Below are positions 1-64,000 of a DNA stretch of 64,000 nucleotides, in pieces. The notes below the pieces were generated by a model that made no database searches, was not told the DNA's origin, and was given only the letters and a program-made list of their open reading frames with translations. Source of the DNA: Candidatus Poribacteria bacterium (GTDB taxonomy: Bacteria; Poribacteria; WGA-4E; WGA-3G); the NCBI GenBank assembly GCA_022825825.1, contig JAJDWA010000002.1:1-64000 (forward strand), written 5' to 3'. The stretch's first letter is position 1, and each line of letters begins with the position of its first letter. The position numbers and the translations under genes are program-made.

Positions 1-108
1 CTAGTAGGATTAAGCGATGATTTAGATATAGAAGCAGTTGCTACTGCTGAGAATCTTGAAATACTTGAAATATGCAGTAATACATTAGGAAGACAGGATG
101 AGAATTAG
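1..108 (+). CDS. C-terminal end of an unidentified protein (partial)
   Basis: An open frame enters from the left edge and ends at TAG 106-108, giving 35 residues that finish with LGRQDEN. The composition (acidic, Leu/Ile-rich, no low-complexity run) looks like a normal helical C-terminus. The start lies outside the window and no family can be recognised. It could also be a chance open frame, since it is short. Confidence 0.4.
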   Translation, partial: LVGLSDDLDIEAVATAENLEILEICSNTLGRQDEN

Positions 109-242
109 TCGTGTAGATTTGAAACATGACTCTTTAATTGAGTTTTTAATTCTGATATACATTGCCAAATTTGTCAAAGGAGAAGAAAACGATTTGCCAA
201 ACCATTAGTAATGAACGATATTAGATTTTGGAGGAAACTAAA

Positions 243-470
243 ATGGAACGAATCACTGTAGATCCAAGAATTTTGGGAGGAAAACCGATTATCAAAGGAA
301 CTCGCTTATCAGTTGAGTTTATCCTAAATTTACTCGCTTCCAACGTGAGTGAAGAAGAGATTCTTGAGGACTACCAACATATAACCAAATCAGATATTCA
401 CGCGTGTCTGAGATATGCTGCGCGGTGTCATAGGAATGAAATATATCTTGAGTTGAAGTCGGAAGCATGA
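243..470 (+). CDS. DUF433 family antitoxin-like protein
   Basis: A 75-residue protein of the DUF433 family, which is commonly paired with a PIN-like DUF5615 toxin. The signature is near the N-terminus: ITVDPRILGGKPIIKGTRLS, followed by a helix-turn-helix-like segment (VEFILNLLASNVSEEEILEDY). I chose the ATG at 243 rather than the upstream TTG at 228 because GGAGG at 230-234 sits 8 nt before it. The stop overlaps the next start by 4 nt (ATGA), so the pair is translationally coupled. By analogy it should bind DNA and neutralise the downstream protein; this is inferred from the family. Confidence 0.85.
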   Translation: MERITVDPRILGGKPIIKGTRLSVEFILNLLASNVSEEEILEDYQHITKSDIHACLRYAARCHRNEIYLELKSEA

Positions 471-844
471 AATTTGATGAGCTACGAATCCTTACCGATG
501 AAAACGTATCCCCCAAGGTCGTGGCTTTTCTCAGAAATAGCGGGATTGACGTGTTAGATACGAAGGAGCAAGGATGGTTCGGGAAGAAGGATGACGAATT
601 GCTTGAAATAGCGTATCAAGACAACCGATGGATGTTTACACATGATACGGATTTTGGAACTTTGGCGATTCATGAAGGTAAACGGTATGTAGGTATCATC
701 CTCCTAAGAGTCAGGAATATGAATTCAAAAAATATTATAACTGTCTGTAACCAACTTCTTGATCACGACATAGATCTCTTGCAGGGTGCGTTAGTAGTCG
801 TGGAAGAAACCCGAATCAGAATTAGGCATAAAGATGAAGATTAA
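467..844 (+). CDS. DUF5615 PIN-like toxin candidate
   Basis: A 125-residue protein matching the DUF5615 (Mut7-C-like PIN) family. Visible motifs are LTDENVSPKVVAFLRNSGID at the N-terminus (first acidic site, D-E-N), DELLEIA, and FTHDTDFGTLA, the conserved D-x-D-F acidic block typical of PIN-like nucleases. It overlaps the DUF433 gene by 4 nt, the usual antitoxin-then-toxin order. Probable activity is RNA cleavage, held in check by the partner; this is family-based inference. The pair may serve plasmid-like maintenance or defence. Confidence 0.85.
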   Translation: MKFDELRILTDENVSPKVVAFLRNSGIDVLDTKEQGWFGKKDDELLEIAYQDNRWMFTHDTDFGTLAIHEGKRYVGIILLRVRNMNSKNIITVCNQLLDHDIDLLQGALVVVEETRIRIRHKDED

Positions 845-856
845 CCTTACATGAAC

Positions 857-1843
857 TTAAAAAGGTGGTGCAGTCAAACGCACAAACGAACGCGACACCT
901 CATCCAACTCCTCACGAACAGCCGCATCTAATTCCCAACCGACACCGCCAAGCGTGTCGTCCAATTGTTCAATTGTATCGCTGCCACTGATAGCAACGGT
1001 GACTTCAGGGTGTGATACCACCCATGCCACTGCGAGTTGTGCGGGTGTTTTTCCTAACTCATCCGCAAGCCGTTTGAGCGTTGCAAGGACTTTTCCAGTA
1101 GCACCACGCATTCTGCGGTCATATTCTTCTGGGTAACGCCTTGCCCAGAGCGTGCCATCAGGGGGCGGTTCATCTGGAGAATAGACACCGCTCAATAAGC
1201 CAACCGATAACGGACTATAACACATCACGCCAAGCCCTTCCTCACGCACTAATCCGAACATTTCGGTTTCCAAATCTCTATTTAGCAGATTATACATATT
1301 TTGAATGCACATATAGGGTGTGGCGTTAATGCTATCAGCAATCCAGAGTGCTTTGCAAACCTGCCAAGCATGGTGATTACAACAGCCAAGGTAACGAACC
1401 TTTCCTGAACGTACCAGATCGTCTAAAGTACGGATTGTTTCCTCTTGCGGTGTGGTGTCGTCTGTCACATGAATCAGATAGACATCAATATGATCAGTGC
1501 CGAGACGTGTCAGCGAACGGTCTATCTCTCGCATGATGTGGTATCGCGATAACCCGTAATCGTTTGGTCCTTGCCCGATGTGGCTGCAGACTTTGGAGGT
1601 AATCACCACATCATCCCGTTTTCCTTTTATTGCTTTGCCGAGGATAACCTCAGAACGACCAATATTAGCTCGGTCATCCATGGGACCATATACATTGGCA
1701 CAATCAATCAAGTTGATTCCATTATCAATTGCATGTTCGATCAACCGTTGGGCAGCGTTTTCGTCGCCTTGCCCTCTAAATCCTAATCCCAACGCAAGTG
1801 GACTCACCTTAACACCTGCTTTACCAAAATTGACATATTCCAT
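857..1843 (-). CDS. Aldo/keto reductase
   Basis: A 328-residue TIM-barrel NAD(P)H-dependent oxidoreductase of the aldo/keto reductase family. The catalytic tetrad can be read: Asp and Tyr in DCANVYG, Lys in VITSKV, and His in YLIHVTDD. The C-terminal cofactor region is visible as VAISGSDTIEQLDDTLGG. The ATG at 1843 is preceded by AGGAGA with a good spacing. It faces the toxin gene tail-to-tail with 12 nt between the two stops. The substrate cannot be told; close relatives are annotated as general aldo/keto reductases of the YdhF/perakine-reductase type. Confidence 0.9.
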   Translation of the reverse strand: MEYVNFGKAGVKVSPLALGLGFRGQGDENAAQRLIEHAIDNGINLIDCANVYGPMDDRANIGRSEVILGKAIKGKRDDVVITSKVCSHIGQGPNDYGLSRYHIMREIDRSLTRLGTDHIDVYLIHVTDDTTPQEETIRTLDDLVRSGKVRYLGCCNHHAWQVCKALWIADSINATPYMCIQNMYNLLNRDLETEMFGLVREEGLGVMCYSPLSVGLLSGVYSPDEPPPDGTLWARRYPEEYDRRMRGATGKVLATLKRLADELGKTPAQLAVAWVVSHPEVTVAISGSDTIEQLDDTLGGVGWELDAAVREELDEVSRSFVRLTAPPF

Positions 1844-1921
1844 AATTTTTCTCCTAATAGATATTACCTTTTGACCACAATACCTTCGCCAAAAAATAGT
1901 TGAATATAGTAAACTTTAGAA

Positions 1922-2074
1922 TTATTGATACATGTTTATAACCTCATTTAGTGGTATACCTGCATTGTATTCACGCAGGCGTTTGATGTTCACAAGATCA
2001 TGATCAGTGGTTTCTATCAATTCGCGGGTGCGTTGTCCATTATCACCAAATGCTTTGAGGAAAGCCGAGGACAC
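1922..2074 (-). pseudogene. Short unrecognised ORF, probable gene remnant
   Basis: In the otherwise empty 1844-2125 interval a leftward frame of 50 codons runs from GTG 2074 to TAA 1922. It reads like a protein C-terminus, with stretches such as AFLKAFGDNGQRTRELIE and NIKRLREYNAGIPLNEVI. There is no ribosome-binding site, and a TGA lies just upstream in the same frame, so it is more likely the surviving tail of a decayed gene than an active one. I do not recognise the family. Confidence 0.3.
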
Positions 2075-2125
2075 AAAGACGCTTCAAGCATCAATTTGGT
2101 CGTTTTATAGTAACCTCTCAAATTA

Positions 2126-3724
2126 TTATGGCTGAACCGATGAAGGAAGTTCTTGTATCACAGGAATCACGTAGCTACGAATTGTCAAACCTTCAAATGT
2201 TTCAGTTTCTACACGAGGTTCTGGTGTCTTGCGGTGATCAAACACGACATAATACCCCTCTACCGCTTTTTCTGTTCTAACATAAGCAGCGAGTTGTGCT
2301 TTGCCTGCCTGATAGCGAGTATCTCCACCCCATATTTTTGTCTCAACGATATATTTTCGGTTATTGTGAAGGATAAGAATGTCCAATCTACCGCGTCCTG
2401 TCTGCACCTCAAGATACATAGTCCCACCCACAATTTGCACAAATTGACTCAGGTAGGCGAAGAGAAGATGTTGACCTACATATTCTTGTGGTGTCTCTGG
2501 CACTTGTAGGATTTTGAAACCTACGCGTGCAATAAAGTCTCGGAAGTTATCAAGGAGTGCCTCCATCTGAACATGTCCATCGGGTGTGAGATAGTCTTGA
2601 AATTCAGGACGATTGTCATCCGTTAAATATTCCTGCTCAAGCCCATTTACAAGCGGTTTAAACGCCCGTATAATACGATACTGATAAATAGGGTTGACAA
2701 TTTCGCACATCCCATCAGCCCCTTCAGCAATAACACCATACATTGCGAGTTCACTTATCAAATCGCTATCCAAGATGAATTCCACACCTTCATCATAGGA
2801 AGCGATCTTCATGAGAAGTGATTCAAACCGTCGATCTCTACGGATATTAGTTATGAGATGATCAATATTCGTGTTTCGTTCACGAAGGAGTTTTACGTGT
2901 GCATTTGTAAAGTGTTCTGTTGTAATTGGTTCACTTTTCGGGATATCCATTTCCTCTGTAAGTATTTGCGCGAATCGATTGACAAGCACCGGTTGTCCAG
3001 CAGTCTGTTTGTGAATAGATTCGATAACTTCAGAGTCAAAGGGTTGTCCAACTTCGTCCGTGTACTGTGAAAGAAGCTCCTGTACTTGCTCAAGCGTGAA
3101 ATTGGGTAATTTGAATTCATCTTGGATATTGAATGGAGATATTGAACGGTCGTAATTCAGTTGTGTGATGTTTTTGACACCGACAATGCCGACGCTGTAA
3201 GGACATCGATTTTTTTGGGAAAGATAAATCTGGCGGAGTGTATGTAGAAATCCTCGTAAGGCTGGTGGTGGGGTAGCATCAAACTCGTCAATAATCATGA
3301 CAAACCGCTGCTTTTTCAACAAACTTCCAAGGGTTTCAAAAAACTCTAACATTGAAACAGAATCGGTTATCTGTGCACTTACTAAAAATTGGTTGAGTTC
3401 TTCAGGAAGATTTTGTCCCCGTTTTTGGTATACGTCCTTAATTTTTTTACAAATTTCGTTACAGAAAGAACTATAGAAGACAGTAGTATCAATGTCTACG
3501 TACATCTCAAAATTCAGTTGTATAGGAAAATATCCATTCTCTTTACGTTCAAGTGCATCAAGCGCGTTTCGGAAGAACGTAGTCTTACCGGTCTGGCGCG
3601 GCGCAAAGAGAACAATGTATCTCCCCTTTTCCAACCGATCAACAAAATCCGTAAGTTCTTCCGTGCGGGCGACAACGTAGTTATCTTCAGGGTAAACAGG
3701 GCCGCGTGTTTCAAACCATCGCAT
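2126..3724 (-). CDS. AAA-ATPase with C-terminal PD-(D/E)XK nuclease domain
   Basis: A 532-residue protein. The N-terminal AAA domain has a Walker A at about residues 39-48 (APRQTGKTTF) and a Walker B at about 142-149 (FVMIIDEFD). The C-terminal region carries a PD-(D/E)XK core: GRLDILILHNNRKYIVETKIW supplies the Asp, Glu and Lys, and a downstream Q-containing helix (GKAQLAAYV) fits the fold. This architecture is frequent in Bacteroidetes, cyanobacteria and uncultured phyla, and its function is unknown. A role in nucleic-acid handling or defence is an inference. SD AAGGAG precedes the ATG. It stands alone, with hairpin repeats on its upstream side. Confidence 0.85.
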   Translation of the reverse strand: MRWFETRGPVYPEDNYVVARTEELTDFVDRLEKGRYIVLFAPRQTGKTTFFRNALDALERKENGYFPIQLNFEMYVDIDTTVFYSSFCNEICKKIKDVYQKRGQNLPEELNQFLVSAQITDSVSMLEFFETLGSLLKKQRFVMIIDEFDATPPPALRGFLHTLRQIYLSQKNRCPYSVGIVGVKNITQLNYDRSISPFNIQDEFKLPNFTLEQVQELLSQYTDEVGQPFDSEVIESIHKQTAGQPVLVNRFAQILTEEMDIPKSEPITTEHFTNAHVKLLRERNTNIDHLITNIRRDRRFESLLMKIASYDEGVEFILDSDLISELAMYGVIAEGADGMCEIVNPIYQYRIIRAFKPLVNGLEQEYLTDDNRPEFQDYLTPDGHVQMEALLDNFRDFIARVGFKILQVPETPQEYVGQHLLFAYLSQFVQIVGGTMYLEVQTGRGRLDILILHNNRKYIVETKIWGGDTRYQAGKAQLAAYVRTEKAVEGYYVVFDHRKTPEPRVETETFEGLTIRSYVIPVIQELPSSVQP

Positions 3725-3869
3725 CTCTTTATTCTCCTTAAGTCGTTGAAGGAATTATATCAGATTGCGGTGTGGAAGTCTATAAGAAAAGAAGTGTTTG
3801 GCAGGGATATAGATAACACAAACTGAATGAAAATTAAGATTAATTCGATAATTTTGAAGAAAGATCCAC

Positions 3870-4013
3870 TGCGGTTGGGAAACCGCACCTAATGAAATTT
3901 GACAAACAAAATCGGTAATTGCAGTTGTAAGGGTTAGGTTGCCTAACCGAACCTGTGTTTATCCAGTCTCATATCAGAATACGCGTTTGGTATTCTGAAT
4001 TGGTTAGGAAACC
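3870..4013. repeat. Cluster of three dispersed hairpin repeats
   Basis: The 317-nt gap between the nuclease gene and folK holds no gene but three copies of the window-wide hairpin. The first is 3870-3887 (arms TGCGGTT / AACCGCA, loop GGGA). The second is a degenerate copy around 3931-3953 (GGTTAGG...CCTAACC). The third is a half-degenerate copy around 4002-4013 (GGTTAGGAAACC). AT-rich tracts with the word ATTCGATAAT or ATCGGTAATT lie between them, as in the elements near 38.46 and 54.36 kb. Confidence 0.7.
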
Positions 4014-4041
4014 GCATCTACCGGGGAGTGGGCACATATTT

Positions 4042-4569
4042 TTAGGTTTCACTGTAAGACGGTAGGTAGCATGATAAATCATGATCTTCACTTTTCACAA
4101 CAGATTTATCATCTTCAAGACGTTCAAGGGTGGTTTGGATGGTTTCATTGAAAACGGGATGCACAACATCTGGAGCGATTTCAGCTAATGGAATAAGCAC
4201 AAAATGACGGAGGTGCATTTCTGGATGGGGAATAATAAGGTCGGGAGCTTGTAAGCAGATATCTCCATAAATTAGAATATCCATGTCAATTTCTCTCGGC
4301 CCCCAACGGATACGGTGTTGTCTGCCAACATCGGTTTCAATTTGTTTTAAAGTGTGCAGCAAGGTGTGAGGGGAAAGGCACGTTTTGATAGCAACAACAC
4401 CGTTTAGAAACTTTGCCTGTGCTTCATTACCGACAGGGGCTGTTTCGTAAAGGGAGGAAATCTTTTGTAAAGTGATTTCCTCCACTTCTACTAAGACCTG
4501 GATGGCGTTTTGGATGTACGCGAATCTATCGCCGATGTTGCTGCCGAAGCCAATGTATGCTAAATGCAC
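4042..4569 (-). CDS. folK: 2-amino-4-hydroxy-6-hydroxymethyldihydropteridine pyrophosphokinase
   Basis: A 175-residue HPPK that transfers pyrophosphate from ATP to 6-hydroxymethyl-dihydropterin in folate synthesis. The N-terminus [10 protein letters not shown] and the family signature [15 protein letters not shown] (about residues 90-105) are both present, followed by [21 protein letters not shown]. Length is normal. It is the last gene of the leftward fab operon, 41 nt after fabF, an unusual partner for fatty-acid genes but likely just co-transcribed. No clear SD is seen before its ATG. Confidence 0.95.
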
Positions 4570-4610
4570 AAGGTTTTCAAATGGTAAGAACAGAACTGGG
4601 GCACTAACGA

Positions 4611-5849
4611 CTAATCGGTAAATTTCCGAATAGCGATAGAGGTGTTGTGTCCGCCGAAGCCGAATGCATTGGAAAGCGCGACTTCAATCTTTGCGTCACG
4701 ACTCTCATTTGGAACGTAATCCAAATCACACTCTTCATCCGGCACTTCGTAGTTAATAGTAGGCGGTACAAAGCCTTTTTTCATGCCGCCTATGCAGGCG
4801 ATAAGCTCCACGGCACCTGCCGCACCAAGCAGATGTCCAACCATAGACTTCGTAGAACTAATCGGAATTTTGTAGGCCCGTTCATTGAAGAGGGATTTAA
4901 TAGCGTTCGTTTCGGCAACATCACCGATCGGTGTAGAGGTACCGTGTACGTTGATATAATCAACGGTATCTATCGGCAGTTTTGCATCACTAAGCGCAAA
5001 TTCCATCGCTTTGGCTGCACCTTCACCGTTTTTAGGTGGACTCACCATATCGTGTGCATCCGAAGTCATTCCGAAACCGACAACTTCAGCGTAGATATTG
5101 GCACCACGTTTTTTGGCATTTGAAAGCGATTCAAGGATTAGAACTCCCGCGCCTTCCCCCATAACAAATCCATCGCGTTCTTTGTCGAACGGACGAGAAG
5201 CACGTTCAGGTTCATGGTTACGTTCAGACATCGCACGCATTGCACAGAACCCCGCAACAGCCAATGGTGTAATCGCTGATTCAGCACCACCTGTAAACAT
5301 CACATCCGCATATCCGTGTTGAATCAAGCGGAATGATTCACCGATAGAATGGTTGGAAGTTGCACAAGCAGTGACAGACGCAGAATTGGGCCCTCTGAGA
5401 TCAAAATGGATAGACACTTGCCCTGATGCCATGTTAATGATCATAAATGGCACGAGAAATGGACTAACGCGTCTAGGCCCCTTTTCAATTAGGGTTCTTG
5501 CATTTTCCTCAAGTACACCGATACCACCGACACCAGAACCGATTTGGACTCCTGCGCGGTAGGGGTCAACCTTAGACAGGTCCAAACCAGAATCTTCATG
5601 TGCCATCATAGCGGCAGCAAGTGCGTACTGAATGAAAAGCGGGAAACGGGATGCAGCTTTCTTATCCAGATACTTTTCCGCTTCAAAGTTTTTAACTTCA
5701 GCGGCAATCTGGGTGCGATATTCGCTTGCATCAAAAAAGGTTAAAGGTCCGATTCCGTTTTTACCGACAGCAAGCGCATCCCAATATTCTTCTTTCGTAT
5801 TGCCAATTGCATTGACAACACCAATTCCTGTAATAACTACACGCTCCAC
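4611..5849 (-). CDS. fabF: 3-oxoacyl-ACP synthase II (KAS II)
   Basis: A 412-residue condensing enzyme that extends acyl-ACP with malonyl-ACP in type II fatty-acid synthesis. The Cys-His-His triad is readable: Cys in [12 protein letters not shown] (about residue 162), His in [11 protein letters not shown] (about 303) and His in [15 protein letters not shown] (about 340). The start is GTG at 5849, with AAGGAT 8 nt upstream. It follows acpP by 86 nt in the standard acpP-fabF order, and length is typical. Confidence 0.97.
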
Positions 5850-5935
5850 GAGACCGATCCTTTTCTAAAGTAGGTGAAGAGGGCTTATGGTTTGCGGTTA
5901 CATGCCCTCAACAGGTTTTTCTGAATATGTAGAAT

Positions 5936-6169
5936 CTATACGTGCTCATCAAGGTAATCAAGGGCATCTTGGACAGTTTGTATTTTTTCAGCATCACTGT
6001 CAGGGATTTCAAGGTCAAATTCCTCTTCAAGAGCCATAACCAATTCAACGGTATCAAGCGAATCAGCTCCAAGGTCTTCCATAAATGAGGCATCAGGGGT
6101 TACGTTATTTGCGTCAATACCGAGTTGGTGTGCGATAATTTCAATAAGTCGTTCTTGGTTTGTAGCCAT
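5936..6169 (-). CDS. acpP: Acyl carrier protein
   Basis: A 77-residue acidic ACP. The phosphopantetheine attachment Ser is in [19 protein letters not shown] (about residue 37). The protein carries growing acyl chains between FabD, FabH, FabF and FabG, all encoded next to it. It lies between fabG and fabF in the conserved order. The 180-nt gap to fabG could hold an extra promoter, as is common before acpP, but I see no clear one. AGGAGA lies about 13 nt upstream of the ATG. Confidence 0.97.
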
Positions 6170-6349
6170 GTCTTTAATTTAATCTCCTATCAAAACGGAC
6201 GGATACATCAACAACAGGATCCGCTCCTAAGTTTAAAATATCTAAAGTTAATTTGTAGGGTAAGTTTGATATTCTTACCTGTCCCTACGGTAAGCCAATA
6301 TTAAGAAAACAAAGTTTGCTGTCTATTGACAGAATTAGAAATATATGAG

Positions 6350-7114
6350 TTACATCACCATGCCGCCGTCAACCTGCAAGGTTTGGCCTGTGATATAACG
6401 TGCGGCATTAGATGCCAAAAAGCAGACAAGGTCTGCAACATCTTCCGGGGTGCCAAAATTCTGTAATGGAATAAGTTCAAGTGCTTTTTTCTGAAACTCT
6501 TCAGGTATTGCTGCTGTCATGTCGGTTGTAATAAATCCAGGGGCAATAGCGTTTACAGTGATGCCGCGTGTCCCAACCTCTTTCGCAGTCGTTTTTGTTA
6601 GACCTATGATGCCAGCTTTCGCTGCGGCATAACTTGCTTGTCCGGGATTTCCCATTAAACCGATAACTGACGATATGTTAATAATGCGCCCACTCTTCTG
6701 ACGGACCATAGGACGAAGAACAGCACGGGTGCAATACATCGTTCCTGTAAGATTTGTCTGTAACACCGCCTCCCAATCATCGTCTTTGAGACGCATCAGC
6801 AACATATCACGTGTGATTCCAGCGTTATTGACAAGGATATCAATTTGCGAAAACTGTTCAAGTGTTGCTTCAACAAGCGTTTCAACATCTTCCTTTTTGG
6901 AAATATCGGCAGCTATTGCATGTGTGTTATAGCCTTTGTCTTTCAACGCAGTAGCGGTTTGGGAGACACTTTCAGTAGAACGCGAGCAGATAACGACGTT
7001 TGCACCAACTTCACATAATCTGTGGGCAATTGCTGCGCCGATACCGCGCGACGCACCTGTTACAATCGCCGTTTTTCCATTCAGCATATCCTCTGTAAAA
7101 ACACGCTGTTCCAT
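6350..7114 (-). CDS. fabG: 3-oxoacyl-ACP reductase
   Basis: A 254-residue short-chain dehydrogenase reducing beta-ketoacyl-ACP with NADPH. It shows the Rossmann glycine motif TGASRGIG, NNAG at about residue 97, the catalytic Ser in INISSVIG, and Tyr-x3-Lys in SYAAAKAG. The C-terminus NAIAPGFITTDM...GQTLQVDGGMVM is characteristic of FabG. The ATG directly abuts the fabD stop (TAA ATG), so the two are coupled. The first nine residues precede the usual N-terminus, so an internal ATG (MLNGKTAIV) remains possible. Confidence 0.97.
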   Translation of the reverse strand: MEQRVFTEDMLNGKTAIVTGASRGIGAAIAHRLCEVGANVVICSRSTESVSQTATALKDKGYNTHAIAADISKKEDVETLVEATLEQFSQIDILVNNAGITRDMLLMRLKDDDWEAVLQTNLTGTMYCTRAVLRPMVRQKSGRIINISSVIGLMGNPGQASYAAAKAGIIGLTKTTAKEVGTRGITVNAIAPGFITTDMTAAIPEEFQKKALELIPLQNFGTPEDVADLVCFLASNAARYITGQTLQVDGGMVM

Positions 7115-8053
7115 TTATTCACCGTTTCCATATTTATCTGTCACAAGTGAAAGTGTTTCAACATCTTCAACGTTCAAGGCAGAAGATTCGGGCAACGTTC
7201 GTTTTACCAAACCAGATAAAACCTTTCCCGGGCCTACTTCAACAAAATCTGTGATTCCACTTTTTTTAATCGTGTATAACGTTTTTTCCCATTGAACAGG
7301 TTCGGTTATCTGTTGAAAGAGTAGGTGTTTGATATTTTCTGTATCTGTTGCAAACTCGCCTGTTACGTTCATCGTTATATTAATTTGCGGTGGACAGAAC
7401 TTTACCGAGTCGAGAACAACCTGAAACTTTTGTTGTGCTGATTCCATCAGTGGCGAATGAAAAGCACCACTGACTGGTAAGGAGCGACACCTTCTCGCGC
7501 CAATTATATCAGCTGCAAGGGCTACGACCTGATTGACAGCATCAACTTCTCCTGAAATTACCAATTGTCCTGGGCAGTTGTAATTGGCGATCTTCACCAC
7601 ACCATCAACCTTTTCACAAAAGTGTTCAAGCTGCTCTGCATCCATTCCGAGGAGCGCTGCCATCGTACCGTTCTGCTCTTCACCAGCTTCCGCCATAAAC
7701 TGCGCACGGGCACTCACCAATCTTAACGCGTCCGCAAACTCAAGAACGCCAGACGTTACAAGTGCGGAATACTCTCCTAAACTGTGACCTGCTACAACCT
7801 GTGGCACAATTCCCAATTGTGTTAGTACTCTTAAAGTAGCGACGCTGCACGTTAAAATAGCGAGTTGTGTGTTTTCTGTCTGCTTTAATTCTGCTTCTGG
7901 TCCCTCAAAACAGAGTTGGCTTAATGGTCTTTCTAATAAATTATCTGCTTCATCAAAGACGTCTTTGGCAATTGGATAGGTCCCTGCCAATTCAACTCCC
8001 ATTCCAACCTTCTGTGAACCCTGTCCTGGAAAAATAAAGGTAATTTGTGTCAT
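7115..8053 (-). CDS. fabD: Malonyl-CoA:ACP transacylase
   Basis: A 312-residue acyltransferase that loads malonate onto ACP. The N-terminus FIFPGQGSQKVGMG, the nucleophile elbow GHSLGEYSAL (Ser about residue 91) and the His in SGAFHSPLM (about 200) are all present, as is the Gln/Arg-bearing region near VSARAQFM. Length is normal. It abuts fabH on one side and fabG on the other with no gap, in the conserved fabH-fabD-fabG order. Confidence 0.97.
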   Translation of the reverse strand: MTQITFIFPGQGSQKVGMGVELAGTYPIAKDVFDEADNLLERPLSQLCFEGPEAELKQTENTQLAILTCSVATLRVLTQLGIVPQVVAGHSLGEYSALVTSGVLEFADALRLVSARAQFMAEAGEEQNGTMAALLGMDAEQLEHFCEKVDGVVKIANYNCPGQLVISGEVDAVNQVVALAADIIGARRCRSLPVSGAFHSPLMESAQQKFQVVLDSVKFCPPQINITMNVTGEFATDTENIKHLLFQQITEPVQWEKTLYTIKKSGITDFVEVGPGKVLSGLVKRTLPESSALNVEDVETLSLVTDKYGNGE

Positions 8054-9043
8054 TTACAACCGTAAAAGCGTACTTCCCCATGTCAAGCCAGCACCGAAAG
8101 TTACGAGCAATATCAGGTCACCTGGTTTGGCGCGTCCATCTTGGATCGCTTCGTCTAATGCGATGATTACCGTTGCAGCAGAAGTATTGCCGTATTTGTC
8201 TACGTTTATGTATACCTTTTCTCGTGGCACGCCAAGCCTATCGCCGACCGCTTCAATAATGCGCAAGTTCGCTTGATGGGGTATTAACAAGTCAACATCT
8301 TCAACGCTGAGATTTGCTTTGCTTAGGGCGCGTTGTGCTGCTTCTGGCATGAGACGCACCCCAAGTTTGAAAACTTCGCGCCCATTCATCTGAATTTTAT
8401 CAAGTTTTTGATCAATTGCCTCTGATGTTACCGGCATCCTGGAACCACCAGCGGGTATGCCGAGTAGGTCAATGTCAGCATAATCACCGTCAGACCCAAT
8501 GTAAGAGGCGAGGATCCCTTTCGGTTCTTCAGTTGCTTGGACAACGGCAGCACCAGCACCATCTCCAAAAAGGACACATGTGTTTCTATCATTCCAATCA
8601 ACGATATTGTTAAAAACTTCGCCACCGACAACAAGTATAGTATCATATTGCTCAGATATAATCAAGCCGTTTGCTAAATCAAGCCCATATAAGAATCCTG
8701 CACATGCTGCGGATATATCCATCGCACAAGCGTTTTTCGCACCGATCCCTTTCTGCACATAACAAGCAGTTGATGGAAAAAATGTGTCGGGTGTAACAGT
8801 AGCGACGAGAATCATTTCGATTTCGAGTGGGTCGATTTGCGCTTTTTTAATAGCTAATCGTGCTGCTTGCGCGCTGAGATCTGAAGTGGCGATATCGTCT
8901 TCGGCGATTCGTCTCTCAACAATGCCTGTGCGTTGGCGAATCCATTCGTCGCTGGTATCCACCATTTTTTCGAGATCAAAATTGGTTAAAACGGTTTCAG
9001 GTAGATAAGAACCTGTCCCTGTGATTGCTGCATATCGGTCCAT
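8054..9043 (-). CDS. fabH: 3-oxoacyl-ACP synthase III
   Basis: A 329-residue initiating condensing enzyme joining acetyl-CoA and malonyl-ACP. The triad is visible: Cys in SAACAGFLYGL (about 113), His in IPHQANLRI (about 253) and Asn in YGNTSAA (about 283). The ATG is preceded by AAAGGAT. It follows rpmF by 85 nt; in many bacteria plsX would lie between these two genes but it is absent here. Confidence 0.97.
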   Translation of the reverse strand: MDRYAAITGTGSYLPETVLTNFDLEKMVDTSDEWIRQRTGIVERRIAEDDIATSDLSAQAARLAIKKAQIDPLEIEMILVATVTPDTFFPSTACYVQKGIGAKNACAMDISAACAGFLYGLDLANGLIISEQYDTILVVGGEVFNNIVDWNDRNTCVLFGDGAGAAVVQATEEPKGILASYIGSDGDYADIDLLGIPAGGSRMPVTSEAIDQKLDKIQMNGREVFKLGVRLMPEAAQRALSKANLSVEDVDLLIPHQANLRIIEAVGDRLGVPREKVYINVDKYGNTSAATVIIALDEAIQDGRAKPGDLILLVTFGAGLTWGSTLLRL

Positions 9044-9128
9044 GCTAAAGAATCCTTTTAAGCCGATTTAGAAGAATCAACACAAATGTATGAATTTAAT
9101 CGGCGAAAATTGAAAGGTGGCGTCTTAT

Positions 9129-9317
9129 CTACAGTTGTTCTTCCGTAGACTTTAGGACTGTTCTCCCTTTATAGTGCCCACAATGCGTGCAGACTCGGTG
9201 TGAAACCATCATTCCCCCACAATATGAGCAATCTGTGATAACTTGGCTCCGGAGTGCATGATGACTTCTCCGCATTCTTTTTTTTGATTTTGATGTTTTA
9301 CGTTTTGGATGTGCCAT
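9129..9317 (-). CDS. rpmF: 50S ribosomal protein bL32
   Basis: A 62-residue basic ribosomal protein. The N-terminus AHPKRKTSKSKKRMRRSHHA and the zinc-ribbon Cys pairs CSYC and CTHC (about residues 30-47) identify a Zn-binding (C+) bL32. Its start overlaps the end of yceD by 20 nt, the usual yceD-rpmF coupling. Confidence 0.96.
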   Translation of the reverse strand: MAHPKRKTSKSKKRMRRSHHALRSQVITDCSYCGGMMVSHRVCTHCGHYKGRTVLKSTEEQL

Positions 9318-9906
9318 CTTTAGAAATTATCTCCTTACGGTTTTTCGATTTAGATTTGTTTTCCGATTTCGCTGTCTCTAACAACTGTGGTAGCACTGCA
9401 AAAGGTGAATTTACACTGGGTGTTTCAGATTCAATTTCATCTGTATTTTGACAAGGACAATGTTCCTTATTTAGATTTATACCGCACTCATAGCATAAAC
9501 CTTCACAGGTCTGTGAGCAGAGGGGCCAAACTGGTATCTGAATTACCAATGCTTGTCGGGCATCTTCAGAGATGTCAAACGTTTCACCATCATAGTAACG
9601 TTCTCCATCTTCAATCTCTCCGGGATTGTTAGTTGGTGTGAATTGCAGTTCAAAAGTTGCTGTGATGTCCTCTTCAAAAGGTTCAAGGCACTTACCGCAT
9701 TGCATTTCAACATCCGTGAATATCTCAGCTTTGACGTAAATATCATCTTCGCTGTGACGGAGTAGTTGAACGGTGCCCCGCACTGGATTGATAAATCGGA
9801 CATCCTCAAGATCTAATTCAAGCTGCGAAGTCGGGATTTCTACTTCATGATTATTGAAGACCCCGTCTTGAATGTATCTTACGTCAAAAACCAACGTGTC
9901 TTTCAT
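9298..9906 (-). CDS. yceD: YceD / DUF177 family protein
   Basis: A 202-residue DUF177 protein. In bacteria and plants the family is linked to 23S rRNA accumulation and almost always lies before rpmF. The conserved block CGKCLEPFEEDI is at about residues 70-80, with further Cys pairs CSQTCEGLCYECG and CPCQ near 130-150. The C-terminal tail after the last Cys is Ser/Lys-rich and may vary. It lies 17 nt downstream of hom, so the amino-acid gene and the fab operon may share a transcript. Confidence 0.9.
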   Translation of the reverse strand: MKDTLVFDVRYIQDGVFNNHEVEIPTSQLELDLEDVRFINPVRGTVQLLRHSEDDIYVKAEIFTDVEMQCGKCLEPFEEDITATFELQFTPTNNPGEIEDGERYYDGETFDISEDARQALVIQIPVWPLCSQTCEGLCYECGINLNKEHCPCQNTDEIESETPSVNSPFAVLPQLLETAKSENKSKSKNRKEIISKDGTSKT

Positions 9907-9923
9907 TGTTTTGTCTGGTGGAC

Positions 9924-11246
9924 CTAAAAGGCTACTTCTTCTTCAATTCTAATAAGTTTAGCATCACCTTTGACAACTTCAAGTGTGTAAATTTGTTCAA
10001 GCGCGGTTTTCATATTTTTTTCTCGCGCCTTATGTGTTAACATCATGAGTGAAACTGTATCGGTCCCGTGAGGCTCTTTTTGAATGACTGAGGCAATACT
10101 GATGTTATGGTTTCCTAATATGTTTCCTATACTTGCTAAAACTCCCGGCCGATCAATAACAACAAAACGGAGGTAGTAGCGTGTCTCAATGTCGTCAATA
10201 GAACAGACAGTAATTTCATTCTGCGAATTCGCAAGCCATGCTTGAGAGATTGGTGAACTTACGCCCCACTGGATAGATTTTGCAGCATCAATAATATCTG
10301 CTACAACGGCACTGGCAGTAGGCATTTCGCCTGCCCCCTGTCCGTAAAATAGCGTTGGCCCAACAGCCGATCCGATAACGCACACAGCATTGAATGCCCC
10401 GCCAACATTTGCTAATAAACTCCGCTCTGGCAGAAGTGTGGGATGTACGCGCGCTTCTACGCGATTGTCATCGGTTAATTTTGCAATGGCGAGCAGCTTG
10501 ATTACATAACCGAGTTCATGTGTATACTGAATCTCTTTCTGAGAAATGTCTGTGATACCTTCAACATGAAATTGGTCAACTGAGAGATTCACGCCGTAGG
10601 CAAGCGCGATGAGAAGTGTCAGCTTTTGTGCAGCATCAGTTCCATCAATATCAAGTGTCGGGTCGGCTTCAGCGTAACCTTTTTCCTGAGCATCTGTGAG
10701 CACATCGGCAAAATCAACACCATGTTCATTCATTTCTGTCAGCATATAGTTGCAAGTGCCGTTAACAATGCCATAAATGGATTGAATTTGGTTAGCAGTG
10801 AAACTTTCTTGGAGGGTTTTAATAATTGGGATGCCCCCCGCAGTGCTTGCCTCAAAATTAAGGCTTACCTGATGTTTTTGCGCTAACTGGAATAACTCAC
10901 TGCCATGTTCTGCTAAGAGCGCTTTGTTTGCTGTTACAACGTGCTTACCGTTTTGGATTGCACGGGTGATGAGCGAATGTGCCTCTGAAACACCACCGAT
11001 GAGCTCAACGACAATATCAATTTCGGGGTTATCAACAACTTCAGCGGGATCAGTCGTTAGACAGTCCGTAGGAAGTTCCACTCCTTCACGTGAAGCAGGA
11101 AGTGTCCGTTTCACCACTTTTTTTACGTATAATTGGATGCCACTATTTTGGGATACGAGTGTATTCTGATTTATCAGAATCTTGGAAACACCGGTACCGA
11201 CTGTTCCCCATCCCAAAATGCCTACATTAATACACGATTTATCCAC
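9924..11246 (-). CDS. hom: Homoserine dehydrogenase
   Basis: A 440-residue NAD(P)-dependent enzyme converting aspartate semialdehyde to homoserine, on the Thr/Met pathway. It has the Rossmann motif GILGWGTVGTGV, the signature GTCNYMLTEM, the catalytic region AYGVNLSVDQF, and a C-terminal ACT domain (RPGVLASIGNILGNHNISIA) implying feedback control. The open frame extends upstream into the tRNA gene, where it reads [14 protein letters not shown], a tRNA shadow. I therefore start at GTG 11246, with GAGG about 11 nt upstream. Confidence 0.95.
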   Translation of the reverse strand: MDKSCINVGILGWGTVGTGVSKILINQNTLVSQNSGIQLYVKKVVKRTLPASREGVELPTDCLTTDPAEVVDNPEIDIVVELIGGVSEAHSLITRAIQNGKHVVTANKALLAEHGSELFQLAQKHQVSLNFEASTAGGIPIIKTLQESFTANQIQSIYGIVNGTCNYMLTEMNEHGVDFADVLTDAQEKGYAEADPTLDIDGTDAAQKLTLLIALAYGVNLSVDQFHVEGITDISQKEIQYTHELGYVIKLLAIAKLTDDNRVEARVHPTLLPERSLLANVGGAFNAVCVIGSAVGPTLFYGQGAGEMPTASAVVADIIDAAKSIQWGVSSPISQAWLANSQNEITVCSIDDIETRYYLRFVVIDRPGVLASIGNILGNHNISIASVIQKEPHGTDTVSLMMLTHKAREKNMKTALEQIYTLEVVKGDAKLIRIEEEVAF

Positions 11247-11332
11247 GACTACAACTGCCTCTTTTCTAATGATCTTATTAACTGAAACTGGGCAAGCGAA
11301 CGGTATATCAATCCGCTTCAACACCCATAAAA

Positions 11333-11406
11333 TCGGGGCGACTGGATTCGAACCAGCGACCTCTTGAACCCCATTCAAGCGCGCTTCCGGGCTGCGCCAC
11401 GCCCCG
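11333..11406 (-). tRNA. tRNA-Pro (anticodon GGG)
   Basis: A full 74-nt cloverleaf reads on the minus strand. The acceptor arms are CGGGGCG / CGCCCCG. The D arm is GCGC...GCGC with loop AGCCCGGAA. The anticodon stem CTTGA / TCAAG has loop ATGGGGT, giving GGG. The variable loop is AGGTC and the T arm is GCTGG-TTCGAAT-CCAGT. The discriminator base is A and the 3' CCA is not encoded. It lies 86 nt upstream of hom on the same strand. Confidence 0.97.
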
Positions 11407-11501
11407 TTTTTAAATTTAATTACCCAATTATAGTATCACAAATTAGTGGAAAAGTCAAGAAAAATTGTTTTTAGCAAAATATAAAATACCCATACATTTT
11501 T

Positions 11502-11585
11502 TTATCTCACGGGACGTTTGTAGTCGATCAATTCATTGCAACTCGGACATTCGGTGTTGATTTGCTGCTTTGTGGAGGGTGTCAA
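11502..11585 (-). CDS. Possible 27-residue CxxC micro-ORF
   Basis: A leftward frame starting at TTG 11585 and overlapping the end of the hsdS remnant encodes 27 residues with a Cys-x2-Cys pair (TECPSCNELIDYKRPVR). The end is clean (TAA 11502). It looks like half a zinc ribbon and may be the tail of the same decayed locus rather than a gene. No SD is visible. Confidence 0.2.
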   Translation of the reverse strand: MTPSTKQQINTECPSCNELIDYKRPVR

Positions 11586-11764
11586 GTTGAATCCAACCAA
11601 TCAATAGCAGCCTGTTCGCCCTGCTCAATGGCAATCTCAACGGCGCGCTTGGCACACTTCAAGAGGTTTTTAGCGCAATTGTGTAAACGAAAGGATTCAA
11701 GCACTTTTTGCTGGATTTCAGTTTGTTTCTCTTGATGCAGAATAGGAATGACAAAAACGGGCTT
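11582..11764 (-). pseudogene. Remnant of a type I restriction specificity subunit (hsdS)
   Basis: A leftward frame without start codon, opened by a TAA at 11765-11767 and closed by TGA at 11582, encodes about 60 residues. PVFVIPILHQEKQTEIQQKV resembles the IP-P-L-EQ-EI motif at the start of the central/C-terminal helix of HsdS proteins. CAKRAVEIAIEQGEQAAIDW resembles their C-terminal end. No hsdM or hsdR is nearby, so this is a decayed fragment. Confidence 0.5.
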
Positions 11765-11792
11765 TTACGAGTCAAAGAAGAGTCAAATGGTT

Positions 11793-12827
11793 TTAGCGAG
11801 GCGGTAAATTTCCTGTCCATTCGCCAGCGTCATTAGAAACTCCCACAAACCCGCCATCGGGACCGGCACCTATGCGAGTAACGCGTATACCTGCATCGTT
11901 CCAGCTTTGCACAAGGCCTCCATATAGAGCAGCGTCTATGCGAATAACGCGTATACCTGCACCGTTAAAAACATCTATACTCCCGCCAAAAGAACGATCA
12001 CCAAGACCTTTAACATACATGCTCACAGCGCGTTCGCCTTTATTATTTAAGATATTCACAACACCGTTCCCATATCTATTAGCACCCATGATAGTAACGG
12101 GTTCCCCTGTGTTGTTAGCGGTTTCAACAGTACCGCCATATTCATAAACACCCATGGCGACAATAGACTCACCATCGTTGTTATAGGCTTTCACAACACC
12201 ACCATATCCATTAAAACCTATGTCAACAAGACTTTTGCCTTCGTTGCTCAGGGTTCCCATTATTCCGCCTTTACCGTCAGTAGCAGCCATAAGAGCAACG
12301 ATTTTACCTGCGTTGTTATGGGTTCGGATTGTGCCGCCTTCATCAGTAGCATTTATGCCCGCAACTATTTCACCTGCGTTGTTAGCGGTTACCACACTCC
12401 CCCCATGTTTAGCAGCACCTATCGCAAGAATTGTTTGACTACCATTGAAGAATTCCATAGTTGGTGTGTTGCCAGTTGTGTGTATTATAGTACCGAGGCC
12501 ACCGTCTTTGGGATGGATTGACAACCATCCCCCCTCAAGTGAGCCAATAGCAACGTTTCTTTTACCTTCTTTGTTATTGACAAGTATAGAACCATCTCCT
12601 TCAATGTCTCCGACGGTAACAATGGTTTCACCTTCGGCATTAACAACCCTTATTTTCCGTGTCACAATTTCATCGTAGACTTGTTGTGTTGTGGATTGTG
12701 TAACCTTTTCACCTATAGCTTGAGCCTGGATATTTTCAGTATGACTCGCGCAACCGATAATATATGCGGTGAAACTGATGAGTGCACCGATTATCATAAA
12801 CAATAAACGTTCGTAAATGCGTTTCAT
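11793..12827 (-). CDS. Repeat-built lipoprotein, predicted solenoid
   Basis: A 344-residue predicted lipoprotein. After a basic start (MKRIYERLL), a hydrophobic segment ends in a lipobox-like IIGC at about residue 25. From about residue 75 to the end the chain consists of roughly 20-25-residue repeats of the type GGxVxxxNNxGExVxxMG (for example GGVVKAYNNDGESIVAMG and GGTVETANNTGEPVTIMG). This pattern suggests a beta-solenoid exposed on the cell surface. The ATG at 12827 is used because AAGGAG lies 8 nt upstream; the longer frame begins without SD inside the preceding ORF. Function is unknown. Confidence 0.75.
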   Translation of the reverse strand: MKRIYERLLFMIIGALISFTAYIIGCASHTENIQAQAIGEKVTQSTTQQVYDEIVTRKIRVVNAEGETIVTVGDIEGDGSILVNNKEGKRNVAIGSLEGGWLSIHPKDGGLGTIIHTTGNTPTMEFFNGSQTILAIGAAKHGGSVVTANNAGEIVAGINATDEGGTIRTHNNAGKIVALMAATDGKGGIMGTLSNEGKSLVDIGFNGYGGVVKAYNNDGESIVAMGVYEYGGTVETANNTGEPVTIMGANRYGNGVVNILNNKGERAVSMYVKGLGDRSFGGSIDVFNGAGIRVIRIDAALYGGLVQSWNDAGIRVTRIGAGPDGGFVGVSNDAGEWTGNLPPR

Positions 12828-12841
12828 TTGGGATTCTCCTT

Positions 12842-13039
12842 TTATTTTCCTTTGGATAGCACAACGTTTTGATATTCTATCCACTTTAGTTTACCTTCTT
12901 TGCCAAATTTTGGCAATCCTAACGTATCACCGATGATTTCGTCGGTGTGGTTGACAATTTTAGAATTTTGTTTTCGGTTATCATAGACTTGCCCAATTTT
13001 AAAGTTCTCCGTTTCGTTTTTTAGGTAGGATTTTGCCAT
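12842..13039 (-). CDS. Small hypothetical protein upstream of the lipoprotein
   Basis: A 65-residue frame rich in Lys/Asn (NFKIGQVYDNRKQNSKIVN) ends 14 nt before the lipoprotein start, with the lipoprotein SD next to its stop, so the two could be co-translated. No SD precedes its own ATG. The sequence could be the C-terminus of a once longer gene. Not recognised. Confidence 0.35.
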   Translation of the reverse strand: MAKSYLKNETENFKIGQVYDNRKQNSKIVNHTDEIIGDTLGLPKFGKEGKLKWIEYQNVVLSKGK

Positions 13040-13079
13040 GAAACAGTGAAGTTGTCAAGGTAAATATTAATAAAAAGGT

Positions 13080-13108
13080 TTGACTTTTGCTTGCTTATAT
13101 GTTATGCT
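13080..13108 (+). promoter_or_regulatory. Sigma-70-type promoter for the DUF4238 gene
   Basis: TTGACT at 13080-13085, a 17-nt spacer and TATGCT at 13103-13108 form a good -35/-10 pair, about 70 nt upstream of the ATG at 13181. Confidence 0.55.
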
Positions 13109-13180
13109 ATAGTTTGTTTTTAGTTATAGATTTTCAACTCGCTGCGAGAGATGATTTTTGCGTGTATAGGAGATAATATT

Positions 13181-14203
13181 ATGCCTGCAAAAAGACACCA
13201 TTATTTACCGCAATTCTACTTACGAGGTTTCTTAAAACACAACAGTCAACAACTTACTGTGATTAACTTAGATGATGGCGAATTTTTCAAAACAAGCACT
13301 AAAAACGTAGGAATTGAAACAGATTGGAATCGAGTTTGTGATGACAGATCCTCCATTGAAGAGCACTTCGCAAAAATAGACGGTGCTACCTCACGAGTTC
13401 TTAAGAAAATAATTGAAAATGAAACTCTCCCAACGGATATAGATGATATATGTTTGCTTTATTATTTTATTGCAAGGTTATCCGTTCATAATCCATCTAT
13501 GAGGAATCGTCTAAAAGAGGATAGGATCAAGCATTTAAAACATGTTGCAAGATGGCAAACTTCAAGTCCAGGTATTTATTATGATGCCAACAAGAATAAA
13601 GATATAGATAAATTGGCACCATACGAACGTATGAAAAAAGCGGTAGAGAATTTAGAAGAAGGCAAATATAAAATAAGTTTTGGGCACGGTTATTTTCTTC
13701 AACATGAATCCAAGTTTATAGAGGAAGATCTAATTCCTTTGTTCTTGAAGTTAAATTGGTCACTATTGATAACGGAAGATCAGGCAGGGAGTTTTGTCTG
13801 TTCTGATCGGCCTGTTTTCATGAATACGACATTTAGCCAGATTCCTGGCGAAACAAAGCTAATTCCCGGCTTAACATTTTCACTGCCTTTAAATCGGCGG
13901 ATGTGTTTGTATGCTGATAGCCTCGGTTTTTTGCCTATAACCCGTTATATTCGTAAAGAAGACGTATTAGACAATTCATCATTAAGTGTTCCATTTCTTA
14001 ATAGCAGAACGATATATACGGCACAACGTCATATATATGCTGGCGATCTAAATTGGGAAATGGCAACTGCTACTGGCGGAAAGAGGAATGCGGATTCTCT
14101 CATCGGCAAAAATATTGAAAATGTGATAAAGGCTTGGTTTAACGCATATCACTTTGAAGACGATTCTCTGAAAAACTTAGCACTTGATACAGTTCGATCT
14201 TAG
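13181..14203 (+). CDS. DUF4238 domain protein
   Basis: A 340-residue protein with the DUF4238 hallmark at its very N-terminus, KRHHYLPQFYLRGF, and a later conserved segment WSLLITEDQAGSFVCSDRPV (about residues 195-215) followed by FSLPLNRRMCLYA. The family is widespread in bacteria, often in accessory regions, with no established activity. The ATG at 13181 follows AGGAGA by 7 nt; the longer frame (13151) lacks an SD and would start inside the 5' leader. It is a single-gene unit with its own promoter. Confidence 0.85.
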   Translation: MPAKRHHYLPQFYLRGFLKHNSQQLTVINLDDGEFFKTSTKNVGIETDWNRVCDDRSSIEEHFAKIDGATSRVLKKIIENETLPTDIDDICLLYYFIARLSVHNPSMRNRLKEDRIKHLKHVARWQTSSPGIYYDANKNKDIDKLAPYERMKKAVENLEEGKYKISFGHGYFLQHESKFIEEDLIPLFLKLNWSLLITEDQAGSFVCSDRPVFMNTTFSQIPGETKLIPGLTFSLPLNRRMCLYADSLGFLPITRYIRKEDVLDNSSLSVPFLNSRTIYTAQRHIYAGDLNWEMATATGGKRNADSLIGKNIENVIKAWFNAYHFEDDSLKNLALDTVRS

Positions 14204-14319
14204 GTTTCTTATATGAGAAATAATCTCCAAAGCGTAGCATGTCACTACTTACTGCACATAGTTGTTCGGAGGTGGAATAGGGTTATTTAGTTTTAAGAAT
14301 TATCCATTGAAAGTGATTG

Positions 14320-14370
14320 CAAAAAAAAACTTGGCAGAACATCAAAATCGTTAAATGTTCTGCCAAGTTT
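14320..14370 (-). terminator. Rho-independent terminator of the epimerase gene
   Basis: A 16-bp perfect inverted repeat (14327-14342 with 14355-14370, arm AAACTTGGCAGAACAT) is followed, on the minus strand, by a run of T. This gives a strong terminator for the leftward gene at 14492-15256. The rest of the 14204-14491 gap contains only the hairpin repeat listed next. Confidence 0.8.
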
Positions 14371-14416
14371 GTATATGGTGAATTATAAAAACAAATAGAC
14401 ACTTTCTTCCCCGGTA

Positions 14417-14438
14417 GGCGAGGTTTCCTAACCTCGCC
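14417..14438 (+). repeat. Dispersed hairpin repeat, GGCGAGG-stem type
   Basis: Perfect 9-bp arms GGCGAGGTT (14417-14425) and AACCTCGCC (14430-14438) around loop TCCT, preceded by CCCCGGTA. It is the same element as at 54398 and 40953 but with two compensatory stem changes. Confidence 0.85.
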
Positions 14439-14491
14439 GATGCAGAGTGTCCAAATAATTCTAAAATCTACCATAATTCCAGCGTTTTGCG

Positions 14492-15256
14492 TTACGAAAG
14501 CCCCATCGCTTGCAAGTTCTTAAGGCTGATACCTAAACTTTCAAATGGGTCGCGTTCATAGCAGGAATCTTGTTCAACAATATACCATTCAACTTCAGCG
14601 TATTCACACGCATTCAAGATAGCCTCCCAATTGAGGTTGCCTTCACCGACTTCAGCATATCGCTGTGCGTTTCCTACAACTGCCATATCTTTAAGATGGA
14701 CAATATGTGCGCGTCCCTTTAATTTGCGAATCCACTCGGCAGGATCGCCCCCACCGTGTTGAATCCAGTAGGTATCAATTTCACTATTAAAATATTTCGG
14801 ATCGCTCTCTTCATATAAGATTTGCAACCCGGTGCGTCCATTATAACGTTCCAGTTCAAAACTGTGATTGTGATAGGAAAAAGTTAAGCCACCTTCAGCA
14901 AGCCGTGCTGCAACTTCGGAGGCTTCTTTTGCAAATTTTGCATAACCTTCTGTGCTACGATATTCACCGGGGAGTCCGCCTATTGCTGCGTGTTTGCAAC
15001 CCCACAAGTTATGTTCATCAATGACGGCTTGTGGTTCATCCCGCATCCGTGCATAACTGGTGTGTGTGGCGCAGATCGTGATGCCTTCATTGTCAATTAT
15101 CTTTTTGAGTGCTTCAGGTTCAATCGGACCGAGTGCTGAACATTGGACAGCCTCGTAACCGAGTTGCTTGACCTTTTTCATAGTTTCCGCAATGTCGGAT
15201 TCGGTTTTGGTGAATTCCCTGAGTGTATAAAGTTGTGCTGCAAGTTGTGTTGCCAT
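14492..15256 (-). CDS. Sugar phosphate isomerase/epimerase (xylose isomerase-like)
   Basis: A 254-residue TIM-barrel protein of the AP endonuclease 2/xylose-isomerase-like superfamily. Likely metal ligands are visible in SYHNHSFEL (about residues 125-133), EIDTYWIQHGG (about 160), IVHLKDM (about 190) and the final EQD (about 230). The family interconverts ketoses or acts on inositol derivatives; the substrate is not predictable here. The start is ATG 15256, with AGGAG 6 nt upstream; the longer frame reads through the leader. It is monocistronic, ended by a strong terminator. Confidence 0.9.
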   Translation of the reverse strand: MATQLAAQLYTLREFTKTESDIAETMKKVKQLGYEAVQCSALGPIEPEALKKIIDNEGITICATHTSYARMRDEPQAVIDEHNLWGCKHAAIGGLPGEYRSTEGYAKFAKEASEVAARLAEGGLTFSYHNHSFELERYNGRTGLQILYEESDPKYFNSEIDTYWIQHGGGDPAEWIRKLKGRAHIVHLKDMAVVGNAQRYAEVGEGNLNWEAILNACEYAEVEWYIVEQDSCYERDPFESLGISLKNLQAMGLS

Positions 15257-15384
15257 AATTTCTCCTTTTGTGGACGATGTGTTTTGTGATAGTATAATCA
15301 TAGGAGGATCAGATGTCAAGGCAAAATTTAATGTGAAAATAAATTAATTTGCATATAAAGGCCGAATTTTGATAAAATTGATAC

Positions 15385-15738
15385 ATGATGAATCCTTTTT
15401 TCTTTGGCAGTAGTGGACGAGGTATATTTCGTTTTCTACGTATTTTTCTTCATTTTCCGAACTTCATTCGGTTGACGATGCGGCTTTTCCGAGACAAACG
15501 CGTGCCAGTCTATCGGAAGGCGATACTTATTATTTTCCAAATTCTTGCAGGTATTTTTGCTATTGCTTACTTTGTGTATCCCTTTGATGCTGATTTTATT
15601 CTTCCGATTATTGGTCGTATAGACGATCTTGTTATCGGCGCGTTTGTGATCCTCGTGCCGGGCGCGTGGTTATTTATCAAGTCATGTCCAGAACATATTG
15701 TGCGAGAACATGTGGATAGAATTTCACGTGGCGAGTAA
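15385..15738 (+). CDS. DUF1232 (YkvA-like) membrane protein
   Basis: A 117-residue protein with a basic N-terminal half (LFRDKRVPVYRK) and two hydrophobic segments. It matches the DUF1232 pattern in which a K-x-P-x-Y-R-K stretch leads into a helix, then Y-P-D (here YFVYPFDADFILPIIGRIDD) and a second helix. Function of the family is unknown. It precedes the HtrA gene by 122 nt on the same strand and may share its transcript. Confidence 0.75.
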   Translation: MMNPFFFGSSGRGIFRFLRIFLHFPNFIRLTMRLFRDKRVPVYRKAILIIFQILAGIFAIAYFVYPFDADFILPIIGRIDDLVIGAFVILVPGAWLFIKSCPEHIVREHVDRISRGE

Positions 15739-15860
15739 AATCGTAATTTTTATGAACTTTTTTGCAACTTTATTTTCTAATAGGTGTGTTTTTAGAACGT
15801 AAACACAAAAAAATTAAAAAGCCCTTTTACGGACTAAGAAATAATTGGAGGTTTTATACC

Positions 15861-17570
15861 ATGTTAAATTTCAGACACATACTCGGCAGACGCGCGGCAC
15901 TACTTTTAATATTAGCCGGACTTGCCGTTGCAGTGGGATTTGTGATTAATCAAGGTGGAGATGAGTTCGTTGTCCCAACCGCAATTGGCGACACGAATGA
16001 AACTCCTCAAGAATTAGAAGATTTTCAGTATTTAGAACGAGCGAATCGCGCATTCATCAATTTGGTAGAGCGAACGAAACCATCTATTGTGCAAATAACA
16101 ATAAAACGAAAAGTTCCGTTGATGTCTTCCAGAATACGAGTAATTCCACCGGATGGACGAGGACGAGTAATTCCGCCGGAAGGAATGAATGAAGAAGAGT
16201 TTAGACGTAGATTTGAAGGTGACCCAGATATCGAGCGTTTCTACAGATTCTTTTTTGAAGACCCCACACCAAATGAACCTATACCCCCGCGTTCCGTTGA
16301 AGGTATCGGTTCCGGTGTAATTGTCAGCGAGGATGGTTATATTCTTACGAATAACCATGTTATTGATAGGGCAAATGAAATTACTGTTACCCTTCCAAGC
16401 GGTAAAGAATACAAGGCGGAATTAATCGGACGGGACCCTGCTGGTACTGGAGTCAGCGGTACTGATTTAGCAGTTCTCAAGATAGATGCTAAGGACCTCC
16501 CTGCCCTCCCGTTTGGTGATTCAGACGCGCTTGAAGTGGGGGAATGGGTCGTCGCAATTGGAACACCGTTTAACCTCTCACAAACCGTAACACGCGGTAT
16601 TGTGAGTGCGAAAAACCGAGCCAGTACCAGTATTCAGTATAGTAACTTCATACAAACGGATGCTCCAATTAATCAAGGGAACAGTGGCGGTGCACTGATT
16701 AATATTCGGGGTGAATTGGTTGGTATTAATACCTATATTGCTACCGATAGGTTAGACTTTGGAAATGCAGGTATCGGTTTTGCCATTCCAAGTAATACTG
16801 CAGAAAAGTTGCTGCCTCAACTGATTGAGCATGGGGAAATCATCCGTGGTTGGCTCGGGATAACGATGAGATCAGTTAGTCACGATTTAGCTGAAAAACT
16901 TGATTTTGATAAACCGCGCGGTGCACTTGTCATTGAAGTTGGACCGGATAGTCCTGCAGAAAAAAGCGGAATTCAGCATGGAGATATTATCCTTGAATTT
17001 AATAAAGAGTTTATTCGTGACTCTTCTCATTTGATGCACGCTGTCGGGGCAACGCCGGTTGGTACATCTGTCCGAATAAAAGTTCTCCGAAATGGAAAAG
17101 AGAGAGAATTGACTGTAAAATTGGAGAAACGGACTGAAGAAGTTATAGCACGTCTCCGCTCGCGTGTTAATCCTGAACCCGTGCCGATGCCTGTTGAAGA
17201 ACTGCCGGAAACGGAGGAGTTTGCTGGAATGCAGGCACAAGAGTTGACACCGGAACTTGCCAAACGTTACGGACACAAGGATGAAACAGGTGTCATCGTT
17301 ATGAAGGTTGAGGCAGTTAGCGAGGCTGCGGAAATGGGTATTCAAAAAGGGTATCTCATCAAGGAGATTGATTATAATCCCATTGAAAACCTGAAAGACT
17401 ACAAAAAAATCGTCGAAGAATTGAAAGAAAGCGGCGAAAAGTTTGCACTCGTTTATGTCACAGACCTGAACCACCGCGGGAATTATGTGATGTTAGAGAT
17501 TAATCCCAGGGATGAAATACGTGAAAAGCTGGAAAACCTCAAGAAGAGAATTAATCCCGAAGACCGGTAG
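15861..17570 (+). CDS. HtrA/DegP-type serine protease with two PDZ domains
   Basis: A 569-residue envelope protease. A signal-anchor helix (ALLLILAGLAVAVGFVI) is at about residues 13-30. The trypsin-like domain carries His about 166 (LTNNHVIDRA), Asp about 202 (GTDLAVLKI) and Ser about 275 (QGNSGGAL). Two PDZ domains follow, at about 335-430 (RGWLGITM...GDIILEFN) and 460-560. A Pro/Arg-rich insertion (RGRVIPPEGMNEEEFRRRFE) before the protease core corresponds to the LA loop. ATG 15861 is chosen for GGAGG 10 nt upstream. It degrades or chaperones misfolded envelope proteins by family analogy. Confidence 0.95.
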   Translation: MLNFRHILGRRAALLLILAGLAVAVGFVINQGGDEFVVPTAIGDTNETPQELEDFQYLERANRAFINLVERTKPSIVQITIKRKVPLMSSRIRVIPPDGRGRVIPPEGMNEEEFRRRFEGDPDIERFYRFFFEDPTPNEPIPPRSVEGIGSGVIVSEDGYILTNNHVIDRANEITVTLPSGKEYKAELIGRDPAGTGVSGTDLAVLKIDAKDLPALPFGDSDALEVGEWVVAIGTPFNLSQTVTRGIVSAKNRASTSIQYSNFIQTDAPINQGNSGGALINIRGELVGINTYIATDRLDFGNAGIGFAIPSNTAEKLLPQLIEHGEIIRGWLGITMRSVSHDLAEKLDFDKPRGALVIEVGPDSPAEKSGIQHGDIILEFNKEFIRDSSHLMHAVGATPVGTSVRIKVLRNGKERELTVKLEKRTEEVIARLRSRVNPEPVPMPVEELPETEEFAGMQAQELTPELAKRYGHKDETGVIVMKVEAVSEAAEMGIQKGYLIKEIDYNPIENLKDYKKIVEELKESGEKFALVYVTDLNHRGNYVMLEINPRDEIREKLENLKKRINPEDR

Positions 17571-17599
17571 GTTTATGAGTAGACTCTAAATTAAAACTT

Positions 17600-17653
17600 G
17601 AAGGATAGTCGTTTTTGTGATACACTTCTGAAAATGACTATCCTTCTTTATTT
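17600..17653 (+). terminator. Terminator after the HtrA gene
   Basis: Inverted repeat GAAGGATAGTC (17600-17610) / GACTATCCTTC (17636-17646), followed by TTTATTT. The 25-nt loop is long, but the stem is perfect and it lies 30 nt after the stop. Confidence 0.65.
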
Positions 17654-17668
17654 AAGAGGTTGAGTTTC

Positions 17669-18670
17669 ATGAGAGGACAACGGGTTATTTGGCCAGATCG
17701 CGCCAAAGTTGATATTGAGACGTTTGACATAGCTACTACCAAAGATGACGAAGTTCTGGTTGCAACTGAATGTACGCTTATCAGTCCTGGCACAGAGCGT
17801 GCATTCTTATTAAGTCTTCCGAACGCACGAGGCGGGTATCCTTCCCGTCCGGGCTATAGTAATATCGGTAAAGTAGTAGAGGTCGGCAAAAATATCAGTG
17901 GGTATGTGGTAGGCGATCGCGTCGCCACAACACAAGGACACACCAGTCACTTTGTCGCATCACCGAGTCGTTTACTAAAGGTAGAATCATCTGATGCACC
18001 TGCCGAAGAGATGGTCTTTTTTAATCTCAGTGCAATTGCGTTACAAGGGGTTCGGAAAGCACGAATAGAATTAGGAGAACCGACGTTAGTTTTAGGACAA
18101 GGACTCATCGGTTTGCTTGCGTTGCAACTTGCAAAATTGAGCGGGGCAGTGCCGGTGATTGCAGCAGATTTAACCGATAGTCGCCTTGAACTCTCTAAAA
18201 GCGTTGGTGCGGATGATACCTTAAATCCTGAAGATACCGATTTTTCGGAACGGTTAGCGGGTGCTACCATGGGTAAGGGGCCGACAGTTGTTATTGAGGC
18301 AACAGGACATCCAGATGCGATTAGTACTGCTTTAGCTGTAGCAGGTTGGGGTGCGCGGGTTGTGTTGTTAGCGAGCACACGTGGGGAGACGCCGAGCGTC
18401 AATTTCTATCGGGATGTACACAAAAAAGGGCTTATTCTCTATGGTGCACACAATTCGATTCGTCCGCGTCAAGAATCCTCTCCAAATTTCTGGACAAGTG
18501 AAGACGATAGTCGTTTGATGTTATCGCTTATCGCACAAAAAAGATTTATCGTTGCACCGTTGATTAGCCATCGTGTACCAGGACACGATGCGCCGAAAGC
18601 GTATCAACTGCTTATGGAATGGAATCCTGGACTGCTTGGCGTTGTACTTCAGTGGAATAGTAGTTTGTAG
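17669..18670 (+). CDS. Zinc-type alcohol dehydrogenase-like protein (MDR family)
   Basis: A 333-residue medium-chain dehydrogenase/reductase. The GroES-like N-terminal half has PGTERAF in place of the classical catalytic-zinc Cys block, a feature of the threonine-dehydrogenase-like/BchC-like branch of the family. The nucleotide-binding motif is VLGQGLIGLLALQLAK at about residues 150-165. The ATG at 17669 has AAGAGG 9 nt upstream. Substrate is unknown; poribacterial-type genomes carry many such genes for sugar or polyol oxidation (inference). Confidence 0.85.
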   Translation: MRGQRVIWPDRAKVDIETFDIATTKDDEVLVATECTLISPGTERAFLLSLPNARGGYPSRPGYSNIGKVVEVGKNISGYVVGDRVATTQGHTSHFVASPSRLLKVESSDAPAEEMVFFNLSAIALQGVRKARIELGEPTLVLGQGLIGLLALQLAKLSGAVPVIAADLTDSRLELSKSVGADDTLNPEDTDFSERLAGATMGKGPTVVIEATGHPDAISTALAVAGWGARVVLLASTRGETPSVNFYRDVHKKGLILYGAHNSIRPRQESSPNFWTSEDDSRLMLSLIAQKRFIVAPLISHRVPGHDAPKAYQLLMEWNPGLLGVVLQWNSSL

Positions 18671-18698
18671 AAATACCATTATTATTTTGTTCGTGGTA

Positions 18699-18820
18699 GG
18701 TTCGGTTTCCCAACCGAACCGGGTTTATCCCAGCAAAGGTAGGCGGATTTTGTGTTTGACACGGTGCGGTTAGGAAACCGCACCTACCGTTTCCAAAATT
18801 GCTTATACCGAACTCACGTT
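18699..18820 (+). repeat. Two hairpin repeats plus a conserved 19-mer
   Basis: The 175-nt gap before the EF-G gene holds two hairpins and one shared word. Copy 1 has arms GGTTCGGTT / AACCGAACC with loop TCCC (18699-18720). Copy 2 is inverted, arms GGTGCGGTT / AACCGCACC with loop AGGA (18763-18784). The word CTTATACCGAACTCACGTT at 18802-18820 is identical but for one base to 60835-60853 and inverted relative to 60594-60612, so this is part of a larger repeat family. Confidence 0.8.
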
Positions 18821-18845
18821 ATAGTTACTTTTTCAAAGGAAATAG

Positions 18846-20951
18846 ATGGCACGCGAATATCCAATAGAAAATGTGCGAAACATCGGTATTGCAGCGCACA
18901 TTGATGCAGGCAAAACAACCACTACCGAACGAATTCTTTTCTATACTGGCAAAAAACATAAAATCGGTACTGTAGATGAAGGCACGGCCGAGATGGATTG
19001 GATGGTGCAGGAACGGGAACGCGGTGTGACAATTACCGCCGCCGCTACAACCTGTTTCTGGCGAGACCACGCGATCCATCTGATTGATACCCCTGGACAC
19101 GTTGATTTCACAGTAGAGGTAGAACGTTCACTGCGAGTTTTAGACGGTGCTATTGCCCTGTTCTGTGCTGTCGGTGGCGTGGAACCGCAATCCGAAACGG
19201 TGTGGAATCAAGCAGAACGTTATCAGGTGCCGCGTATCGCATTTGTCAACAAGATGGATAGAGTAGGGGCAAATTTCTTTCGTGTTCTTGAGATGATGGG
19301 AGAACGATTTGAAACGAATCCTGTGCCGCTGCAGATACCACTTGGTGAAGGACGCGATTTTGCCGGAGTAGTTGATCTTATTGCAATGAAGGCGATTCAT
19401 TGGAATACCGATGACCAAGGGAAAACATACCAAGAGGTAGACATTCCGCCCGAATTTCACGAGGCAGCGAACGCCGCACGCGAATTCCTTGTAGAAAATG
19501 TCGCGTCTGAAGACGATACTCTCCTGGAAAAATATCTTGAGGGTGACGAGATTACTACGACTGAATTAATTGCAGGTATTCGGAGCGCTACATTGAAAGG
19601 GACTTTAGTGCCGATACTTTGCGGCAGTTCCCTAAAAAATCAGGGAGTCCAGCCTCTCCTTGATGCGGTTATTAACTTTTTACCCTCTCCGGTTGATGTG
19701 CCGCCGATTGAAGGTGAGGTCCCAAAACCTTCTAAAAGAAAGTCCTCTAAACGCGATACTTCCCAAACTGTGGATAAAGCCACTCGCCATGCAGATGATA
19801 CTGACCCCTTTTCCGCATTAGCATTCAAAGTTGCAAGTCATGACACCGTAGATAAGTTGGTTTACTGCCGCGTCTATTCTGGCACGCTCAAACGTGGCGA
19901 AATGGTCTATAACGTGGCGACAGAAAAACGGGAACGGGTCAATCGTATTCTACAAATGCATGCCAATAAAGAAGCAACTTGTGATGCTGCTTATGCGGGT
20001 GATATTGTCGCGCTTGTCGGGATGCGTAGCACAAAAACAGGGCACACATTGAGTGATGTTAACCATCCATTGCTGCTGGAATCAATTGAATTTCCGCCAC
20101 CTGTTATCTCTGTTGCGATTGAGCCTGAACGCGCCAGTGATACGGACGCATTGGAGGAAACGCTTGAAAAATTGATGGACGAAGACCCAACATTTACAGT
20201 CGGTATTGATAAAGAGACGGGACAACGGATTATCTCAGGTATGGGGGAACTTCATTTAGAAATTCTCACTGATCGCATGATCCGAGAATTTGGTGTGAAC
20301 GCCCGGGTGAGCAAACTACAGGTGGCGTATCGTGAAACGATTAGCACGACTGCAGAGGCACGCGGCACACATATCCATAAAACCGATGAAGAAGGTATTT
20401 ACGGGGATGTGGTGCTTAATGTGGCACCGTTGGAGCGGGACGAAGGATTTCAGTTTGAGGACAAAACCGATGAGACACAGATTCCGAGACAGTATATTCC
20501 GTCTATTGAGAAAGCACTTCAAGGGGCAATGGGGAGTGGTACGCTTATGGGATACGCATTGCAAGATATTAAGGTAACACTTACTGGTGGTTCCACTCAT
20601 CCGACCGATTCTTCGGAGGTGGCTTTTGAAGCGGCAGCTGTGCTCGCTTTTGAAAAGGCTGTGAGGCAGGCGAATCCGCTACTTCTTGAACCGATTATGC
20701 AGATACATATCACTGTCCCAGATGAACACGTTGGCAAAGTAATTGGTGACCTCAATGCCCGCCGTGCGCAAATCAACGAAACAACATCTCAAGACACATC
20801 TAACGTTATCAATGCCATTATTCCATTAGCAGAAACGTTTCAATGGACAACCCGACTGCGTTCCATGACACAGGGACGCGGCGCATTTACGTTAGAATTT
20901 TTGCGTTACGAGGTGGCACCGTCATCTGTCAACACTTCTAAAGTCACCTAA
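18846..20951 (+). CDS. fusA: Translation elongation factor G, stand-alone paralogue
   Basis: A 701-residue EF-G. GTPase motifs are G1 [10 protein letters not shown]2 [12 protein letters not shown]3 DTPGHVDF and G4 NKMDR. Domain II follows at about residue 300 onward, domain IV around [18 protein letters not shown], and the C-terminal domain V carries [21 protein letters not shown] charged, probably flexible insertion ([13 protein letters not shown]) separates G and II. It is not in an rpsL-rpsG-tuf cluster, so it may be a second copy serving translocation or ribosome recycling. This cannot be decided from sequence alone. Confidence 0.95.
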
Positions 20952-21359
20952 TCAAGATTCGCTGAAAACTTCCATCCCTGCAGACCCATCTGCAATTTTG
21001 CGAATCTGTTTTTCAAAGCCGGGCGGCGAAAGTGTCCATGTAATCCAAAGTGGTTCATCGCCTGTGTTGACAAAGCGATGCTCAACGTTCGGTGGTAGAT
21101 AGATCACCGTGCCAGGTTTCAACTCTGCTACCTCACCATCAACAAACGCCTTTCCTTTTCCACCAAACACAAAAATAATCTCCTCTGCTTCGCTATGTGA
21201 ATGCATCGGAATTTCGCTATTTGGGTCAATTTCTTCTAATCCCATAGCGAAGTTTTCTGTATTTCTGGTCTTCGGTTCAATCAGTGTGTACAGTGTTCGT
21301 GGTGCATCGCCTTCAATCCGAACGACTTCGGCATCCTCTTTGTGGTAGATATATTTCAT
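20952..21359 (-). CDS. Cupin domain protein
   Basis: A 135-residue single-domain cupin. Metal-binding motif 1 reads MHSHSEAEEIIFVFGGKGKA (two His and Glu) at about residues 52-70. Motif 2 reads IYLPPNVEHRFVNTGDEPL at about 90-108 with the third His. The ATG is preceded by AAAAGGAGAAAC. Its stop codon directly abuts that of the EF-G gene, so the two converge with no spacer. Likely a small-molecule-binding or dioxygenase-like cupin; substrate unknown. Confidence 0.9.
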   Translation of the reverse strand: MKYIYHKEDAEVVRIEGDAPRTLYTLIEPKTRNTENFAMGLEEIDPNSEIPMHSHSEAEEIIFVFGGKGKAFVDGEVAELKPGTVIYLPPNVEHRFVNTGDEPLWITWTLSPPGFEKQIRKIADGSAGMEVFSES

Positions 21360-21415
21360 TGTTTCTCCTTTTCGGTTAATTGAGGTTGAACGTCTGCTAT
21401 GCTAATTTTTGTAGG

Positions 21416-23974
21416 TTACTCGCTATCATTCAAACGTGCCGTTATTTCCAAAAACTCCTGATCGTTGAATACCAATTGAAAAATGCCTTTCCATTTGGAA
21501 CTATCACGCACAACCATAGTGCCCGCAGCATTAAATGCGCCTTCAAGTGTTTCCAACACTTTTCGCTTATATTCGGTGTCGAGATTGCCTCCCAGGTGTT
21601 CCCCTTTTGTATCAAAAATTAACACGCGGGTCACACCTGCGATTTCGTTTGTCATGGCAACGAAATCAGGATAAATACGTCCCCGTTTCCATCCCTGCAA
21701 ATAATACTCGCCACGTTGGCGCGCCGCCACTCGATACCACCATCGCAATGCCCGCTCCTCATCAAGATAGTAGGCAAATTGCTTTTCCAATTCACTATCA
21801 AACTGTTTTTCAAATACTGGCTCAAATAGGCTTAATTGGACTGGCTCAAAATTTCTTAAAAGCGGTTTATCGTTATCGGGATTGACCTGTATTTCATATT
21901 TATCTACCATCCGATAATTGAGTTCTTGCGTTTCCAAGTCAAAACGGATTTCCCCGTGTTCAAGTTTTCTGCGAAAGACCTGCTCTGCTCGGTTTTCAAC
22001 TTCGCTTTTTACGTGTTCCCGCAACACATGTGCAAGGTAAGAACGTCTATCGTAAATGTCCGCCTCGGTTTCACCGTCTGCTATGAGCCGTTTACGCATC
22101 TCATGTGCAATGCGTGCCGCTTGCCACAAGTTCGGCACAATATCAGACAAGCGGTGTGCAAAATCGGAAATACTAACTCTCTTTTCAACGTAAGGTTCTT
22201 GCTCGGTATGAAAAACAGGTAATTCTTCACCCACATCAACCGTTGCGGATTGTCTTCGGACGTTTTGCGGAGCGGATGCATTCGGATCGGGCGGTTCAAT
22301 TGCTGCCCAATCTATGTTTGGTAAGATATGCGCCTGATAATTGAGATGAATCCACTCATCACCATTTTTATGGAGTACAACTGGCAAATAGATATCTTTG
22401 CTTCGGAATTCTTGTCGGCGTTTCACTTTTTTGGGTTGCAATTCGTCTTGCTGCTGTGCCACTGGCGCGCCCATAACTTCATCACCTAAGCCAGTGAGTC
22501 CTTCCGATTCCAGCCCGTGCTTAACTTGCTGGACAACAGTCGCGACATCGGTGTTATTACAATAGACATAGCATTGGTTCAGCGGTTCTCTATCTGTTAG
22601 TTGCGCGTGCGGTTGCCGCATTACCCGCCCGACGAGTTGTGTAATTGCCCTTTGCGCCTGCGTATTATCCAGCATGACTAACAGATAGGCAAACGGACAA
22701 TCCCACCCTTCCATCAAAGCAGATTTTGTAATTATCCAACGCACCTCTGAAAATTCCGAAAGCAGATCCTCTTGTCCGAGTTCATCGTTTTCGGCAGATT
22801 TTACGCGAACCGCATTGGAAGGCACGTGCAGATTTTGCGTGAGATACTCCCGCACGTCCTCGGCATGAATATGCTCATTATCGCGCTGATCTTTACCTGT
22901 TCGCTCCACGCGTACAACGGCAATCGGACGGATATACCGTCCTGTATTGCTCTCAAGTGCCCTTGCCTCGGCATCAAGGCGTTCAAGTTCATCTGCTGCT
23001 TGCCCAAGCGTTAATTCCCACTCTGCGTTTGGAAAAGAAGTAACCTGCACTGGTAACTTTATCATCTCCTCTTTTTTCAGATCAGGTCCATCTATATCAA
23101 CAAGCAGATTGCTAATGCCGCGGTTCGGTGTTGCGGAAAGTTCAATCACTATACGCGGATCAAGGCGGCTGATAGAACGGGCAAATTCTACGTTTGCTTC
23201 TTGCCTTCTTGCCCCATACGCTTTATGTGCTTCGTCCAGAACAACGATAGGACGTAGCATTTTGAACACGTTAAATAGGCTATGTTTAACATGTCCGCTT
23301 TCACCTTCAGTTTCCAGATCGGGATATTCGTTCCGCAGGCGGGTATCGCCAAAGATGTCATCACTGTCGGGGAAAAAACTGGGATACTTCCCGGTATCCC
23401 TAAACATGCGTAGGAACTCTTTACCCTTTTGTCGATTCGCTGCTGGCAGCATAAGCAGCATGACGCACAGATAATTGTTTATATCACCTCTGCTGAAGGT
23501 GTCCTCTTTTTCCAGCATCTTGACTCTGCCCGCACTTGCCCGTTGCAACATTTTTCGGTAGGGGTGTTCCTTATTCCACAAGGCAGCTTTTGTTTGCGCG
23601 TAGATTGCTTTCGTTGGGACTATCCATAACACCAAACCTCGCTGCCAAGGGACATGCTCCAATGCAGCGGCTGCGAGTAGAGTTTTACCACCGCCTGTCG
23701 GCACTTTAAAACAGATATGTGGGATTGGGCGGTTTGCGTCATCGGTGCGGTCAACGTATTCGCCTGCGGTGGCTGCAACGTCACCATTTTCTTTCAACTT
23801 TTTCCACGCTGCTTTCGGATAATTGCGTAACTCATCGGGAATTGGAATATCTGTCGGAGATTCTCGAAATATCTCAAGCATTTTTTCCAAATCCTGCTGA
23901 GTCTCTTCAAGTGTTTCTAACCAACGACTAAACGCGTCAAGTGCATTGCGTTGATATACTTTTAATTCCATCAT
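21416..23974 (-). CDS. Type III restriction enzyme, Res (helicase-nuclease) subunit
   Basis: An 852-residue SF2 helicase. Walker A is at about residues 90-98 (VPTGGGKTLLA), the DEAH box is VLDEAHKAYG at about 250, and motif III is LSATPNRG. Motif VI is in AITQLVGRVMRQP, around residue 440. The C-terminus has a PD-(D/E)XK nuclease core, YPDFVAMTNEIAG...VLIFDTKG (about 770-795). Together with the upstream DNA methyltransferase this is a type III restriction-modification system that cleaves DNA between inverted unmethylated sites. Residue spacing and length are normal. The HicBA pair intervenes between mod and res. Confidence 0.9.
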   Translation of the reverse strand: MMELKVYQRNALDAFSRWLETLEETQQDLEKMLEIFRESPTDIPIPDELRNYPKAAWKKLKENGDVAATAGEYVDRTDDANRPIPHICFKVPTGGGKTLLAAAALEHVPWQRGLVLWIVPTKAIYAQTKAALWNKEHPYRKMLQRASAGRVKMLEKEDTFSRGDINNYLCVMLLMLPAANRQKGKEFLRMFRDTGKYPSFFPDSDDIFGDTRLRNEYPDLETEGESGHVKHSLFNVFKMLRPIVVLDEAHKAYGARRQEANVEFARSISRLDPRIVIELSATPNRGISNLLVDIDGPDLKKEEMIKLPVQVTSFPNAEWELTLGQAADELERLDAEARALESNTGRYIRPIAVVRVERTGKDQRDNEHIHAEDVREYLTQNLHVPSNAVRVKSAENDELGQEDLLSEFSEVRWIITKSALMEGWDCPFAYLLVMLDNTQAQRAITQLVGRVMRQPHAQLTDREPLNQCYVYCNNTDVATVVQQVKHGLESEGLTGLGDEVMGAPVAQQQDELQPKKVKRRQEFRSKDIYLPVVLHKNGDEWIHLNYQAHILPNIDWAAIEPPDPNASAPQNVRRQSATVDVGEELPVFHTEQEPYVEKRVSISDFAHRLSDIVPNLWQAARIAHEMRKRLIADGETEADIYDRRSYLAHVLREHVKSEVENRAEQVFRRKLEHGEIRFDLETQELNYRMVDKYEIQVNPDNDKPLLRNFEPVQLSLFEPVFEKQFDSELEKQFAYYLDEERALRWWYRVAARQRGEYYLQGWKRGRIYPDFVAMTNEIAGVTRVLIFDTKGEHLGGNLDTEYKRKVLETLEGAFNAAGTMVVRDSSKWKGIFQLVFNDQEFLEITARLNDSE

Positions 23975-23996
23975 GGGTATATGTGTGTAGGCAGGT

Positions 23997-24227
23997 TTAG
24001 ATTTCTGTGAGCAGCCGAAAATATTCGTCTCTGCTCAGGTTGACAGTTCGCATATTATTCTTGATGATGGTAACTGGTACCTCGTCATAGCGCGGAATAA
24101 CTACAGCACGTTTGGCAGCAGGATGGTGGTAGATGAGATGTGATCCTTTTTGTCTAACGAATTGACACCCAAAATGTTCAAATATCTTAGCTTGCGTTCG
24201 CCAGTCTGTCGGCGAAATTTTAGGCAT
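23997..24227 (-). CDS. hicA: HicA family mRNA interferase toxin
   Basis: A 76-residue double-stranded-RNA-binding-fold toxin. The catalytic-His motif is visible as FVRQKGSHLIYHHP, preceded by HFGCQ and followed by VVIPRYDEVPVTIIKNNMR. Family members cleave mRNA until bound by HicB. The start overlaps the hicB stop by one nucleotide, and its stop is 22 nt before res, so the module is embedded in the restriction operon. Confidence 0.88.
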   Translation of the reverse strand: MPKISPTDWRTQAKIFEHFGCQFVRQKGSHLIYHHPAAKRAVVIPRYDEVPVTIIKNNMRTVNLSRDEYFRLLTEI

Positions 24228-24550
24228 TATACGCCTCCGAGTGGCACTGTAAGCTGATTGAAGGCGACGACTTGTTTGTCAAGTTGAAGTGTCGGTTGTG
24301 AAGTATCCAAATCATATCCCGCATCTTCTAAAAAGGTTTTAAGTGTTCCGAGTTGTGCTGTTTCTTCTAACTGAATTTCAATAACTTCAAGCAGGTTTTT
24401 GCGTGCTTCTTCAATGTCGTTTCCACAACTTGCAATGTCTAATTCCGGGCAATAAGCGGTGTACATATTGCCTTCTTTCCATATTTCTTCTGTTACCACT
24501 AAATTCCTGATACTCCCATGACTGAAATCATGGGTTTCTTGCTTCTTCAT
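24227..24550 (-). CDS. hicB: HicB family antitoxin with an unusual N-terminal extension
   Basis: A 107-residue antitoxin. The HicB core begins at NLVVTEEIWKEGNMYTAYCP (about residue 16), continues with the GNDIEEARKNLLEVIEIQLEE helix and ends in a short C-terminal region. The first 15 codons precede the usual start and are encoded by a perfect palindrome (see 24515-24534). GGAGG sits 7 nt before the ATG at 24550, supporting this longer start. Transcribed with hicA in the antitoxin-first order. It presumably represses its own promoter. Confidence 0.85.
   Translation of the reverse strand: MKKQETHDFSHGSIRNLVVTEEIWKEGNMYTAYCPELDIASCGNDIEEARKNLLEVIEIQLEETAQLGTLKTFLEDAGYDLDTSQPTLQLDKQVVAFNQLTVPLGGV
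24515..24534. repeat. Palindrome inside the hicB 5' end, IS200/IS605-like
   Basis: Arms CCCATGA (24515-24521) and TCATGGG (24528-24534) around CTGAAA. Hairpins of the CCCATGA...TCATGGG kind are common at ends of IS200/IS605-type elements, but no transposase is present here. It lies within hicB coding sequence. Confidence 0.5.
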
Positions 24551-24677
24551 CTGATGCCTCCGTTGTGGATATTTAACTTAGATTCCACAAGCGTTTATCC
24601 TTTCTGATTATGTTATAGCATAAAATAAGTCAACTGTCAATATTTTGACACGAACCTATCGGCATATAGTTTCTCAG

Positions 24678-26363
24678 TTACCTTTCATGCAGTGCATCCG
24701 GAAGTTGACAAAAAACAATACCCATCCCCGTAAGTTCACGTTGCCCGATGTATTTCCCCGCCGCATACACAATTGCCTTTCTACCGTTTTCCCCGCACGC
24801 ATCGCGGATACGTTCTGCCCGCTCCAAGTTGAGAACCGCATCGTCACTGCGGAGATAGTCAAGGTTAGGTTTGTAGAGTAGGTAGTAGTCGTTTTCGTCA
24901 TCGCTGTAAAAAAGTCCATCACTATTCTTTGGCGCTAACGGACCCGATCCTATAGCAGTACCAGATTTCGTTAGCAATAGATTTGCGGCAAGTGCCGAGA
25001 ATTCGGGCAAACCTTCTCCCGTAAGCATCGTTTCAATCTCAATCGGTTTGCCCAAAGTGCAGTAGGTAAAAGAACCACCTAATCCCTCGCGCAATGTATC
25101 ATCACTTGCATCGGGAACACCGTTGATAACGCGGCGGACACGTTCTGCAGTAATGGTATCGGCATAATCTTCACATTCAATAAGGATAAATTTGCGGTTG
25201 CCACCATCCTTTTTGTTTAAGGCAAGGACAGCATGAGCGGTTGTGCCGCTGCCTGCGAATGAGTCGAGAATAATATCATCGGGGCCGACACCTGCAATGC
25301 TTATTAAGTCATATAAGAAATGTGGAGATTTAGGATAATCAAATATTCTTGTATTGTCAAAAATTTCTTTTACAGTAGTGGTTGCAGTAGTAGCTGAGTA
25401 CCTGGGCGAATAAAACGTAGACTTTGGCTTTTTTGAGGGGGTAACCCCAACTGGGGGACGTTGTTTCTTATGTAACGTCCAGCCATTTCCTGATCTAACT
25501 GCTATAATCTCATTTGGATTTGCTGCGACGGTATCTCTACCCCAACGCCAAGTAACTTCTTTATTTTCATCTGCAATCGGCCAGAGTTCTGTTGCTGTTT
25601 CAGACTTTGGTTCTACTCCAACTGTACCATCTTCATGTACATATATCGGATAAAAGAGATTTGGTCTTTTCTCTCTGGGTGCGTTTTCTCCACTGTATTT
25701 CAGATTTGCCCCTTTTTTGTACCATCCCACATCGTCTTCAAGCCAATCATCAATTTCGTCATCCTGCAAAGGCACTTCTTGTAAGAGGGCAGACCTAGCG
25801 ACTTTCTCATAAACTAAGACGTTTTCATGTGTAGTGGTGAAACCTCTATTGTCACGACTTCCTTTTAGATTAAGGACTGCTGCAAGACATACAACAAACG
25901 TCTCAGCACCAAATATCTCATCCATCATCATTCGTAAATGGTGCTGTTCATGATGGTCAATAGAGACAAAAATTACACCATCATCGGAAAGTAATTCGCG
26001 TAGCAGATGCAGACGCGGCCACATCATACAAAGCCATTTATCGTGGCGTTCAAGGTCTTCACCGTCAACTGGACTATTTTCAGCAAACCATGCCTGCATC
26101 AGTGGACTGTTCACGCGGTCGTTGTAAACCCACGCTTGACTACCTGTGTTATAGGGCGGGTCAATGTAGATACACTTGATTCGGTTTGCGTAGCGGGGAA
26201 GTAGTGCTTTTAAGGCGTGTAGGTTGTCGCCGTGGATAATGAGGTTATCATCTTCTCCAGTTGGGTTGCAGGAGCGGGTTTCGTCTGTTTTCAGTGGTCG
26301 GTAGGGCACGGTAAGGTGGTGGGCGTAGATGTGTTGTTTTCCTTTGAATTCCAGTGTGGGCAT
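24678..26363 (-). CDS. Type III DNA-methyltransferase (Mod) subunit
   Basis: A 561-residue beta-class adenine-N6 methyltransferase. Motif IV is YIDPPYNTGS at about residues 67-76, and AdoMet motif I is DSFAGSGTTAHAV at about 375. The target-recognition part lies between them (about 130-340) and is specific to this system. It methylates one strand of an asymmetric site and partners the Res subunit. The 128-nt gap to hicB may carry a promoter. The stop is at 24678, where the C-terminus is LPDALHER. Confidence 0.92.
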   Translation of the reverse strand: MPTLEFKGKQHIYAHHLTVPYRPLKTDETRSCNPTGEDDNLIIHGDNLHALKALLPRYANRIKCIYIDPPYNTGSQAWVYNDRVNSPLMQAWFAENSPVDGEDLERHDKWLCMMWPRLHLLRELLSDDGVIFVSIDHHEQHHLRMMMDEIFGAETFVVCLAAVLNLKGSRDNRGFTTTHENVLVYEKVARSALLQEVPLQDDEIDDWLEDDVGWYKKGANLKYSGENAPREKRPNLFYPIYVHEDGTVGVEPKSETATELWPIADENKEVTWRWGRDTVAANPNEIIAVRSGNGWTLHKKQRPPVGVTPSKKPKSTFYSPRYSATTATTTVKEIFDNTRIFDYPKSPHFLYDLISIAGVGPDDIILDSFAGSGTTAHAVLALNKKDGGNRKFILIECEDYADTITAERVRRVINGVPDASDDTLREGLGGSFTYCTLGKPIEIETMLTGEGLPEFSALAANLLLTKSGTAIGSGPLAPKNSDGLFYSDDENDYYLLYKPNLDYLRSDDAVLNLERAERIRDACGENGRKAIVYAAGKYIGQRELTGMGIVFCQLPDALHER

Positions 26364-26398
26364 AGAGGGGATCCTTTGCAGTGGTATGAGAATGTTTA

Positions 26399-27304
26399 TT
26401 AATAAATCTTGTTCATATCAACAGGGAAACCTGCGTTTTTCATTTCCTGTCCGAGCTTTAGTTTCCAATCTTCATTATCCATGGACACATAGACTACGCC
26501 ATCAATATCTGAAGGATTCTCTATATCTCCTTTAAAGAGCGGACATACTCGTTCACGACCTAACTTTCCCATGAAATAGCCGAGTTCAAAGACAACGTTC
26601 TGGCGTGCTCTGGGTTTGCTCCCATGCTCAATCGTATCTTTTAAGGAACCAACATCGTCGGGTGTAAGCAAGACTACTGCAAAGCCTGCATTGTCCGCAT
26701 ATTTTTCAAGCTTCTCAATAATCGTTCGACTTCCGCCTGTGGGTTGCTCATGAAGGATAGTTACTTTTAAGCTGATTTTCTCTACAAATCTTGCAACAGT
26801 CTCTTTAGCACCATCGTCCCGTCCGTGTACGATAAATATTTCGTTACCTGAGGTATAGGGGACTTTAGGCATTAGTTCATCATATAGTTCAAGTCGCTCA
26901 TAGATTCCATCTAGGCTATCAATGCTATCTTCAAGTCTTTTCCTACAACTGGCTATGATCTTTTGTAGAGGAAGATCTTCTACACTCACATAACCACTCA
27001 CATAATAATTAACACTTCTTGGAGGATCAGTGAACTTTTTATATTCATTTGCCACTGTCATGTTATCAAAGAATTTAGACAGAAGAGTTTCGTTATATTT
27101 TGACCACCTTAGCCCCTCTGTTACGGTGTTTTCCAACATATTTTCTGTGTGAATCTGTAAATCACAGAGATGTTTTCCCTTTTTAATTTGCTCTAATATT
27201 TTCTTCTCTGCTTTTTCCCTACTGACACGCAACTTTGTCTGAATTTGCTCATCCATAATTTTATCCATTTTATGCTGATTAACTGTACACGTTTCATACA
27301 GCAA
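26399..27304 (-). CDS. TIR-like domain effector protein
   Basis: A 301-residue protein. The C-terminal half (about residue 150 to the end) matches the predicted nucleotide-binding TIR-like family (PF10137), known from CBASS/Pycsar effectors and stand-alone proteins. Landmarks are EIFIVHGRDDGAKETVARF, ILHEQPTGGSRTIIEKLE, FAVVLLTPDDVG, and the conserved Glu in RQNVVFELGYFMGKLGR, the expected NADase catalytic residue. The N-terminal 150 residues are helical and charged and not recognised. The TTG at 27304 has GAGGT 8 nt upstream and overlaps the preceding gene by 11 nt; an ATG at 27268 lacks an SD. Defence by NAD depletion is family-based inference. Confidence 0.85.
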   Translation of the reverse strand: MLYETCTVNQHKMDKIMDEQIQTKLRVSREKAEKKILEQIKKGKHLCDLQIHTENMLENTVTEGLRWSKYNETLLSKFFDNMTVANEYKKFTDPPRSVNYYVSGYVSVEDLPLQKIIASCRKRLEDSIDSLDGIYERLELYDELMPKVPYTSGNEIFIVHGRDDGAKETVARFVEKISLKVTILHEQPTGGSRTIIEKLEKYADNAGFAVVLLTPDDVGSLKDTIEHGSKPRARQNVVFELGYFMGKLGRERVCPLFKGDIENPSDIDGVVYVSMDNEDWKLKLGQEMKNAGFPVDMNKIY

Positions 27305-27506
27305 TTTTTACTACCTCATACTCGCTTTCGGCTCGGCGAACTGCTTCCTGCGAGTCATATTCTAAGACTTCAAGAAGTGTGATCTTCAGTGTTTCAAGCA
27401 ATTCTTCTCGTGTCCTTTCTTGACAAGTGACACCGGACACTTCTTGTATCCAACCTATCCACCACTCACCGCGGCGTTGGATCTGTGCAGTATAGTACGC
27501 TTGCAT
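27294..27506 (-). CDS. HicB-like (UPF0150) small protein
   Basis: A 70-residue protein resembling the HicB/UPF0150 half-fold: YYTAQIQRRGEWWIGWIQEV, then GVTCQERTREELLETLKITL. There is no hicA beside it. The start is ATG 27506, with AGGAGA 6 nt upstream; the longer frame has no SD. Its stop lies inside the TIR gene start, so translation of the TIR protein is coupled to it. It could restrain the TIR protein or be a leftover antitoxin. Confidence 0.75.
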   Translation of the reverse strand: MQAYYTAQIQRRGEWWIGWIQEVSGVTCQERTREELLETLKITLLEVLEYDSQEAVRRAESEYEVVKIAV

Positions 27507-27559
27507 AACAATCTCCTGTTGTGTAAATAGACTTAGCGTTATTGGGTTTTTTAGTAACA

Positions 27560-28000
27560 TTATTCATTGTCCTCGTCTTCATCAAGATCAAAGGGCGAAT
27601 CAAAGCTTATAGGTATTTCTCCATCTTTTATTGACTGATTCAGTACTTCAATGTCTTCATCGGTAAGGTGTGGCGGTTTTCCCATCCATTTTATGAGACG
27701 TTGTGCAGCGGCGTTCTTTTTTATCGGTTTCTCTTGAAGCAGAGTAAGTTGAGATGCAAGAAAACTGGTACACTTGTACATTTGTCCGTTGTCATCACTG
27801 AATTCAACCTCGTATGCTTCGCCATCTGCAAGGATTTCAACGACTGTGCCGACTTCTCCACGTTTGAGATTATGCTCGGGTATATCTTCTGTGAGTGTAA
27901 CGACATCGTGAAGTTTAATTTTCCCTTTTTCTGCATGTTTATGCTCGTGTTCAGGTTGGTTTTCTATGTTCAAGTAGGTCTTTATTGAGTCTTTCGGCAT
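27560..28000 (-). CDS. DUF4926 domain protein
   Basis: A 146-residue protein with a central SH3-like DUF4926 domain (about residues 30-90; DVVTLTEDIPEHNLKRGEVG and then YEVEFSDDNGQMYKC). An acidic C-terminal tail follows (DLDEDEDNE). AGGAGG 9 nt upstream decides the ATG at 28000. DUF4926 proteins are often found beside DUF6883 toxins; no such gene is seen here. It lies 53 nt before the HicB-like gene in the same direction. Confidence 0.75.
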   Translation of the reverse strand: MPKDSIKTYLNIENQPEHEHKHAEKGKIKLHDVVTLTEDIPEHNLKRGEVGTVVEILADGEAYEVEFSDDNGQMYKCTSFLASQLTLLQEKPIKKNAAAQRLIKWMGKPPHLTDEDIEVLNQSIKDGEIPISFDSPFDLDEDEDNE

Positions 28001-28154
28001 TATAGGATACCTCCTACAAGAATTCAAGTTGTGGACAAATAGTGAACAAGTAGATATCCTTCACTAAGTTTACTTAACACAGTGATAACTTAAAGTATAT
28101 CACATTATTGGATAAAAATCAAGGTATATTGTCCACGAATAAAAATAAATTCAC

Positions 28155-28183
28155 TTGACAAAATATCCAAAAACCTATTTAAT
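28155..28183 (+). promoter_or_regulatory. Sigma-70-like promoter before ridA
   Basis: TTGACA at 28155-28160, 17-nt spacer, TTTAAT at 28178-28183, about 70 nt before the RidA ATG. The -35 is perfect and the -10 is moderate. It drives the rightward ridA-fabV unit and diverges from the defence island. Confidence 0.5.
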
Positions 28184-28255
28184 AATACAAGTCGCTGCAA
28201 AATATCATGTTGCGGCACATTAGATTATGAAACTATTTGGGAGATACTAAAAGAC

Positions 28256-28717
28256 ATGAAAATAGAAAAACGACTTGAAGAATTAGGAATAGAGTTACCA
28301 CCCCCTGCGACACCCGTAGCGAATTACGTTACCACAGTGCAAACAGGGAATCTGGTTTTTACGTCTGGACACGGGCCCGGCACAGGGGAAGGTCCAATTT
28401 ACAAAAGCCAACTCGGTACAGATGCCACTATTGAAGAGGGATACGAATCTGCGCGCCAAGTTGCAATCGGTTTGGTGAGTACGCTCAAACATGCGTTAGG
28501 CGATCTGGATCGAATTAAACGTGTTGTGAAGGTTGTCGGTTTTGTTAACTCATCGGCAGATTTCACGGATCAACCAGCTGTCGTGAACGGTGCATCAGAC
28601 TTCTTTGTTGAGGTTTTTGGTGATAAAGGCAAGCATGCGCGCTCGGCAGTCGGCATGGTGCAGTTGCCCGGTGGTATTCCGGTTGAAGTCGAAATGGTCG
28701 TAGAGATTGAAGACTAA
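28256..28717 (+). CDS. RidA family (YjgF/YER057c) protein
   Basis: A 153-residue RidA-type protein. It begins KRLEELGIELPPPATPVANY and has the SGHGPGTGEGPI region, GVESARQ-type helix (EEGYESARQVAIGLVSTLKHALG), and the terminal PGGIPVEVEMVVEIED. The family deaminates enamine/imine intermediates; this longer type (about 150 residues) belongs to a YjgF subgroup of less certain activity. The gene lies 24 nt before fabV in the same direction, with AGGGGA before the latter. Confidence 0.88.
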   Translation: MKIEKRLEELGIELPPPATPVANYVTTVQTGNLVFTSGHGPGTGEGPIYKSQLGTDATIEEGYESARQVAIGLVSTLKHALGDLDRIKRVVKVVGFVNSSADFTDQPAVVNGASDFFVEVFGDKGKHARSAVGMVQLPGGIPVEVEMVVEIED

Positions 28718-28741
28718 CCTTTAAGAAAAAAGAAGGGGACA

Positions 28742-29935
28742 ATGGCAGTTCAAATTGTTAAACCTCGGATTCGCGGTTTTATCTGTACGAATGCACATCC
28801 TGCAGGTTGCCAAGCAAATATTCAAAGTCAAGTAGATTTAATTAAGGAGAATGCTACGCACAAAGAGGCGGGTTTAAACGCACTTGTTATTGGTGCGTCA
28901 ACCGGCTATGGACTTGCCTCTCGTATTGCGTTGACGTGGGGATACGGTGCGAAAACGTTAGGTCTCCTCTACGAACGTCCTGCTGATGAACGGCGCACCG
29001 CGTCTGCAGGCTATTACAATACCGTTGCTTTCCATCAGCAAGCACAACATGACGGTTTTTTGGCAGAGAGTCTCAACGGAGATGCCTTTTCGGATGAGAT
29101 GAAGCAGGAGGCGATAGAACAACTCAAAGCCAATTTTGGCAAAATAGATGTTCTCGTTTATAGCATCGCTGCACCGCGCCGAATCCATCCACGCACTGGC
29201 GAAACGCATAATTCTGTACTGAAACCGATCGGAGAATCTTATACAGGCAAAACGATTGACCTGAATGACGAAACCGTTGTGCCTGTAACGATTGAACCCG
29301 CAGATGAGAAAGAAATCACAGACACAATCGCTGTGATGGGTGGTGAAGACCTGGAGATGTGGGTTGCAGCTTTAGCGGATGCCGAGCTGCTTGCACCAGA
29401 GGTGACGGTTGTTGCCTACACCTATATCGGCAGCACACTAACCTGGCCAATTTACCGAGACGGCACTATCGGCAAAGCAAAAGATGATCTGAAGGCATGT
29501 GTTGATACGCTTGATGTAAAACTTGAAGATCAGCTCGGCGGCAATGCGTATATTTCGGTTAATAAAGCCGTTGTTACGCAAGCCTCTGCAGCAATACCTG
29601 TTGTTCCGCTCTACATCAGTATCCTCTACGATATTATGGACGCAAAAGGGATCAACGAGGCACCGATTGGACAGATGCAGCGATTATTCTCGGAATATCT
29701 TGGACCGGGCCTGCAGCCTCAACTTGATAGCGAACGTTACATTCGGTTAGATGACAGAGAATTGCGACAAGATGTGACCGATGCGGTTACCGAACGTTGG
29801 GAACAGATCAATACCGACAATTTCCATGAACTCTCTGATTACGCTGGCTATAGAAGACGTTTCCGCAACCTATTTGGATTTGAGGTTGAGGGTGTTGACT
29901 ATGATGAAGCAGTGGAAACTGGATTGACGTTCTAA
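28742..29935 (+). CDS. fabV: Trans-2-enoyl-CoA/ACP reductase FabV
   Basis: A 397-residue NADH-dependent enoyl reductase. It has the extended N-terminus VKPRIRGFICTNAHPAGC, the Rossmann motif VIGASTGYGLASR, the SIAAPRR loop, and the active-site Tyr-x8-Lys in YTYIGSTLTWPIYRDG...GKAK at about residues 230-245. The C-terminus through [20 protein letters not shown] is complete. FabV catalyses the last step of the elongation cycle and probably complements the fabFGDH cluster above. Its final 61 codons are duplicated 932 bp downstream. Confidence 0.95.
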   Translation: MAVQIVKPRIRGFICTNAHPAGCQANIQSQVDLIKENATHKEAGLNALVIGASTGYGLASRIALTWGYGAKTLGLLYERPADERRTASAGYYNTVAFHQQAQHDGFLAESLNGDAFSDEMKQEAIEQLKANFGKIDVLVYSIAAPRRIHPRTGETHNSVLKPIGESYTGKTIDLNDETVVPVTIEPADEKEITDTIAVMGGEDLEMWVAALADAELLAPEVTVVAYTYIGSTLTWPIYRDGTIGKAKDDLKACVDTLDVKLEDQLGGNAYISVNKAVVTQASAAIPVVPLYISILYDIMDAKGINEAPIGQMQRLFSEYLGPGLQPQLDSERYIRLDDRELRQDVTDAVTERWEQINTDNFHELSDYAGYRRRFRNLFGFEVEGVDYDEAVETGLTF

Positions 29936-29938
29936 GGT
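29751..29938 (+). repeat. Proximal copy of the 188-bp direct repeat (fabV 3' end)
   Basis: Positions 29751-29938 are repeated at 30683-30870 with about six mismatches (three of them in the last four codons). The repeats start at ATGACAGAGAATTGCGAC and run through the stop codon and the following AAGG. They bracket the toxin/antitoxin pair exactly. Confidence 0.9.
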
Positions 29939-29940
29939 AA

Positions 29941-30300
29941 GTGGCGGAGATCAAAATCTTAATGCGTAACGTTCGACCGAGAAGATTACAAGTCTATCGC
30001 GCACCAGATGGCACGAGGCCTTTCGCTGAATGGTTGGAATCGATTCAAGACAAAAGAACCCAAAGTAGAATTCAAACACGACTTGATAGACTTGAATCAG
30101 GCAATTTTGGTGATTGCCGCTCTGTCGGTGAAGGTGTGTTTGAGCTGCGCCTTCACTTTGGAGCAGGTTATCGTATCTATTTTGGTGAAGTTGATAACAC
30201 AATTGTACTTCTACTTTGTGCTGGCGACAAGTCATCACAGACGCAGGATATTGAACGTGCAAAGAGTTGTTGGTTACAATATAAGGAGACACACCGATGA
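29941..30300 (+). CDS. RelE/ParE-like addiction-module toxin
   Basis: A 119-residue protein of the addiction-module killer type (phage Gp49-like/HigB-like): QVYRAPDGTRPFAEWLESIQ, RIQTRLDRLESGNFGDCR, and the core FELRLHFGAGYRIYFGEVDN, ending with LLCAGDKSSQTQDIERAKSC. It is expected to cleave ribosome-associated mRNA. The GTG at 29941 follows AAGG closely; an ATG at 29962 is also possible. It overlaps the antitoxin by 4 nt (ATGA). Confidence 0.85.
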   Translation: MAEIKILMRNVRPRRLQVYRAPDGTRPFAEWLESIQDKRTQSRIQTRLDRLESGNFGDCRSVGEGVFELRLHFGAGYRIYFGEVDNTIVLLLCAGDKSSQTQDIERAKSCWLQYKETHR

Positions 30301-30686
30301 ATGAATATCAAACGTGGCGCGAGTACCTAATTGAAAAACTGGCTGCCGACCATAAAAGGGCAGTTGACTATCTTGACGTGGCACTTGAGGAATATCAAGT
30401 TGATAGAGATGCTCATCTGTTTTTAGTTGCCCTGCGGACTGTCATAGAATCACAGGATGGAATCGCTGCGATCGCGAAACGAACTTCCATTGACCCGCAG
30501 GCACTCTTAGAAATGCTATCAAGTGAGGAAATACCTCACATTGATATGCTCAGTACCCTTTTCACCGCGCTTGGATGTCGACTGTCAATTAAACCACTAC
30601 AGAATGTGATCCCCAAAGCAGACAAGGATTACTCGGTTGCGCCAAGAGAAAATGTAGAGATGAATGTTGAGGTCGCTACTGAATGA
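30297..30686 (+). CDS. Addiction-module antidote protein
   Basis: A 129-residue antitoxin. A start region (YLIEKLAADHKRAVDYLDVA) is followed by an HTH-like DNA-binding part (GIAAIAKRTSIDPQALLEML, about residues 57-76) and a tail similar to probable addiction module antidote proteins (LFTALGCRLSIKP). SD AAGGAG is 6 nt upstream. The TGA stop at 30684-30686 lies in the first bases of the distal fabV repeat, so the module ends exactly at the repeat boundary. Confidence 0.85.
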   Translation: MNEYQTWREYLIEKLAADHKRAVDYLDVALEEYQVDRDAHLFLVALRTVIESQDGIAAIAKRTSIDPQALLEMLSSEEIPHIDMLSTLFTALGCRLSIKPLQNVIPKADKDYSVAPRENVEMNVEVATE

Positions 30687-30867
30687 CAGAGAATTGCGAC
30701 AAGATGTGACCGATGCGGTTACTGAACGTTGGGAACAGATTAATACCGACAATTTCCATGAACTCTCTGATTACGTTGGCTATAGAAGACGTTTCCGCAA
30801 CCTATTTGGATTTGAGGTTGAGGGTGTTGACTATGATGAAGCAGTGGAAACTGGATTAACATTTTAA
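30684..30867 (+). pseudogene. Duplicated fabV 3' end (gene fragment)
   Basis: Encodes about 61 residues identical to the FabV C-terminus except Ala to Val at one position, ending with the same TLF-type stop region. The fragment has no start of its own that makes sense; an ATG 30683 frame is out of phase with it, and the open reading here begins in the antitoxin tail. It is followed immediately by the ThuA SD (AAGGAG). Confidence 0.85.
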
Positions 30868-30877
30868 GGAGAAACTT

Positions 30878-31600
30878 ATGTCACAACCTTTAGTTACGGT
30901 TTGGAATGAATTTAGACACGAAAAAACGAACGAAGCTATCAAAAAATTATACCCGAAAGGCATTCACACTGCGATTGCCGATGGGTTAAGTGAACACGGT
31001 ATTGAAACGTTAACCGCTACGTTAGATGAACCTGAACACGGTTTAACTGACGAAGTGCTGGATAAAACGGATGTTCTAATATGGTGGGGACATGCCGCAC
31101 ACGGTGCAGTTGAAGACGCAATTGCGGATAAGGTGAAGGCACGTGTGCTACAGGGAATGGGGCTTATCGTGCTGCATTCTGGGCACTATTCTAAACCCTT
31201 TACCCGCTTGATGGGAACATCATGCAGCCTCAAATGGCGCGAGGCGGCGGAAAAGGAACGTATCTGGGTGATTGAACACGGACATCCAATTGTTGAAGGA
31301 CTCGGCGAATACTTTGAAATTGAGCATGCCGAAATGTACGGTGAACCGTTCGACATTCCAGAACCGGACACGCTTGTTTTCATTAGTTGGTTTCCTGGCG
31401 GTGAAGTGTTTCGGAGTGGGTGCTGCTACTACCGCGGCAGAGGAAAGATATTCTATTTCCGTCCTGGTCATGAGACGTATCCTATCTATTACGATAAAAA
31501 TGTGCGGCAGGTGATTGCAAACGCTTCGCGATGGGCAGCCCTTGGGGATGCACCGGTGCCTGTCTTTGGAAATGCTAAACCCTTAGAACCGTTAGAATAA
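30878..31600 (+). CDS. ThuA-like (trehalose-utilization type) domain protein
   Basis: A 240-residue protein of the ThuA-like glutamine-amidotransferase-fold family. Landmarks are [11 protein letters not shown] at the start, [12 protein letters not shown] (about residue 65), [14 protein letters not shown] (about 95), HPIVEG (about 130) and [12 protein letters not shown] (about 190). Family members act in trehalose or other sugar catabolism. SD AAGGAG precedes ATG 30878 by 6 nt, and this SD is part of the native end of the upstream gene. Confidence 0.88.
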
Positions 31601-31693
31601 AACGTGTAGCAATGAGCGGGCTCCTCTGAGCTCGCTTATAGGAATTGCGAAAAAAGGTTTGGACCTAAAATGTTCATACGTAGGAGGTTTCCA

Positions 31694-33034
31694 ATGCACA
31701 AGGCGATTCAGTACAGTCTGGTTTTTATCACAATGTTCATACTCGCTACTGTTTCTATGGGGCAGGATGCTTTTGACCAAACGGTGACACAAATTAAGGC
31801 ATTGGAAACTAAACTTGAGAAAAACCGACAACGTGTAGAGCGCGAGAACTCCGAATTTCAAGAATCCCACAAACTAAACGCACCAAAGGATATGTTTGAG
31901 TCGGATGCAGACTATGCAGCTCGGAAACGCGAACTCGTTTTAATTGTTTCACAACATAGCGATAATCTTGAAAAAAAATACCTCAGGAGTATTCAGAGCC
32001 AAATTACACATTTGTACCGAAGGATTTTCTCAACGAATGACGTTACCATAACACTTGGTCCGTACGATGCTAACAACGAATTCTTTTTACTTACTTTTGC
32101 GTTCCAAAACCAACGTATTGAAAGAAGATTCGATATCAAGAAGGATGATGCTCGTAGCCTTTATCGCAATTGGGATAAGGTTATTAAAACAAGTTATCTG
32201 TCAATCGATCCGAAATATCAACGGGCGTTAGCAATGGTGAAGTTAGAAAACCCCGTGCTGCTTCAAAAGTTTACGTTTGAGTTTCCCGAGGTGTGCGATG
32301 TGAGTGATAACGATAGTGTGACCTTCAACCGTAATTGGAAGAATTTCACACCAGGCAAGACTTTTATCTTATTCTCAAACTTTATAAAGATGAAGGTAGA
32401 AGATGGCTCAATTTCACCGCATGCCCCAAAGCTGTATCGGTTTCTTGAGACCGTAATAAAAGAAATAGGGCTACATGACTTAAGATTAAGCACAAACATG
32501 TCGAGAAAATTTGATGTAATGAAAAAATCAAACAACAATCAGGTCAAAAAAGCGCTTACAAGGACAATACTCAGGATGGCCTGGGGACTGACTAGGGATT
32601 TAGAACATTTTTCTCCTGGTCTTCTGTATTACACTTTTGCTTTTAGTCCCAGTGGAAAATATCTTGCAACAGTGCACACCCCGTTAAATCACAGTGGAAT
32701 TGCGCTTTGGGAAGTAAATAGCGGGACGAAAGTTGGACAGGTAGCCCATGGAGATACAGTCAATACTGTGTGTTTTAGTCCCGATGGGCAATATCTCGCT
32801 GCAGGTGAAAACAATAAAGCGATAACGTTTTACCGCATTCCTAAAAACCTAACCTTTGGTGACAAGATTGCGAAAGAAAAGGTAATTCAAACGAGCGGCG
32901 AAATCAAAGATTTGACTTGGAGCACCTACGGAAATCTCATCTCTGATGGCAAAAAGGTTTATAGAACGTTGCTCCAACCCGAAATTTATGAAGTTGAGAA
33001 ACCAGACAAGTCTGTTGTTCACGATAAACCGTAA
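31694..33034 (+). CDS. Secreted protein with C-terminal WD40-like repeats
   Basis: A 446-residue protein. A signal peptide (SLVFITMFILATVSM) covers about residues 8-25, followed by a coiled-coil-prone region (about 35-90, KALETKLEKNRQRVEREN). A central part is not recognised. The last third (about 310-390) has two WD40-type strands, FSPSGKYLATVHTP and FSPDGQYLAAGENN. ATG 31694 follows TAGGAGG; the longer frame starts without SD. Function is unknown. Confidence 0.75.
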   Translation: MHKAIQYSLVFITMFILATVSMGQDAFDQTVTQIKALETKLEKNRQRVERENSEFQESHKLNAPKDMFESDADYAARKRELVLIVSQHSDNLEKKYLRSIQSQITHLYRRIFSTNDVTITLGPYDANNEFFLLTFAFQNQRIERRFDIKKDDARSLYRNWDKVIKTSYLSIDPKYQRALAMVKLENPVLLQKFTFEFPEVCDVSDNDSVTFNRNWKNFTPGKTFILFSNFIKMKVEDGSISPHAPKLYRFLETVIKEIGLHDLRLSTNMSRKFDVMKKSNNNQVKKALTRTILRMAWGLTRDLEHFSPGLLYYTFAFSPSGKYLATVHTPLNHSGIALWEVNSGTKVGQVAHGDTVNTVCFSPDGQYLAAGENNKAITFYRIPKNLTFGDKIAKEKVIQTSGEIKDLTWSTYGNLISDGKKVYRTLLQPEIYEVEKPDKSVVHDKP

Positions 33035-33183
33035 CGTGGCTTGAATCTACAGCAAGACTAAACATTATGCTGTTTAGTTGAACCCAAACAGTGTAGCATG
33101 CCTATGTAATTTCCGCTTTTGTTTATTCGGAGCGTGATTTACGATCAAATGGATAAAAACTAAATAGCCATAAGAATAGAAAG

Positions 33184-33212
33184 TTGACATCTTATCGTTA
33201 AGCATGTAAAAT
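33184..33212 (+). promoter_or_regulatory. Sigma-70 promoter of the PhyH gene
   Basis: TTGACA at 33184-33189, 17-nt spacer, TAAAAT at 33207-33212, close to ideal. The start codon is 38 nt downstream. The preceding stretch 33035-33183 holds only a small inverted repeat (ACTAAACA / TGTTTAGT near 33058-33082). Confidence 0.7.
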
Positions 33213-33249
33213 TTGCCAACAGCTTTGAACTTTAATAAGGAGATGAACC

Positions 33250-33972
33250 ATGGAAGATAATAAAGCTAAAATTGATCAACTACTACAAGACGGTTTCATT
33301 TTATTAGAGGGTGCATTGTCACCTGAAGAAACCGAAAATATTCGCCAGCGGGTTAACTACGCACGCGAACAGGGTTGGGAAGAAGGCTTGAACGCAGTCG
33401 GTAATATGTGGTTTGATAGCCTGCTTGATCGTGAACCGGACACCTATGCACCACTTGTTGGGCATCCAAGCGTCCGCCCTTATCTTGAAGGATTGATGGG
33501 CAAACAGTGTCAACTACGAAGTCTACGTGCACATATCAATCCAGGTCCATACCTGCAGGAATGGCACATGGACTTTTACGGCTATTGGCACGAAAAGCGG
33601 TACGTTGAGGAACACCCGTTTGCAATGGCGCCTGTTGGTATCAACACCACCTACTATTTTCAAGACAACGGTCCAGGAGATGGACATCTAAAGTTTGTGA
33701 AAGGTGGGCATCTAAATGAGCCTCCGCATCTATATCCGTTAGACCGTCCCAAATTTGAGGAATGGTGCGAATCACAAGAGCATGTTATTCTGTATCCGAA
33801 AGCAGGCGATTGTGTTCTGTTCATCAACCACATGCCACATCAAGGGGCAAAAGAAAGAGACGATATGGAGCGGAGCAATGTCGTCTGTCATTATCAGGTG
33901 ACACCGATGTATGATGGTGTTTGGCATGTTTCACGTCCACGCGGATATCAGGGTACCTTCCCATTTGCTTAG
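33250..33972 (+). CDS. Phytanoyl-CoA dioxygenase (PhyH) family protein
   Basis: A 240-residue Fe(II)/2-oxoglutarate oxygenase. The iron-binding HxD is in EWHMDFYG (about residues 100-107), the distal His is in INHMPHQGAKERDD (about 198-210), and a candidate Arg for 2-oxoglutarate follows in that block. The N-terminal FILLEGALSPEETENIRQRV is typical. These enzymes hydroxylate small metabolites; they are very numerous in Poribacteria-like genomes. Substrate unknown. SD AAGGAGAT is upstream of ATG. Confidence 0.9.
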   Translation: MEDNKAKIDQLLQDGFILLEGALSPEETENIRQRVNYAREQGWEEGLNAVGNMWFDSLLDREPDTYAPLVGHPSVRPYLEGLMGKQCQLRSLRAHINPGPYLQEWHMDFYGYWHEKRYVEEHPFAMAPVGINTTYYFQDNGPGDGHLKFVKGGHLNEPPHLYPLDRPKFEEWCESQEHVILYPKAGDCVLFINHMPHQGAKERDDMERSNVVCHYQVTPMYDGVWHVSRPRGYQGTFPFA

Positions 33973-34059
33973 AACAATCCTCACTGTTTTTAGGGTGGAT
34001 ATTGTTGTATCCACCTAAATTCAAAATCTATTAATCCAATTTAAAAAGAGGTACAACTC

Positions 34060-34869
34060 ATGCGAACCTTTATAGTTATGCTTTTTACAACTGTCCTTCT
34101 GGTAGCGAGTTTGCAAATTAGCAGCACAGCCAGAGAATTGGAAGGGTTAGTCGTCTATTTTTCCTTTGAAGACGGTACAGGCGAAACCGTCACCGATCAG
34201 TCTGGAAACCGACAGCATGGAAAATTAGAAGGAGATACAGACTGGACTGACGGCAAATTTGGTAAAGGTCTCAATTTTGGTGGAGAGAACGGTATTGTTC
34301 GGGTTGTTCATTCCCATCAATTCCAATTTACCGATGGGATCACTATTTGTGCATGGATTCGTCCTACGTTGACAGTAGGTCCTGACACATGGCAACTGAT
34401 TGCTGCAAAAGGGCCTGATGTAGACGAGTTCTTTGAGATACTTCTTCATCCAGACGGTTATATTTGGATGGGATGGAAATTATCAGATGGACGTAAAGTG
34501 CCTGCCAAAAGTCCCGTTAAAATCGTGAAAGATAAATGGCAGCATGTTGCTGTTTCGTTTCAACGTGGAGAATGGTGGACGGTATATCTTGATGGTGAAG
34601 TGCTAATCAATCATCCAAAAGAAGATGGCAAATTAGTTCCTGTTGAATCTCCGCTGGTGCTTGGAACTGAAGAACCGCTGAATTTGAACCGATATTATAA
34701 CGGTGATATGGATGAGTTCGCTATGTTTAACCGCGGGCTTTCTCAAAAAGAAATTAAAGAGCTTCAGGGTGGTATTGAGGATATATTGGCAGTTGAACCG
34801 ACTGACAAAATATCAATAACCTGGGCAACTCTGAAACAGAAATATAATATACGTAGTGTGTCAAATTGA
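34060..34869 (+). CDS. Secreted LamG/ConA-like domain protein
   Basis: A 269-residue exported protein: signal peptide FIVMLFTTVLLVASLQI, then one concanavalin-like (LamG) domain from about residue 27 (VVYFSFEDGTGETVTDQSGN) to about 235 (DMDEFAMFNRGLSQKEIKEL). The C-terminal ITWATLKQKYN tail after DILAVEPTDKIS resembles the tails of many poribacterial LamG proteins. Probably a cell-surface sugar- or matrix-binding protein. SD AAAGAGG 8 nt before the ATG. Confidence 0.85.
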   Translation: MRTFIVMLFTTVLLVASLQISSTARELEGLVVYFSFEDGTGETVTDQSGNRQHGKLEGDTDWTDGKFGKGLNFGGENGIVRVVHSHQFQFTDGITICAWIRPTLTVGPDTWQLIAAKGPDVDEFFEILLHPDGYIWMGWKLSDGRKVPAKSPVKIVKDKWQHVAVSFQRGEWWTVYLDGEVLINHPKEDGKLVPVESPLVLGTEEPLNLNRYYNGDMDEFAMFNRGLSQKEIKELQGGIEDILAVEPTDKISITWATLKQKYNIRSVSN

Positions 34870-34947
34870 CAGACATTACAATACCTTTATTAAGGTGAAA
34901 CTGCCAATTTGGCTCACAAAACAGTGCAGAACTAAACTCATTTGTAG

Positions 34948-34969
34948 GGCGAGGTTTCTGTGCCTCGCC
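34948..34969 (+). repeat. Hairpin repeat, GGCGAGG stem with longer loop
   Basis: Arms GGCGAGG (34948-34954) and CCTCGCC (34963-34969) around TTTCTGTG. A related degenerate copy is at about 58418-58440. Together with the preceding AT-rich sequence this fills the gap between the LamG gene and the dnaK promoter; no gene is seen. Confidence 0.65.
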
Positions 34970-35088
34970 ATTTCTTGGTATGAAACTAATGGATAAGGAC
35001 TAATCAACGCCAAATGTGTTATGGCATCCTGCATCTACAAGGTATTTTATAGATATTTCAGATATGACTATCATTTAACAGATTAATA

Positions 35089-35105
35089 TTGGCATAGATA
35101 TTGCA
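35089..35105 (+). promoter_or_regulatory. Sigma-54-type (-24/-12) promoter before dnaK
   Basis: TTGGCATAGATATTGCA shows GG at 35091-35092 and GC at 35103-35104, 12 nt apart as required for RpoN holoenzyme. It differs from the optimal TGGCAC-N5-TTGCA at one base of the -24 element. It lies about 58 nt upstream of the dnaK ATG, so the transcript start would be near 35116. The same word family precedes glnA. Confidence 0.6.
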
Positions 35106-35162
35106 TTTATATTTTACTAACGATTAAAAAAATAAAACAATTTTTGGAATTGGAGGTTGAAA

Positions 35163-37091
35163 ATGAGTAAAGTAATTGGAATTGATTTAGGAACAACAAA
35201 TTCTTGTGTTGCCGTTTTAGAAAGCGGCGATGCAAAGGTGATTGAAAATGCAGAGGGGAATCGGACGACTCCTTCAGTTGTCGGTTTCACAAAAGAAGGG
35301 GAGCGTCCCGTCGGGCAAGTAGCCAAAAGACAAGCCATCACAAACCCCGAAAATACAATTTTTTCTATTAAACGGTTCATGGGACGAAAGTTTAACGAAC
35401 TTGGAGACGATACGTCCCGCGTGCCTTATGAATTAAAAAGCGATAAAGATGGTGATGCTGTTGTAAACATTGAAGGTAAAGAATACTCGCCACCCGAAAT
35501 ATCAGCAATGGTTTTGCGTAAAATGAAAGAAACCGCAGAGGCATACCTTGGAGAAGAGGTTACACAAGCCGTTATCACTGTGCCTGCCTACTTCAACGAT
35601 TCGCAACGTCAAGCGACAGCAGACGCTGGTAAAATCGCGGGTTTAGAAGTTTTGCGGATTATCAACGAACCGACCGCCGCTTCACTCGCTTACGGGTTGC
35701 AAAATGAAGGTGACAAGAAAATCGCTGTTTATGACCTCGGGGGTGGCACGTTCGACATCTCTATTTTGGAAATCGGCGACGGGGTGTTTGAAGTGAAAAG
35801 CACAAATGGTGATACGCACCTCGGTGGAGATGATTTCGACCAAACCGTTATTGATTGGATGGCACAGGAATTCCTTAGTAGTCAAGGCATTGACCTGCGT
35901 AACGATCAGATGGCACTGCAGCGCCTCAAAGAGGCAGCAGAAACTGCAAAGTGTGAGCTTTCCAGCACGCAACAGACAGATATCAATTTGCCCTTTATTA
36001 CAAGTGATGCCAGCGGTCCCAAACACCTTAATTTAACACTCACCCGAGCAAAACTGGAGCAAATTACGGATGATTTAGTGCAACGTTCTCTTGAACCGTG
36101 CCGACAAGCACTTTCCGATGCCGAAATACAACCTTCTGAAATTGACGAAGTTATACTGGTCGGTGGGCAGACACGGATGCCAAAAGTACAGGAGGCAGTC
36201 CAGGATCTCTTCGGAAAAGAACCGCATAAAGGTGTTAACCCTGACGAGGTTGTTGCTGTTGGTGCTGCAATTCAGGGCGGTGTCCTCGCCGGTGATGAGG
36301 AAGTCAAAGACATTCTGTTGCTGGATGTTACGCCTCTCTCGCTTGGTATTGAAACGCTTGGTGGGATGTTTACGCGGTTAATCGAAAAGAATACTACGAT
36401 TCCGACTAAGAAATCTGAAAAGTTCACAACTGCGGAAGACAGCCAAACTGCAGTTGATGTACATGTGCTTCAAGGTGAACGGGAACAGGCAGTTTACAAC
36501 AAAACAATTGGCAGATTCCGCTTAGGCGATATTCCGCCAGCACCCAGAGGCGTTCCACAGATTGAGGTAGCATTTGATATTGATGCAAACGGTATTCTCA
36601 ACGTGTCTGCCAAGGATACAGCAACAGGCAAGGAGCAGAAGATTACAATCACTGCCTCTTCCGGCCTCACCGATGCAGAAATCGAACAGATGGTGAAAGA
36701 TGCTGAGGCACATGCTGAAGAGGATAAACAGAAACGCGAAGAGGTTGAGACACGCAACCGCGCTGATTCTTTAGTCTATGAAACCGAGAAGAACCTAAAA
36801 GAATTCGGCGACAAGGTAGACGATGCGACTAAGGAAAAGGTTAACGCTGGTGTTGAACGCGTCAAGCAAGCACTGGAAGCAAACAACAATGCTGAGATAA
36901 AATCTGCAACGGATGACCTGATGCAGATATGGCATGAGGCGTCAGCGCAGCTTTACCAACAGACTGCTGGTGCTGATCCAGGGGCAGCAGGTGCTGCGCC
37001 TGAAGATGCTCCTTCTGAAGAGGCGGCTGATGGTGATGTGGTTGATGCTGAATACGAAGTTGTTGACGAAGAAGAAGAAAAAAAAGAATAA
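35163..37091 (+). CDS. dnaK: Chaperone DnaK (Hsp70)
   Basis: A 642-residue Hsp70. The N-terminal ATPase begins [17 protein letters not shown], with [13 protein letters not shown] and the phosphate motif [15 protein letters not shown]. The substrate-binding domain has [17 protein letters not shown], and the C-terminus is an acidic tail ([15 protein letters not shown]). ATG 35163 has GGAGG 6 nt upstream. No grpE, dnaJ or hrcA is adjacent, so it is a stand-alone copy, possibly one of several. Confidence 0.97.
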
Positions 37092-37129
37092 TTTCGTGAT
37101 GCCTTCGTCCTATTCTGGAGACAACAGAT

Positions 37130-37735
37130 ATGGCTTATAGTGAGTTTACTTTAGAATCAGTAGTGCCCACATTTCAACTTCAGAAAATTGATACTACGGA
37201 TCTCTTTTCAGAAGTTGAAACGGTTCCGCCAAGTGACCATCTGACGACTGCATTAGCAAAAAAAGCGGCTTTAGCTACTGCTATCGGTACTGAGAAAGCG
37301 CGGTCGGAACTGATTGTCGCTGATGTGCTTGTTGAACTCCGCGAGCATTGTGAAAAGCGCATCAGTTTCTTTTCCGGCATTGACTTCAATGTGGACGTAG
37401 AATCGGGCTTAACAGGTGTGTGTGACTTCTTAGTAAGTCTCTCACCAAACCAATTTTACTTGGAAGCACCAATAGTCATCCTTGTTGAGGCAAAAAACCT
37501 TGACTTGAAACTCGGAATCGGGCAGTGTGTCGCAGAGATGCTTGCCGCCCAACGTTTTAATGCTGAAAGAGAAAATGACATCCCTTGCATTTATGGTGCC
37601 TCTACAACAGGGGTTGAATGGTTATTCCTCAAGTTGGAAGGAAAGTGTTTGCAACTTGATATGTCTACCTATACAATTGAGCGGTGTGACAGGATCCTCG
37701 GCATCCTTTCCAGCATGGTGGCACAAAAGGCGTGA
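37130..37735 (+). CDS. PD-(D/E)XK nuclease-like protein, copy 1
   Basis: A 201-residue protein. CDFLVSLSP (about residues 103-111) followed by PIVILVEAKNLDLKLGIGQC (about 116-135) gives the Asp and Glu-x-Lys of a PD-(D/E)XK core plus the Gln helix. Such small proteins are common in cyanobacteria and some other phyla and are of unknown function. GGAG is 8 nt before the ATG. It lies 38 nt after dnaK and is followed by a paralogue. Confidence 0.75.
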   Translation: MAYSEFTLESVVPTFQLQKIDTTDLFSEVETVPPSDHLTTALAKKAALATAIGTEKARSELIVADVLVELREHCEKRISFFSGIDFNVDVESGLTGVCDFLVSLSPNQFYLEAPIVILVEAKNLDLKLGIGQCVAEMLAAQRFNAERENDIPCIYGASTTGVEWLFLKLEGKCLQLDMSTYTIERCDRILGILSSMVAQKA

Positions 37736-37764
37736 GGGAGATAGAGGAATCAGGAGGAACAGAT

Positions 37765-38370
37765 ATGGCTTATAGTAATTTTACCTTGGAGACAGTGGAA
37801 AAAGAATTTGAACTTAATTTTGTTGAACACGCCAGCATCTTTGCTGAAATAGAACCGGTAGGACTCAGTGCAGAACTCATAAATACATTGGCAAGAAATG
37901 TACCCTTAGCCACTACTATAAACACAGAGAAAGCACGATCAGAGCTGATTGTTTCTAATGTCCTCGTTGAACTGCGTGAACAATTTGATCGCAAAATTAG
38001 TCTGTTTTCTGGTATTGACTTCAACGTTGACGTTGAAAACGGATTAACGGGTGTGTGTGATTTCCTGATAAGCCTGTCACCTCGGCAATCTTATGTAGAG
38101 GCACCTATCATCGCGCTTGTTGAGGCAAAAAACCTTGACTTGAAACTTGGACTTGGTCAGTGTGTAGCTGAGATGCTTGCCTCCCAACGTTTTAATGCGG
38201 AAAAAGGTAATGACATCCCTTGCATCTACGGTGCCTCTACAACAGGGGTTGATTGGTTATTCCTCAAGTTGGAAGGAAAGTGCCTGCAACTTGATATGTC
38301 TACCTATACAATTGAGCGGTGTGACAGGATCCTTGGCATCCTCTCCAGCATGGTGGCACAAAAGGCGTGA
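37765..38370 (+). CDS. PD-(D/E)XK nuclease-like protein, copy 2
   Basis: A 201-residue tandem paralogue of the preceding protein with the same start MAYS-FTLE and core (VCDFLISLSP, IIALVEAKNLDLKLGLGQC). The first halves have diverged at many positions, whereas the last 45 codons of both genes are almost identical in DNA. The start is ATG 37765, with AGGAGG upstream; the longer frame begins inside copy 1. Confidence 0.75.
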   Translation: MAYSNFTLETVEKEFELNFVEHASIFAEIEPVGLSAELINTLARNVPLATTINTEKARSELIVSNVLVELREQFDRKISLFSGIDFNVDVENGLTGVCDFLISLSPRQSYVEAPIIALVEAKNLDLKLGLGQCVAEMLASQRFNAEKGNDIPCIYGASTTGVDWLFLKLEGKCLQLDMSTYTIERCDRILGILSSMVAQKA

Positions 38371-38412
38371 TGTATCCTCGGGGTTTATAGTTAAATCCAA
38401 ATATGCGAAACC

Positions 38413-38448
38413 CCTTTATAGGTGCGGTTTGAAACCGCGCCTATAAAG
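38413..38448 (+). repeat. Long hairpin repeat after the paralogous pair
   Basis: Arms CTTTATAGGTGCGGTTT and the near complement starting AAACCGCGCC...TATAAAG (about 38413-38448), with only one G-T-type irregularity and a very short loop. Downstream 38449-38512 has the word ACCGAATTACC shared with the other repeats. Between two converging genes it could also serve as a bidirectional terminator. Confidence 0.65.
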
Positions 38449-38512
38449 GCTAAGGAAACCGAATTACCAATTTATCGGTATTAGTAAAACCTCATCAAAA
38501 CTTTTTTTGGCA

Positions 38513-39556
38513 TCAAGGGATATCCCAGAGACGGATAGTCTCATCATCGCTGCTACTTGCGATTGTTTTCCCATCCGGACTAAATGCTACACTATAGACA
38601 TCACCTCGATGCCCCTTAAATGTGTGTTTGTGTGTGCCTGTTGCCACATCCCACAGACGGATAGTACTATCACCGCCACCACTTGCGATTGTTTTCCCAT
38701 CCGGACTAAATGCTACGCTATAGACAGACTGCCAATGCTCATCAAGCGTGTGCTTTAGTGTGCCTGTTGCCACATCCCACAGACGGATATCATCAAATCC
38801 ACCACTTGCGAGTGTTTTCCCATCCGGACTAAACGCTACGCTAAAGACCCAATCCGTATGTCCCGCAAGTGTGTGCTTTTGTGTGCTTGTTGCCACATCC
38901 CACAGACGAATAGTCCAATCATCACCACCACTTGCGATTGTTTTCCCATCCGGACTGAATGCTACGCTATTGACATGCTGATGCCTCTCAAGCGTGTGCT
39001 TTAGTGTGCCTGTTGCCACATCCCACAGACGGATATCAAATCCACCACTTGCGATTGTTTTCCCATCCGGACTAAACGCTACACTATTAACACTAGACGA
39101 ATCCACCACAAGTATATGCTTTAGTGTGCCTGTTGCCACATCCCACAGACGAACAGATACATGAACGACAGACTCCCCAACACCGCCACTTGCGCTTGCG
39201 ATTGTTTTCCCATCCGGACTAAACGCTACGCTCTTGACAGTATACCAATGCCCTTCAAGCGTGTGTTTGTGTGTGCCTGTTGCCACATCCCACAGACGGA
39301 TAGTCCTTTCCCAGCCGCCACTTGCGATTGTTTTCCCATCCGGACTAAACGCTACACTATAGGCACCGTGTTTTAACCCACTGTACTTATCACCATTAAG
39401 AGGATCCGTATCATCTGAATCAGATCCACACCCAATGAACAACGCGAAACAGATACATAACACTGAGATAAATTTCACCACTTTCCACACACCATGAATA
39501 CTTGTTGTGAAAACATTAGAATTCTCTTTTTGCCACAAGATATGTTTTTTAACCAC
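38513..39556 (-). CDS. WD40-repeat lipoprotein, complete seven-bladed propeller
   Basis: A 347-residue lipoprotein. The hydrophobic signal ends in a lipobox (FALFIGCGS, Cys about 43). It is followed by seven WD40 repeats of the type SVAFSPDGKTIASGG...IRLWDVATGT, spaced about 40 residues, enough for one beta-propeller. Repeats are near-identical in DNA. The GTG start at 39556 has AGGAGG 7 nt upstream. Probable role is surface or periplasmic protein binding. Confidence 0.85.
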   Translation of the reverse strand: MVKKHILWQKENSNVFTTSIHGVWKVVKFISVLCICFALFIGCGSDSDDTDPLNGDKYSGLKHGAYSVAFSPDGKTIASGGWERTIRLWDVATGTHKHTLEGHWYTVKSVAFSPDGKTIASASGGVGESVVHVSVRLWDVATGTLKHILVVDSSSVNSVAFSPDGKTIASGGFDIRLWDVATGTLKHTLERHQHVNSVAFSPDGKTIASGGDDWTIRLWDVATSTQKHTLAGHTDWVFSVAFSPDGKTLASGGFDDIRLWDVATGTLKHTLDEHWQSVYSVAFSPDGKTIASGGGDSTIRLWDVATGTHKHTFKGHRGDVYSVAFSPDGKTIASSSDDETIRLWDIP

Positions 39557-39881
39557 AATTTTCCTCCTAACAATTTTAATAAATTACCTTAAGTTGCCTT
39601 TAAGTATATACGCATTTCTACAACCGTAAAGACCATATAGAGACATTTACTTATTGGATATAACCAAATAAATGGATCTGTCTGTAGTTTACAATAATCT
39701 AACCAATTAAGTCAAATTTAAAAAGAATCAAAAATACCCCCGTACCAGCATCCTTTATAGACGTTTTTACGAGGGTATTCAATTTATAATGGAAATGTCT
39801 CAGTATCCCAACAGTGCAATCCCTTCACGATCCATCTGTGCAGATGTCTGCAAAGCCATCAACTCATCGCCTCAATCTGTG
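39557..39881. other. Intergenic stretch with a decayed ORF tail
   Basis: No full gene. An inverted repeat AATACCCCCGTA / TACGAGGGTATT (39733-39744 / 39768-39779, one mismatch) may be a terminator. The minus-strand frame ending at TGA 39800 encodes the short tail GDELMALQTSAQMDREGIAL, which looks like the end of a lost gene. Confidence 0.4.
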
Positions 39882-40058
39882 TCATAGCCGGGAAATCCTT
39901 AAATCTTTACAAATTTTCTTAGCAAGTCTGTTACCAATTTCAGTATGCCTTGTGCCTGGCCCTGCATGACCCCACCATGAATGTTTACTACCTTCGCGAA
40001 TCAAGTAGTATCCGTGCTTTTTGAAATGCCGAATCAACTGTCTAATACCATTTTTCAA
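39882..40058 (-). CDS. HicA-like toxin, orphan
   Basis: A leftward 58-residue frame (TTG 40058 to TGA 39882), too short for a usual ORF cut-off, has the HicA fold signature: QLIRHFKKHGYYLIREGSKH, then SWWGHAGPGTRHTEIGNRLA and KKICKDL. The His after GSK is the catalytic position. No ATG or SD is seen, and no hicB follows, so it is either a truncated copy or starts at an unusual codon. Confidence 0.55.
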   Translation of the reverse strand: MKNGIRQLIRHFKKHGYYLIREGSKHSWWGHAGPGTRHTEIGNRLAKKICKDLRISRL

Positions 40059-40162
40059 TAATTATATCCCATTTACGGTAGAGATTCTGTCTGAGCGACC
40101 GTGTCTAAAATATTGAGAAAAACGCTACAATTGAATGGCCCTGACCTACACAACAATTTTAC

Positions 40163-40191
40163 TTGACATAATCCGTTACAGGTGGTATGAT
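40163..40191 (+). promoter_or_regulatory. Sigma-70 promoter of def
   Basis: TTGACA at 40163-40168, 17-nt spacer, TATGAT at 40186-40191. It lies inside the upstream part of the longest def frame, proving that the protein should not start before about 40198. Confidence 0.75.
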
Positions 40192-40239
40192 ATTAAAACT
40201 TTTTCATTGACGAAGAATAATGGAGAAATTGTCCAACGC

Positions 40240-40833
40240 ATGTCAAAACTAAAAAGAAAACGTAAAAACAGACAATCTGAAGAGCAAGGCATAGACGAAA
40301 TCCTACGTTTGCCAAAAACAAAACCGCTACAGCTCCGTTATTACGGTGACCCAGTTCTCCGTAAAAAAGCTGAACCAGTTCAGGAGATCACAGATGCAGA
40401 ACGCACACTTGCTGAGGAGATGTTGATGACCCTCTACGCTACACACGGCATCGGGCTCGCAGCAACGCAAGTAGGCGTTTTAAAACGATTCCTCATTGTT
40501 GATATAGACCCAGAAGACGCAGACTATGAACCGATTATGCTGTTCAATCCTGAAATTTTGAGTGTTGAAGGAGAATATATCGCTGAGGAGGGATGTTTGA
40601 GCATTCCTGACCTTCGTGCTGATGTGAGACGTCCAGAAAAGATTGTTGTTAAAGCAATGAACTTAGACAGCCAAGAAATTGAGATTGAAGCGGATGGCCT
40701 GCTTTCACGAGTGCTGCAACACGAAATTGACCATCTTAACGGCACTCTTTTTATTGACAGGATAGGAGGCTTAAAGAGACAATTGCTTCGGACCGAATTG
40801 GAAAAAATACAAAAAGCTGATAGACCTTTGTAA
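40240..40833 (+). CDS. def: Peptide deformylase
   Basis: A 197-residue metalloenzyme removing the formyl group from nascent proteins. The three motifs are GIGLAATQVG, EEGCLSIP (Cys ligand) and LQHEIDHLNG (two His ligands and the catalytic Glu). The start is ATG 40240 because the promoter at 40163-40191 lies within the longer frame; a weak GGAG is 14 nt upstream. The first 30 residues (KLKRKRKNRQS) are basic and not part of the usual domain. Confidence 0.95.
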   Translation: MSKLKRKRKNRQSEEQGIDEILRLPKTKPLQLRYYGDPVLRKKAEPVQEITDAERTLAEEMLMTLYATHGIGLAATQVGVLKRFLIVDIDPEDADYEPIMLFNPEILSVEGEYIAEEGCLSIPDLRADVRRPEKIVVKAMNLDSQEIEIEADGLLSRVLQHEIDHLNGTLFIDRIGGLKRQLLRTELEKIQKADRPL

Positions 40834-40952
40834 TACCAAATTAATGGGATTTATCCTCTTCGCCGAACATTAGATGCGGTTTCCTAATCAATGCAGAGTT
40901 CCATACGCGTTTTCTGCTATAGGTATCAATTTAGTGAACTACCACCACGGTA

Positions 40953-40974
40953 GGTGCGGTTTCCTAACCGCATC
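40953..40974 (+). repeat. Dispersed hairpin repeat before larE
   Basis: Arms GGTGCGGTT (40953-40961) and AACCGCATC (40966-40974) around TCCT, one G-T pair. A half copy is at 40873-40890 (GATGCGGTTTCCTAATCA). Both lie in the 190-nt gap between def and larE. Confidence 0.8.
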
Positions 40975-41024
40975 TATTGATTGGAGTCAAGTTAATTCGG
41001 TGTAACACCTTAGGATGTGAACAG

Positions 41025-41858
41025 ATGTTATCAAAACCTCTACAAATAAAAGTAAACCAACTCTATGATTGCCTACGGGACTATGAAAAAGTTATTGTCG
41101 CCTTCTCAGGTGGGGTAGACAGCACGTTTCTTGCCGAAGCAGCGCAACACGCCTTAGGCGATAACGCACTTGCAGTCACCGCTATCTCCGATTCCTATCC
41201 TATCCGAGAGATGAAAGCAGCACAGGATATTGCTAAACAGATCGGCATCCGTTTTGAAACTGTGGACACCGAAGAGTTGGAGATCGAAGGATATGCAAGC
41301 AATCCTACCAATAGATGTTTCTTTTGTAAAACAGAATTGTTCGATAAACTACGTCCAATCGCAGATAAATACAGTGTCGGAACTATCATTTACGGTGCAA
41401 TCCCAGACGATGTTGGCGACCATCGTCCTGGCATGGACGCAGCGAAACAGATGGGTATCCAAGCCCCCTTAATTGATGTTGACCTCACAAAAGCGGAGAT
41501 ACGCGAAATTTCAAAAGCATGGGATTTGCCAACATGGGATAAACCAGCGTTTGCCTGTCTATCATCACGGTTTCCTTACGGTATGCGCATCACACGTGAA
41601 TTGCTGCGTCAGGTTGATGCTGCGGAACAGTTTCTCTATGATCTGGGTATTCGTCAATTCCGTGTACGTCATCACGGTGAACTTGCCCGAATTGAACTTG
41701 ATGCAGAAGAAATTTCCCTGCTGACCGAAAAAGAAACCCGAAGTCAAATTAGTAATCACTTTATAACGCTTGGGTACGCCCATGTCACACTTGATTTACA
41801 AGGATATCGGTCTGGTAGTTTGAATGAAGGGATAACAAAAATCATCACAGGGACGTAG
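41025..41858 (+). CDS. larE: Sulfur transferase LarE (nickel-pincer cofactor synthesis)
   Basis: A 277-residue PP-loop ATPase. The AMP-forming motif is VAFSGGVDSTFLAEAA at about residues 24-40, and a Cys-x2-Cys is in TNRCFFCKTELF (about 100-110). The sulfur-donor Cys is in FACLSSRFPYG (about 180). LarE transfers sulfur to the pyridine precursor of the NPN cofactor. The three Cys fit the [4Fe-4S] type of LarE rather than the single-Cys sacrificial type (family-based inference). larB and larC are not in the window. ATG 41025 follows AGGA by about 10 nt. Confidence 0.88.
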   Translation: MLSKPLQIKVNQLYDCLRDYEKVIVAFSGGVDSTFLAEAAQHALGDNALAVTAISDSYPIREMKAAQDIAKQIGIRFETVDTEELEIEGYASNPTNRCFFCKTELFDKLRPIADKYSVGTIIYGAIPDDVGDHRPGMDAAKQMGIQAPLIDVDLTKAEIREISKAWDLPTWDKPAFACLSSRFPYGMRITRELLRQVDAAEQFLYDLGIRQFRVRHHGELARIELDAEEISLLTEKETRSQISNHFITLGYAHVTLDLQGYRSGSLNEGITKIITGT

Positions 41859-41859
41859 A

Positions 41860-42264
41860 ATGGAAACTATTCATGCAGTTTTCATCATAAGCGAAATTTT
41901 GTTTGCTGATCCGAACCGTACTGAGCCACCGGTGTTTATGTCTTTAAGAGATGCTCTTATCGGCGCAGCTGCCTTATTCGGAACTGTGGGATGTGTGGTA
42001 ATTTTTCGTATTCTATACAGAAAATGGAAAAGCAGAATTTATAGGAGGAATCCCTCAGATCTATTGCCAACACAAAAGAAAAATTTGACGGAATATGAGA
42101 AGCAGATGCTTGCGGACAAGATTAACGAAAGCAGAAAGGATAATATCAAGAAAAGTTTCGCTGGCACAGTGAGCTCCAAAAGTATGATATTTGTCACAAT
42201 CGGTTTGATTGTGTTAGCCCTGCTTTGGGTTGCCTACCTTGTCTCTGAAAAGTTTCACCGATAA
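41860..42264 (+). CDS. Small membrane protein, copy 1
   Basis: A 134-residue protein with an N-terminal hydrophobic segment (ALIGAAALFGTVGCVVIFRIL), a basic linker (LTEYEKQMLADKINESRKDN) and a C-terminal hydrophobic segment (SMIFVTIGLIVLALLWVAYL). It has a paralogue next door. Not recognised. It begins 2 nt after the larE stop. Confidence 0.6.
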   Translation: METIHAVFIISEILFADPNRTEPPVFMSLRDALIGAAALFGTVGCVVIFRILYRKWKSRIYRRNPSDLLPTQKKNLTEYEKQMLADKINESRKDNIKKSFAGTVSSKSMIFVTIGLIVLALLWVAYLVSEKFHR

Positions 42265-42310
42265 TACATTTGTAGCACTCACGTTAATATTAACACAGGG
42301 AGAGTCAGTA

Positions 42311-42655
42311 ATGAATGATTTACAAGGTGTTTTAGAAGTTATCGCGGCATATCCCGTTCATATATTGACGTTTGTAGGGTGTATTTTACTACTTGTCCTT
42401 GTCTGGCCTAAACGGAAAAGACACCGTAAACACTTGTCGATTTCATCTGAATCTTCTGCTAAAAAGGCTGAGTTCACACAGAGTGAAAAACAACTACTTG
42501 CGGAAAAAATTAACCAAAACAGAATGAGTAGCCTCAAGAAAAGTTCCGCTATTACTGAAAACTCCAATTTTATGATATTTGTCACAATCGGTCTGATTGC
42601 GCTTACACTCCTATTTATTATCGGGATGATAATCATGAAGTTCCAAAAATACTAA
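42311..42655 (+). CDS. Small membrane protein, copy 2
   Basis: A 114-residue paralogue of copy 1: N-terminal hydrophobic helix (ILTFVGCILLLVLVW), linker with the same motif (SEKQLLAEKINQNRMSSLKK) and a C-terminal helix (FMIFVTIGLIALTLLFIIGM). ATG 42311 has GGGAG 8 nt upstream; the longer frame overlaps copy 1. The pair probably arose by duplication. Function unknown. Confidence 0.6.
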   Translation: MNDLQGVLEVIAAYPVHILTFVGCILLLVLVWPKRKRHRKHLSISSESSAKKAEFTQSEKQLLAEKINQNRMSSLKKSSAITENSNFMIFVTIGLIALTLLFIIGMIIMKFQKY

Positions 42656-42702
42656 CCAAATCATTGAATCAAAACAAATTTTACCAACGTAATATATTCT
42701 AT

Positions 42703-44031
42703 ATGTCCACCCAACAAACACAACCGCTAATCGGCACAGATACCTTCAGCTGGAAAAAATGGGATGCCTGCACCCACTGTGGTCTCTGCTTACCTACCTG
42801 CCCAACCTACCGAGAATTAGGATTAGAAACCGATTCCCCCAGAGGAAGATTATACCTCATGGGGAGTGCGTTCAAACCACAAGATGCCACACCCCTTAAT
42901 AAAGAATGGGCAGAATACATCTATCGGTGTCTGGATTGTCGCGCTTGTGAGACAGCTTGTCCTTCCGGTGTTCACTTCGGCGAACTTCTTGAAGAGGCAC
43001 GCGCGATCTATGAACAAAACGCACACCGATCCGCAAGTTACCGATTTTGGACCAACCTCGTTTTCAAACAAATTTTACCGAACAAAGAACGGTTAGACCT
43101 CATCTTTGAACTGATGTGGCTCTACCAAAAACTCGGTATCCGATGGTTAGTCCAAAAAACAGGAATTTTAAAACTGATGGGACAGCTTGGTAAAATGGAG
43201 TCTTTGCTACCGAAAATTCCATCGCCACGTCTCAAATACACAATGCGAGACATCACTCCCGCAGAAGGCGAAACCCGATATCGCGTTGGATTTATCCCCG
43301 GCTGTATCATGAACCAAGTTTTTACAGATACCAATTTGGCTACTATCCGCGTATTAGCACAAAACGGCTGCGAAATTGTCACACCTCGCAAGCAAACCTG
43401 CTGCGGCGCACTGCATCTACATAATGGCGTGCGCGATGTTGCCTCAACACTCGCAAAACAGAACATTGACGCGTTTGAGAACGAGAATTTAGACGCGATT
43501 ATCATAAATTCTGCTGGTTGTGGGGCAACGCTCAAGGAATATCAGGCACTTCTTGAAAATGACCCCGTTTACGCAGAGAAAGCAGAAGATTTCAGCCACA
43601 AAATGCGCGACATCAGTGAATTCTTAGCCGAAATTGAGATGGTCCCCCCAAAGGGTGAGATTCAACGACGTGTTACTTATGATGAACCGTGCCATCTGCT
43701 ACACGGGCAACGGGTAAAATCACAACCCCGAAAAGTCCTACAAGCGATCCCAGGACTTGAGTTAATTGAGTTGGTAGAATCCGAGTGGTGTTGTGGAAGT
43801 GCGGGTATCTATAATATCACACAACCGGAACTTTCACAGGAAATTTTGGAACGGAAAATGGAACACATCTCCGAAACAGACGCGGATATTGTCGCAACAG
43901 GCAACCCCGGATGCTTGCTCCAGATCCAACTCGGCATCCAAAAACATGGGTTAAATATGAAAGTGATGCATCCCGTGACGCTGTTAGATTATGCTTATCA
44001 AAGTGTTGCCCCAGAAGATTGGGAGGAATAG
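42703..44031 (+). CDS. GlcF-like iron-sulfur protein (glycolate oxidase subunit type)
   Basis: A 442-residue protein with two N-terminal [4Fe-4S] clusters (CTHCGLCLPTCPTY and CLDCRACETACPSG) and two C-terminal CCG cysteine-rich domains (PRKQTCCGALHLHNG and ESEWCCGSAGIYN). This is the architecture of GlcF, which hands electrons from glycolate or lactate oxidation to the quinone pool. The partner flavoproteins GlcD/GlcE are not next to it. ATG 42703 is chosen over an upstream in-frame start for lack of an SD there. Confidence 0.88.
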   Translation: MSTQQTQPLIGTDTFSWKKWDACTHCGLCLPTCPTYRELGLETDSPRGRLYLMGSAFKPQDATPLNKEWAEYIYRCLDCRACETACPSGVHFGELLEEARAIYEQNAHRSASYRFWTNLVFKQILPNKERLDLIFELMWLYQKLGIRWLVQKTGILKLMGQLGKMESLLPKIPSPRLKYTMRDITPAEGETRYRVGFIPGCIMNQVFTDTNLATIRVLAQNGCEIVTPRKQTCCGALHLHNGVRDVASTLAKQNIDAFENENLDAIIINSAGCGATLKEYQALLENDPVYAEKAEDFSHKMRDISEFLAEIEMVPPKGEIQRRVTYDEPCHLLHGQRVKSQPRKVLQAIPGLELIELVESEWCCGSAGIYNITQPELSQEILERKMEHISETDADIVATGNPGCLLQIQLGIQKHGLNMKVMHPVTLLDYAYQSVAPEDWEE

Positions 44032-44113
44032 CATCAATCTTTGAAATTTTGTGTGAACAAAACAGGACTATAAAAAACGTGACATCTTTGCAGAATTATG
44101 GTAATATAATAAT

Positions 44114-44707
44114 ATGATTTTATCAGATGTGGATATTCGTCGATATATAAACGAAGAAAAAATTAAGATTACACCAAAACCAGACTTAGGAACACAGTTA
44201 GGAAGTTGTTCTATTGATTTCAGATTAGGCAATACTTTTCGTGTTTTTGAGCATAGCAAATATCCATTTATTGATTTAAAGGAAAAGGTTGATGCCGATG
44301 ATTTGATGCGAAAAGTTGATGTGCCTGATGGTGAGGCTTTTACGATGCAGCCGGGCGAGTTTGTTCTCGCTGCTACGCACGAAAAACTGGAATTAGCTGA
44401 TGACGTGATGGCGAGGCTTGAGGGGAGAAGCAGTCTTGGCAGGCTTGGTATTATTGTCCATAGCACCGCAGGGCTGTTTGATCCCGGTTGGGTCGGGAAT
44501 GCTACTTTGGAACTCGGCAATCTCGGACGGATGCCTGTCAAACTTTATCCAGGTATGCGCATTTGTGCCTTTACCTTTGAACAACTTTCATCGCCATCAA
44601 GTATGCCTTATCGCCTGAAACCAGCGAATAAATATGCTGGGCAAGACGGTCCTGAAACCAGTCGATTTGCTGAAGATGTTGAATTAAAGAAAGAAAAAGA
44701 ATTGTAA
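44114..44707 (+). CDS. dcd: dCTP deaminase
   Basis: A 197-residue trimeric hydrolase making dUTP (or dUMP) from dCTP. The start MILSDVDIRRYI, the core RSSLGRLGIIVHSTAG (about residues 105-120) and GNATLELGNLGRMPVKLYPG (about 130-150) are present. The HSTAG motif is of the kind found in bifunctional deaminase/dUTPase enzymes, so direct dUMP formation is possible (inference). No operon partner is visible. Confidence 0.92.
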   Translation: MILSDVDIRRYINEEKIKITPKPDLGTQLGSCSIDFRLGNTFRVFEHSKYPFIDLKEKVDADDLMRKVDVPDGEAFTMQPGEFVLAATHEKLELADDVMARLEGRSSLGRLGIIVHSTAGLFDPGWVGNATLELGNLGRMPVKLYPGMRICAFTFEQLSSPSSMPYRLKPANKYAGQDGPETSRFAEDVELKKEKEL

Positions 44708-44894
44708 TTCTGCTGAAAATTTGGGCAATTCTATGCCTAATAATTTAGCATATTTCGCAACTCTTTTCTGTATATTTTCTCGGACAAGCGTCATTATCAA
44801 CGGTTTAATTACCAGCCCCTTTCTGCTATACGTTGTGTGCTTCTGTCGTCATCGGTGTGCTTCAGAACACCTAAACTGAGAGGAATTTACAAAA

Positions 44895-44911
44895 TTGGCA
44901 TAGACTTTGCA
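44895..44911 (+). promoter_or_regulatory. Sigma-54 promoter of glnA
   Basis: TTGGCATAGACTTTGCA carries GG (44897-44898) and GC (44909-44910) 12 nt apart, about 105 nt upstream of the glnA ATG. The family knowledge is that glnA is driven by RpoN with NtrC. No obvious NtrC sites are seen in 44708-44894, which otherwise contains nothing recognised. Confidence 0.75.
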
Positions 44912-45015
44912 TAGTTTTCCATAGAATTCTTGTGAAATATTATATTAAGTTGCGTCAATATGATCACAGATCACGAGTTTTAATTATTATTTTGATTACT
45001 TAGGAGGAAATGCGA

Positions 45016-46431
45016 ATGACACCAAGTGAGGTGGTTGCACTTGCAAAAGAAAAAAATATTAAGATAGTTGACCTCAAATTCATGGACCTGCCAGGGATGT
45101 GGCAACATTTTTCCATTATGGTTGGTGAATTGAGCGAAGACCTATTTGAAGAAGGAATCGGTTTTGATGGATCAAGTATCCGTGGTTTCCAAGCCATTAA
45201 CGAGAGTGATATGTTGCTCTTTCCGGACCCCGCAACTGCGTTGGTAGATCCGGTATGTCAAGTGCCAACGTTAAGCATTACGTGTAATATCAAAGACCCT
45301 ATTACTTTGGAAAATTACACTCGCGACGTGCGGCATATTGCACAGAAGGCGGAGGCTTATCTTCAGTCCACAGGTATCGCTGATATTAGTTATTGGGGAC
45401 CTGAGGCAGAATTCTATCTGTTGAATGATATTCGCTACGGACAAAACCAAAATTCTGGATTCTATCATGTTGACTCCGTTGAAGGAAGTTGGAATTCTGG
45501 TCGGGAAGAAAACCCTAACCTCGGTTACAAACCGCGCTATAAAGAGGGGTATTTTCCTGTTCCCCCGTCAGACACACTTCAAGACATCCGTTCTGAAATC
45601 TGTCTTAAGCTTATTGAATCTGGTATTGATGTTGAAGTACATCACCACGAAGTTGGAACAGCTGGACAAGGTGAAATTGACATCCGCTTTGACACGCTTA
45701 CTACTGTAGGTGACAAAATTGCGTTGTATAAATACATCATCAAAAATGTTGCCCGTTCCCATAATCTGGTAGCCACTTTCATGCCGAAACCGCTTTTCCA
45801 AGACAACGGTTCAGGGATGCACGTACACACAAGTTTATGGAAAGACGGAAAGAACGTCTTTTTTGATCCACAAGGCTACTCACTTCTGAGTGAGACAGCG
45901 CTCTATTATATCGGCGGCTTGCTCGCGCACGCGCGGTCCTTATGTGCAATTATCGCACCGACAACCAATTCCTATAAACGATTGGTACCAGGGTATGAAG
46001 CACCAGTTAACATAGCGTATTCCCAAAGAAATAGAAGCGCATGCGTCCGGATTCCTGTATATTCTAAGAGCGAAAAAGCGAAACGGGTAGAATTCCGAAC
46101 CCCAGACCCATCATGTAACCCGTATCTTGCATTCAGCGCGTTGATGATGGCTGGTCTTGACGGAATTCAGAACCGAATTCATCCGGGAGATCCATTGGAC
46201 AAAGACCTCTATGACCTTGAACCAGAGGAACTTGACGATATTGAATCTACGCCAGTTTCTCTTGGTGATGCACTTGATGCGCTTGAGGATGACCATGAAT
46301 ATCTTCTCAAGGGTGATGTGTTTACTGAAGATGTGCTTGATGTTTGGATTGATTACAAACGCGAAAATGAGGTAGACGCTATTAACATGCGGCCGCATCC
46401 GTATGAATTCTTCCTCTATCACGATATTTAG
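45016..46431 (+). CDS. glnA: Glutamine synthetase type I
   Basis: A 471-residue GS I that makes glutamine from glutamate, ammonia and ATP. Landmarks are [49 protein letters not shown] and the C-terminal [12 protein letters not shown]. The Tyr in [11 protein letters not shown] is at the site adenylylated in GlnE-regulated enzymes. ATG 45016 is taken because AGGAGG (45002-45007) is 8 nt upstream; ATG 45010 is too close. It lies before the PII genes, the usual nitrogen-control neighbourhood. Confidence 0.97.
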
Positions 46432-46575
46432 ACCTATTTCCATCATGAGATAGGTTCTAATGTGGACAAGAACCCGGAACTGAGGCATCACCTCAACGCA
46501 TCATAGATTTTCTTCTATTGTGAAGATAACATCTGAAATAGAAAAAAAGCGTTAATTTGATGTCTCAGGTCATTG

Positions 46576-47377
<802 letters not shown>

Positions 47378-47406
47378 TCTGTATTTCTTATATTGAATAA
47401 TAAGTG

Positions 47407-47440
47407 AGGACAGGTTTTTATGCCTGTCCTTTCTGTTTTA
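47407..47440 (+). terminator. Terminator of the glnA-glnB unit
   Basis: AGGACAGG / CCTGTCCT (47407-47414 / 47423-47430) with an 8-nt loop, followed by TTCTGTTTT. It ends the rightward PII transcript. Confidence 0.75.
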
Positions 47441-47568
47441 CACCCTTACAAAGGTTTTAACAAACATATTTACACATCTGGTAGAGCAAGTTTTAACTTA
47501 CAAATTTGTTAAAAAAGTGGTAAAATTCCTTAATATTCAGAAAATTTGTGTTTTTTTGTAAATTTAAT

Positions 47569-47597
47569 TTGACAAACCTTATTTTAGCATGTATAAC
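47569..47597 (+). promoter_or_regulatory. Sigma-70 promoter with a long leader
   Basis: TTGACA at 47569-47574, 17-nt spacer, TATAAC at 47592-47597. The next start is 47816, so a leader of about 210 nt is transcribed without any recognisable gene. The leader contains several short inverted words but I cannot assign a riboswitch. Confidence 0.6.
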
Positions 47598-47815
47598 TAT
47601 TTTATAGTGATGGTGTATGATAACACAAACTCTGAAGTTTAGTACAAAGTTGTGTAGTCCGCAACGCGTTTTAATGACTATATCAGAGTCAATTACGTTA
47701 AGATTAGCAAAAGACTCAATCTTACTCGTGTAACGTTTCCGGTTGGGCACAACGGTCTAACTGAAAAGAATTCAACCGACATTTATCATGAATGTGCGGT
47801 GAAAGGAGAACCGAA

Positions 47816-48232
47816 ATGGGAACCCAAAAATTACTCGTGAACCCTGAACCCATTTCTGATGATTCTGAAAAGACAGCGGCAGCAAAAGCAGAAGAGGCAT
47901 TACTTCAACAAAAGTTTGATAAATTACAACGTCTTCTTAAAGAATGTGAAGACGATCCGACCCTCATAGAATGCATTGACGATCCAAAAGAAAAGGATGT
48001 AGCGCTTCAACTCGGTAGGGAGATAATGGCAGAATTGCCCGAAATCCTGAGGTCAAAACTGTCCGATTCTGCAACTACGGAGGAAAAACGTACAGAGAGG
48101 CACAAACGTTTGGCCGTTTTCCGGGAGAAGTTTGGGGCGAGAATTATAAAGACGATGAAAGCTCAAAAGGTAATTACTTCAGAAAGCCGCGAAAAGAGCG
48201 AAGCTCTCATGAAGTTTTTAGAAGGTAACTGA
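47816..48232 (+). CDS. Hypothetical charged protein
   Basis: A 138-residue soluble protein, very rich in Lys/Glu, mostly helical, with an N-terminal low-complexity part (EEALLQQKFDKLQRLLKECE). No motif is recognised. ATG 47816 has AAGGAG 7 nt upstream; the longer frame begins without one. Expressed from its own promoter with a long leader. Confidence 0.65.
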   Translation: MGTQKLLVNPEPISDDSEKTAAAKAEEALLQQKFDKLQRLLKECEDDPTLIECIDDPKEKDVALQLGREIMAELPEILRSKLSDSATTEEKRTERHKRLAVFREKFGARIIKTMKAQKVITSESREKSEALMKFLEGN

Positions 48233-48399
48233 TACAGATGAGCCTTCCAAACTTGAAGAGAAAAAGCGTGACGAAAGAAAATCATAAACTTTGAACGGGT
48301 ACTTTAAATGTTAACGCAAACAGACAAGATACTAAAGACAGCTAAAAAATTGACGAGGCAAACTGGAACCTAAGTCGTCTTTGTTTCCACCAATTTTCC

Positions 48400-48428
48400 T
48401 TGACATTCCCCAAAATACATGTTATCAT
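48400..48428 (+). promoter_or_regulatory. Sigma-70 promoter of the lipoprotein gene
   Basis: TTGACA at 48400-48405, 17-nt spacer, TATCAT at 48423-48428, 90 nt before the ATG at 48518. Confidence 0.6.
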
Positions 48429-48517
48429 TTTATAGGATTTTATCCTTATAGGACGTTGGTTAGAAGCCTTTCCACTAACCACATTTCTTTTCCTATCTAC
48501 AAATAAGGAGAATTCGG

Positions 48518-48943
48518 ATGAAATGGTTTTCGTCATACACTATGTGTATCATTATAGTTGCTACAGTTTTTCTAAATGTAGCATGCAACAATCAGAAGGA
48601 AGAGACAAAGCATCAAGTGCGCATGGAACCGCTGAAGGAAGAACCGTTCATCCCAGAATCTGAGTCGCTTACCCCGGAACAACGAGCTGAAATAGCTGAA
48701 CAAGTGAAGGAAGCATTCATAGCAGACTATCGGGTCACAAAAATAGAAAATGGATATACGCTCACAGGAAATACTTCCACCGACCAGAGGGTAACCACAA
48801 TAAAAGATAGAGAAAAGATAGGTATAGGTAAGTATCATTTTACAAGGGATGAAAACGGTAACCTTGTCGTTACTATTCAAACTATTAGAACAGCCAGTTT
48901 CAAGGTGGATGCTGTTGGTAATCTCGAAGCGGTAATAGAGTAG
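48518..48943 (+). CDS. Small lipoprotein
   Basis: A 141-residue predicted lipoprotein: signal peptide MCIIIVATVFLNVAC with lipobox Cys at about 23, an acidic Pro-rich linker (EPLKEEPFIPESESLTPEQR), then a domain of beta character (GYTLTGNTSTDQRVTTI). Not recognised. TAAGGAG precedes the ATG. An inverted repeat ATCGGGT / ACCCGAT at 48950-48975 follows and may terminate it. Confidence 0.65.
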   Translation: MKWFSSYTMCIIIVATVFLNVACNNQKEETKHQVRMEPLKEEPFIPESESLTPEQRAEIAEQVKEAFIADYRVTKIENGYTLTGNTSTDQRVTTIKDREKIGIGKYHFTRDENGNLVVTIQTIRTASFKVDAVGNLEAVIE

Positions 48944-49075
48944 TTGTAGATCGGGTAAAGCGAAGCGAACCCGATGCCTGTATTCGCTGACATGTCAGAG
49001 CTCATATAATGCCGCTGGGTTAGAAATCCTTTTCGCCAACCGCATCCCTAAGCTAATTGAGAACTTAAAGACATA

Positions 49076-50068
49076 ATGATTGAAGTCAGAGAACTTACGA
49101 AATCTTATGGGCCAACCCTTGCCGTTAATCAGGTATCATTCGACGCGCGTGCTGGGGAAGTCGTAGGATTCATCGGTCCCAACGGTGCAGGAAAGACCAC
49201 GACAATGCGTATTTTGACCTGCTATCTCACAGCAGACGCAGGTAGCGCAACCGTTGCTGGTTATGATGTCCTTGAACATGCAATTGATGTCAGAAAAAAC
49301 GTCGGATATTTGCCTGAAAGCGCGCCGCTCTACGTAGATATGGGAGTCGTAGAATACCTCAAGTTTATGGCAGAAGTTCGCGAAATTCCCAAAAGTCAGC
49401 GGAAAGAAAGGTTAAGAGCGGTCATTGATATCTGTGGACTTGAAGGCGTAATTCAAAAAGATATTGGTGAACTTTCTAAAGGCTACCGACAACGCGTCGG
49501 TTTAGCGCAAAGCCTCATCCACGACCCACCTATCCTCATTTTAGACGAACCTACCTCTGGACTTGATCCAAGCCAAACTATTGAAATTCGGAATCTGATT
49601 AAAGAGATTGGGAAAGAAAAACTGGTACTCTTCAGCACACACATCTTGCCTGAGGTTGCTGCAACCTGTACCCGAATCCTGATTATCCACCAAGGGGAAC
49701 TTGTCGCAAACGGCACATTGGAGGAACTTATCAGTCAGGTTCAGAGCGAAGACAAGGTACACATTACTATCCGAGGAACAGAAGAAGCAATCACCACGAA
49801 ACTGAAAGAATTAGATGGTATCACTGGAGTTGTGCATGTCAAAACAGACGACGGTGTTGTATGGTATGAAGTCACAACAGCACAAGAGGGGTACGATGCT
49901 GCCGGTGGCCTATTCAACGCTGCTGTCCAAAACGGTTGGAACTTGGTTGAACTTCAACAAGAATCTGTTGATTTAGAAGACGTATTCCTCCACTTTACAT
50001 CTGGACAGAGCAGCGGTAATACTCCTGCTACAAAATTATCAAGAGAAGATATTTCTACAGAAGAATAA
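49076..50068 (+). CDS. ABC transporter ATP-binding protein (GldA-like)
   Basis: A 330-residue ATPase. Walker A is [10 protein letters not shown] at about residues 34-43, the signature is ELSKGYRQRVGLAQSL (about 136), and Walker B is PILILDEPTSGLDP. The C-terminal 100 residues (ITIRGTEEAITTKLKELDG) form an extra domain as in GldA/DrrA types. The operon 49076-54286 (ATPase, permease, GldG-like, DUF4340, SIMPL) is the gliding/ABC-auxiliary exporter set; the transported molecule is unknown. Confidence 0.92.
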   Translation: MIEVRELTKSYGPTLAVNQVSFDARAGEVVGFIGPNGAGKTTTMRILTCYLTADAGSATVAGYDVLEHAIDVRKNVGYLPESAPLYVDMGVVEYLKFMAEVREIPKSQRKERLRAVIDICGLEGVIQKDIGELSKGYRQRVGLAQSLIHDPPILILDEPTSGLDPSQTIEIRNLIKEIGKEKLVLFSTHILPEVAATCTRILIIHQGELVANGTLEELISQVQSEDKVHITIRGTEEAITTKLKELDGITGVVHVKTDDGVVWYEVTTAQEGYDAAGGLFNAAVQNGWNLVELQQESVDLEDVFLHFTSGQSSGNTPATKLSREDISTEE

Positions 50069-50130
50069 ATATAAAGTTAACGTTTTCGGTTTTCTATAAC
50101 CGGGCGCAGCGTATACTAAAATAGAACACT

Positions 50131-50847
50131 ATGCAAAACATCAACGCTATTTTCAAAAAGGAATTCAGAAGTTATTTCAATTCACCCATCGCGTATATTT
50201 TTATTACATTTTTCCTCGCGATTTCATCGTGGCTTTTCTTTCGTGCTTTTTTTCTTGTAGGTCAAGCCGAAATGCGTGGATTTTTTGGGTTAATGCCGTG
50301 GATTTTTCTTTTTTTTATCCCTGCTGTTACGATGAAACTCTGGGCTGAAGAGAAAAAACTCGGCACCGCTGAAATCCTGATGACGTTACCGATTCGAGAT
50401 TACGAGGTGGTTCTTGGAAAGTTTTTAGCGAGTTTCGGATTGCTGGTAATTACTGCCCTATTTTCACTCGGTCTTCCTTTTTCCATGATCTACCTCGGTG
50501 ACCCAGACGGTGGGACCATTGTGTGCGGCTACCTCGGTCTTTTATTAATGGGAGGTGCTTATCTTGCTATTGGGCTTTTTGCTTCAACGTTGACAGAGAA
50601 TCAGATCATCGCCTTCATTTTGGGAATCTCTGTATGTTTTGTTTTTCTGATTATTGGTGAGGATTTTGTGCTTTTTAGCACGCCCGATTGGCTATTCCCG
50701 ATTTTTAGTTATCTCGGCCTCGGTTCCCACTACAGCAGCATTTTACGCGGCGTAATTGATTCTCGCGATATAATCTACTATCTTTCCATTATCGGATTTT
50801 TTCTCTATTTAAGCACTTTATCGGTTGAAAGTCGAAAATGGCGTTAA
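50131..50847 (+). CDS. ABC transporter permease (GldF-like)
   Basis: A 238-residue membrane protein with six likely transmembrane helices, starting FKKEFRSYFNSPIAYIFITF and containing MKLWAEEKKLGTAEILMTLP, a hallmark of ABC-2/GldF permeases. It pairs with the ATPase 62 nt upstream and the GldG-like protein downstream. No SD is obvious before its ATG. Confidence 0.9.
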   Translation: MQNINAIFKKEFRSYFNSPIAYIFITFFLAISSWLFFRAFFLVGQAEMRGFFGLMPWIFLFFIPAVTMKLWAEEKKLGTAEILMTLPIRDYEVVLGKFLASFGLLVITALFSLGLPFSMIYLGDPDGGTIVCGYLGLLLMGGAYLAIGLFASTLTENQIIAFILGISVCFVFLIIGEDFVLFSTPDWLFPIFSYLGLGSHYSSILRGVIDSRDIIYYLSIIGFFLYLSTLSVESRKWR

Positions 50848-50866
50848 GATAAGGAGGCAAACTGCT

Positions 50867-52510
50867 TTGGCTGACAAACGGATCAAGTTCGGTAGCAATA
50901 CCGTTGCTTTTATTGCACTCATCTTAGGTATCTTGGTGCTGGTTAACTTTCTATCCTCGCGCCGTTTTTTACGCGCTGATCTCACTGAGGATAAACGTTA
51001 CACCGTCTCAAAAGCAACCAAAAATGTTCTTAAAAGCTTAGATGATATTGTCACAATCACTGTCTACTATTCTACAGAACCTGCGGATCTTGCACGAGTC
51101 CGTCGTGAAATTCGAGATGTACTTGACGAATATAAGGCGTTTTCCCAAAAACTTCAGATAGATTTTATCGACCCTGCTGATTTTGATGATGCACAAAAAC
51201 AGGAACTTCGCTTTAAAGGTATCCCTGAAGTTCAGCACGATGTTTTTAAGAAAGACAAAGTAGAAATAGCAATGGTCTATAAGGCAATTTCAGTTGGTTA
51301 TAGTGGAAAAGAGGAAGTGCTGCCAATTGTACAATCAACTTCTAATTTGGAATATGAACTCACTTCCACAATTCTCAAAGTGACCACTAAGGAAGCGAAA
51401 ACGGTTGGATTTTTAACAGGACACGAAGAGTTTGATATCAACGCTCAGACGCAGGGAAATCAGCAATTTCGCGCACTCTTGGATAAAAATGGAAGAGGGC
51501 AATATAACCTTACTTCAGTTAACCTCCAAACAGGGGAACCGATTGACCAATCTATAACTACATTAGTTGTGGCAGGACCAAAACAGACGTTGACAGAACG
51601 CGAGAAATATGAGATTGATCAGTTCATCATGCGCGGCGGCAGAGCAATTTTCCTGGTGGATCCCATTACAATGCCACCCGGAACGCTTCAAGCTGCACCT
51701 CTCAGCACCGGTTTGAATGACCTGCTTAAACATTACGGTATAAAACTCGGAAACAATTTGATTGCCGATCTTAGATTCCACGACAACGTGCGGTTCCAAC
51801 AAGGAATTGTGACTGTTGTTCGCCCCTATCCCTATTTTGTTAAAATTCTTAAACCCAATTTCTCAAAAGAACATGCTGTTACCAATCAATTGGAGGCGTT
51901 AACGTTGCCTTGGACAAGTTCCTTAGAAATATCGACAAATGAAGACGTTATCGCTACGCCGTTAGCAATGACGAGTGAATTTGGACAAAGTATGCAAGGG
52001 GTTTACAACTTAGATCCAAATTTTCCAATTCCACAGACCGACTTACAAGTTTATACCGTCGCTGCTGCTTTAGAAGGGAAATCAAAAAGTTTCTATGCCG
52101 ATAAAGAAGTCCCGGAAGTAACACCTGCAGTGGATGCTGATGGTGGAGGTAGCAACGATACATCTACCCCGACACAAGAAACCGAGGAGCGGACAACTAT
52201 AACCGAAGGTGCTGAAACACAAATTATTGTCCTGGGAACAGCGCAATTCCTCACACAGTTGAACCCTAACGGTGTTGAATTTTTCTTAAACTGTGTGGAT
52301 TGGTTGACACTTGGTGATGCCCTCATTGGCATACGATCTCATGCTATCACCGACAGACCTCTAAAGGATGCATCAGGTTTTGAGAAAAATTTCATCAAAT
52401 ACTTCTGTACTGTCGGCATTCCGCTGTTGGTAGTTCTCTTTGGTTTGATCCGATATCTCTTAAAAAGGAGGGTGAAGCGGCTGGTTGGAACCTACGGTTC
52501 ACAGTTTTAA
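50867..52510 (+). CDS. GldG-like ABC auxiliary protein
   Basis: A 547-residue protein with an N-terminal transmembrane helix (FIALILGILVLVNFL), an extracytoplasmic ABC_transp_aux region (YYSTEPADLARVRREIRDVL...LEYELTSTILKV), and a final helix (YFCTVGIPLLVVLFGLIRYL). The start is TTG at 50867, with GGAGG 9 nt upstream; the longer frame begins inside the permease gene. It works with the upstream ATPase and permease. Confidence 0.88.
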   Translation: MADKRIKFGSNTVAFIALILGILVLVNFLSSRRFLRADLTEDKRYTVSKATKNVLKSLDDIVTITVYYSTEPADLARVRREIRDVLDEYKAFSQKLQIDFIDPADFDDAQKQELRFKGIPEVQHDVFKKDKVEIAMVYKAISVGYSGKEEVLPIVQSTSNLEYELTSTILKVTTKEAKTVGFLTGHEEFDINAQTQGNQQFRALLDKNGRGQYNLTSVNLQTGEPIDQSITTLVVAGPKQTLTEREKYEIDQFIMRGGRAIFLVDPITMPPGTLQAAPLSTGLNDLLKHYGIKLGNNLIADLRFHDNVRFQQGIVTVVRPYPYFVKILKPNFSKEHAVTNQLEALTLPWTSSLEISTNEDVIATPLAMTSEFGQSMQGVYNLDPNFPIPQTDLQVYTVAAALEGKSKSFYADKEVPEVTPAVDADGGGSNDTSTPTQETEERTTITEGAETQIIVLGTAQFLTQLNPNGVEFFLNCVDWLTLGDALIGIRSHAITDRPLKDASGFEKNFIKYFCTVGIPLLVVLFGLIRYLLKRRVKRLVGTYGSQF

Positions 52511-52549
52511 ACTTTCCATAAGTTTTGAACATGCCAACCGAATGGAACA

Positions 52550-53524
52550 ATGAAAAAGAAACAACTTCTGATTTTAGGTGGGATCTTTGTTTTTCTGTTA
52601 CTTGTCGTCTTAATTTTGGAGAACCCATTTAAAAAAAGCGAGTATCAAAAGAAAGTTGAAGAGGCAACCGAGCTATTCCCGAGCTTCAATAAGGAACAAG
52701 TTACAAAAATTGAAATCGTTGCCAAAGGTGAAATCACAACGCTCTCAAAACAGGACGGTAATTGGGTTGTCGCTTCTATGGACAACTATCCAGCAGATAA
52801 TGAAGGTGTGAAAGATTTGTTGGAGAAAGTAACAGAATTTGACAATGCGAATCACGTTTCTGATAACCCTAAAAATCAGGCGGAATTCCAAGTAGACAGT
52901 TCCGGTGTTGAAGCAAAATTGATGGATGCAAACGATAAGGTGTTAGCACATCTATTTGTCGGGAAAAATACCCCTGGATTCTTGAGTAGTTACGTGCGTG
53001 TTGCCGACTCCAATGATGTTTATGTAGCACAAGGTTATCTACAATCCGTTTTTGATAAAGGAACACGAACTTGGAAAGATCGTACCATCTTCAATTTCAA
53101 CAAAGGCATTGTTACACAGATTAACATCACTTCTCCAGAAGAAACGGTTGAGCTGCGGTTAGATGCCGAGAATAAATGGCAAATGCACCAACCGATTTCT
53201 ACTGCTGCGAACCAAACCGAAGTTGATAACCTGCTCACCACCTTCAGTCAATTAAAATCTGACGATTTTGCAGAGACAAAAGAACTTACCGAATACGGAT
53301 TAGATTCTCCGACCTCATCTATCTCTGCCATCCTCAACGATGGAACAAAGGTGAACCTCTATGTCGGTAAAGAGGAAGGTGGAAAACTTTATGTCAAAAG
53401 CGGAGATAAAGCCACGGTTTTCATGTTGTACAAGTCAAATGTTGATAGGTTAATAAAAAAATCTGACACGCTCACGGAGAATGCCGCGCCTCCAGAGGCA
53501 GAAGGCACAAATCCACCAGAGTAG
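52550..53524 (+). CDS. DUF4340 protein
   Basis: A 324-residue protein with one N-terminal membrane helix (ILGGIFVFLLLVVLILE) and repeated DUF4340-type modules (EVTKIEIVAKGEITTL and FNKGIVTQINITS), ending in a Pro/Glu-rich tail (ENAAPPEAEGTNPPE). DUF4340 proteins commonly accompany the GldG-like auxiliary protein and are presumed to form its periplasmic partner. The gene follows 39 nt after GldG. Confidence 0.85.
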   Translation: MKKKQLLILGGIFVFLLLVVLILENPFKKSEYQKKVEEATELFPSFNKEQVTKIEIVAKGEITTLSKQDGNWVVASMDNYPADNEGVKDLLEKVTEFDNANHVSDNPKNQAEFQVDSSGVEAKLMDANDKVLAHLFVGKNTPGFLSSYVRVADSNDVYVAQGYLQSVFDKGTRTWKDRTIFNFNKGIVTQINITSPEETVELRLDAENKWQMHQPISTAANQTEVDNLLTTFSQLKSDDFAETKELTEYGLDSPTSSISAILNDGTKVNLYVGKEEGGKLYVKSGDKATVFMLYKSNVDRLIKKSDTLTENAAPPEAEGTNPPE

Positions 53525-53542
53525 AAATTTATAGGAGGAAAA

Positions 53543-54286
53543 ATGAAAAAATGTAATTATTGGTTCTTAACAATCTGTGCGTTACTGATTTCAACCCTCA
53601 CCGCCTGCGATTCAAATGTTGTCTCAAAGGTTTTGACGCCTCCAACAAGCGGCAGAACTATCCATGTTACGGGGAGCGGTTCTGTCACGGGGGATCCAGA
53701 TATTGCAACGCTCAATTTAGGTGTCTTTGTTGAGAAGGGAACAGTCGCTGAGGCACGTGAAGAAGCGGCAAGTGCGATGACGGCATTAATTGAATCTTTG
53801 AAAGCAAACGGCATTGCTGAAAAAGATATTAACACTGAAAATTTCAGTATCTACCCACAATATGATTACACGGAAAAGGGACGTGTGCTTCGTGGTTACA
53901 GCGTAAATAACACCGTTCGGGCGAAGGTGCGAGCATTGGACACCCTCAGCGATGTAATTGACGATGCCGCCGAAGCGGGAGGAGATAATATCGTTCTCAA
54001 TTCCATTCAATTCATGATTGATGATACCACCGAATTTCAGAAGCAAGCCCGTAGTTTAGCGGTAAAAGATGCTGAAGCAAAAGCGCAAACCCTATCGGAA
54101 GCAAGCGGTGTAGTGCTTGGAAAACCTGTTACCATCACCGAAAACACCTATTTTGAAAGTCCACCGATACCGTATGCCGTAGCAGAAGCAGCCTTTGCTG
54201 ATGATAGCGCGCGTACTCCTACCCCTATTGTACCAGGTGAACTCACCGTCACCGTGAATATTACTGTGGTCTACGAAATTGAGTAA
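53543..54286 (+). CDS. SIMPL domain (DUF541) lipoprotein
   Basis: A 247-residue SIMPL protein. A lipobox (ISTLTACDS, Cys about 22) follows the signal peptide. The domain has the ITVTGSGSV-type start (HVTGSGSVTGDPDIATLNLG), the SIYPQYDY region (about 110), and the C-terminal PGELTVTVNITVVYEI. Proteins of this family contribute to envelope stress tolerance. The ATG follows AGGAGG 6 nt downstream. Last gene of the ABC operon. Confidence 0.9.
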   Translation: MKKCNYWFLTICALLISTLTACDSNVVSKVLTPPTSGRTIHVTGSGSVTGDPDIATLNLGVFVEKGTVAEAREEAASAMTALIESLKANGIAEKDINTENFSIYPQYDYTEKGRVLRGYSVNNTVRAKVRALDTLSDVIDDAAEAGGDNIVLNSIQFMIDDTTEFQKQARSLAVKDAEAKAQTLSEASGVVLGKPVTITENTYFESPPIPYAVAEAAFADDSARTPTPIVPGELTVTVNITVVYEIE

Positions 54287-54334
54287 GGTTCCTCAACCAG
54301 GGCATTTATTACAACCTAAGTTGCTACTTATGTA

Positions 54335-54473
54335 GCACAATCTATATGAAGATTAATTTATTAATTCGGTAATATTTATTTTTCCCAGGCCCCGGTAGGT
54401 GCGGTTTCCTAACCGCACCAGATATGATTACCGAATTACCGAAATATTTTCTTAATCTTCATATAGATTGTGC
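54335..54473. repeat. 139-bp inverted-repeat element with the hairpin at its centre
   Basis: Perfect 22-bp inverted ends (54335-54356 and 54452-54473, arm beginning GCACAATCTATATGAAGATT) enclose the GGTGCGGTT/TCCT/AACCGCACC hairpin (54398-54419) and the inverted words TAATTCGGTAAT / ATTACCGAATTA. Beyond it GTAGCAACTT (54571-54580) mirrors AAGTTGCTAC (54318-54327), a possible outer arm. No gene is seen in 54287-54600. Confidence 0.85.
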
Positions 54474-54633
54474 ATATTAGGCCGCAAACTGACAGTTTGT
54501 TGGACAATATTTCACCTATAACGAACTGTTCCCTATTAAAAATGACGTTTGTGTGTCTAAAATCTTATAGGTAGCAACTTGTATTATATAATCTTCAAAA
54601 CTACGTAAGTCCTGAAAATATAGAAATTTTCCT

Positions 54634-54676
54634 TGACATTAGTTAGATATTAATATATAATTTAGGTAAGCCTAAA
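54634..54676 (+). promoter_or_regulatory. Promoter with overlapping DtxR-type operator
   Basis: TTGACA at 54634-54639, 17-nt spacer and TATAAT at 54657-54662 form a consensus promoter. Immediately downstream TTAGG-TAAG-CCTAA (54663-54676) is an inverted repeat of the DtxR/IdeR/MntR kind placed from -7 to +6. A second, weaker repeat CAGGT...ACCTG lies near 54723-54740. It is expected to be repressed by the metal-loaded regulator encoded next. Confidence 0.75.
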
Positions 54677-54804
54677 ATAATTTTGCAACGTTTATAACAA
54701 TTTTGAGATATGTTACCTAATTCAGGTAGGGTTAAACCTGCCATATACCGCAGGAGATGGGAAAATTACACGCATTGTGTGTTCCTTGCGGATTGGAAAG
54801 ACTA

Positions 54805-55467
54805 ATGCTTACACAAGCGGCTGAGGACTACCTCAAGTCAATCTATAAGTTACAAGAAAAGGGTGGTAAAGTTTCGACCGGTATTCTGGCAGAATATCTT
54901 GATGTTAAACCGGCGTCTGCAACAGGAATGATAAAAAAACTGAAATCAATGAATCTTGTGAGTCATGAACGGTATCAAGGTGTTACGCTTACGGACGCAG
55001 GGAAAGTTATTGCGCTTGAAGTCATCCGACACCATCGTCTGTTAGAGCTTTATCTTTTTAAAGCACTCGGTATACCGTGGGATGGGGTGCATGAGGAAGC
55101 AGAAAAGTTAGAGCATGTGATTTCAGAAGACGTGGAGGCGCGAATGGATGAGTTTCTCGGTTATCCGACTGCTGATCCACACGGTTCACCTATACCAGAT
55201 AAAAATGGTGTTGTGCCGGAAACAGTGTCTATGCCGATGACATCTCTGCAGAACGGACAGTCCTGCGTTGTTGCTGAAGTTAGTGACAGCGATTCAGCGT
55301 TGCTTCGGCATCTGGGAAGTTTTAATCTTTACCCCGGCACAGCGTTTCAAGTTATTGAAGTCGCTCCATTTGAAGGCCCCTTCACTATTGATATTGCTGG
55401 GCAGCAAGCGGTAATTGGGCGTGAGGTTGCGAAAAATATATTCGTTAGTAATGTGCAAGAAACATAA
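54805..55467 (+). CDS. DtxR/MntR family metal-dependent repressor
   Basis: A 220-residue regulator. The winged helix is at about residues 5-65 (EDYLKSIYKLQEKGGKVSTG, VKPASATGMIKKLKSMNLVS), the metal-binding/dimer domain at about 66-140 (RHHRLLELYLFKALG, EEAEKLEHVISEDVEARMDE), and the C-terminal SH3/FeoA-like domain at about 150-220 (LRHLGSFNLYPGTAFQVIEV). ATG 54805 follows GGAAAG; the 16-codon longer frame has no support. Metal (Mn or Fe) is not predictable. Confidence 0.93.
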   Translation: MLTQAAEDYLKSIYKLQEKGGKVSTGILAEYLDVKPASATGMIKKLKSMNLVSHERYQGVTLTDAGKVIALEVIRHHRLLELYLFKALGIPWDGVHEEAEKLEHVISEDVEARMDEFLGYPTADPHGSPIPDKNGVVPETVSMPMTSLQNGQSCVVAEVSDSDSALLRHLGSFNLYPGTAFQVIEVAPFEGPFTIDIAGQQAVIGREVAKNIFVSNVQET

Positions 55468-55477
55468 GAAGGGTAAA

Positions 55478-56611
55478 ATGGAACAGCAAAAAGAAGTTAA
55501 ATTAGATGCCAAAACTATCAAGACATGGAAACATCATCTACAAGATGAAATAGATGCAAGTTTCCTCTACAGCCAATTCGCAAACCTTGAGTCTGATCCT
55601 GATCGAAAAGATATTTTACTTGAGCTTGCTGAGGTGGAAAATCGGCATGTCGCACGTTGGGAGGAAATGCTAACTTCATACGATGTCAAGATTAAGAAGC
55701 TACAACCGACTTTCAAAGCAAAGTTCTGGGCTTGGTATGCTCGTAGGTTTGGCAGTCCCTTCCCACTTGCACGGATGTTAAACGAAGAAGCGAGTGAAGT
55801 AAAAGATTATTTAACGCTCTATAAGAACAGTACATTGGTAGATGCAAAAGAGACAGCGCTTGATTTAGCAAAAGAGTCTGCAATGCATACTGAAAGTCTA
55901 CAGGAGCTCACTGGCACAAGCGATGAACCGTGGCACAAAACTAAATCTGGGGGGATGTTAGGCAATATTGTTTACGGTTTTAACGATGGATTAACAGCGA
56001 ACTTCGGTTTAGTTGCTGGTGTTATCGCTGCAACATCTGATATCTCCACAATTCTTGTGACGGGTATTGTCGGAACAGTAGCAGACTCACTCTCTATGGG
56101 TGCTTCAGGCTACCTTGCAGCAAAGAGTGAACAAGAGGTGTATGAACATGAAATTGAGGTGGAAAGAGAAGAAATTCGCCTCATGCCGGACATTGAGGAG
56201 GATGAACTCACACTGATTTATGTTACCCGAGGCGTGCCTAAGGAACAAGCACGCCTCCTTGCAAAAGAAGTGATGAGTGACCCAGATAGGGCATTGGAAG
56301 AAAAAATCCGAGCAGAACTTAAGATTGGTGAAACCCACACGACCCCATTCAAAGATGGGTGGGTTACAGGACTTGCGACTGCCATCGGCGCTTTTATACC
56401 TGTTGCTCCATTTCTTTTTACTTCTGGTGCAACAGCGATATGGATCTCTTTTACGTTTGCGATGTTTTCGCACTTTGCAGTCGGTGCCGCACGTAGCCTT
56501 TTCACTGGACGCGGCATAATTCGGAGTGGTTTTGATATGTTTGTTGTAGGTCTTGGCGTCGCAGGGGTTGGCTATCTTGTTGGTGAACTTTTAGAACACT
56601 TTTTATTTTAA
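55478..56611 (+). CDS. MbfA-type ferritin-like/VIT1 membrane protein
   Basis: A 377-residue fusion. The N-terminal rubrerythrin-like domain (about residues 10-160) has EIDASFLYSQFANLESD, ELAEVENRHVARW and KESAMHTESLQEL, which give the Glu-x2-His ligands of a diiron site. The C-terminal VIT1/CCC1 domain (about 170-377) shows DGLTANFGLVAGVIAAT and GASGYLAAKSEQEV. Such proteins export or store iron (MbfA in rhizobia). The gene is 10 nt after the regulator, implying iron/Mn control. Confidence 0.9.
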   Translation: MEQQKEVKLDAKTIKTWKHHLQDEIDASFLYSQFANLESDPDRKDILLELAEVENRHVARWEEMLTSYDVKIKKLQPTFKAKFWAWYARRFGSPFPLARMLNEEASEVKDYLTLYKNSTLVDAKETALDLAKESAMHTESLQELTGTSDEPWHKTKSGGMLGNIVYGFNDGLTANFGLVAGVIAATSDISTILVTGIVGTVADSLSMGASGYLAAKSEQEVYEHEIEVEREEIRLMPDIEEDELTLIYVTRGVPKEQARLLAKEVMSDPDRALEEKIRAELKIGETHTTPFKDGWVTGLATAIGAFIPVAPFLFTSGATAIWISFTFAMFSHFAVGAARSLFTGRGIIRSGFDMFVVGLGVAGVGYLVGELLEHFLF

Positions 56612-56632
56612 AATACTTTTGGGAATTGAATT

Positions 56633-57652
56633 ATGTTTAAAATATATCTTTCACTATCAAAAACGTTAACACGATATTTAAACGTGTTAACACTATTAAT
56701 ATATGTAATGTGTGTTTCGCTTTTTACTATTTCCATTTTGGCGAATATTGGGTGTGATTCAAAAAAGCCGCCGAGCACATCAGAGGCAGGAAAAATCCGT
56801 ATTGTTTGCACAATTGGTATGATTACGGATATTGTGAAAAACGTTGGCGGTGATCAGGTTGAAGTGGTAGGTATGATGGGGCCTGGGGTTGATCCGCACC
56901 TTTATAAACCGGCTGCTAAGGATATCCAAAGACTAAAATCAGCACATATCATCTTCTATAACGGATTACACCTCGAAGCAAAAATGGCAGAGGTGCTTGC
57001 TGATATATCAGGAGATGTCAAAACCGTTGCAGTAGCAGAGGGTGTTGACCGTACGCTGTTATTGTCACCACCAGAACTTGAAGGGCAGTCCGACCCGCAT
57101 CTATGGTTTGATGTGACACTCTGGATGAAAGCCGTCGAGATCGTTCGGGACACGCTAAGCAAATTAGATCCAGATAGCGAGACTGTGTACCGAAAAAATA
57201 CTGAACATTACCTTGCTAAACTTTCTAAACTACATCAATACGTTAAAACACAAGCAGAACGGATACCGCCTGAACAACGTGTGCTTGTGACCGCACACGA
57301 TGCATTTAACTACTTCGGAAAGGCTTATGGATTTGAAGTGCGCGGGCTACAGGGTATTAACACTGCTACAGAAGCAGGTATCGCTGATGTGCAGAAATTG
57401 GCAACCTTTATAGCAGAAAGACGTATACCTGCTATTTTTGTGGAATCTTCTGTTTCTTCACGCAGTCTTGAGGCAGTAAAAGCCGCTGTCCAATCAAAAG
57501 GATTTAATGTACAGATCGGTGGTGAACTTTTCTCTGATGCTATGGGCAATGAGGGGACACCTGAAGGCACTTATATCGGCATGGTTCGGCACAACGTTAG
57601 GACGATTGTCCAAGCGTTGACAGGAGAAACCACTTCTACAGAGGAAAACTAA
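56633..57652 (+). CDS. Metal ABC transporter substrate-binding protein (MntA/ZnuA family)
   Basis: A 339-residue lipoprotein or anchored SBP; a lipobox-like IGCDS follows the hydrophobic N-terminus at about residue 42. Metal ligands are His in GVDPHLYKP (about 88), His in SDPHLWFDV (about 155), Glu in IFVESSVSS (about 265) and Asp in LFSDAMG (about 300). The Glu/Asp pair is the pattern of Mn/Fe-type rather than strictly Zn-type cluster A-I proteins. Start SD is weak. Translated just after MbfA. Confidence 0.9.
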
Positions 57653-57654
57653 AA

Positions 57655-58398
57655 TTGCAAGCACCTGACGTAAAAGCTATTGAAGTAACCGATCTGACAG
57701 TCGCCTATCGCGAAACACCTGTGTTGTGGGACATTGACCTTGATGTGCCACCGGGTGTGCTTTTAGCTATTGTTGGTCCCAATGGTGCAGGCAAAACAAC
57801 GTTGATCAAAGCAATTTTAGGATTAGTACGTCCCGCCGCTGGTAATGTCTTAATCTATAACAAACCCTATGCGTTACAGCGAAAGATTGTTGGATATGTG
57901 CCGCAGCGGGGAAGTGTCGACTGGGATTTTCCGACAAACGTTCTTGATGTCGTCATGATGGGAAGATATGGCGCACTTGGATGGATACGGCGCCCCGGTA
58001 AGCAGGACCGCGAAATGGCGATGCATGCACTGGAAAAAGTTGGCATGGAGAAGTATACTACCCGACAGATTAGTCAACTCTCTGGTGGGCAACAACAACG
58101 TGTTTTTCTCGCTCGCGCCCTTGTTCAAGATGCCACTATATACCTGATGGATGAACCCTTTCAAGGTGTTGATGCGACTACTGAACGCGCAATCATTTCC
58201 TTACTTCAGGAACTCCGTGAAAACGGTAAAACAGTCGTCGTGGTACATCACGATCTGCAAACAGTAACAGACTATTTCGACTGGGTAACGTTATTAAACA
58301 TTCGCCGTATTGCAAGCGGTCCGGTTGATGAAACATTTACCTCTGATAATTTGCGCGAGACTTACGGCGGACGGATTGCTTTCATGAAAAACCGATGA
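57655..58398 (+). CDS. Metal ABC transporter ATP-binding protein
   Basis: A 247-residue ATPase of the MntB/ZnuC type: Walker [16 protein letters not shown] (about residues 37-51), the conserved [13 protein letters not shown], signature [15 protein letters not shown] and Walker [12 protein letters not shown]. The only candidate start is TTG at 57655, with GAGGAAAAC upstream. It follows the binding protein by 2 nt. A degenerate hairpin repeat lies between it and the first permease (58418-58440). Confidence 0.9.
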
Positions 58399-58463
58399 AA
58401 ATATTAGAGATATAGGCTTGGCGAGGCACAGAGACCTTGCCCTACAAATACTGTTGCATAATC

Positions 58464-59429
58464 ATGGATAATTTATACTTTCTAACCCGTTTTGATTATA
58501 CCTTGATAATTGTCTCTATCGGTGCTGCGCTGCTTGGTACGGTAAGCGGTGCACTTGGTACTTACGCTGTTTTACGTAGGCAGAGTCTCCTCGGCGATGC
58601 TATTTCACACGCAGCACTACCCGGCATTGCGATAGCATTTCTGCTGACAGGAAGTAAGACACCGCTGATTTTGGTGCTTGGTGCTGCAGTCGCGGGATGG
58701 TTAGGCACACTCATTATTTTAAGCATCGTGAGATTGACGCGTATCAAATATGATAGTGCTCTCGGTCTTGTGCTATCTACTTTTTTCGGGTTCGGATTAG
58801 TGTTGCTCACGTTTATACAGCGCAGTGGCAATGCTAATCAGGCAGGATTGGATGATTTTATCTTCGGGCAAGCCGCTACAATCCTAAAACGGGATGTCCT
58901 AACGATTGGCATACTCGGCGGCGTTGCGCTTATTATTATGGTTATTTTTTGGAAAGAGTTGAAACTCCTCATTTTTGATGAAGGATTCGCCGCATCTATC
59001 GGGTTGCCGACTCGCTCACTTGATATTCTACTGACCAGCCTTCTTGTTATAGCAATTGTTCTCGGCCTACAAGCAGTTGGAGCAGTGTTAATGAGTGCTA
59101 TGTTAGTTGCTCCAGCAGTTGCTGCGCGGCAGTGGACAGACAGACTCAATCTAATGGTGACCCTCGCTGCATGTTTTGGGGCATTTGCTGGCGTAAGTGG
59201 GACTATTATCAGCAGTAGCGCAACAGGGATTCCTACAGGACCAACAATTATCCTATGCGCGACAGTTGCGGTAGGATTCTCAATCGCTTTCGCACCGAAC
59301 CGCGGGTTGTTGTGGAATAGTATCAAACAACGCAGGAATAGACGTAACTTGAAGATAGCCACAAATAAATTCGTTGGTGCAACCGCAGCAGAAAACCAAA
59401 TTAAAGAAAATGATACAAGAACATCTTGA
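58464..59429 (+). CDS. Metal ABC transporter permease 1
   Basis: A 321-residue membrane protein with eight or nine helices; the family motif GDAISHAALPGIAIAFLL (about residues 40-57) and the C-terminal NRGLLWN are clear. The start is ATG 58464, with no good SD; the longer frame starts within the repeat. It forms the channel with permease 2. Confidence 0.88.
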   Translation: MDNLYFLTRFDYTLIIVSIGAALLGTVSGALGTYAVLRRQSLLGDAISHAALPGIAIAFLLTGSKTPLILVLGAAVAGWLGTLIILSIVRLTRIKYDSALGLVLSTFFGFGLVLLTFIQRSGNANQAGLDDFIFGQAATILKRDVLTIGILGGVALIIMVIFWKELKLLIFDEGFAASIGLPTRSLDILLTSLLVIAIVLGLQAVGAVLMSAMLVAPAVAARQWTDRLNLMVTLAACFGAFAGVSGTIISSSATGIPTGPTIILCATVAVGFSIAFAPNRGLLWNSIKQRRNRRNLKIATNKFVGATAAENQIKENDTRTS

Positions 59430-60519
59430 TATCTTACTGATTGCTATTGTCACAGCGTCCGCATGTGCTTTACCCGGCGTATTCTTAGTGCTACGCCGAA
59501 TGACGTTGATGAGTGATGCGATTAGTCACGCTATTCTTCCGGGCATCGTCCTTGCATTTTTTTTAACGCACAGCCTCTCGTCTCCGTTGATGATTCTTGC
59601 TGCCGCTGCGACTGGTGTACTTACTGTTGTTTTCGTTGAATTGCTACAAAAAACGAAACTTGTGAAAGAGGATGCTGCGATAGGATTAACATTCCCCGCT
59701 CTTTTTAGCATCGGTGTGATCCTGATTTCTCGATTTTCAAGCAATATTCACTTGGATATAGACGCAGTTCTCCTCGGTGAACTCGCGTACGCACCACTCA
59801 ATCGATTAGAGATTTCTGTTTACGATCTGGGTCCTGTATCTCTATATGTTATGGGTGGCATGCTTTTGTTGAATCTTGCCTTTATTATCATATTCTACAA
59901 AGAATTGAAGTTAGCAACATTTGATGTAAGTTTAGCCGCAACGTTAGGGTTTGCCCCCGCACTTATCCATTATGGATTGATGACATTGGTTTCTATGACA
60001 ACTGTAGGAGCGTTTGATGCAGTCGGTTCAATTTTAGTTGTCGCGCTTATCGCTGGTCCGCCTGCTACCGCTTATCTTATGACTGATAGTCTCACACGGA
60101 TGCTTGTTTTAAGTGTTATAATCGGATGTATGAATGCTGTAAGCGGCTATTGGCTCTCCTTTCTACTTAATGTTTCAATTGCAGGTACTATTGCGACGGT
60201 GACATTCTTTGTTTTCGGACTTATCTTTATGATTGTCCCGAATCGTGGTCTCATCTCAATTGCGCGCAGACATATCCGCCAAAAATGGGAGTTCGCGCAA
60301 ACAATGCTCGTTATTCATCTTTTCAATCACGAAGGATTGCCAGAAGCGCAAGATGAATCTGAAATAGCACATCTTCATGAACATCTCCGGTGGGAACCCA
60401 CATTTGCTACACGAGTCGTTAAATACGCTTTGAACAACCGATATGTGTCACAGCAAGCAACGCAGCTCATGTTAACAGATCGCGGACGCTCCATTGCTCA
60501 GCAAGCGCTTGTGCAATAA
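59410..60519 (+). CDS. Metal ABC transporter permease 2 with C-terminal winged-helix-like tail
   Basis: A 369-residue protein. The first 285 residues are a permease like its neighbour (DAISHAILPGIVLAFFL, PNRGLIS). The last 80 form a separate soluble part, AQTMLVIHLFNHEGLPEAQD...RVVKYALNNRYVSQQATQLM and LTDRGRSIAQQAL, with a wing-like LTDRGR ending. It overlaps permease 1 by 20 nt. A similar fusion of permease to a DtxR-type domain is known from chlamydial YtgCR; here the tail may sense metal or be regulatory. Confidence 0.85.
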   Translation: MIQEHLDILLIAIVTASACALPGVFLVLRRMTLMSDAISHAILPGIVLAFFLTHSLSSPLMILAAAATGVLTVVFVELLQKTKLVKEDAAIGLTFPALFSIGVILISRFSSNIHLDIDAVLLGELAYAPLNRLEISVYDLGPVSLYVMGGMLLLNLAFIIIFYKELKLATFDVSLAATLGFAPALIHYGLMTLVSMTTVGAFDAVGSILVVALIAGPPATAYLMTDSLTRMLVLSVIIGCMNAVSGYWLSFLLNVSIAGTIATVTFFVFGLIFMIVPNRGLISIARRHIRQKWEFAQTMLVIHLFNHEGLPEAQDESEIAHLHEHLRWEPTFATRVVKYALNNRYVSQQATQLMLTDRGRSIAQQALVQ

Positions 60520-60593
60520 CCTTCCTGCCGTGCTATGTCAGAGACATTCAATTGTCGGCTTATTATACCATATTAACTCGATTATTTTTATAT

Positions 60594-60853
60594 AACGTGA
60601 GTTCGGTATAAGGACATATAATTTTTATTGCTTTGAATTACTCTAATAATAACGGTAGGTGCGGTTTCCTAACAGCACTTTGTCCCACAAACTGTCCGAA
60701 GATTAAGAAAATAAATCGGTCCTGTGGCGAGGTTAGGAAACCTCGCCAGCAAAGGGGTACACCTGTCTCGTTTGGACAGAAAAGGACCGAATTAAAAAAT
60801 TAATCTTCGGACAGTTCGCGCTACGAAAAAATTGCTTATACCGAACTCACATT
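60594..60853. repeat. 260-bp nested inverted-repeat element
   Basis: Outer arms AACGTGAGTTCGGTATAAG (60594-60612) and its near complement (60835-60853, one mismatch). Inner arms AACTGTCCGAAGATTA (60690-60705) and its perfect complement (60801-60816). Inside lie two hairpins: 60658-60679 (GGTGCGGTT/TCCT/AACAGCACT, degenerate) and 60726-60747 (GGCGAGGTT/AGGA/AACCTCGCC, perfect). It lies 11 nt before the next start codon and fills the 60520-60864 gap. No ORF. Confidence 0.85.
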
Positions 60854-60864
60854 AGGATTATAAT

Positions 60865-62070
60865 ATGCAGACTAACGAAAACATACTCTCCACACAGTGG
60901 AAAACGCGTGCTAAAACCTGCCACACTGTAGCAGGCATCCGCACATGGCATGTCAACCTCAACCCACGCGCAATGCCGACCCTCGGTTTTGCCAAGGGTG
61001 ATATACCGGGGCAAACTACCACCAAAAATGTTCATGTCGATTGGCGTGGCCCCTTCGCAGCACAAGCAGGCGCGTTAATCGTCCAAATTACAACTGATAA
61101 AGGATTAAAGGGATACGGACTTGGCGGTGGCGGACTCGCAGGTGCGATGATTATTGACAAACATCTTCAACACTTCGTCATCGGACGCGACCCGCTTGAC
61201 GTGGAAGAAATTTGGGAGCATCTCTACCATATCACCTCAATTTATGGTAGACGCGGGCTTGTCATCTACGCATTAAGCGGTATAGAGCTTGCCCTCGTTG
61301 ACCTATGTGGCAAGATATTAGATGCACCTGTCTATAGTCTTTTCACTGACACACCACTCCTTCGAATACCCGCGTATGCAACAGGGGCAGATGTCAGCTA
61401 TTATGCAGAAAACGGATTCACCGCATGCAAGATTCCGCTTAGAAACGGACTCGCGGAAGGTGAAGATGGCTTCGGACAAAACCTTGAAATGATACACACT
61501 GCACGCGATGCTATCGGTCCAGATGCGGAACTGATGACAGATATCTATCTCCGTTGGGATGTGGACTATACCCTCCGTTTTGCTGACGCAGCAAGTGACG
61601 TTAACCTCAAATGGATTGAGGAACCGGTACCACTTGATGATTATGCGGGTATGGCGCAGTTAGTGCATGAGATTGATCCGACGTGGATTGTTTCTGGTGA
61701 GCACGAATTCACCCGATACGGATTTCGTGAACTTTTGCGATGGCAAGCAGCAGATATGATTCAGCCAGATGTGAGTTGGGCAGGCGGTTTTATAGAATGC
61801 CTACGTATTGCACGCGAAGCTGCAGAACTTGACATCCCAACATGGCTCCATCAAGCAGGCACACCGTGGGGATTGCATCTCACAGCCTGTTTGCCGATGC
61901 CGTGCATGGCAGAAACGTTCGGGCCCTCTCGAAATGGGGTTGAAAATGAACTTTACCGTCGTTTGCGTCCTTCCCCTCACGATGGTTTTTTCACACTCAA
62001 TGATGTGGCAGGGTTTGGTGTAGATATTGATGAGGCGTTACTGGAGGCGTATACAGTTGATCGATTGTAG
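60865..62070 (+). CDS. Enolase-superfamily dehydratase (rhamnonate dehydratase-like)
   Basis: A 401-residue mandelate racemase/muconate lactonizing-type enzyme. Catalytic elements are the Lys in FTACKIPLRNG (about residue 190), the metal ligands Asp in LMTDIYLRWD (about 225), Glu in KWIEEPVPLDD (about 252) and Glu in VSGEHEFTRYG (about 280), and the His in HQAGTPWGLHLTA (about 330-342). It dehydrates acid sugars such as L-rhamnonate in related groups; substrate inferred only. The start is ATG 60865 with a poor SD. Confidence 0.85.
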   Translation: MQTNENILSTQWKTRAKTCHTVAGIRTWHVNLNPRAMPTLGFAKGDIPGQTTTKNVHVDWRGPFAAQAGALIVQITTDKGLKGYGLGGGGLAGAMIIDKHLQHFVIGRDPLDVEEIWEHLYHITSIYGRRGLVIYALSGIELALVDLCGKILDAPVYSLFTDTPLLRIPAYATGADVSYYAENGFTACKIPLRNGLAEGEDGFGQNLEMIHTARDAIGPDAELMTDIYLRWDVDYTLRFADAASDVNLKWIEEPVPLDDYAGMAQLVHEIDPTWIVSGEHEFTRYGFRELLRWQAADMIQPDVSWAGGFIECLRIAREAAELDIPTWLHQAGTPWGLHLTACLPMPCMAETFGPSRNGVENELYRRLRPSPHDGFFTLNDVAGFGVDIDEALLEAYTVDRL

Positions 62071-62171
62071 GGCAAGGTACAAGTACAAAACCTTCGGGTA
62101 TTGAGTGGTATAGATAGACACCAGGTACGGGACGCGTGGGCAAATGGCACAAAGATTGTTTTGCAAAAGCA

Positions 62172-63632
62172 CTACATTCTCTGCCGAAGTTTGAGGATTT
62201 GGAGCCATTTTTGTGCCTTTGGTATACTTGTATCAAGGGGTTCTTTCATCTCATAACATTCGGTTTGTCCAGCATAGATGTGGTGCCAATCAACAATGCA
62301 TGGCATCTTCTGCTTTTTAAGATTCCGCATGAGATAACCACGGACCCTTGCGCGCGTGTTACAAGGGGCGTTGCTGATCGCATCGCTAATTTGTTGGTCT
62401 GTAATCACACGTCTCATACACCCTTCGCTTTGAAGTGCATAAAAGATACTATTTTCAGGGTCAATATTGTGGTATTCTAAATCAAGGCTTTTGAGCCATG
62501 GATCATCCCATGTTAAATCTTCTTCGGCGATTAGGGCATCAAGAAACCATTTTTTTGCTGTCCAATCAAGTCGGGTTGTGAGGCGTGTCCAATCTGTTTC
62601 AAGTTCGTTGAGTACAGTTTCCCACTCGGTGAGAATCCACTCAGCGGTTTCGTCAAACTCTGTTAGCACATTTTGGACAAAGTTGAGATATTCGCGTTGA
62701 ATGTCAATAGCAGAAATAGTGCTTCCGTTCTGCAAATTAACTTCCCATCTGAGGGAAGTATCTCGTGAGATATGTCTGATTGCAGCAATAGGATCAGCAA
62801 GGTCAAGATTTGGGATCGGTAATTTTTCTCCGTGAACTTCATAGTGCCGTTCAATAGCATCAAGGATCAGCGCGGTTGTTCCCACCTTGAGCGCAGTTGC
62901 ATATTCCGACATGTTAGAGTCGCCCACGAGGAGATGGAGTCTACGATATTTCGTATAGTCGCTAAGGGGTTCATCGCGAGTATTGATAATCGCTCGGCTA
63001 AACTGAATCCATTCATAGATTTCAGTGACAATGTGATCAGCCCGTTGGGAAATTTGGTATCCGTGAAAATCGTCAACGCTATATTGCCCATCTCCAAATT
63101 CGAGAATGTCATCGTAACCGCCGACTCTGCCAGCACCAGCGTATATTTGTCGGGTTACAAAGAAAGGGAGCAGGGTTGGGATGACGATTCTATAGAAGGG
63201 AACATCGCGGCGCGCTTGAAAGTTCTCATGACATCCAAAAGTTGCACCTGTGTAATGGTCTATGTTGTTTTTATAGAAGGCAACGTGTGTTGCGAGACCA
63301 GTATCTCGTAAAATCGAAGTGATAATATGTTCAATGGCTTTATCATAAGCGATGAGGTCAAAGAGGTTTGCGCATTCCGGCGTAGCATATTCAAGATGCC
63401 CCATGTCGATGTAGAGTCTGCCGCCGTTGAAGAGGAAACCACCGTTGCCAGGGGGTTCACCCCAATCGCGGTAGTGGAGATCAGGGATGCCGAGTTCAAG
63501 CGTTTTGAAAACATAGTCTCTGACGCGTGCAGCAACGCCCTCAGGTGATACTTTGATCCGTTGTGTCTGCATCACTTGAGACTGTATCATACACCCAAAT
63601 TCGGTTTCGATTCCCATTATTCTGTGTGTCAC
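62172..63632 (-). CDS. Pup ligase/deamidase family protein (PafA or Dop type)
   Basis: A 486-residue carboxylate-amine ligase-fold enzyme of the pupylation pathway. It begins RIMGIETEFG like PafA, and includes NGGRLYIDMGHLEYATPEC, FYKNNIDHYTG, FGCHENF, IINTRDEPLSDYTKYRRLH and VGDSNMSEYATALKVGTTAL. The segment between the ETEFG and NGGRLY motifs is longer than in PafA but shorter than the Dop loop, so the assignment to PafA is likely but not certain. The GTG at 63632 has AAGGA 8 nt upstream; the longer frame would add a non-conserved extension. It attaches Pup to lysines or deamidates it. Confidence 0.9.
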   Translation of the reverse strand: MTHRIMGIETEFGCMIQSQVMQTQRIKVSPEGVAARVRDYVFKTLELGIPDLHYRDWGEPPGNGGFLFNGGRLYIDMGHLEYATPECANLFDLIAYDKAIEHIITSILRDTGLATHVAFYKNNIDHYTGATFGCHENFQARRDVPFYRIVIPTLLPFFVTRQIYAGAGRVGGYDDILEFGDGQYSVDDFHGYQISQRADHIVTEIYEWIQFSRAIINTRDEPLSDYTKYRRLHLLVGDSNMSEYATALKVGTTALILDAIERHYEVHGEKLPIPNLDLADPIAAIRHISRDTSLRWEVNLQNGSTISAIDIQREYLNFVQNVLTEFDETAEWILTEWETVLNELETDWTRLTTRLDWTAKKWFLDALIAEEDLTWDDPWLKSLDLEYHNIDPENSIFYALQSEGCMRRVITDQQISDAISNAPCNTRARVRGYLMRNLKKQKMPCIVDWHHIYAGQTECYEMKEPLDTSIPKAQKWLQILKLRQRM

Positions 63633-63694
63633 GGGTTTATTCCTTGATTGGCCGCCGACTATCAGCAATCGGTTGTCAACCTTATGAGAAGTTA

Positions 63695-64000
63695 TTATGT
63701 AGTTTCGCGTGCTGCTTGGATTTCATCCTGAGTCAGCAGACGGAATTTGGTATCCCCTGAAAGGGTAGAATCCAGCACACCTACCTCAATTTCTCCATCC
63801 TCTAATTCAGTTTTAATGATTTCGTCTATCTGTTCATCTGTTACTTCGGTATTGTCATCCGCATCTTCAAAACGTTGGCTTAACTCTCTACCCACTGCCC
63901 AAGTTTTGAGTGCTAACTGAAGTGCAGTGGGCAGATCCAGTTTCGCATCGGTTTGTGCGGCAGCGAGATAATCTTGCATAGCGTTTTCGATTTCTGTGGT
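63695..64000 (-). CDS. prcA: Proteasome subunit alpha, C-terminal part (partial)
   Basis: The frame runs from the right edge to TAG 63695; the visible 101 residues include LPTALQLALKTWAVGREL, and near the end IEVGVLDSTLSGDTKFRLLT, matching the C-terminal helix and strand of PrcA-type 20S proteasome subunits. It lies 62 nt upstream of the Pup ligase in the same direction, the prcA-pafA order. Upstream genes (expected prcB, pup, dop or the ATPase) are outside the window. Confidence 0.75.
   Translation of the reverse strand, partial: TTEIENAMQDYLAAAQTDAKLDLPTALQLALKTWAVGRELSQRFEDADDNTEVTDEQIDEIIKTELEDGEIEVGVLDSTLSGDTKFRLLTQDEIQAARETT

Follow-up and report, generated by a model that had tools for sequence, protein, structure and literature searches.

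The dispersed hairpins of this Candidatus Poribacteria genome are very probably REP sequences, in which a GTAG foot is followed by a 9-bp stem with a short loop. They most likely serve as substrates of RAYTs (TnpA-REP), HUH single-strand nucleases whose genes lie at other places in these genomes. The original prediction offered two readings, an RNA hairpin or a REP processed as single-stranded DNA. The GTAG head, the RAYT genes accompanied by the same hairpins and the absence of hairpin-bearing units at orthologous sites support the second reading, whereas the RNA reading found no support.

The window, a stretch of 64 kb analysed over its whole length, contains exactly five hairpins with a perfect 9-bp stem and a 4-nt loop (14417, 18699, 18763, 54398 and 60726). 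A GTAG head precedes the stem in the GGCGAGG-type copy at 14414–14438 (plus strand), the GGTTCGG-type copy at 18696–18720 (plus) and the GGTGCGG-type copies at 18763–18787 (minus) and 54395–54419 (plus). The GGCGAGG-type hairpin at 60726–60747 (minus) is preceded by TTTGCT instead of GGTA. A relaxed scan with up to three mismatches gave 12 matches in the window versus 1 in the reversed window; 11 were accepted as real, and the match at 1043 was dropped. The accepted sites lie at 3932, 14417, 18699, 40873, 40953, 54398 and 60658 on the plus strand and at 3868, 3997, 18763 and 60726 on the minus strand. The imperfect copies comprise GGTGCGG-type sequences at 3868–3889 (loop TCCC), 40953–40974 (GGTA head) and 60658–60679 (GGTA head), a copy at 3932–3953 (GGTTAGGTTGCCTAACCGAACC), a GGTA-headed copy at 3997–4018 whose right arm is replaced by an AATTC module, and a degraded copy at 40873–40894. 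At least ten copies with a 9-bp stem and a 4-nt loop had been predicted; 11 related sites exist, but only five are perfect. The three proposed stem types are all correct, but their arms are not always exact complements, as site 40953 (GGTGCGGTT TCCT AACCGCATC) contains one G/T pair. Likewise, the loop described as constant is TCCT or AGGA in four of the five perfect hairpins but TCCC at 18699. A search of the window for GGNNNGGTTNNNNAACCNNNYC with one mismatch allowed returned 18 matches on the two strands (shuffled mean, 0.39). The match at 12510 is without the core and probably arose by chance.

Genome-wide, the exact hairpin pattern occurs in 139 copies versus none for the reversed pattern. 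The GGTTCGG, GGTGCGG and GGCGAGG types contribute 31, 31 and 27 copies, respectively, in the assembly, which is 84% complete, and the further stem types GGAGCGG, GGTGTGG, GGCAAGG and GGATCGG are also present. A less biased sample was obtained by collecting 124 TCCN cores from 1.64 Mb of the genome. GGTA precedes the stem in 88 of these cores and, together with the first stem base, forms the GTAG motif; the remaining cores are preceded by TGCT, CTAT, TGAT and other sequences. The hairpins thus display the GTAG (or GTGG) foot that adjoins the stem on the 5′ side of GTAG REPs, and they form palindromes of 20–40 bp that are extragenic and present in high copy number.

The paired stem changes are real. 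Both sides change in six of nine pairs in an alignment of 35 rows (18 distinct), and the covariation score of 0.450 exceeds those of shuffled (0.150) and slid (≤0.078) alignments. These rows come mostly from a pattern that fixes the core and the outer GG/CC, leaving three pairs free, and five rows are hairpins of relatives chosen for being paired. Among the 124 sampled cores, all five outer pairs are Watson–Crick in 45, versus 10.6 under shuffling, four are in 36 and three or fewer in 43. In cores with few outer pairs, the right arm is often replaced (AATTC, AATGC). Because many sampled copies have one arm changed, the single-arm departures that had been named beforehand as evidence against the prediction do occur, and commonly. 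The paired changes form discrete stem types, which go in part with different RAYT subclades.

The strong, covarying pairing of the stems and the intergenic location of the copies would also be expected of an RNA-level element, either a transcription terminator or an mRNA-stabilising structure, selected on the transcript. Nearly all sampled copies (119 of 124) lie outside crude ORF calls, close to the prediction that all would; five lie inside. However, copies in gaps between co-directional genes have no strand bias (46 versus 42, P=0.75), TTTT follows the stem in only 2 of the 124 copies, and a search of the window against Rfam at gathering thresholds detected tRNA alone, with no match for the hairpins. 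The proposed location between converging genes was not upheld either, as 12 of 115 placed copies occupy such gaps, about as expected by length (10.2%). The terminator and convergent-gene readings thus found no support in these strand, T-run and gene-orientation tests. With hairpins also flanking RAYT genes, an RNA-level element is highly unlikely.

RAYT genes were identified with the profile NF047646 (cut-off, 80 bits). The TnpA-REP gene that the original prediction proposed to look for is found elsewhere in the genome: L033 is an open frame (107.1 bits), and L034 is interrupted by one TAG, with an open piece that scores 91.1 bits. L031 and L032 are IS200 genes. In addition to the profile score, 19 RAYT rows (L209–L227) have the HUH and Y---NP motifs expected of RAYTs, in the form [DN]H[VIL]H, WQ and YCYxNP. 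The YCYxNP motif appears in no row of the consensus motifs in Table 1 of PMC6006769, as far as the available part of that source extends.

The association between RAYT genes and hairpins was assessed with a strict locus test that requires a GTAG hairpin with a perfect stem of at least 8 in the fetched flanks. Such hairpins flank 13 of 30 RAYT loci versus none of the 29 best PF01797 loci, taken as a group without individual typing; the background is 21 strict hairpins in 391,664 bp of the source genome. At 11 of the 13 positive loci the gene has them on either side, and at L207 and L221 on one side; L226 is two-sided if upstream CGCTGG-headed copies are counted. Cognate hairpins flank 10 of the 30 RAYT loci in relatives (L216, L218–L221, L223 and L224–L227), with a changed core (GAT..ATC) at L223, and thus a RAYT flanked by its own repeat, as in GTAG REP systems, exists in related genomes. 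In the source genome, GGCGAGG-like flanks are found only at the broken L034, and the REPs associated with L033 are GGCGCG. This 84% complete assembly yielded no intact RAYT whose REPs are of the GGTTCGG, GGTGCGG or GGCGAGG type. The strict test was failed by 17 of the 30 RAYT loci; by eye, with L200–L206 left out, these mostly carry imperfect GTAG/GTGG hairpins, and L228 has none. In the available part of the published work, the E. coli RAYT binds its hairpin in single-stranded form and cleaves at GTAG. By analogy, a Poribacteria RAYT would bind the single-stranded hairpin and cut at GTAG, and single-stranded GTAGGTTCGGTTTCCTAACCGAACC is the predicted binding and cleavage substrate of an L224/L225-type RAYT.

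One clade of 11 members (support 98/97) contains every typed RAYT that has this hairpin group, and the stem types track its branches only in part. Stem-matching RAYTs pair as L216/L226, L221/L223 and L224/L225, of which L221/L223 alone is strongly supported (98/95). GGTGCGG REPs are spread across the clade (L218–L221), and L227, with GGTTCGG REPs, does not group with L224/L225. Because the stem types partly follow RAYT branches, the paired changes to some extent distinguish one RAYT lineage from another; they may arise as each lineage keeps its own fully paired REP.

Copy numbers were compared with about one examined RAYT per genome. The genomes with GGTTCGG RAYTs, G025, G026 and G030, contain 72, 52 and 38 GGTTCGG copies, respectively, versus 21, 5 and 3 GGTGCGG and 3, 3 and 7 GGCGAGG copies. 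In G016, where the REPs of the examined RAYT are GGCGAGG, this type reaches 183 copies versus 6 and 12 of the other two types. Type abundance matches the examined RAYT in these four genomes but not in G027 and G008: the REPs of their RAYTs are GGTGCGG with 4-nt loops, yet GGTGCGG is not the commonest type there. GGTTCGG copies are also numerous without a matching examined RAYT in G020 (69), G015 (57) and G061 (56), as are GGCGAGG copies in G003 (129), G004 (119) and G060 (96). Overall, REP number does not consistently go with RAYT presence.

Many copies reside in larger repeated units. The left flank is common to at least two other copies in 72 of the 124 sampled copies, and REPs occur in eight left-flank clusters, two of which are the two sides of one unit, E2; one copy in this flank table lies at a contig edge and has an artefactual left flank. 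Inverted repeats flank 13 of 59 copies at a score of at least 15, and swapped flanks also reach 7.6% because units share ends; family alignments were therefore relied on. Several of the units (E1, E2, E3 and others) have terminal inverted repeats (TIRs). The E1 frame (14374–14475, plus) is a TA-ended TIR element of 102–103 bp with the REP near its centre, and the orthologous site in G002, G003 and G004 lacks it as a unit. E2 (18695–18821, plus) contains two inverted REPs of different stem types with their heads outward, shows a terminal inverted repeat of its own when inspected by eye and is missing at orthologous sites in G017, G002, G012 and G010. E3 (54346–54462, plus; 117 bp) has the TIR ATGAAGATTAA..TTAATCTTCAT with a REP inside and splits another GTAG-headed hairpin into a left arm (GTAGCACAATCTAT, 54332–54345, plus) and a right arm (ATAGATTGTGC, 54463–54473, plus). 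The related E4 (60696–60810, plus; 115 bp) contains a GGCGAGG-type REP. E3 elements measure 115–117 bp, sit in the loops of other hairpins, which include at least two GTAG-headed kinds, and enclose a REP in 8 of 10 units found. All orthologous-site differences, gain or loss, involve larger units; none is an insertion of a bare 22-bp REP.

These features could indicate that ordinary MITEs, mobilised by a TA-specific transposase, have the hairpin as their central part, the REP being a fossil passenger and the RAYTs now irrelevant. The E1 frame indeed has the TIR, TA ends, gene-free interior and whole-unit presence or absence of a TA-ended MITE, and TA..TA ends are found on 24 of 29 frames in the source genome. 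All 21 aligned E1 copies and 46 genus-wide frames hold a REP or its degraded form, and G003 and G004, the richest of 59 genomes with 239 and 260 copies, have no NF047646 match over the cut-off. Against this reading, the REP recurs in eight left-flank clusters, two REP kinds occupy one frame, the same hairpins flank RAYT genes and stem pairing exceeds the shuffled expectation. A passenger REP is accordingly a possible but not a likely explanation. For RAYT-processed REPs, the larger units would have been moved by another transposase. No transposase ORF of an autonomous parent was found between frame TIRs in the 1.64 Mb sampled, about one third of the genome.

A frame without a REP or remnant was found in neither the source genome (0/29) nor the genus-wide set (0/46), which partly overlap, and one and the same frame occurs with a lone GGCGAGG-like REP or with GTAGGAG REPs, which mostly form an inverted pair. 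A more speculative and rather doubtful model builds on these two observations: a TA-ended mobile frame would need a REP as its central module, and this module would be exchangeable. In such a two-enzyme composite, a RAYT would process the hairpin at the apex and the ends would be handled by another transposase, with REP heads as the joints for half swapping (window positions 18684–18824 against their orthologue in G004, and L276). Shuffling of left and right halves is seen for L2, L3 and the R2 module. Free shuffling of all halves was rejected as a general rule, as the 18 E1-type left ends are joined exclusively to right ends of the same type.

The Poribacteria hairpins resemble GTAG REPs and REPtrons, which combine a GTAG foot, a stem of 5–13 bp and a short loop (PMC2817692, PMC3733652 and PMC6006769, in the parts available), in their foot, stem, loop, intergenic location, high copy number and dimers. 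As in REPtrons, cognate REPs flank RAYT genes, and RAYT and REP sequences change together, here in part. E2 is similar to REPINs as described in the accessible text of PMC3116915 in that an inverted REP pair can form a larger hairpin, but differs in its own terminal inverted repeat and two stem types. Like the REP-targeting insertion sequences outlined in part of PMC1525189, E3 is located in the loops of other hairpins, GTAG-headed ones among them; unlike them, it has no room for a transposase gene and in most units bears a REP. In Anabaena variabilis, GTAG-15 dimers lie within long TATAGGA..TCCTATA palindromes, and, as here, REPs within a long TA-ended palindrome are known without a REP-free form having been found (PMC3733652, available sections). 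The Poribacteria frames add whole-unit presence or absence between relatives and REPs of two kinds in one frame, features whose state in Anabaena does not appear in those sections.

Another likeness is with the small dispersed repeats (SDR) of Nostoc, very small mobile elements for which movement through RNA has been proposed: the repeats of Elhai et al. from 2008 are said to be 21–27 nt long, with compensatory changes, and often to lie inside minitransposons. However, the GTAG head and flanking RAYTs account for the Poribacteria repeats without an RNA intermediate, and at least 115 head-plus-hairpin loci are all from Poribacteria among the matches listed. Identity with SDR is very improbable.

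The REP/RAYT kind of system, including REPs within long palindromes in cyanobacteria, is known (PMC3733652, as far as available); the carrier arrangement, with many copies riding in larger mobile palindromes, looks unusual. Poribacteria are unmentioned in the available parts of PMC3733652 and PMC6006769, and none of the papers listed in a literature search joins Poribacteria with RAYT or REPIN. These results add a REP/RAYT system for the Poribacteria, an uncultured, sponge-associated group. Related RAYTs whose REPs vary chiefly in three base pairs of the stem provide a natural series for hairpin recognition, and the frames raise the testable question of why long TA-ended palindromes and REPs co-occur, as in a cyanobacterium.

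The dispersed family of 9-bp hairpins in the original prediction is present in the window at 11 related sites, of which five form perfect hairpins with loops of 4 nt, but two of the copies assigned to it deviate: the site at 40953 contains one G/T pair in the stem, and the loop at 18699 is TCCC. Over the two strands, the window contains 18 pattern matches, compared with a mean of 0.39 in shuffled windows. The hairpins match REPs (a GTAG head followed by a 9-bp stem and a short loop). The strict hairpin pattern is found in 139 copies in the whole genome, and the reversed control yields none. An inverted repeat at 38413-38449, CCTTTATAGGTGCGGTTT / AAACCGCGCCTATAAAGG, with arms 1 nt apart, resembles the GGTGCGG REP stem without the 4-nt loop.

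The compensatory stem changes that had been claimed are borne out in part. In an alignment of 35 hairpins (18 distinct), 99.4% of the cells are paired and six of the nine pairs change on both sides. The covariation score is 0.450 versus 0.150 after shuffling, in rows where selection had fixed most columns and generally left three free pairs. Among 124 cores sampled from 1.64 Mb regardless of stem, all five outer pairs are formed in 45 (10.6 under shuffling) and four in 36, but three or fewer in 43. Many copies retain the hairpin structure, and many others have lost it. The R2 module, in which the right REP arm is replaced, constitutes a separate family of 14 copies.

A role as a terminator or strand-specific RNA is disfavoured by position, strand and sequence context. 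Crude, greedy ORF calling with a 100-aa minimum assigns 87.4% of the sample to ORFs, and 119 of the 124 copies fall in the remainder; hairpins in co-directional gaps are on the same strand in 46 cases and on the opposite strand in 42; and TTTT follows the hairpin in only 2 of 124.

The head-plus-hairpin pattern occurs in at least 115 stretches of genome contigs, and every one of 115 loci is titled Candidatus or uncultured Poribacteria. The strict pattern is present in 40 of 59 genomes (this one and 58 relatives), all 40 in the order of the present genome, and in none of ten genomes related at the class level only. Counts of the stem types cover 39 genomes of the family, including this one, which carries 31 GGTTCGG, 31 GGTGCGG and 27 GGCGAGG copies; relative G016 carries 183 GGCGAGG copies. 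In relative G003, paired GGCGAGG-like hairpins, minus then plus, repeatedly start 45 nt apart (e.g., contig C6, 25998-26064). Relative G013 has many copies close to contig starts, no more than 100 nt from the first base, and the repeats may therefore break assemblies.

The assembly contains four Y1 transposase genes, two of the IS200 type (loci L031 and L032) and two encoding RAYT (TnpA-REP, NF047646; L033 and L034). L033 is open and flanked on both sides by GTAGGCGCGTTTTGTAAACGCGCC hairpins, and L034 contains one TAG and is surrounded by GGCGAGG-like hairpins. RAYT scores over the cut-off in 36 of the 59 genomes. Of the many matches, 30 loci were fetched, each the best-scoring one of its genome. 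A perfect GTAG-headed hairpin is present in the flanks of 13 of them and in those of none of the 29 best PF01797 hits (not individually typed). In 11 of the 13, the gene has hairpins both upstream and downstream (L226 counted through upstream CGCTGG-headed copies), and ten carry this hairpin group, that of L223 with a changed core. Ten of the remaining 17 loci were viewed by eye; most display imperfect GTAG or GTGG hairpins, and L228 displays neither. A PDB sequence search with the RAYT of L224 returns IS200-type transposases as best matches (E 2.5e-6) and a weak match to TnpA-REP 4er8 (E 0.014). Several genera of the order have a second, well-conserved RAYT group (∼200 bits, YIHYNP; L199, 1501-2167, and L200-L206), and hairpins GTAGGTTGGGTTGAGG.. 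adjoin the L199 gene.

In a tree of 28 stop-free RAYTs, a single clade (98/97) unites the eleven whose hairpins belong to this group or are of the GGCGCG kind. With REP labels assigned by hand, stem kind agrees within three pairs (L216/L226, 88/93; L221/L223, 98/95; L224/L225, 86/70). GGTGCGG is scattered across four rows, and L227 is separate from L224/L225. GGTTCGG copies are in excess in all three genomes whose examined RAYT has GGTTCGG REPs. G027 and G008, whose RAYT has GGTGCGG REPs with 4-nt loops, exhibit no GGTGCGG excess. G020, G015 and G061, and likewise G003, G004 and G060, contain many copies with no matching-type RAYT among those examined.

Many REPs are embedded in larger units. 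A left flank common to at least three copies is found in 72 of the 124. These fall into eight clusters, and E2 accounts for two of them, one for each of its sides. E1 (14374..14475) is a TA-ended frame of ∼103 bp with terminal inverted repeats; 21 copies taken from five genomes align over their full length in unrelated flanks. The whole unit is missing from the window's E1 site in G002, G003 and G004; for G017, BLAST pieces point to a similar absence. Located by their ends alone, 29 frames occur in the 1.64 Mb: 20 have a core that loosely fits GGTT..AACC (the REP split by another insert in three), eight carry GTAGGAG-type REPs, for the most part an inverted pair and in some cases damaged, and a single frame holds a degraded GGTT..AACC hairpin. 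A genus-wide pattern with exact ends, derived from REP-bearing frames and allowing 76 to 106 bp, finds 46 frames of 97 to 105 bp in 6 of 18 genomes, including this one; all 46 contain the hairpin or a degraded form, and they overlap the 29 and are not an independent census. Copies at L036 19379, L042 18277, L045 19978 and L052 4289 have TTGGA in place of the left REP arm; several TTGGA-arm copies are E1 frames split by another palindromic insert ending ..CATACCGTTGATTTGGA.

E2 (18695..18821) carries two REPs with heads outward, and its site lacks E2 in G017, G002, G012 and G010. At this site G004 shares the left flank, but an E1-like right half follows it, suggesting that the copy in the window is a chimera with its junction at the REP head; locus L276 may be another. 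The presence/absence differences at the E1 and E2 sites may be gains or losses of whole units. E3 (54346..54462) is a 117-bp element, and ten E3-like units in the sample are sited in the loops of other hairpins, with a flanking stem of at least 8 in 9 of 10, compared with 0.4% of random points and 15% of swapped flanks. Two of these host hairpins also occur intact, one in 13 copies and the other in 4, and most of the copies viewed have a GTAG head. The REP core is inside eight E3-like units and absent in two. A second dispersed unit of ∼117 bp (54464-54580) lies directly 3′ of E3 and recurs in several genomes of the genus.

The hairpins and their heads, their association with RAYT genes, the occurrence or lack of entire units at given sites and the link between REPs and frames are direct observations. 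By analogy with the E. coli work (PMC3733652, PMC6006769), RAYT would cut and move these REPs. The frames would be moved by a separate transposase. In Anabaena variabilis, REP dimers lie inside long palindromes, of which no REP-free form was found (PMC3733652, section 7); insertion sequences that target REPs are known (PMC1525189). Among the papers listed, none links Poribacteria to RAYT or REPIN; one review contains both Poribacteria and 'repetitive extragenic palindromic'. The other testable features that define GTAG REPs are found here, while copy number goes with the cognate RAYT in some genomes (G025, G026, G030 and G016) and not in others (G027 and G008). As far as we have seen, what is new lies in the phylum, in the YCYxNP RAYTs and in a frame that carries REPs of two kinds.
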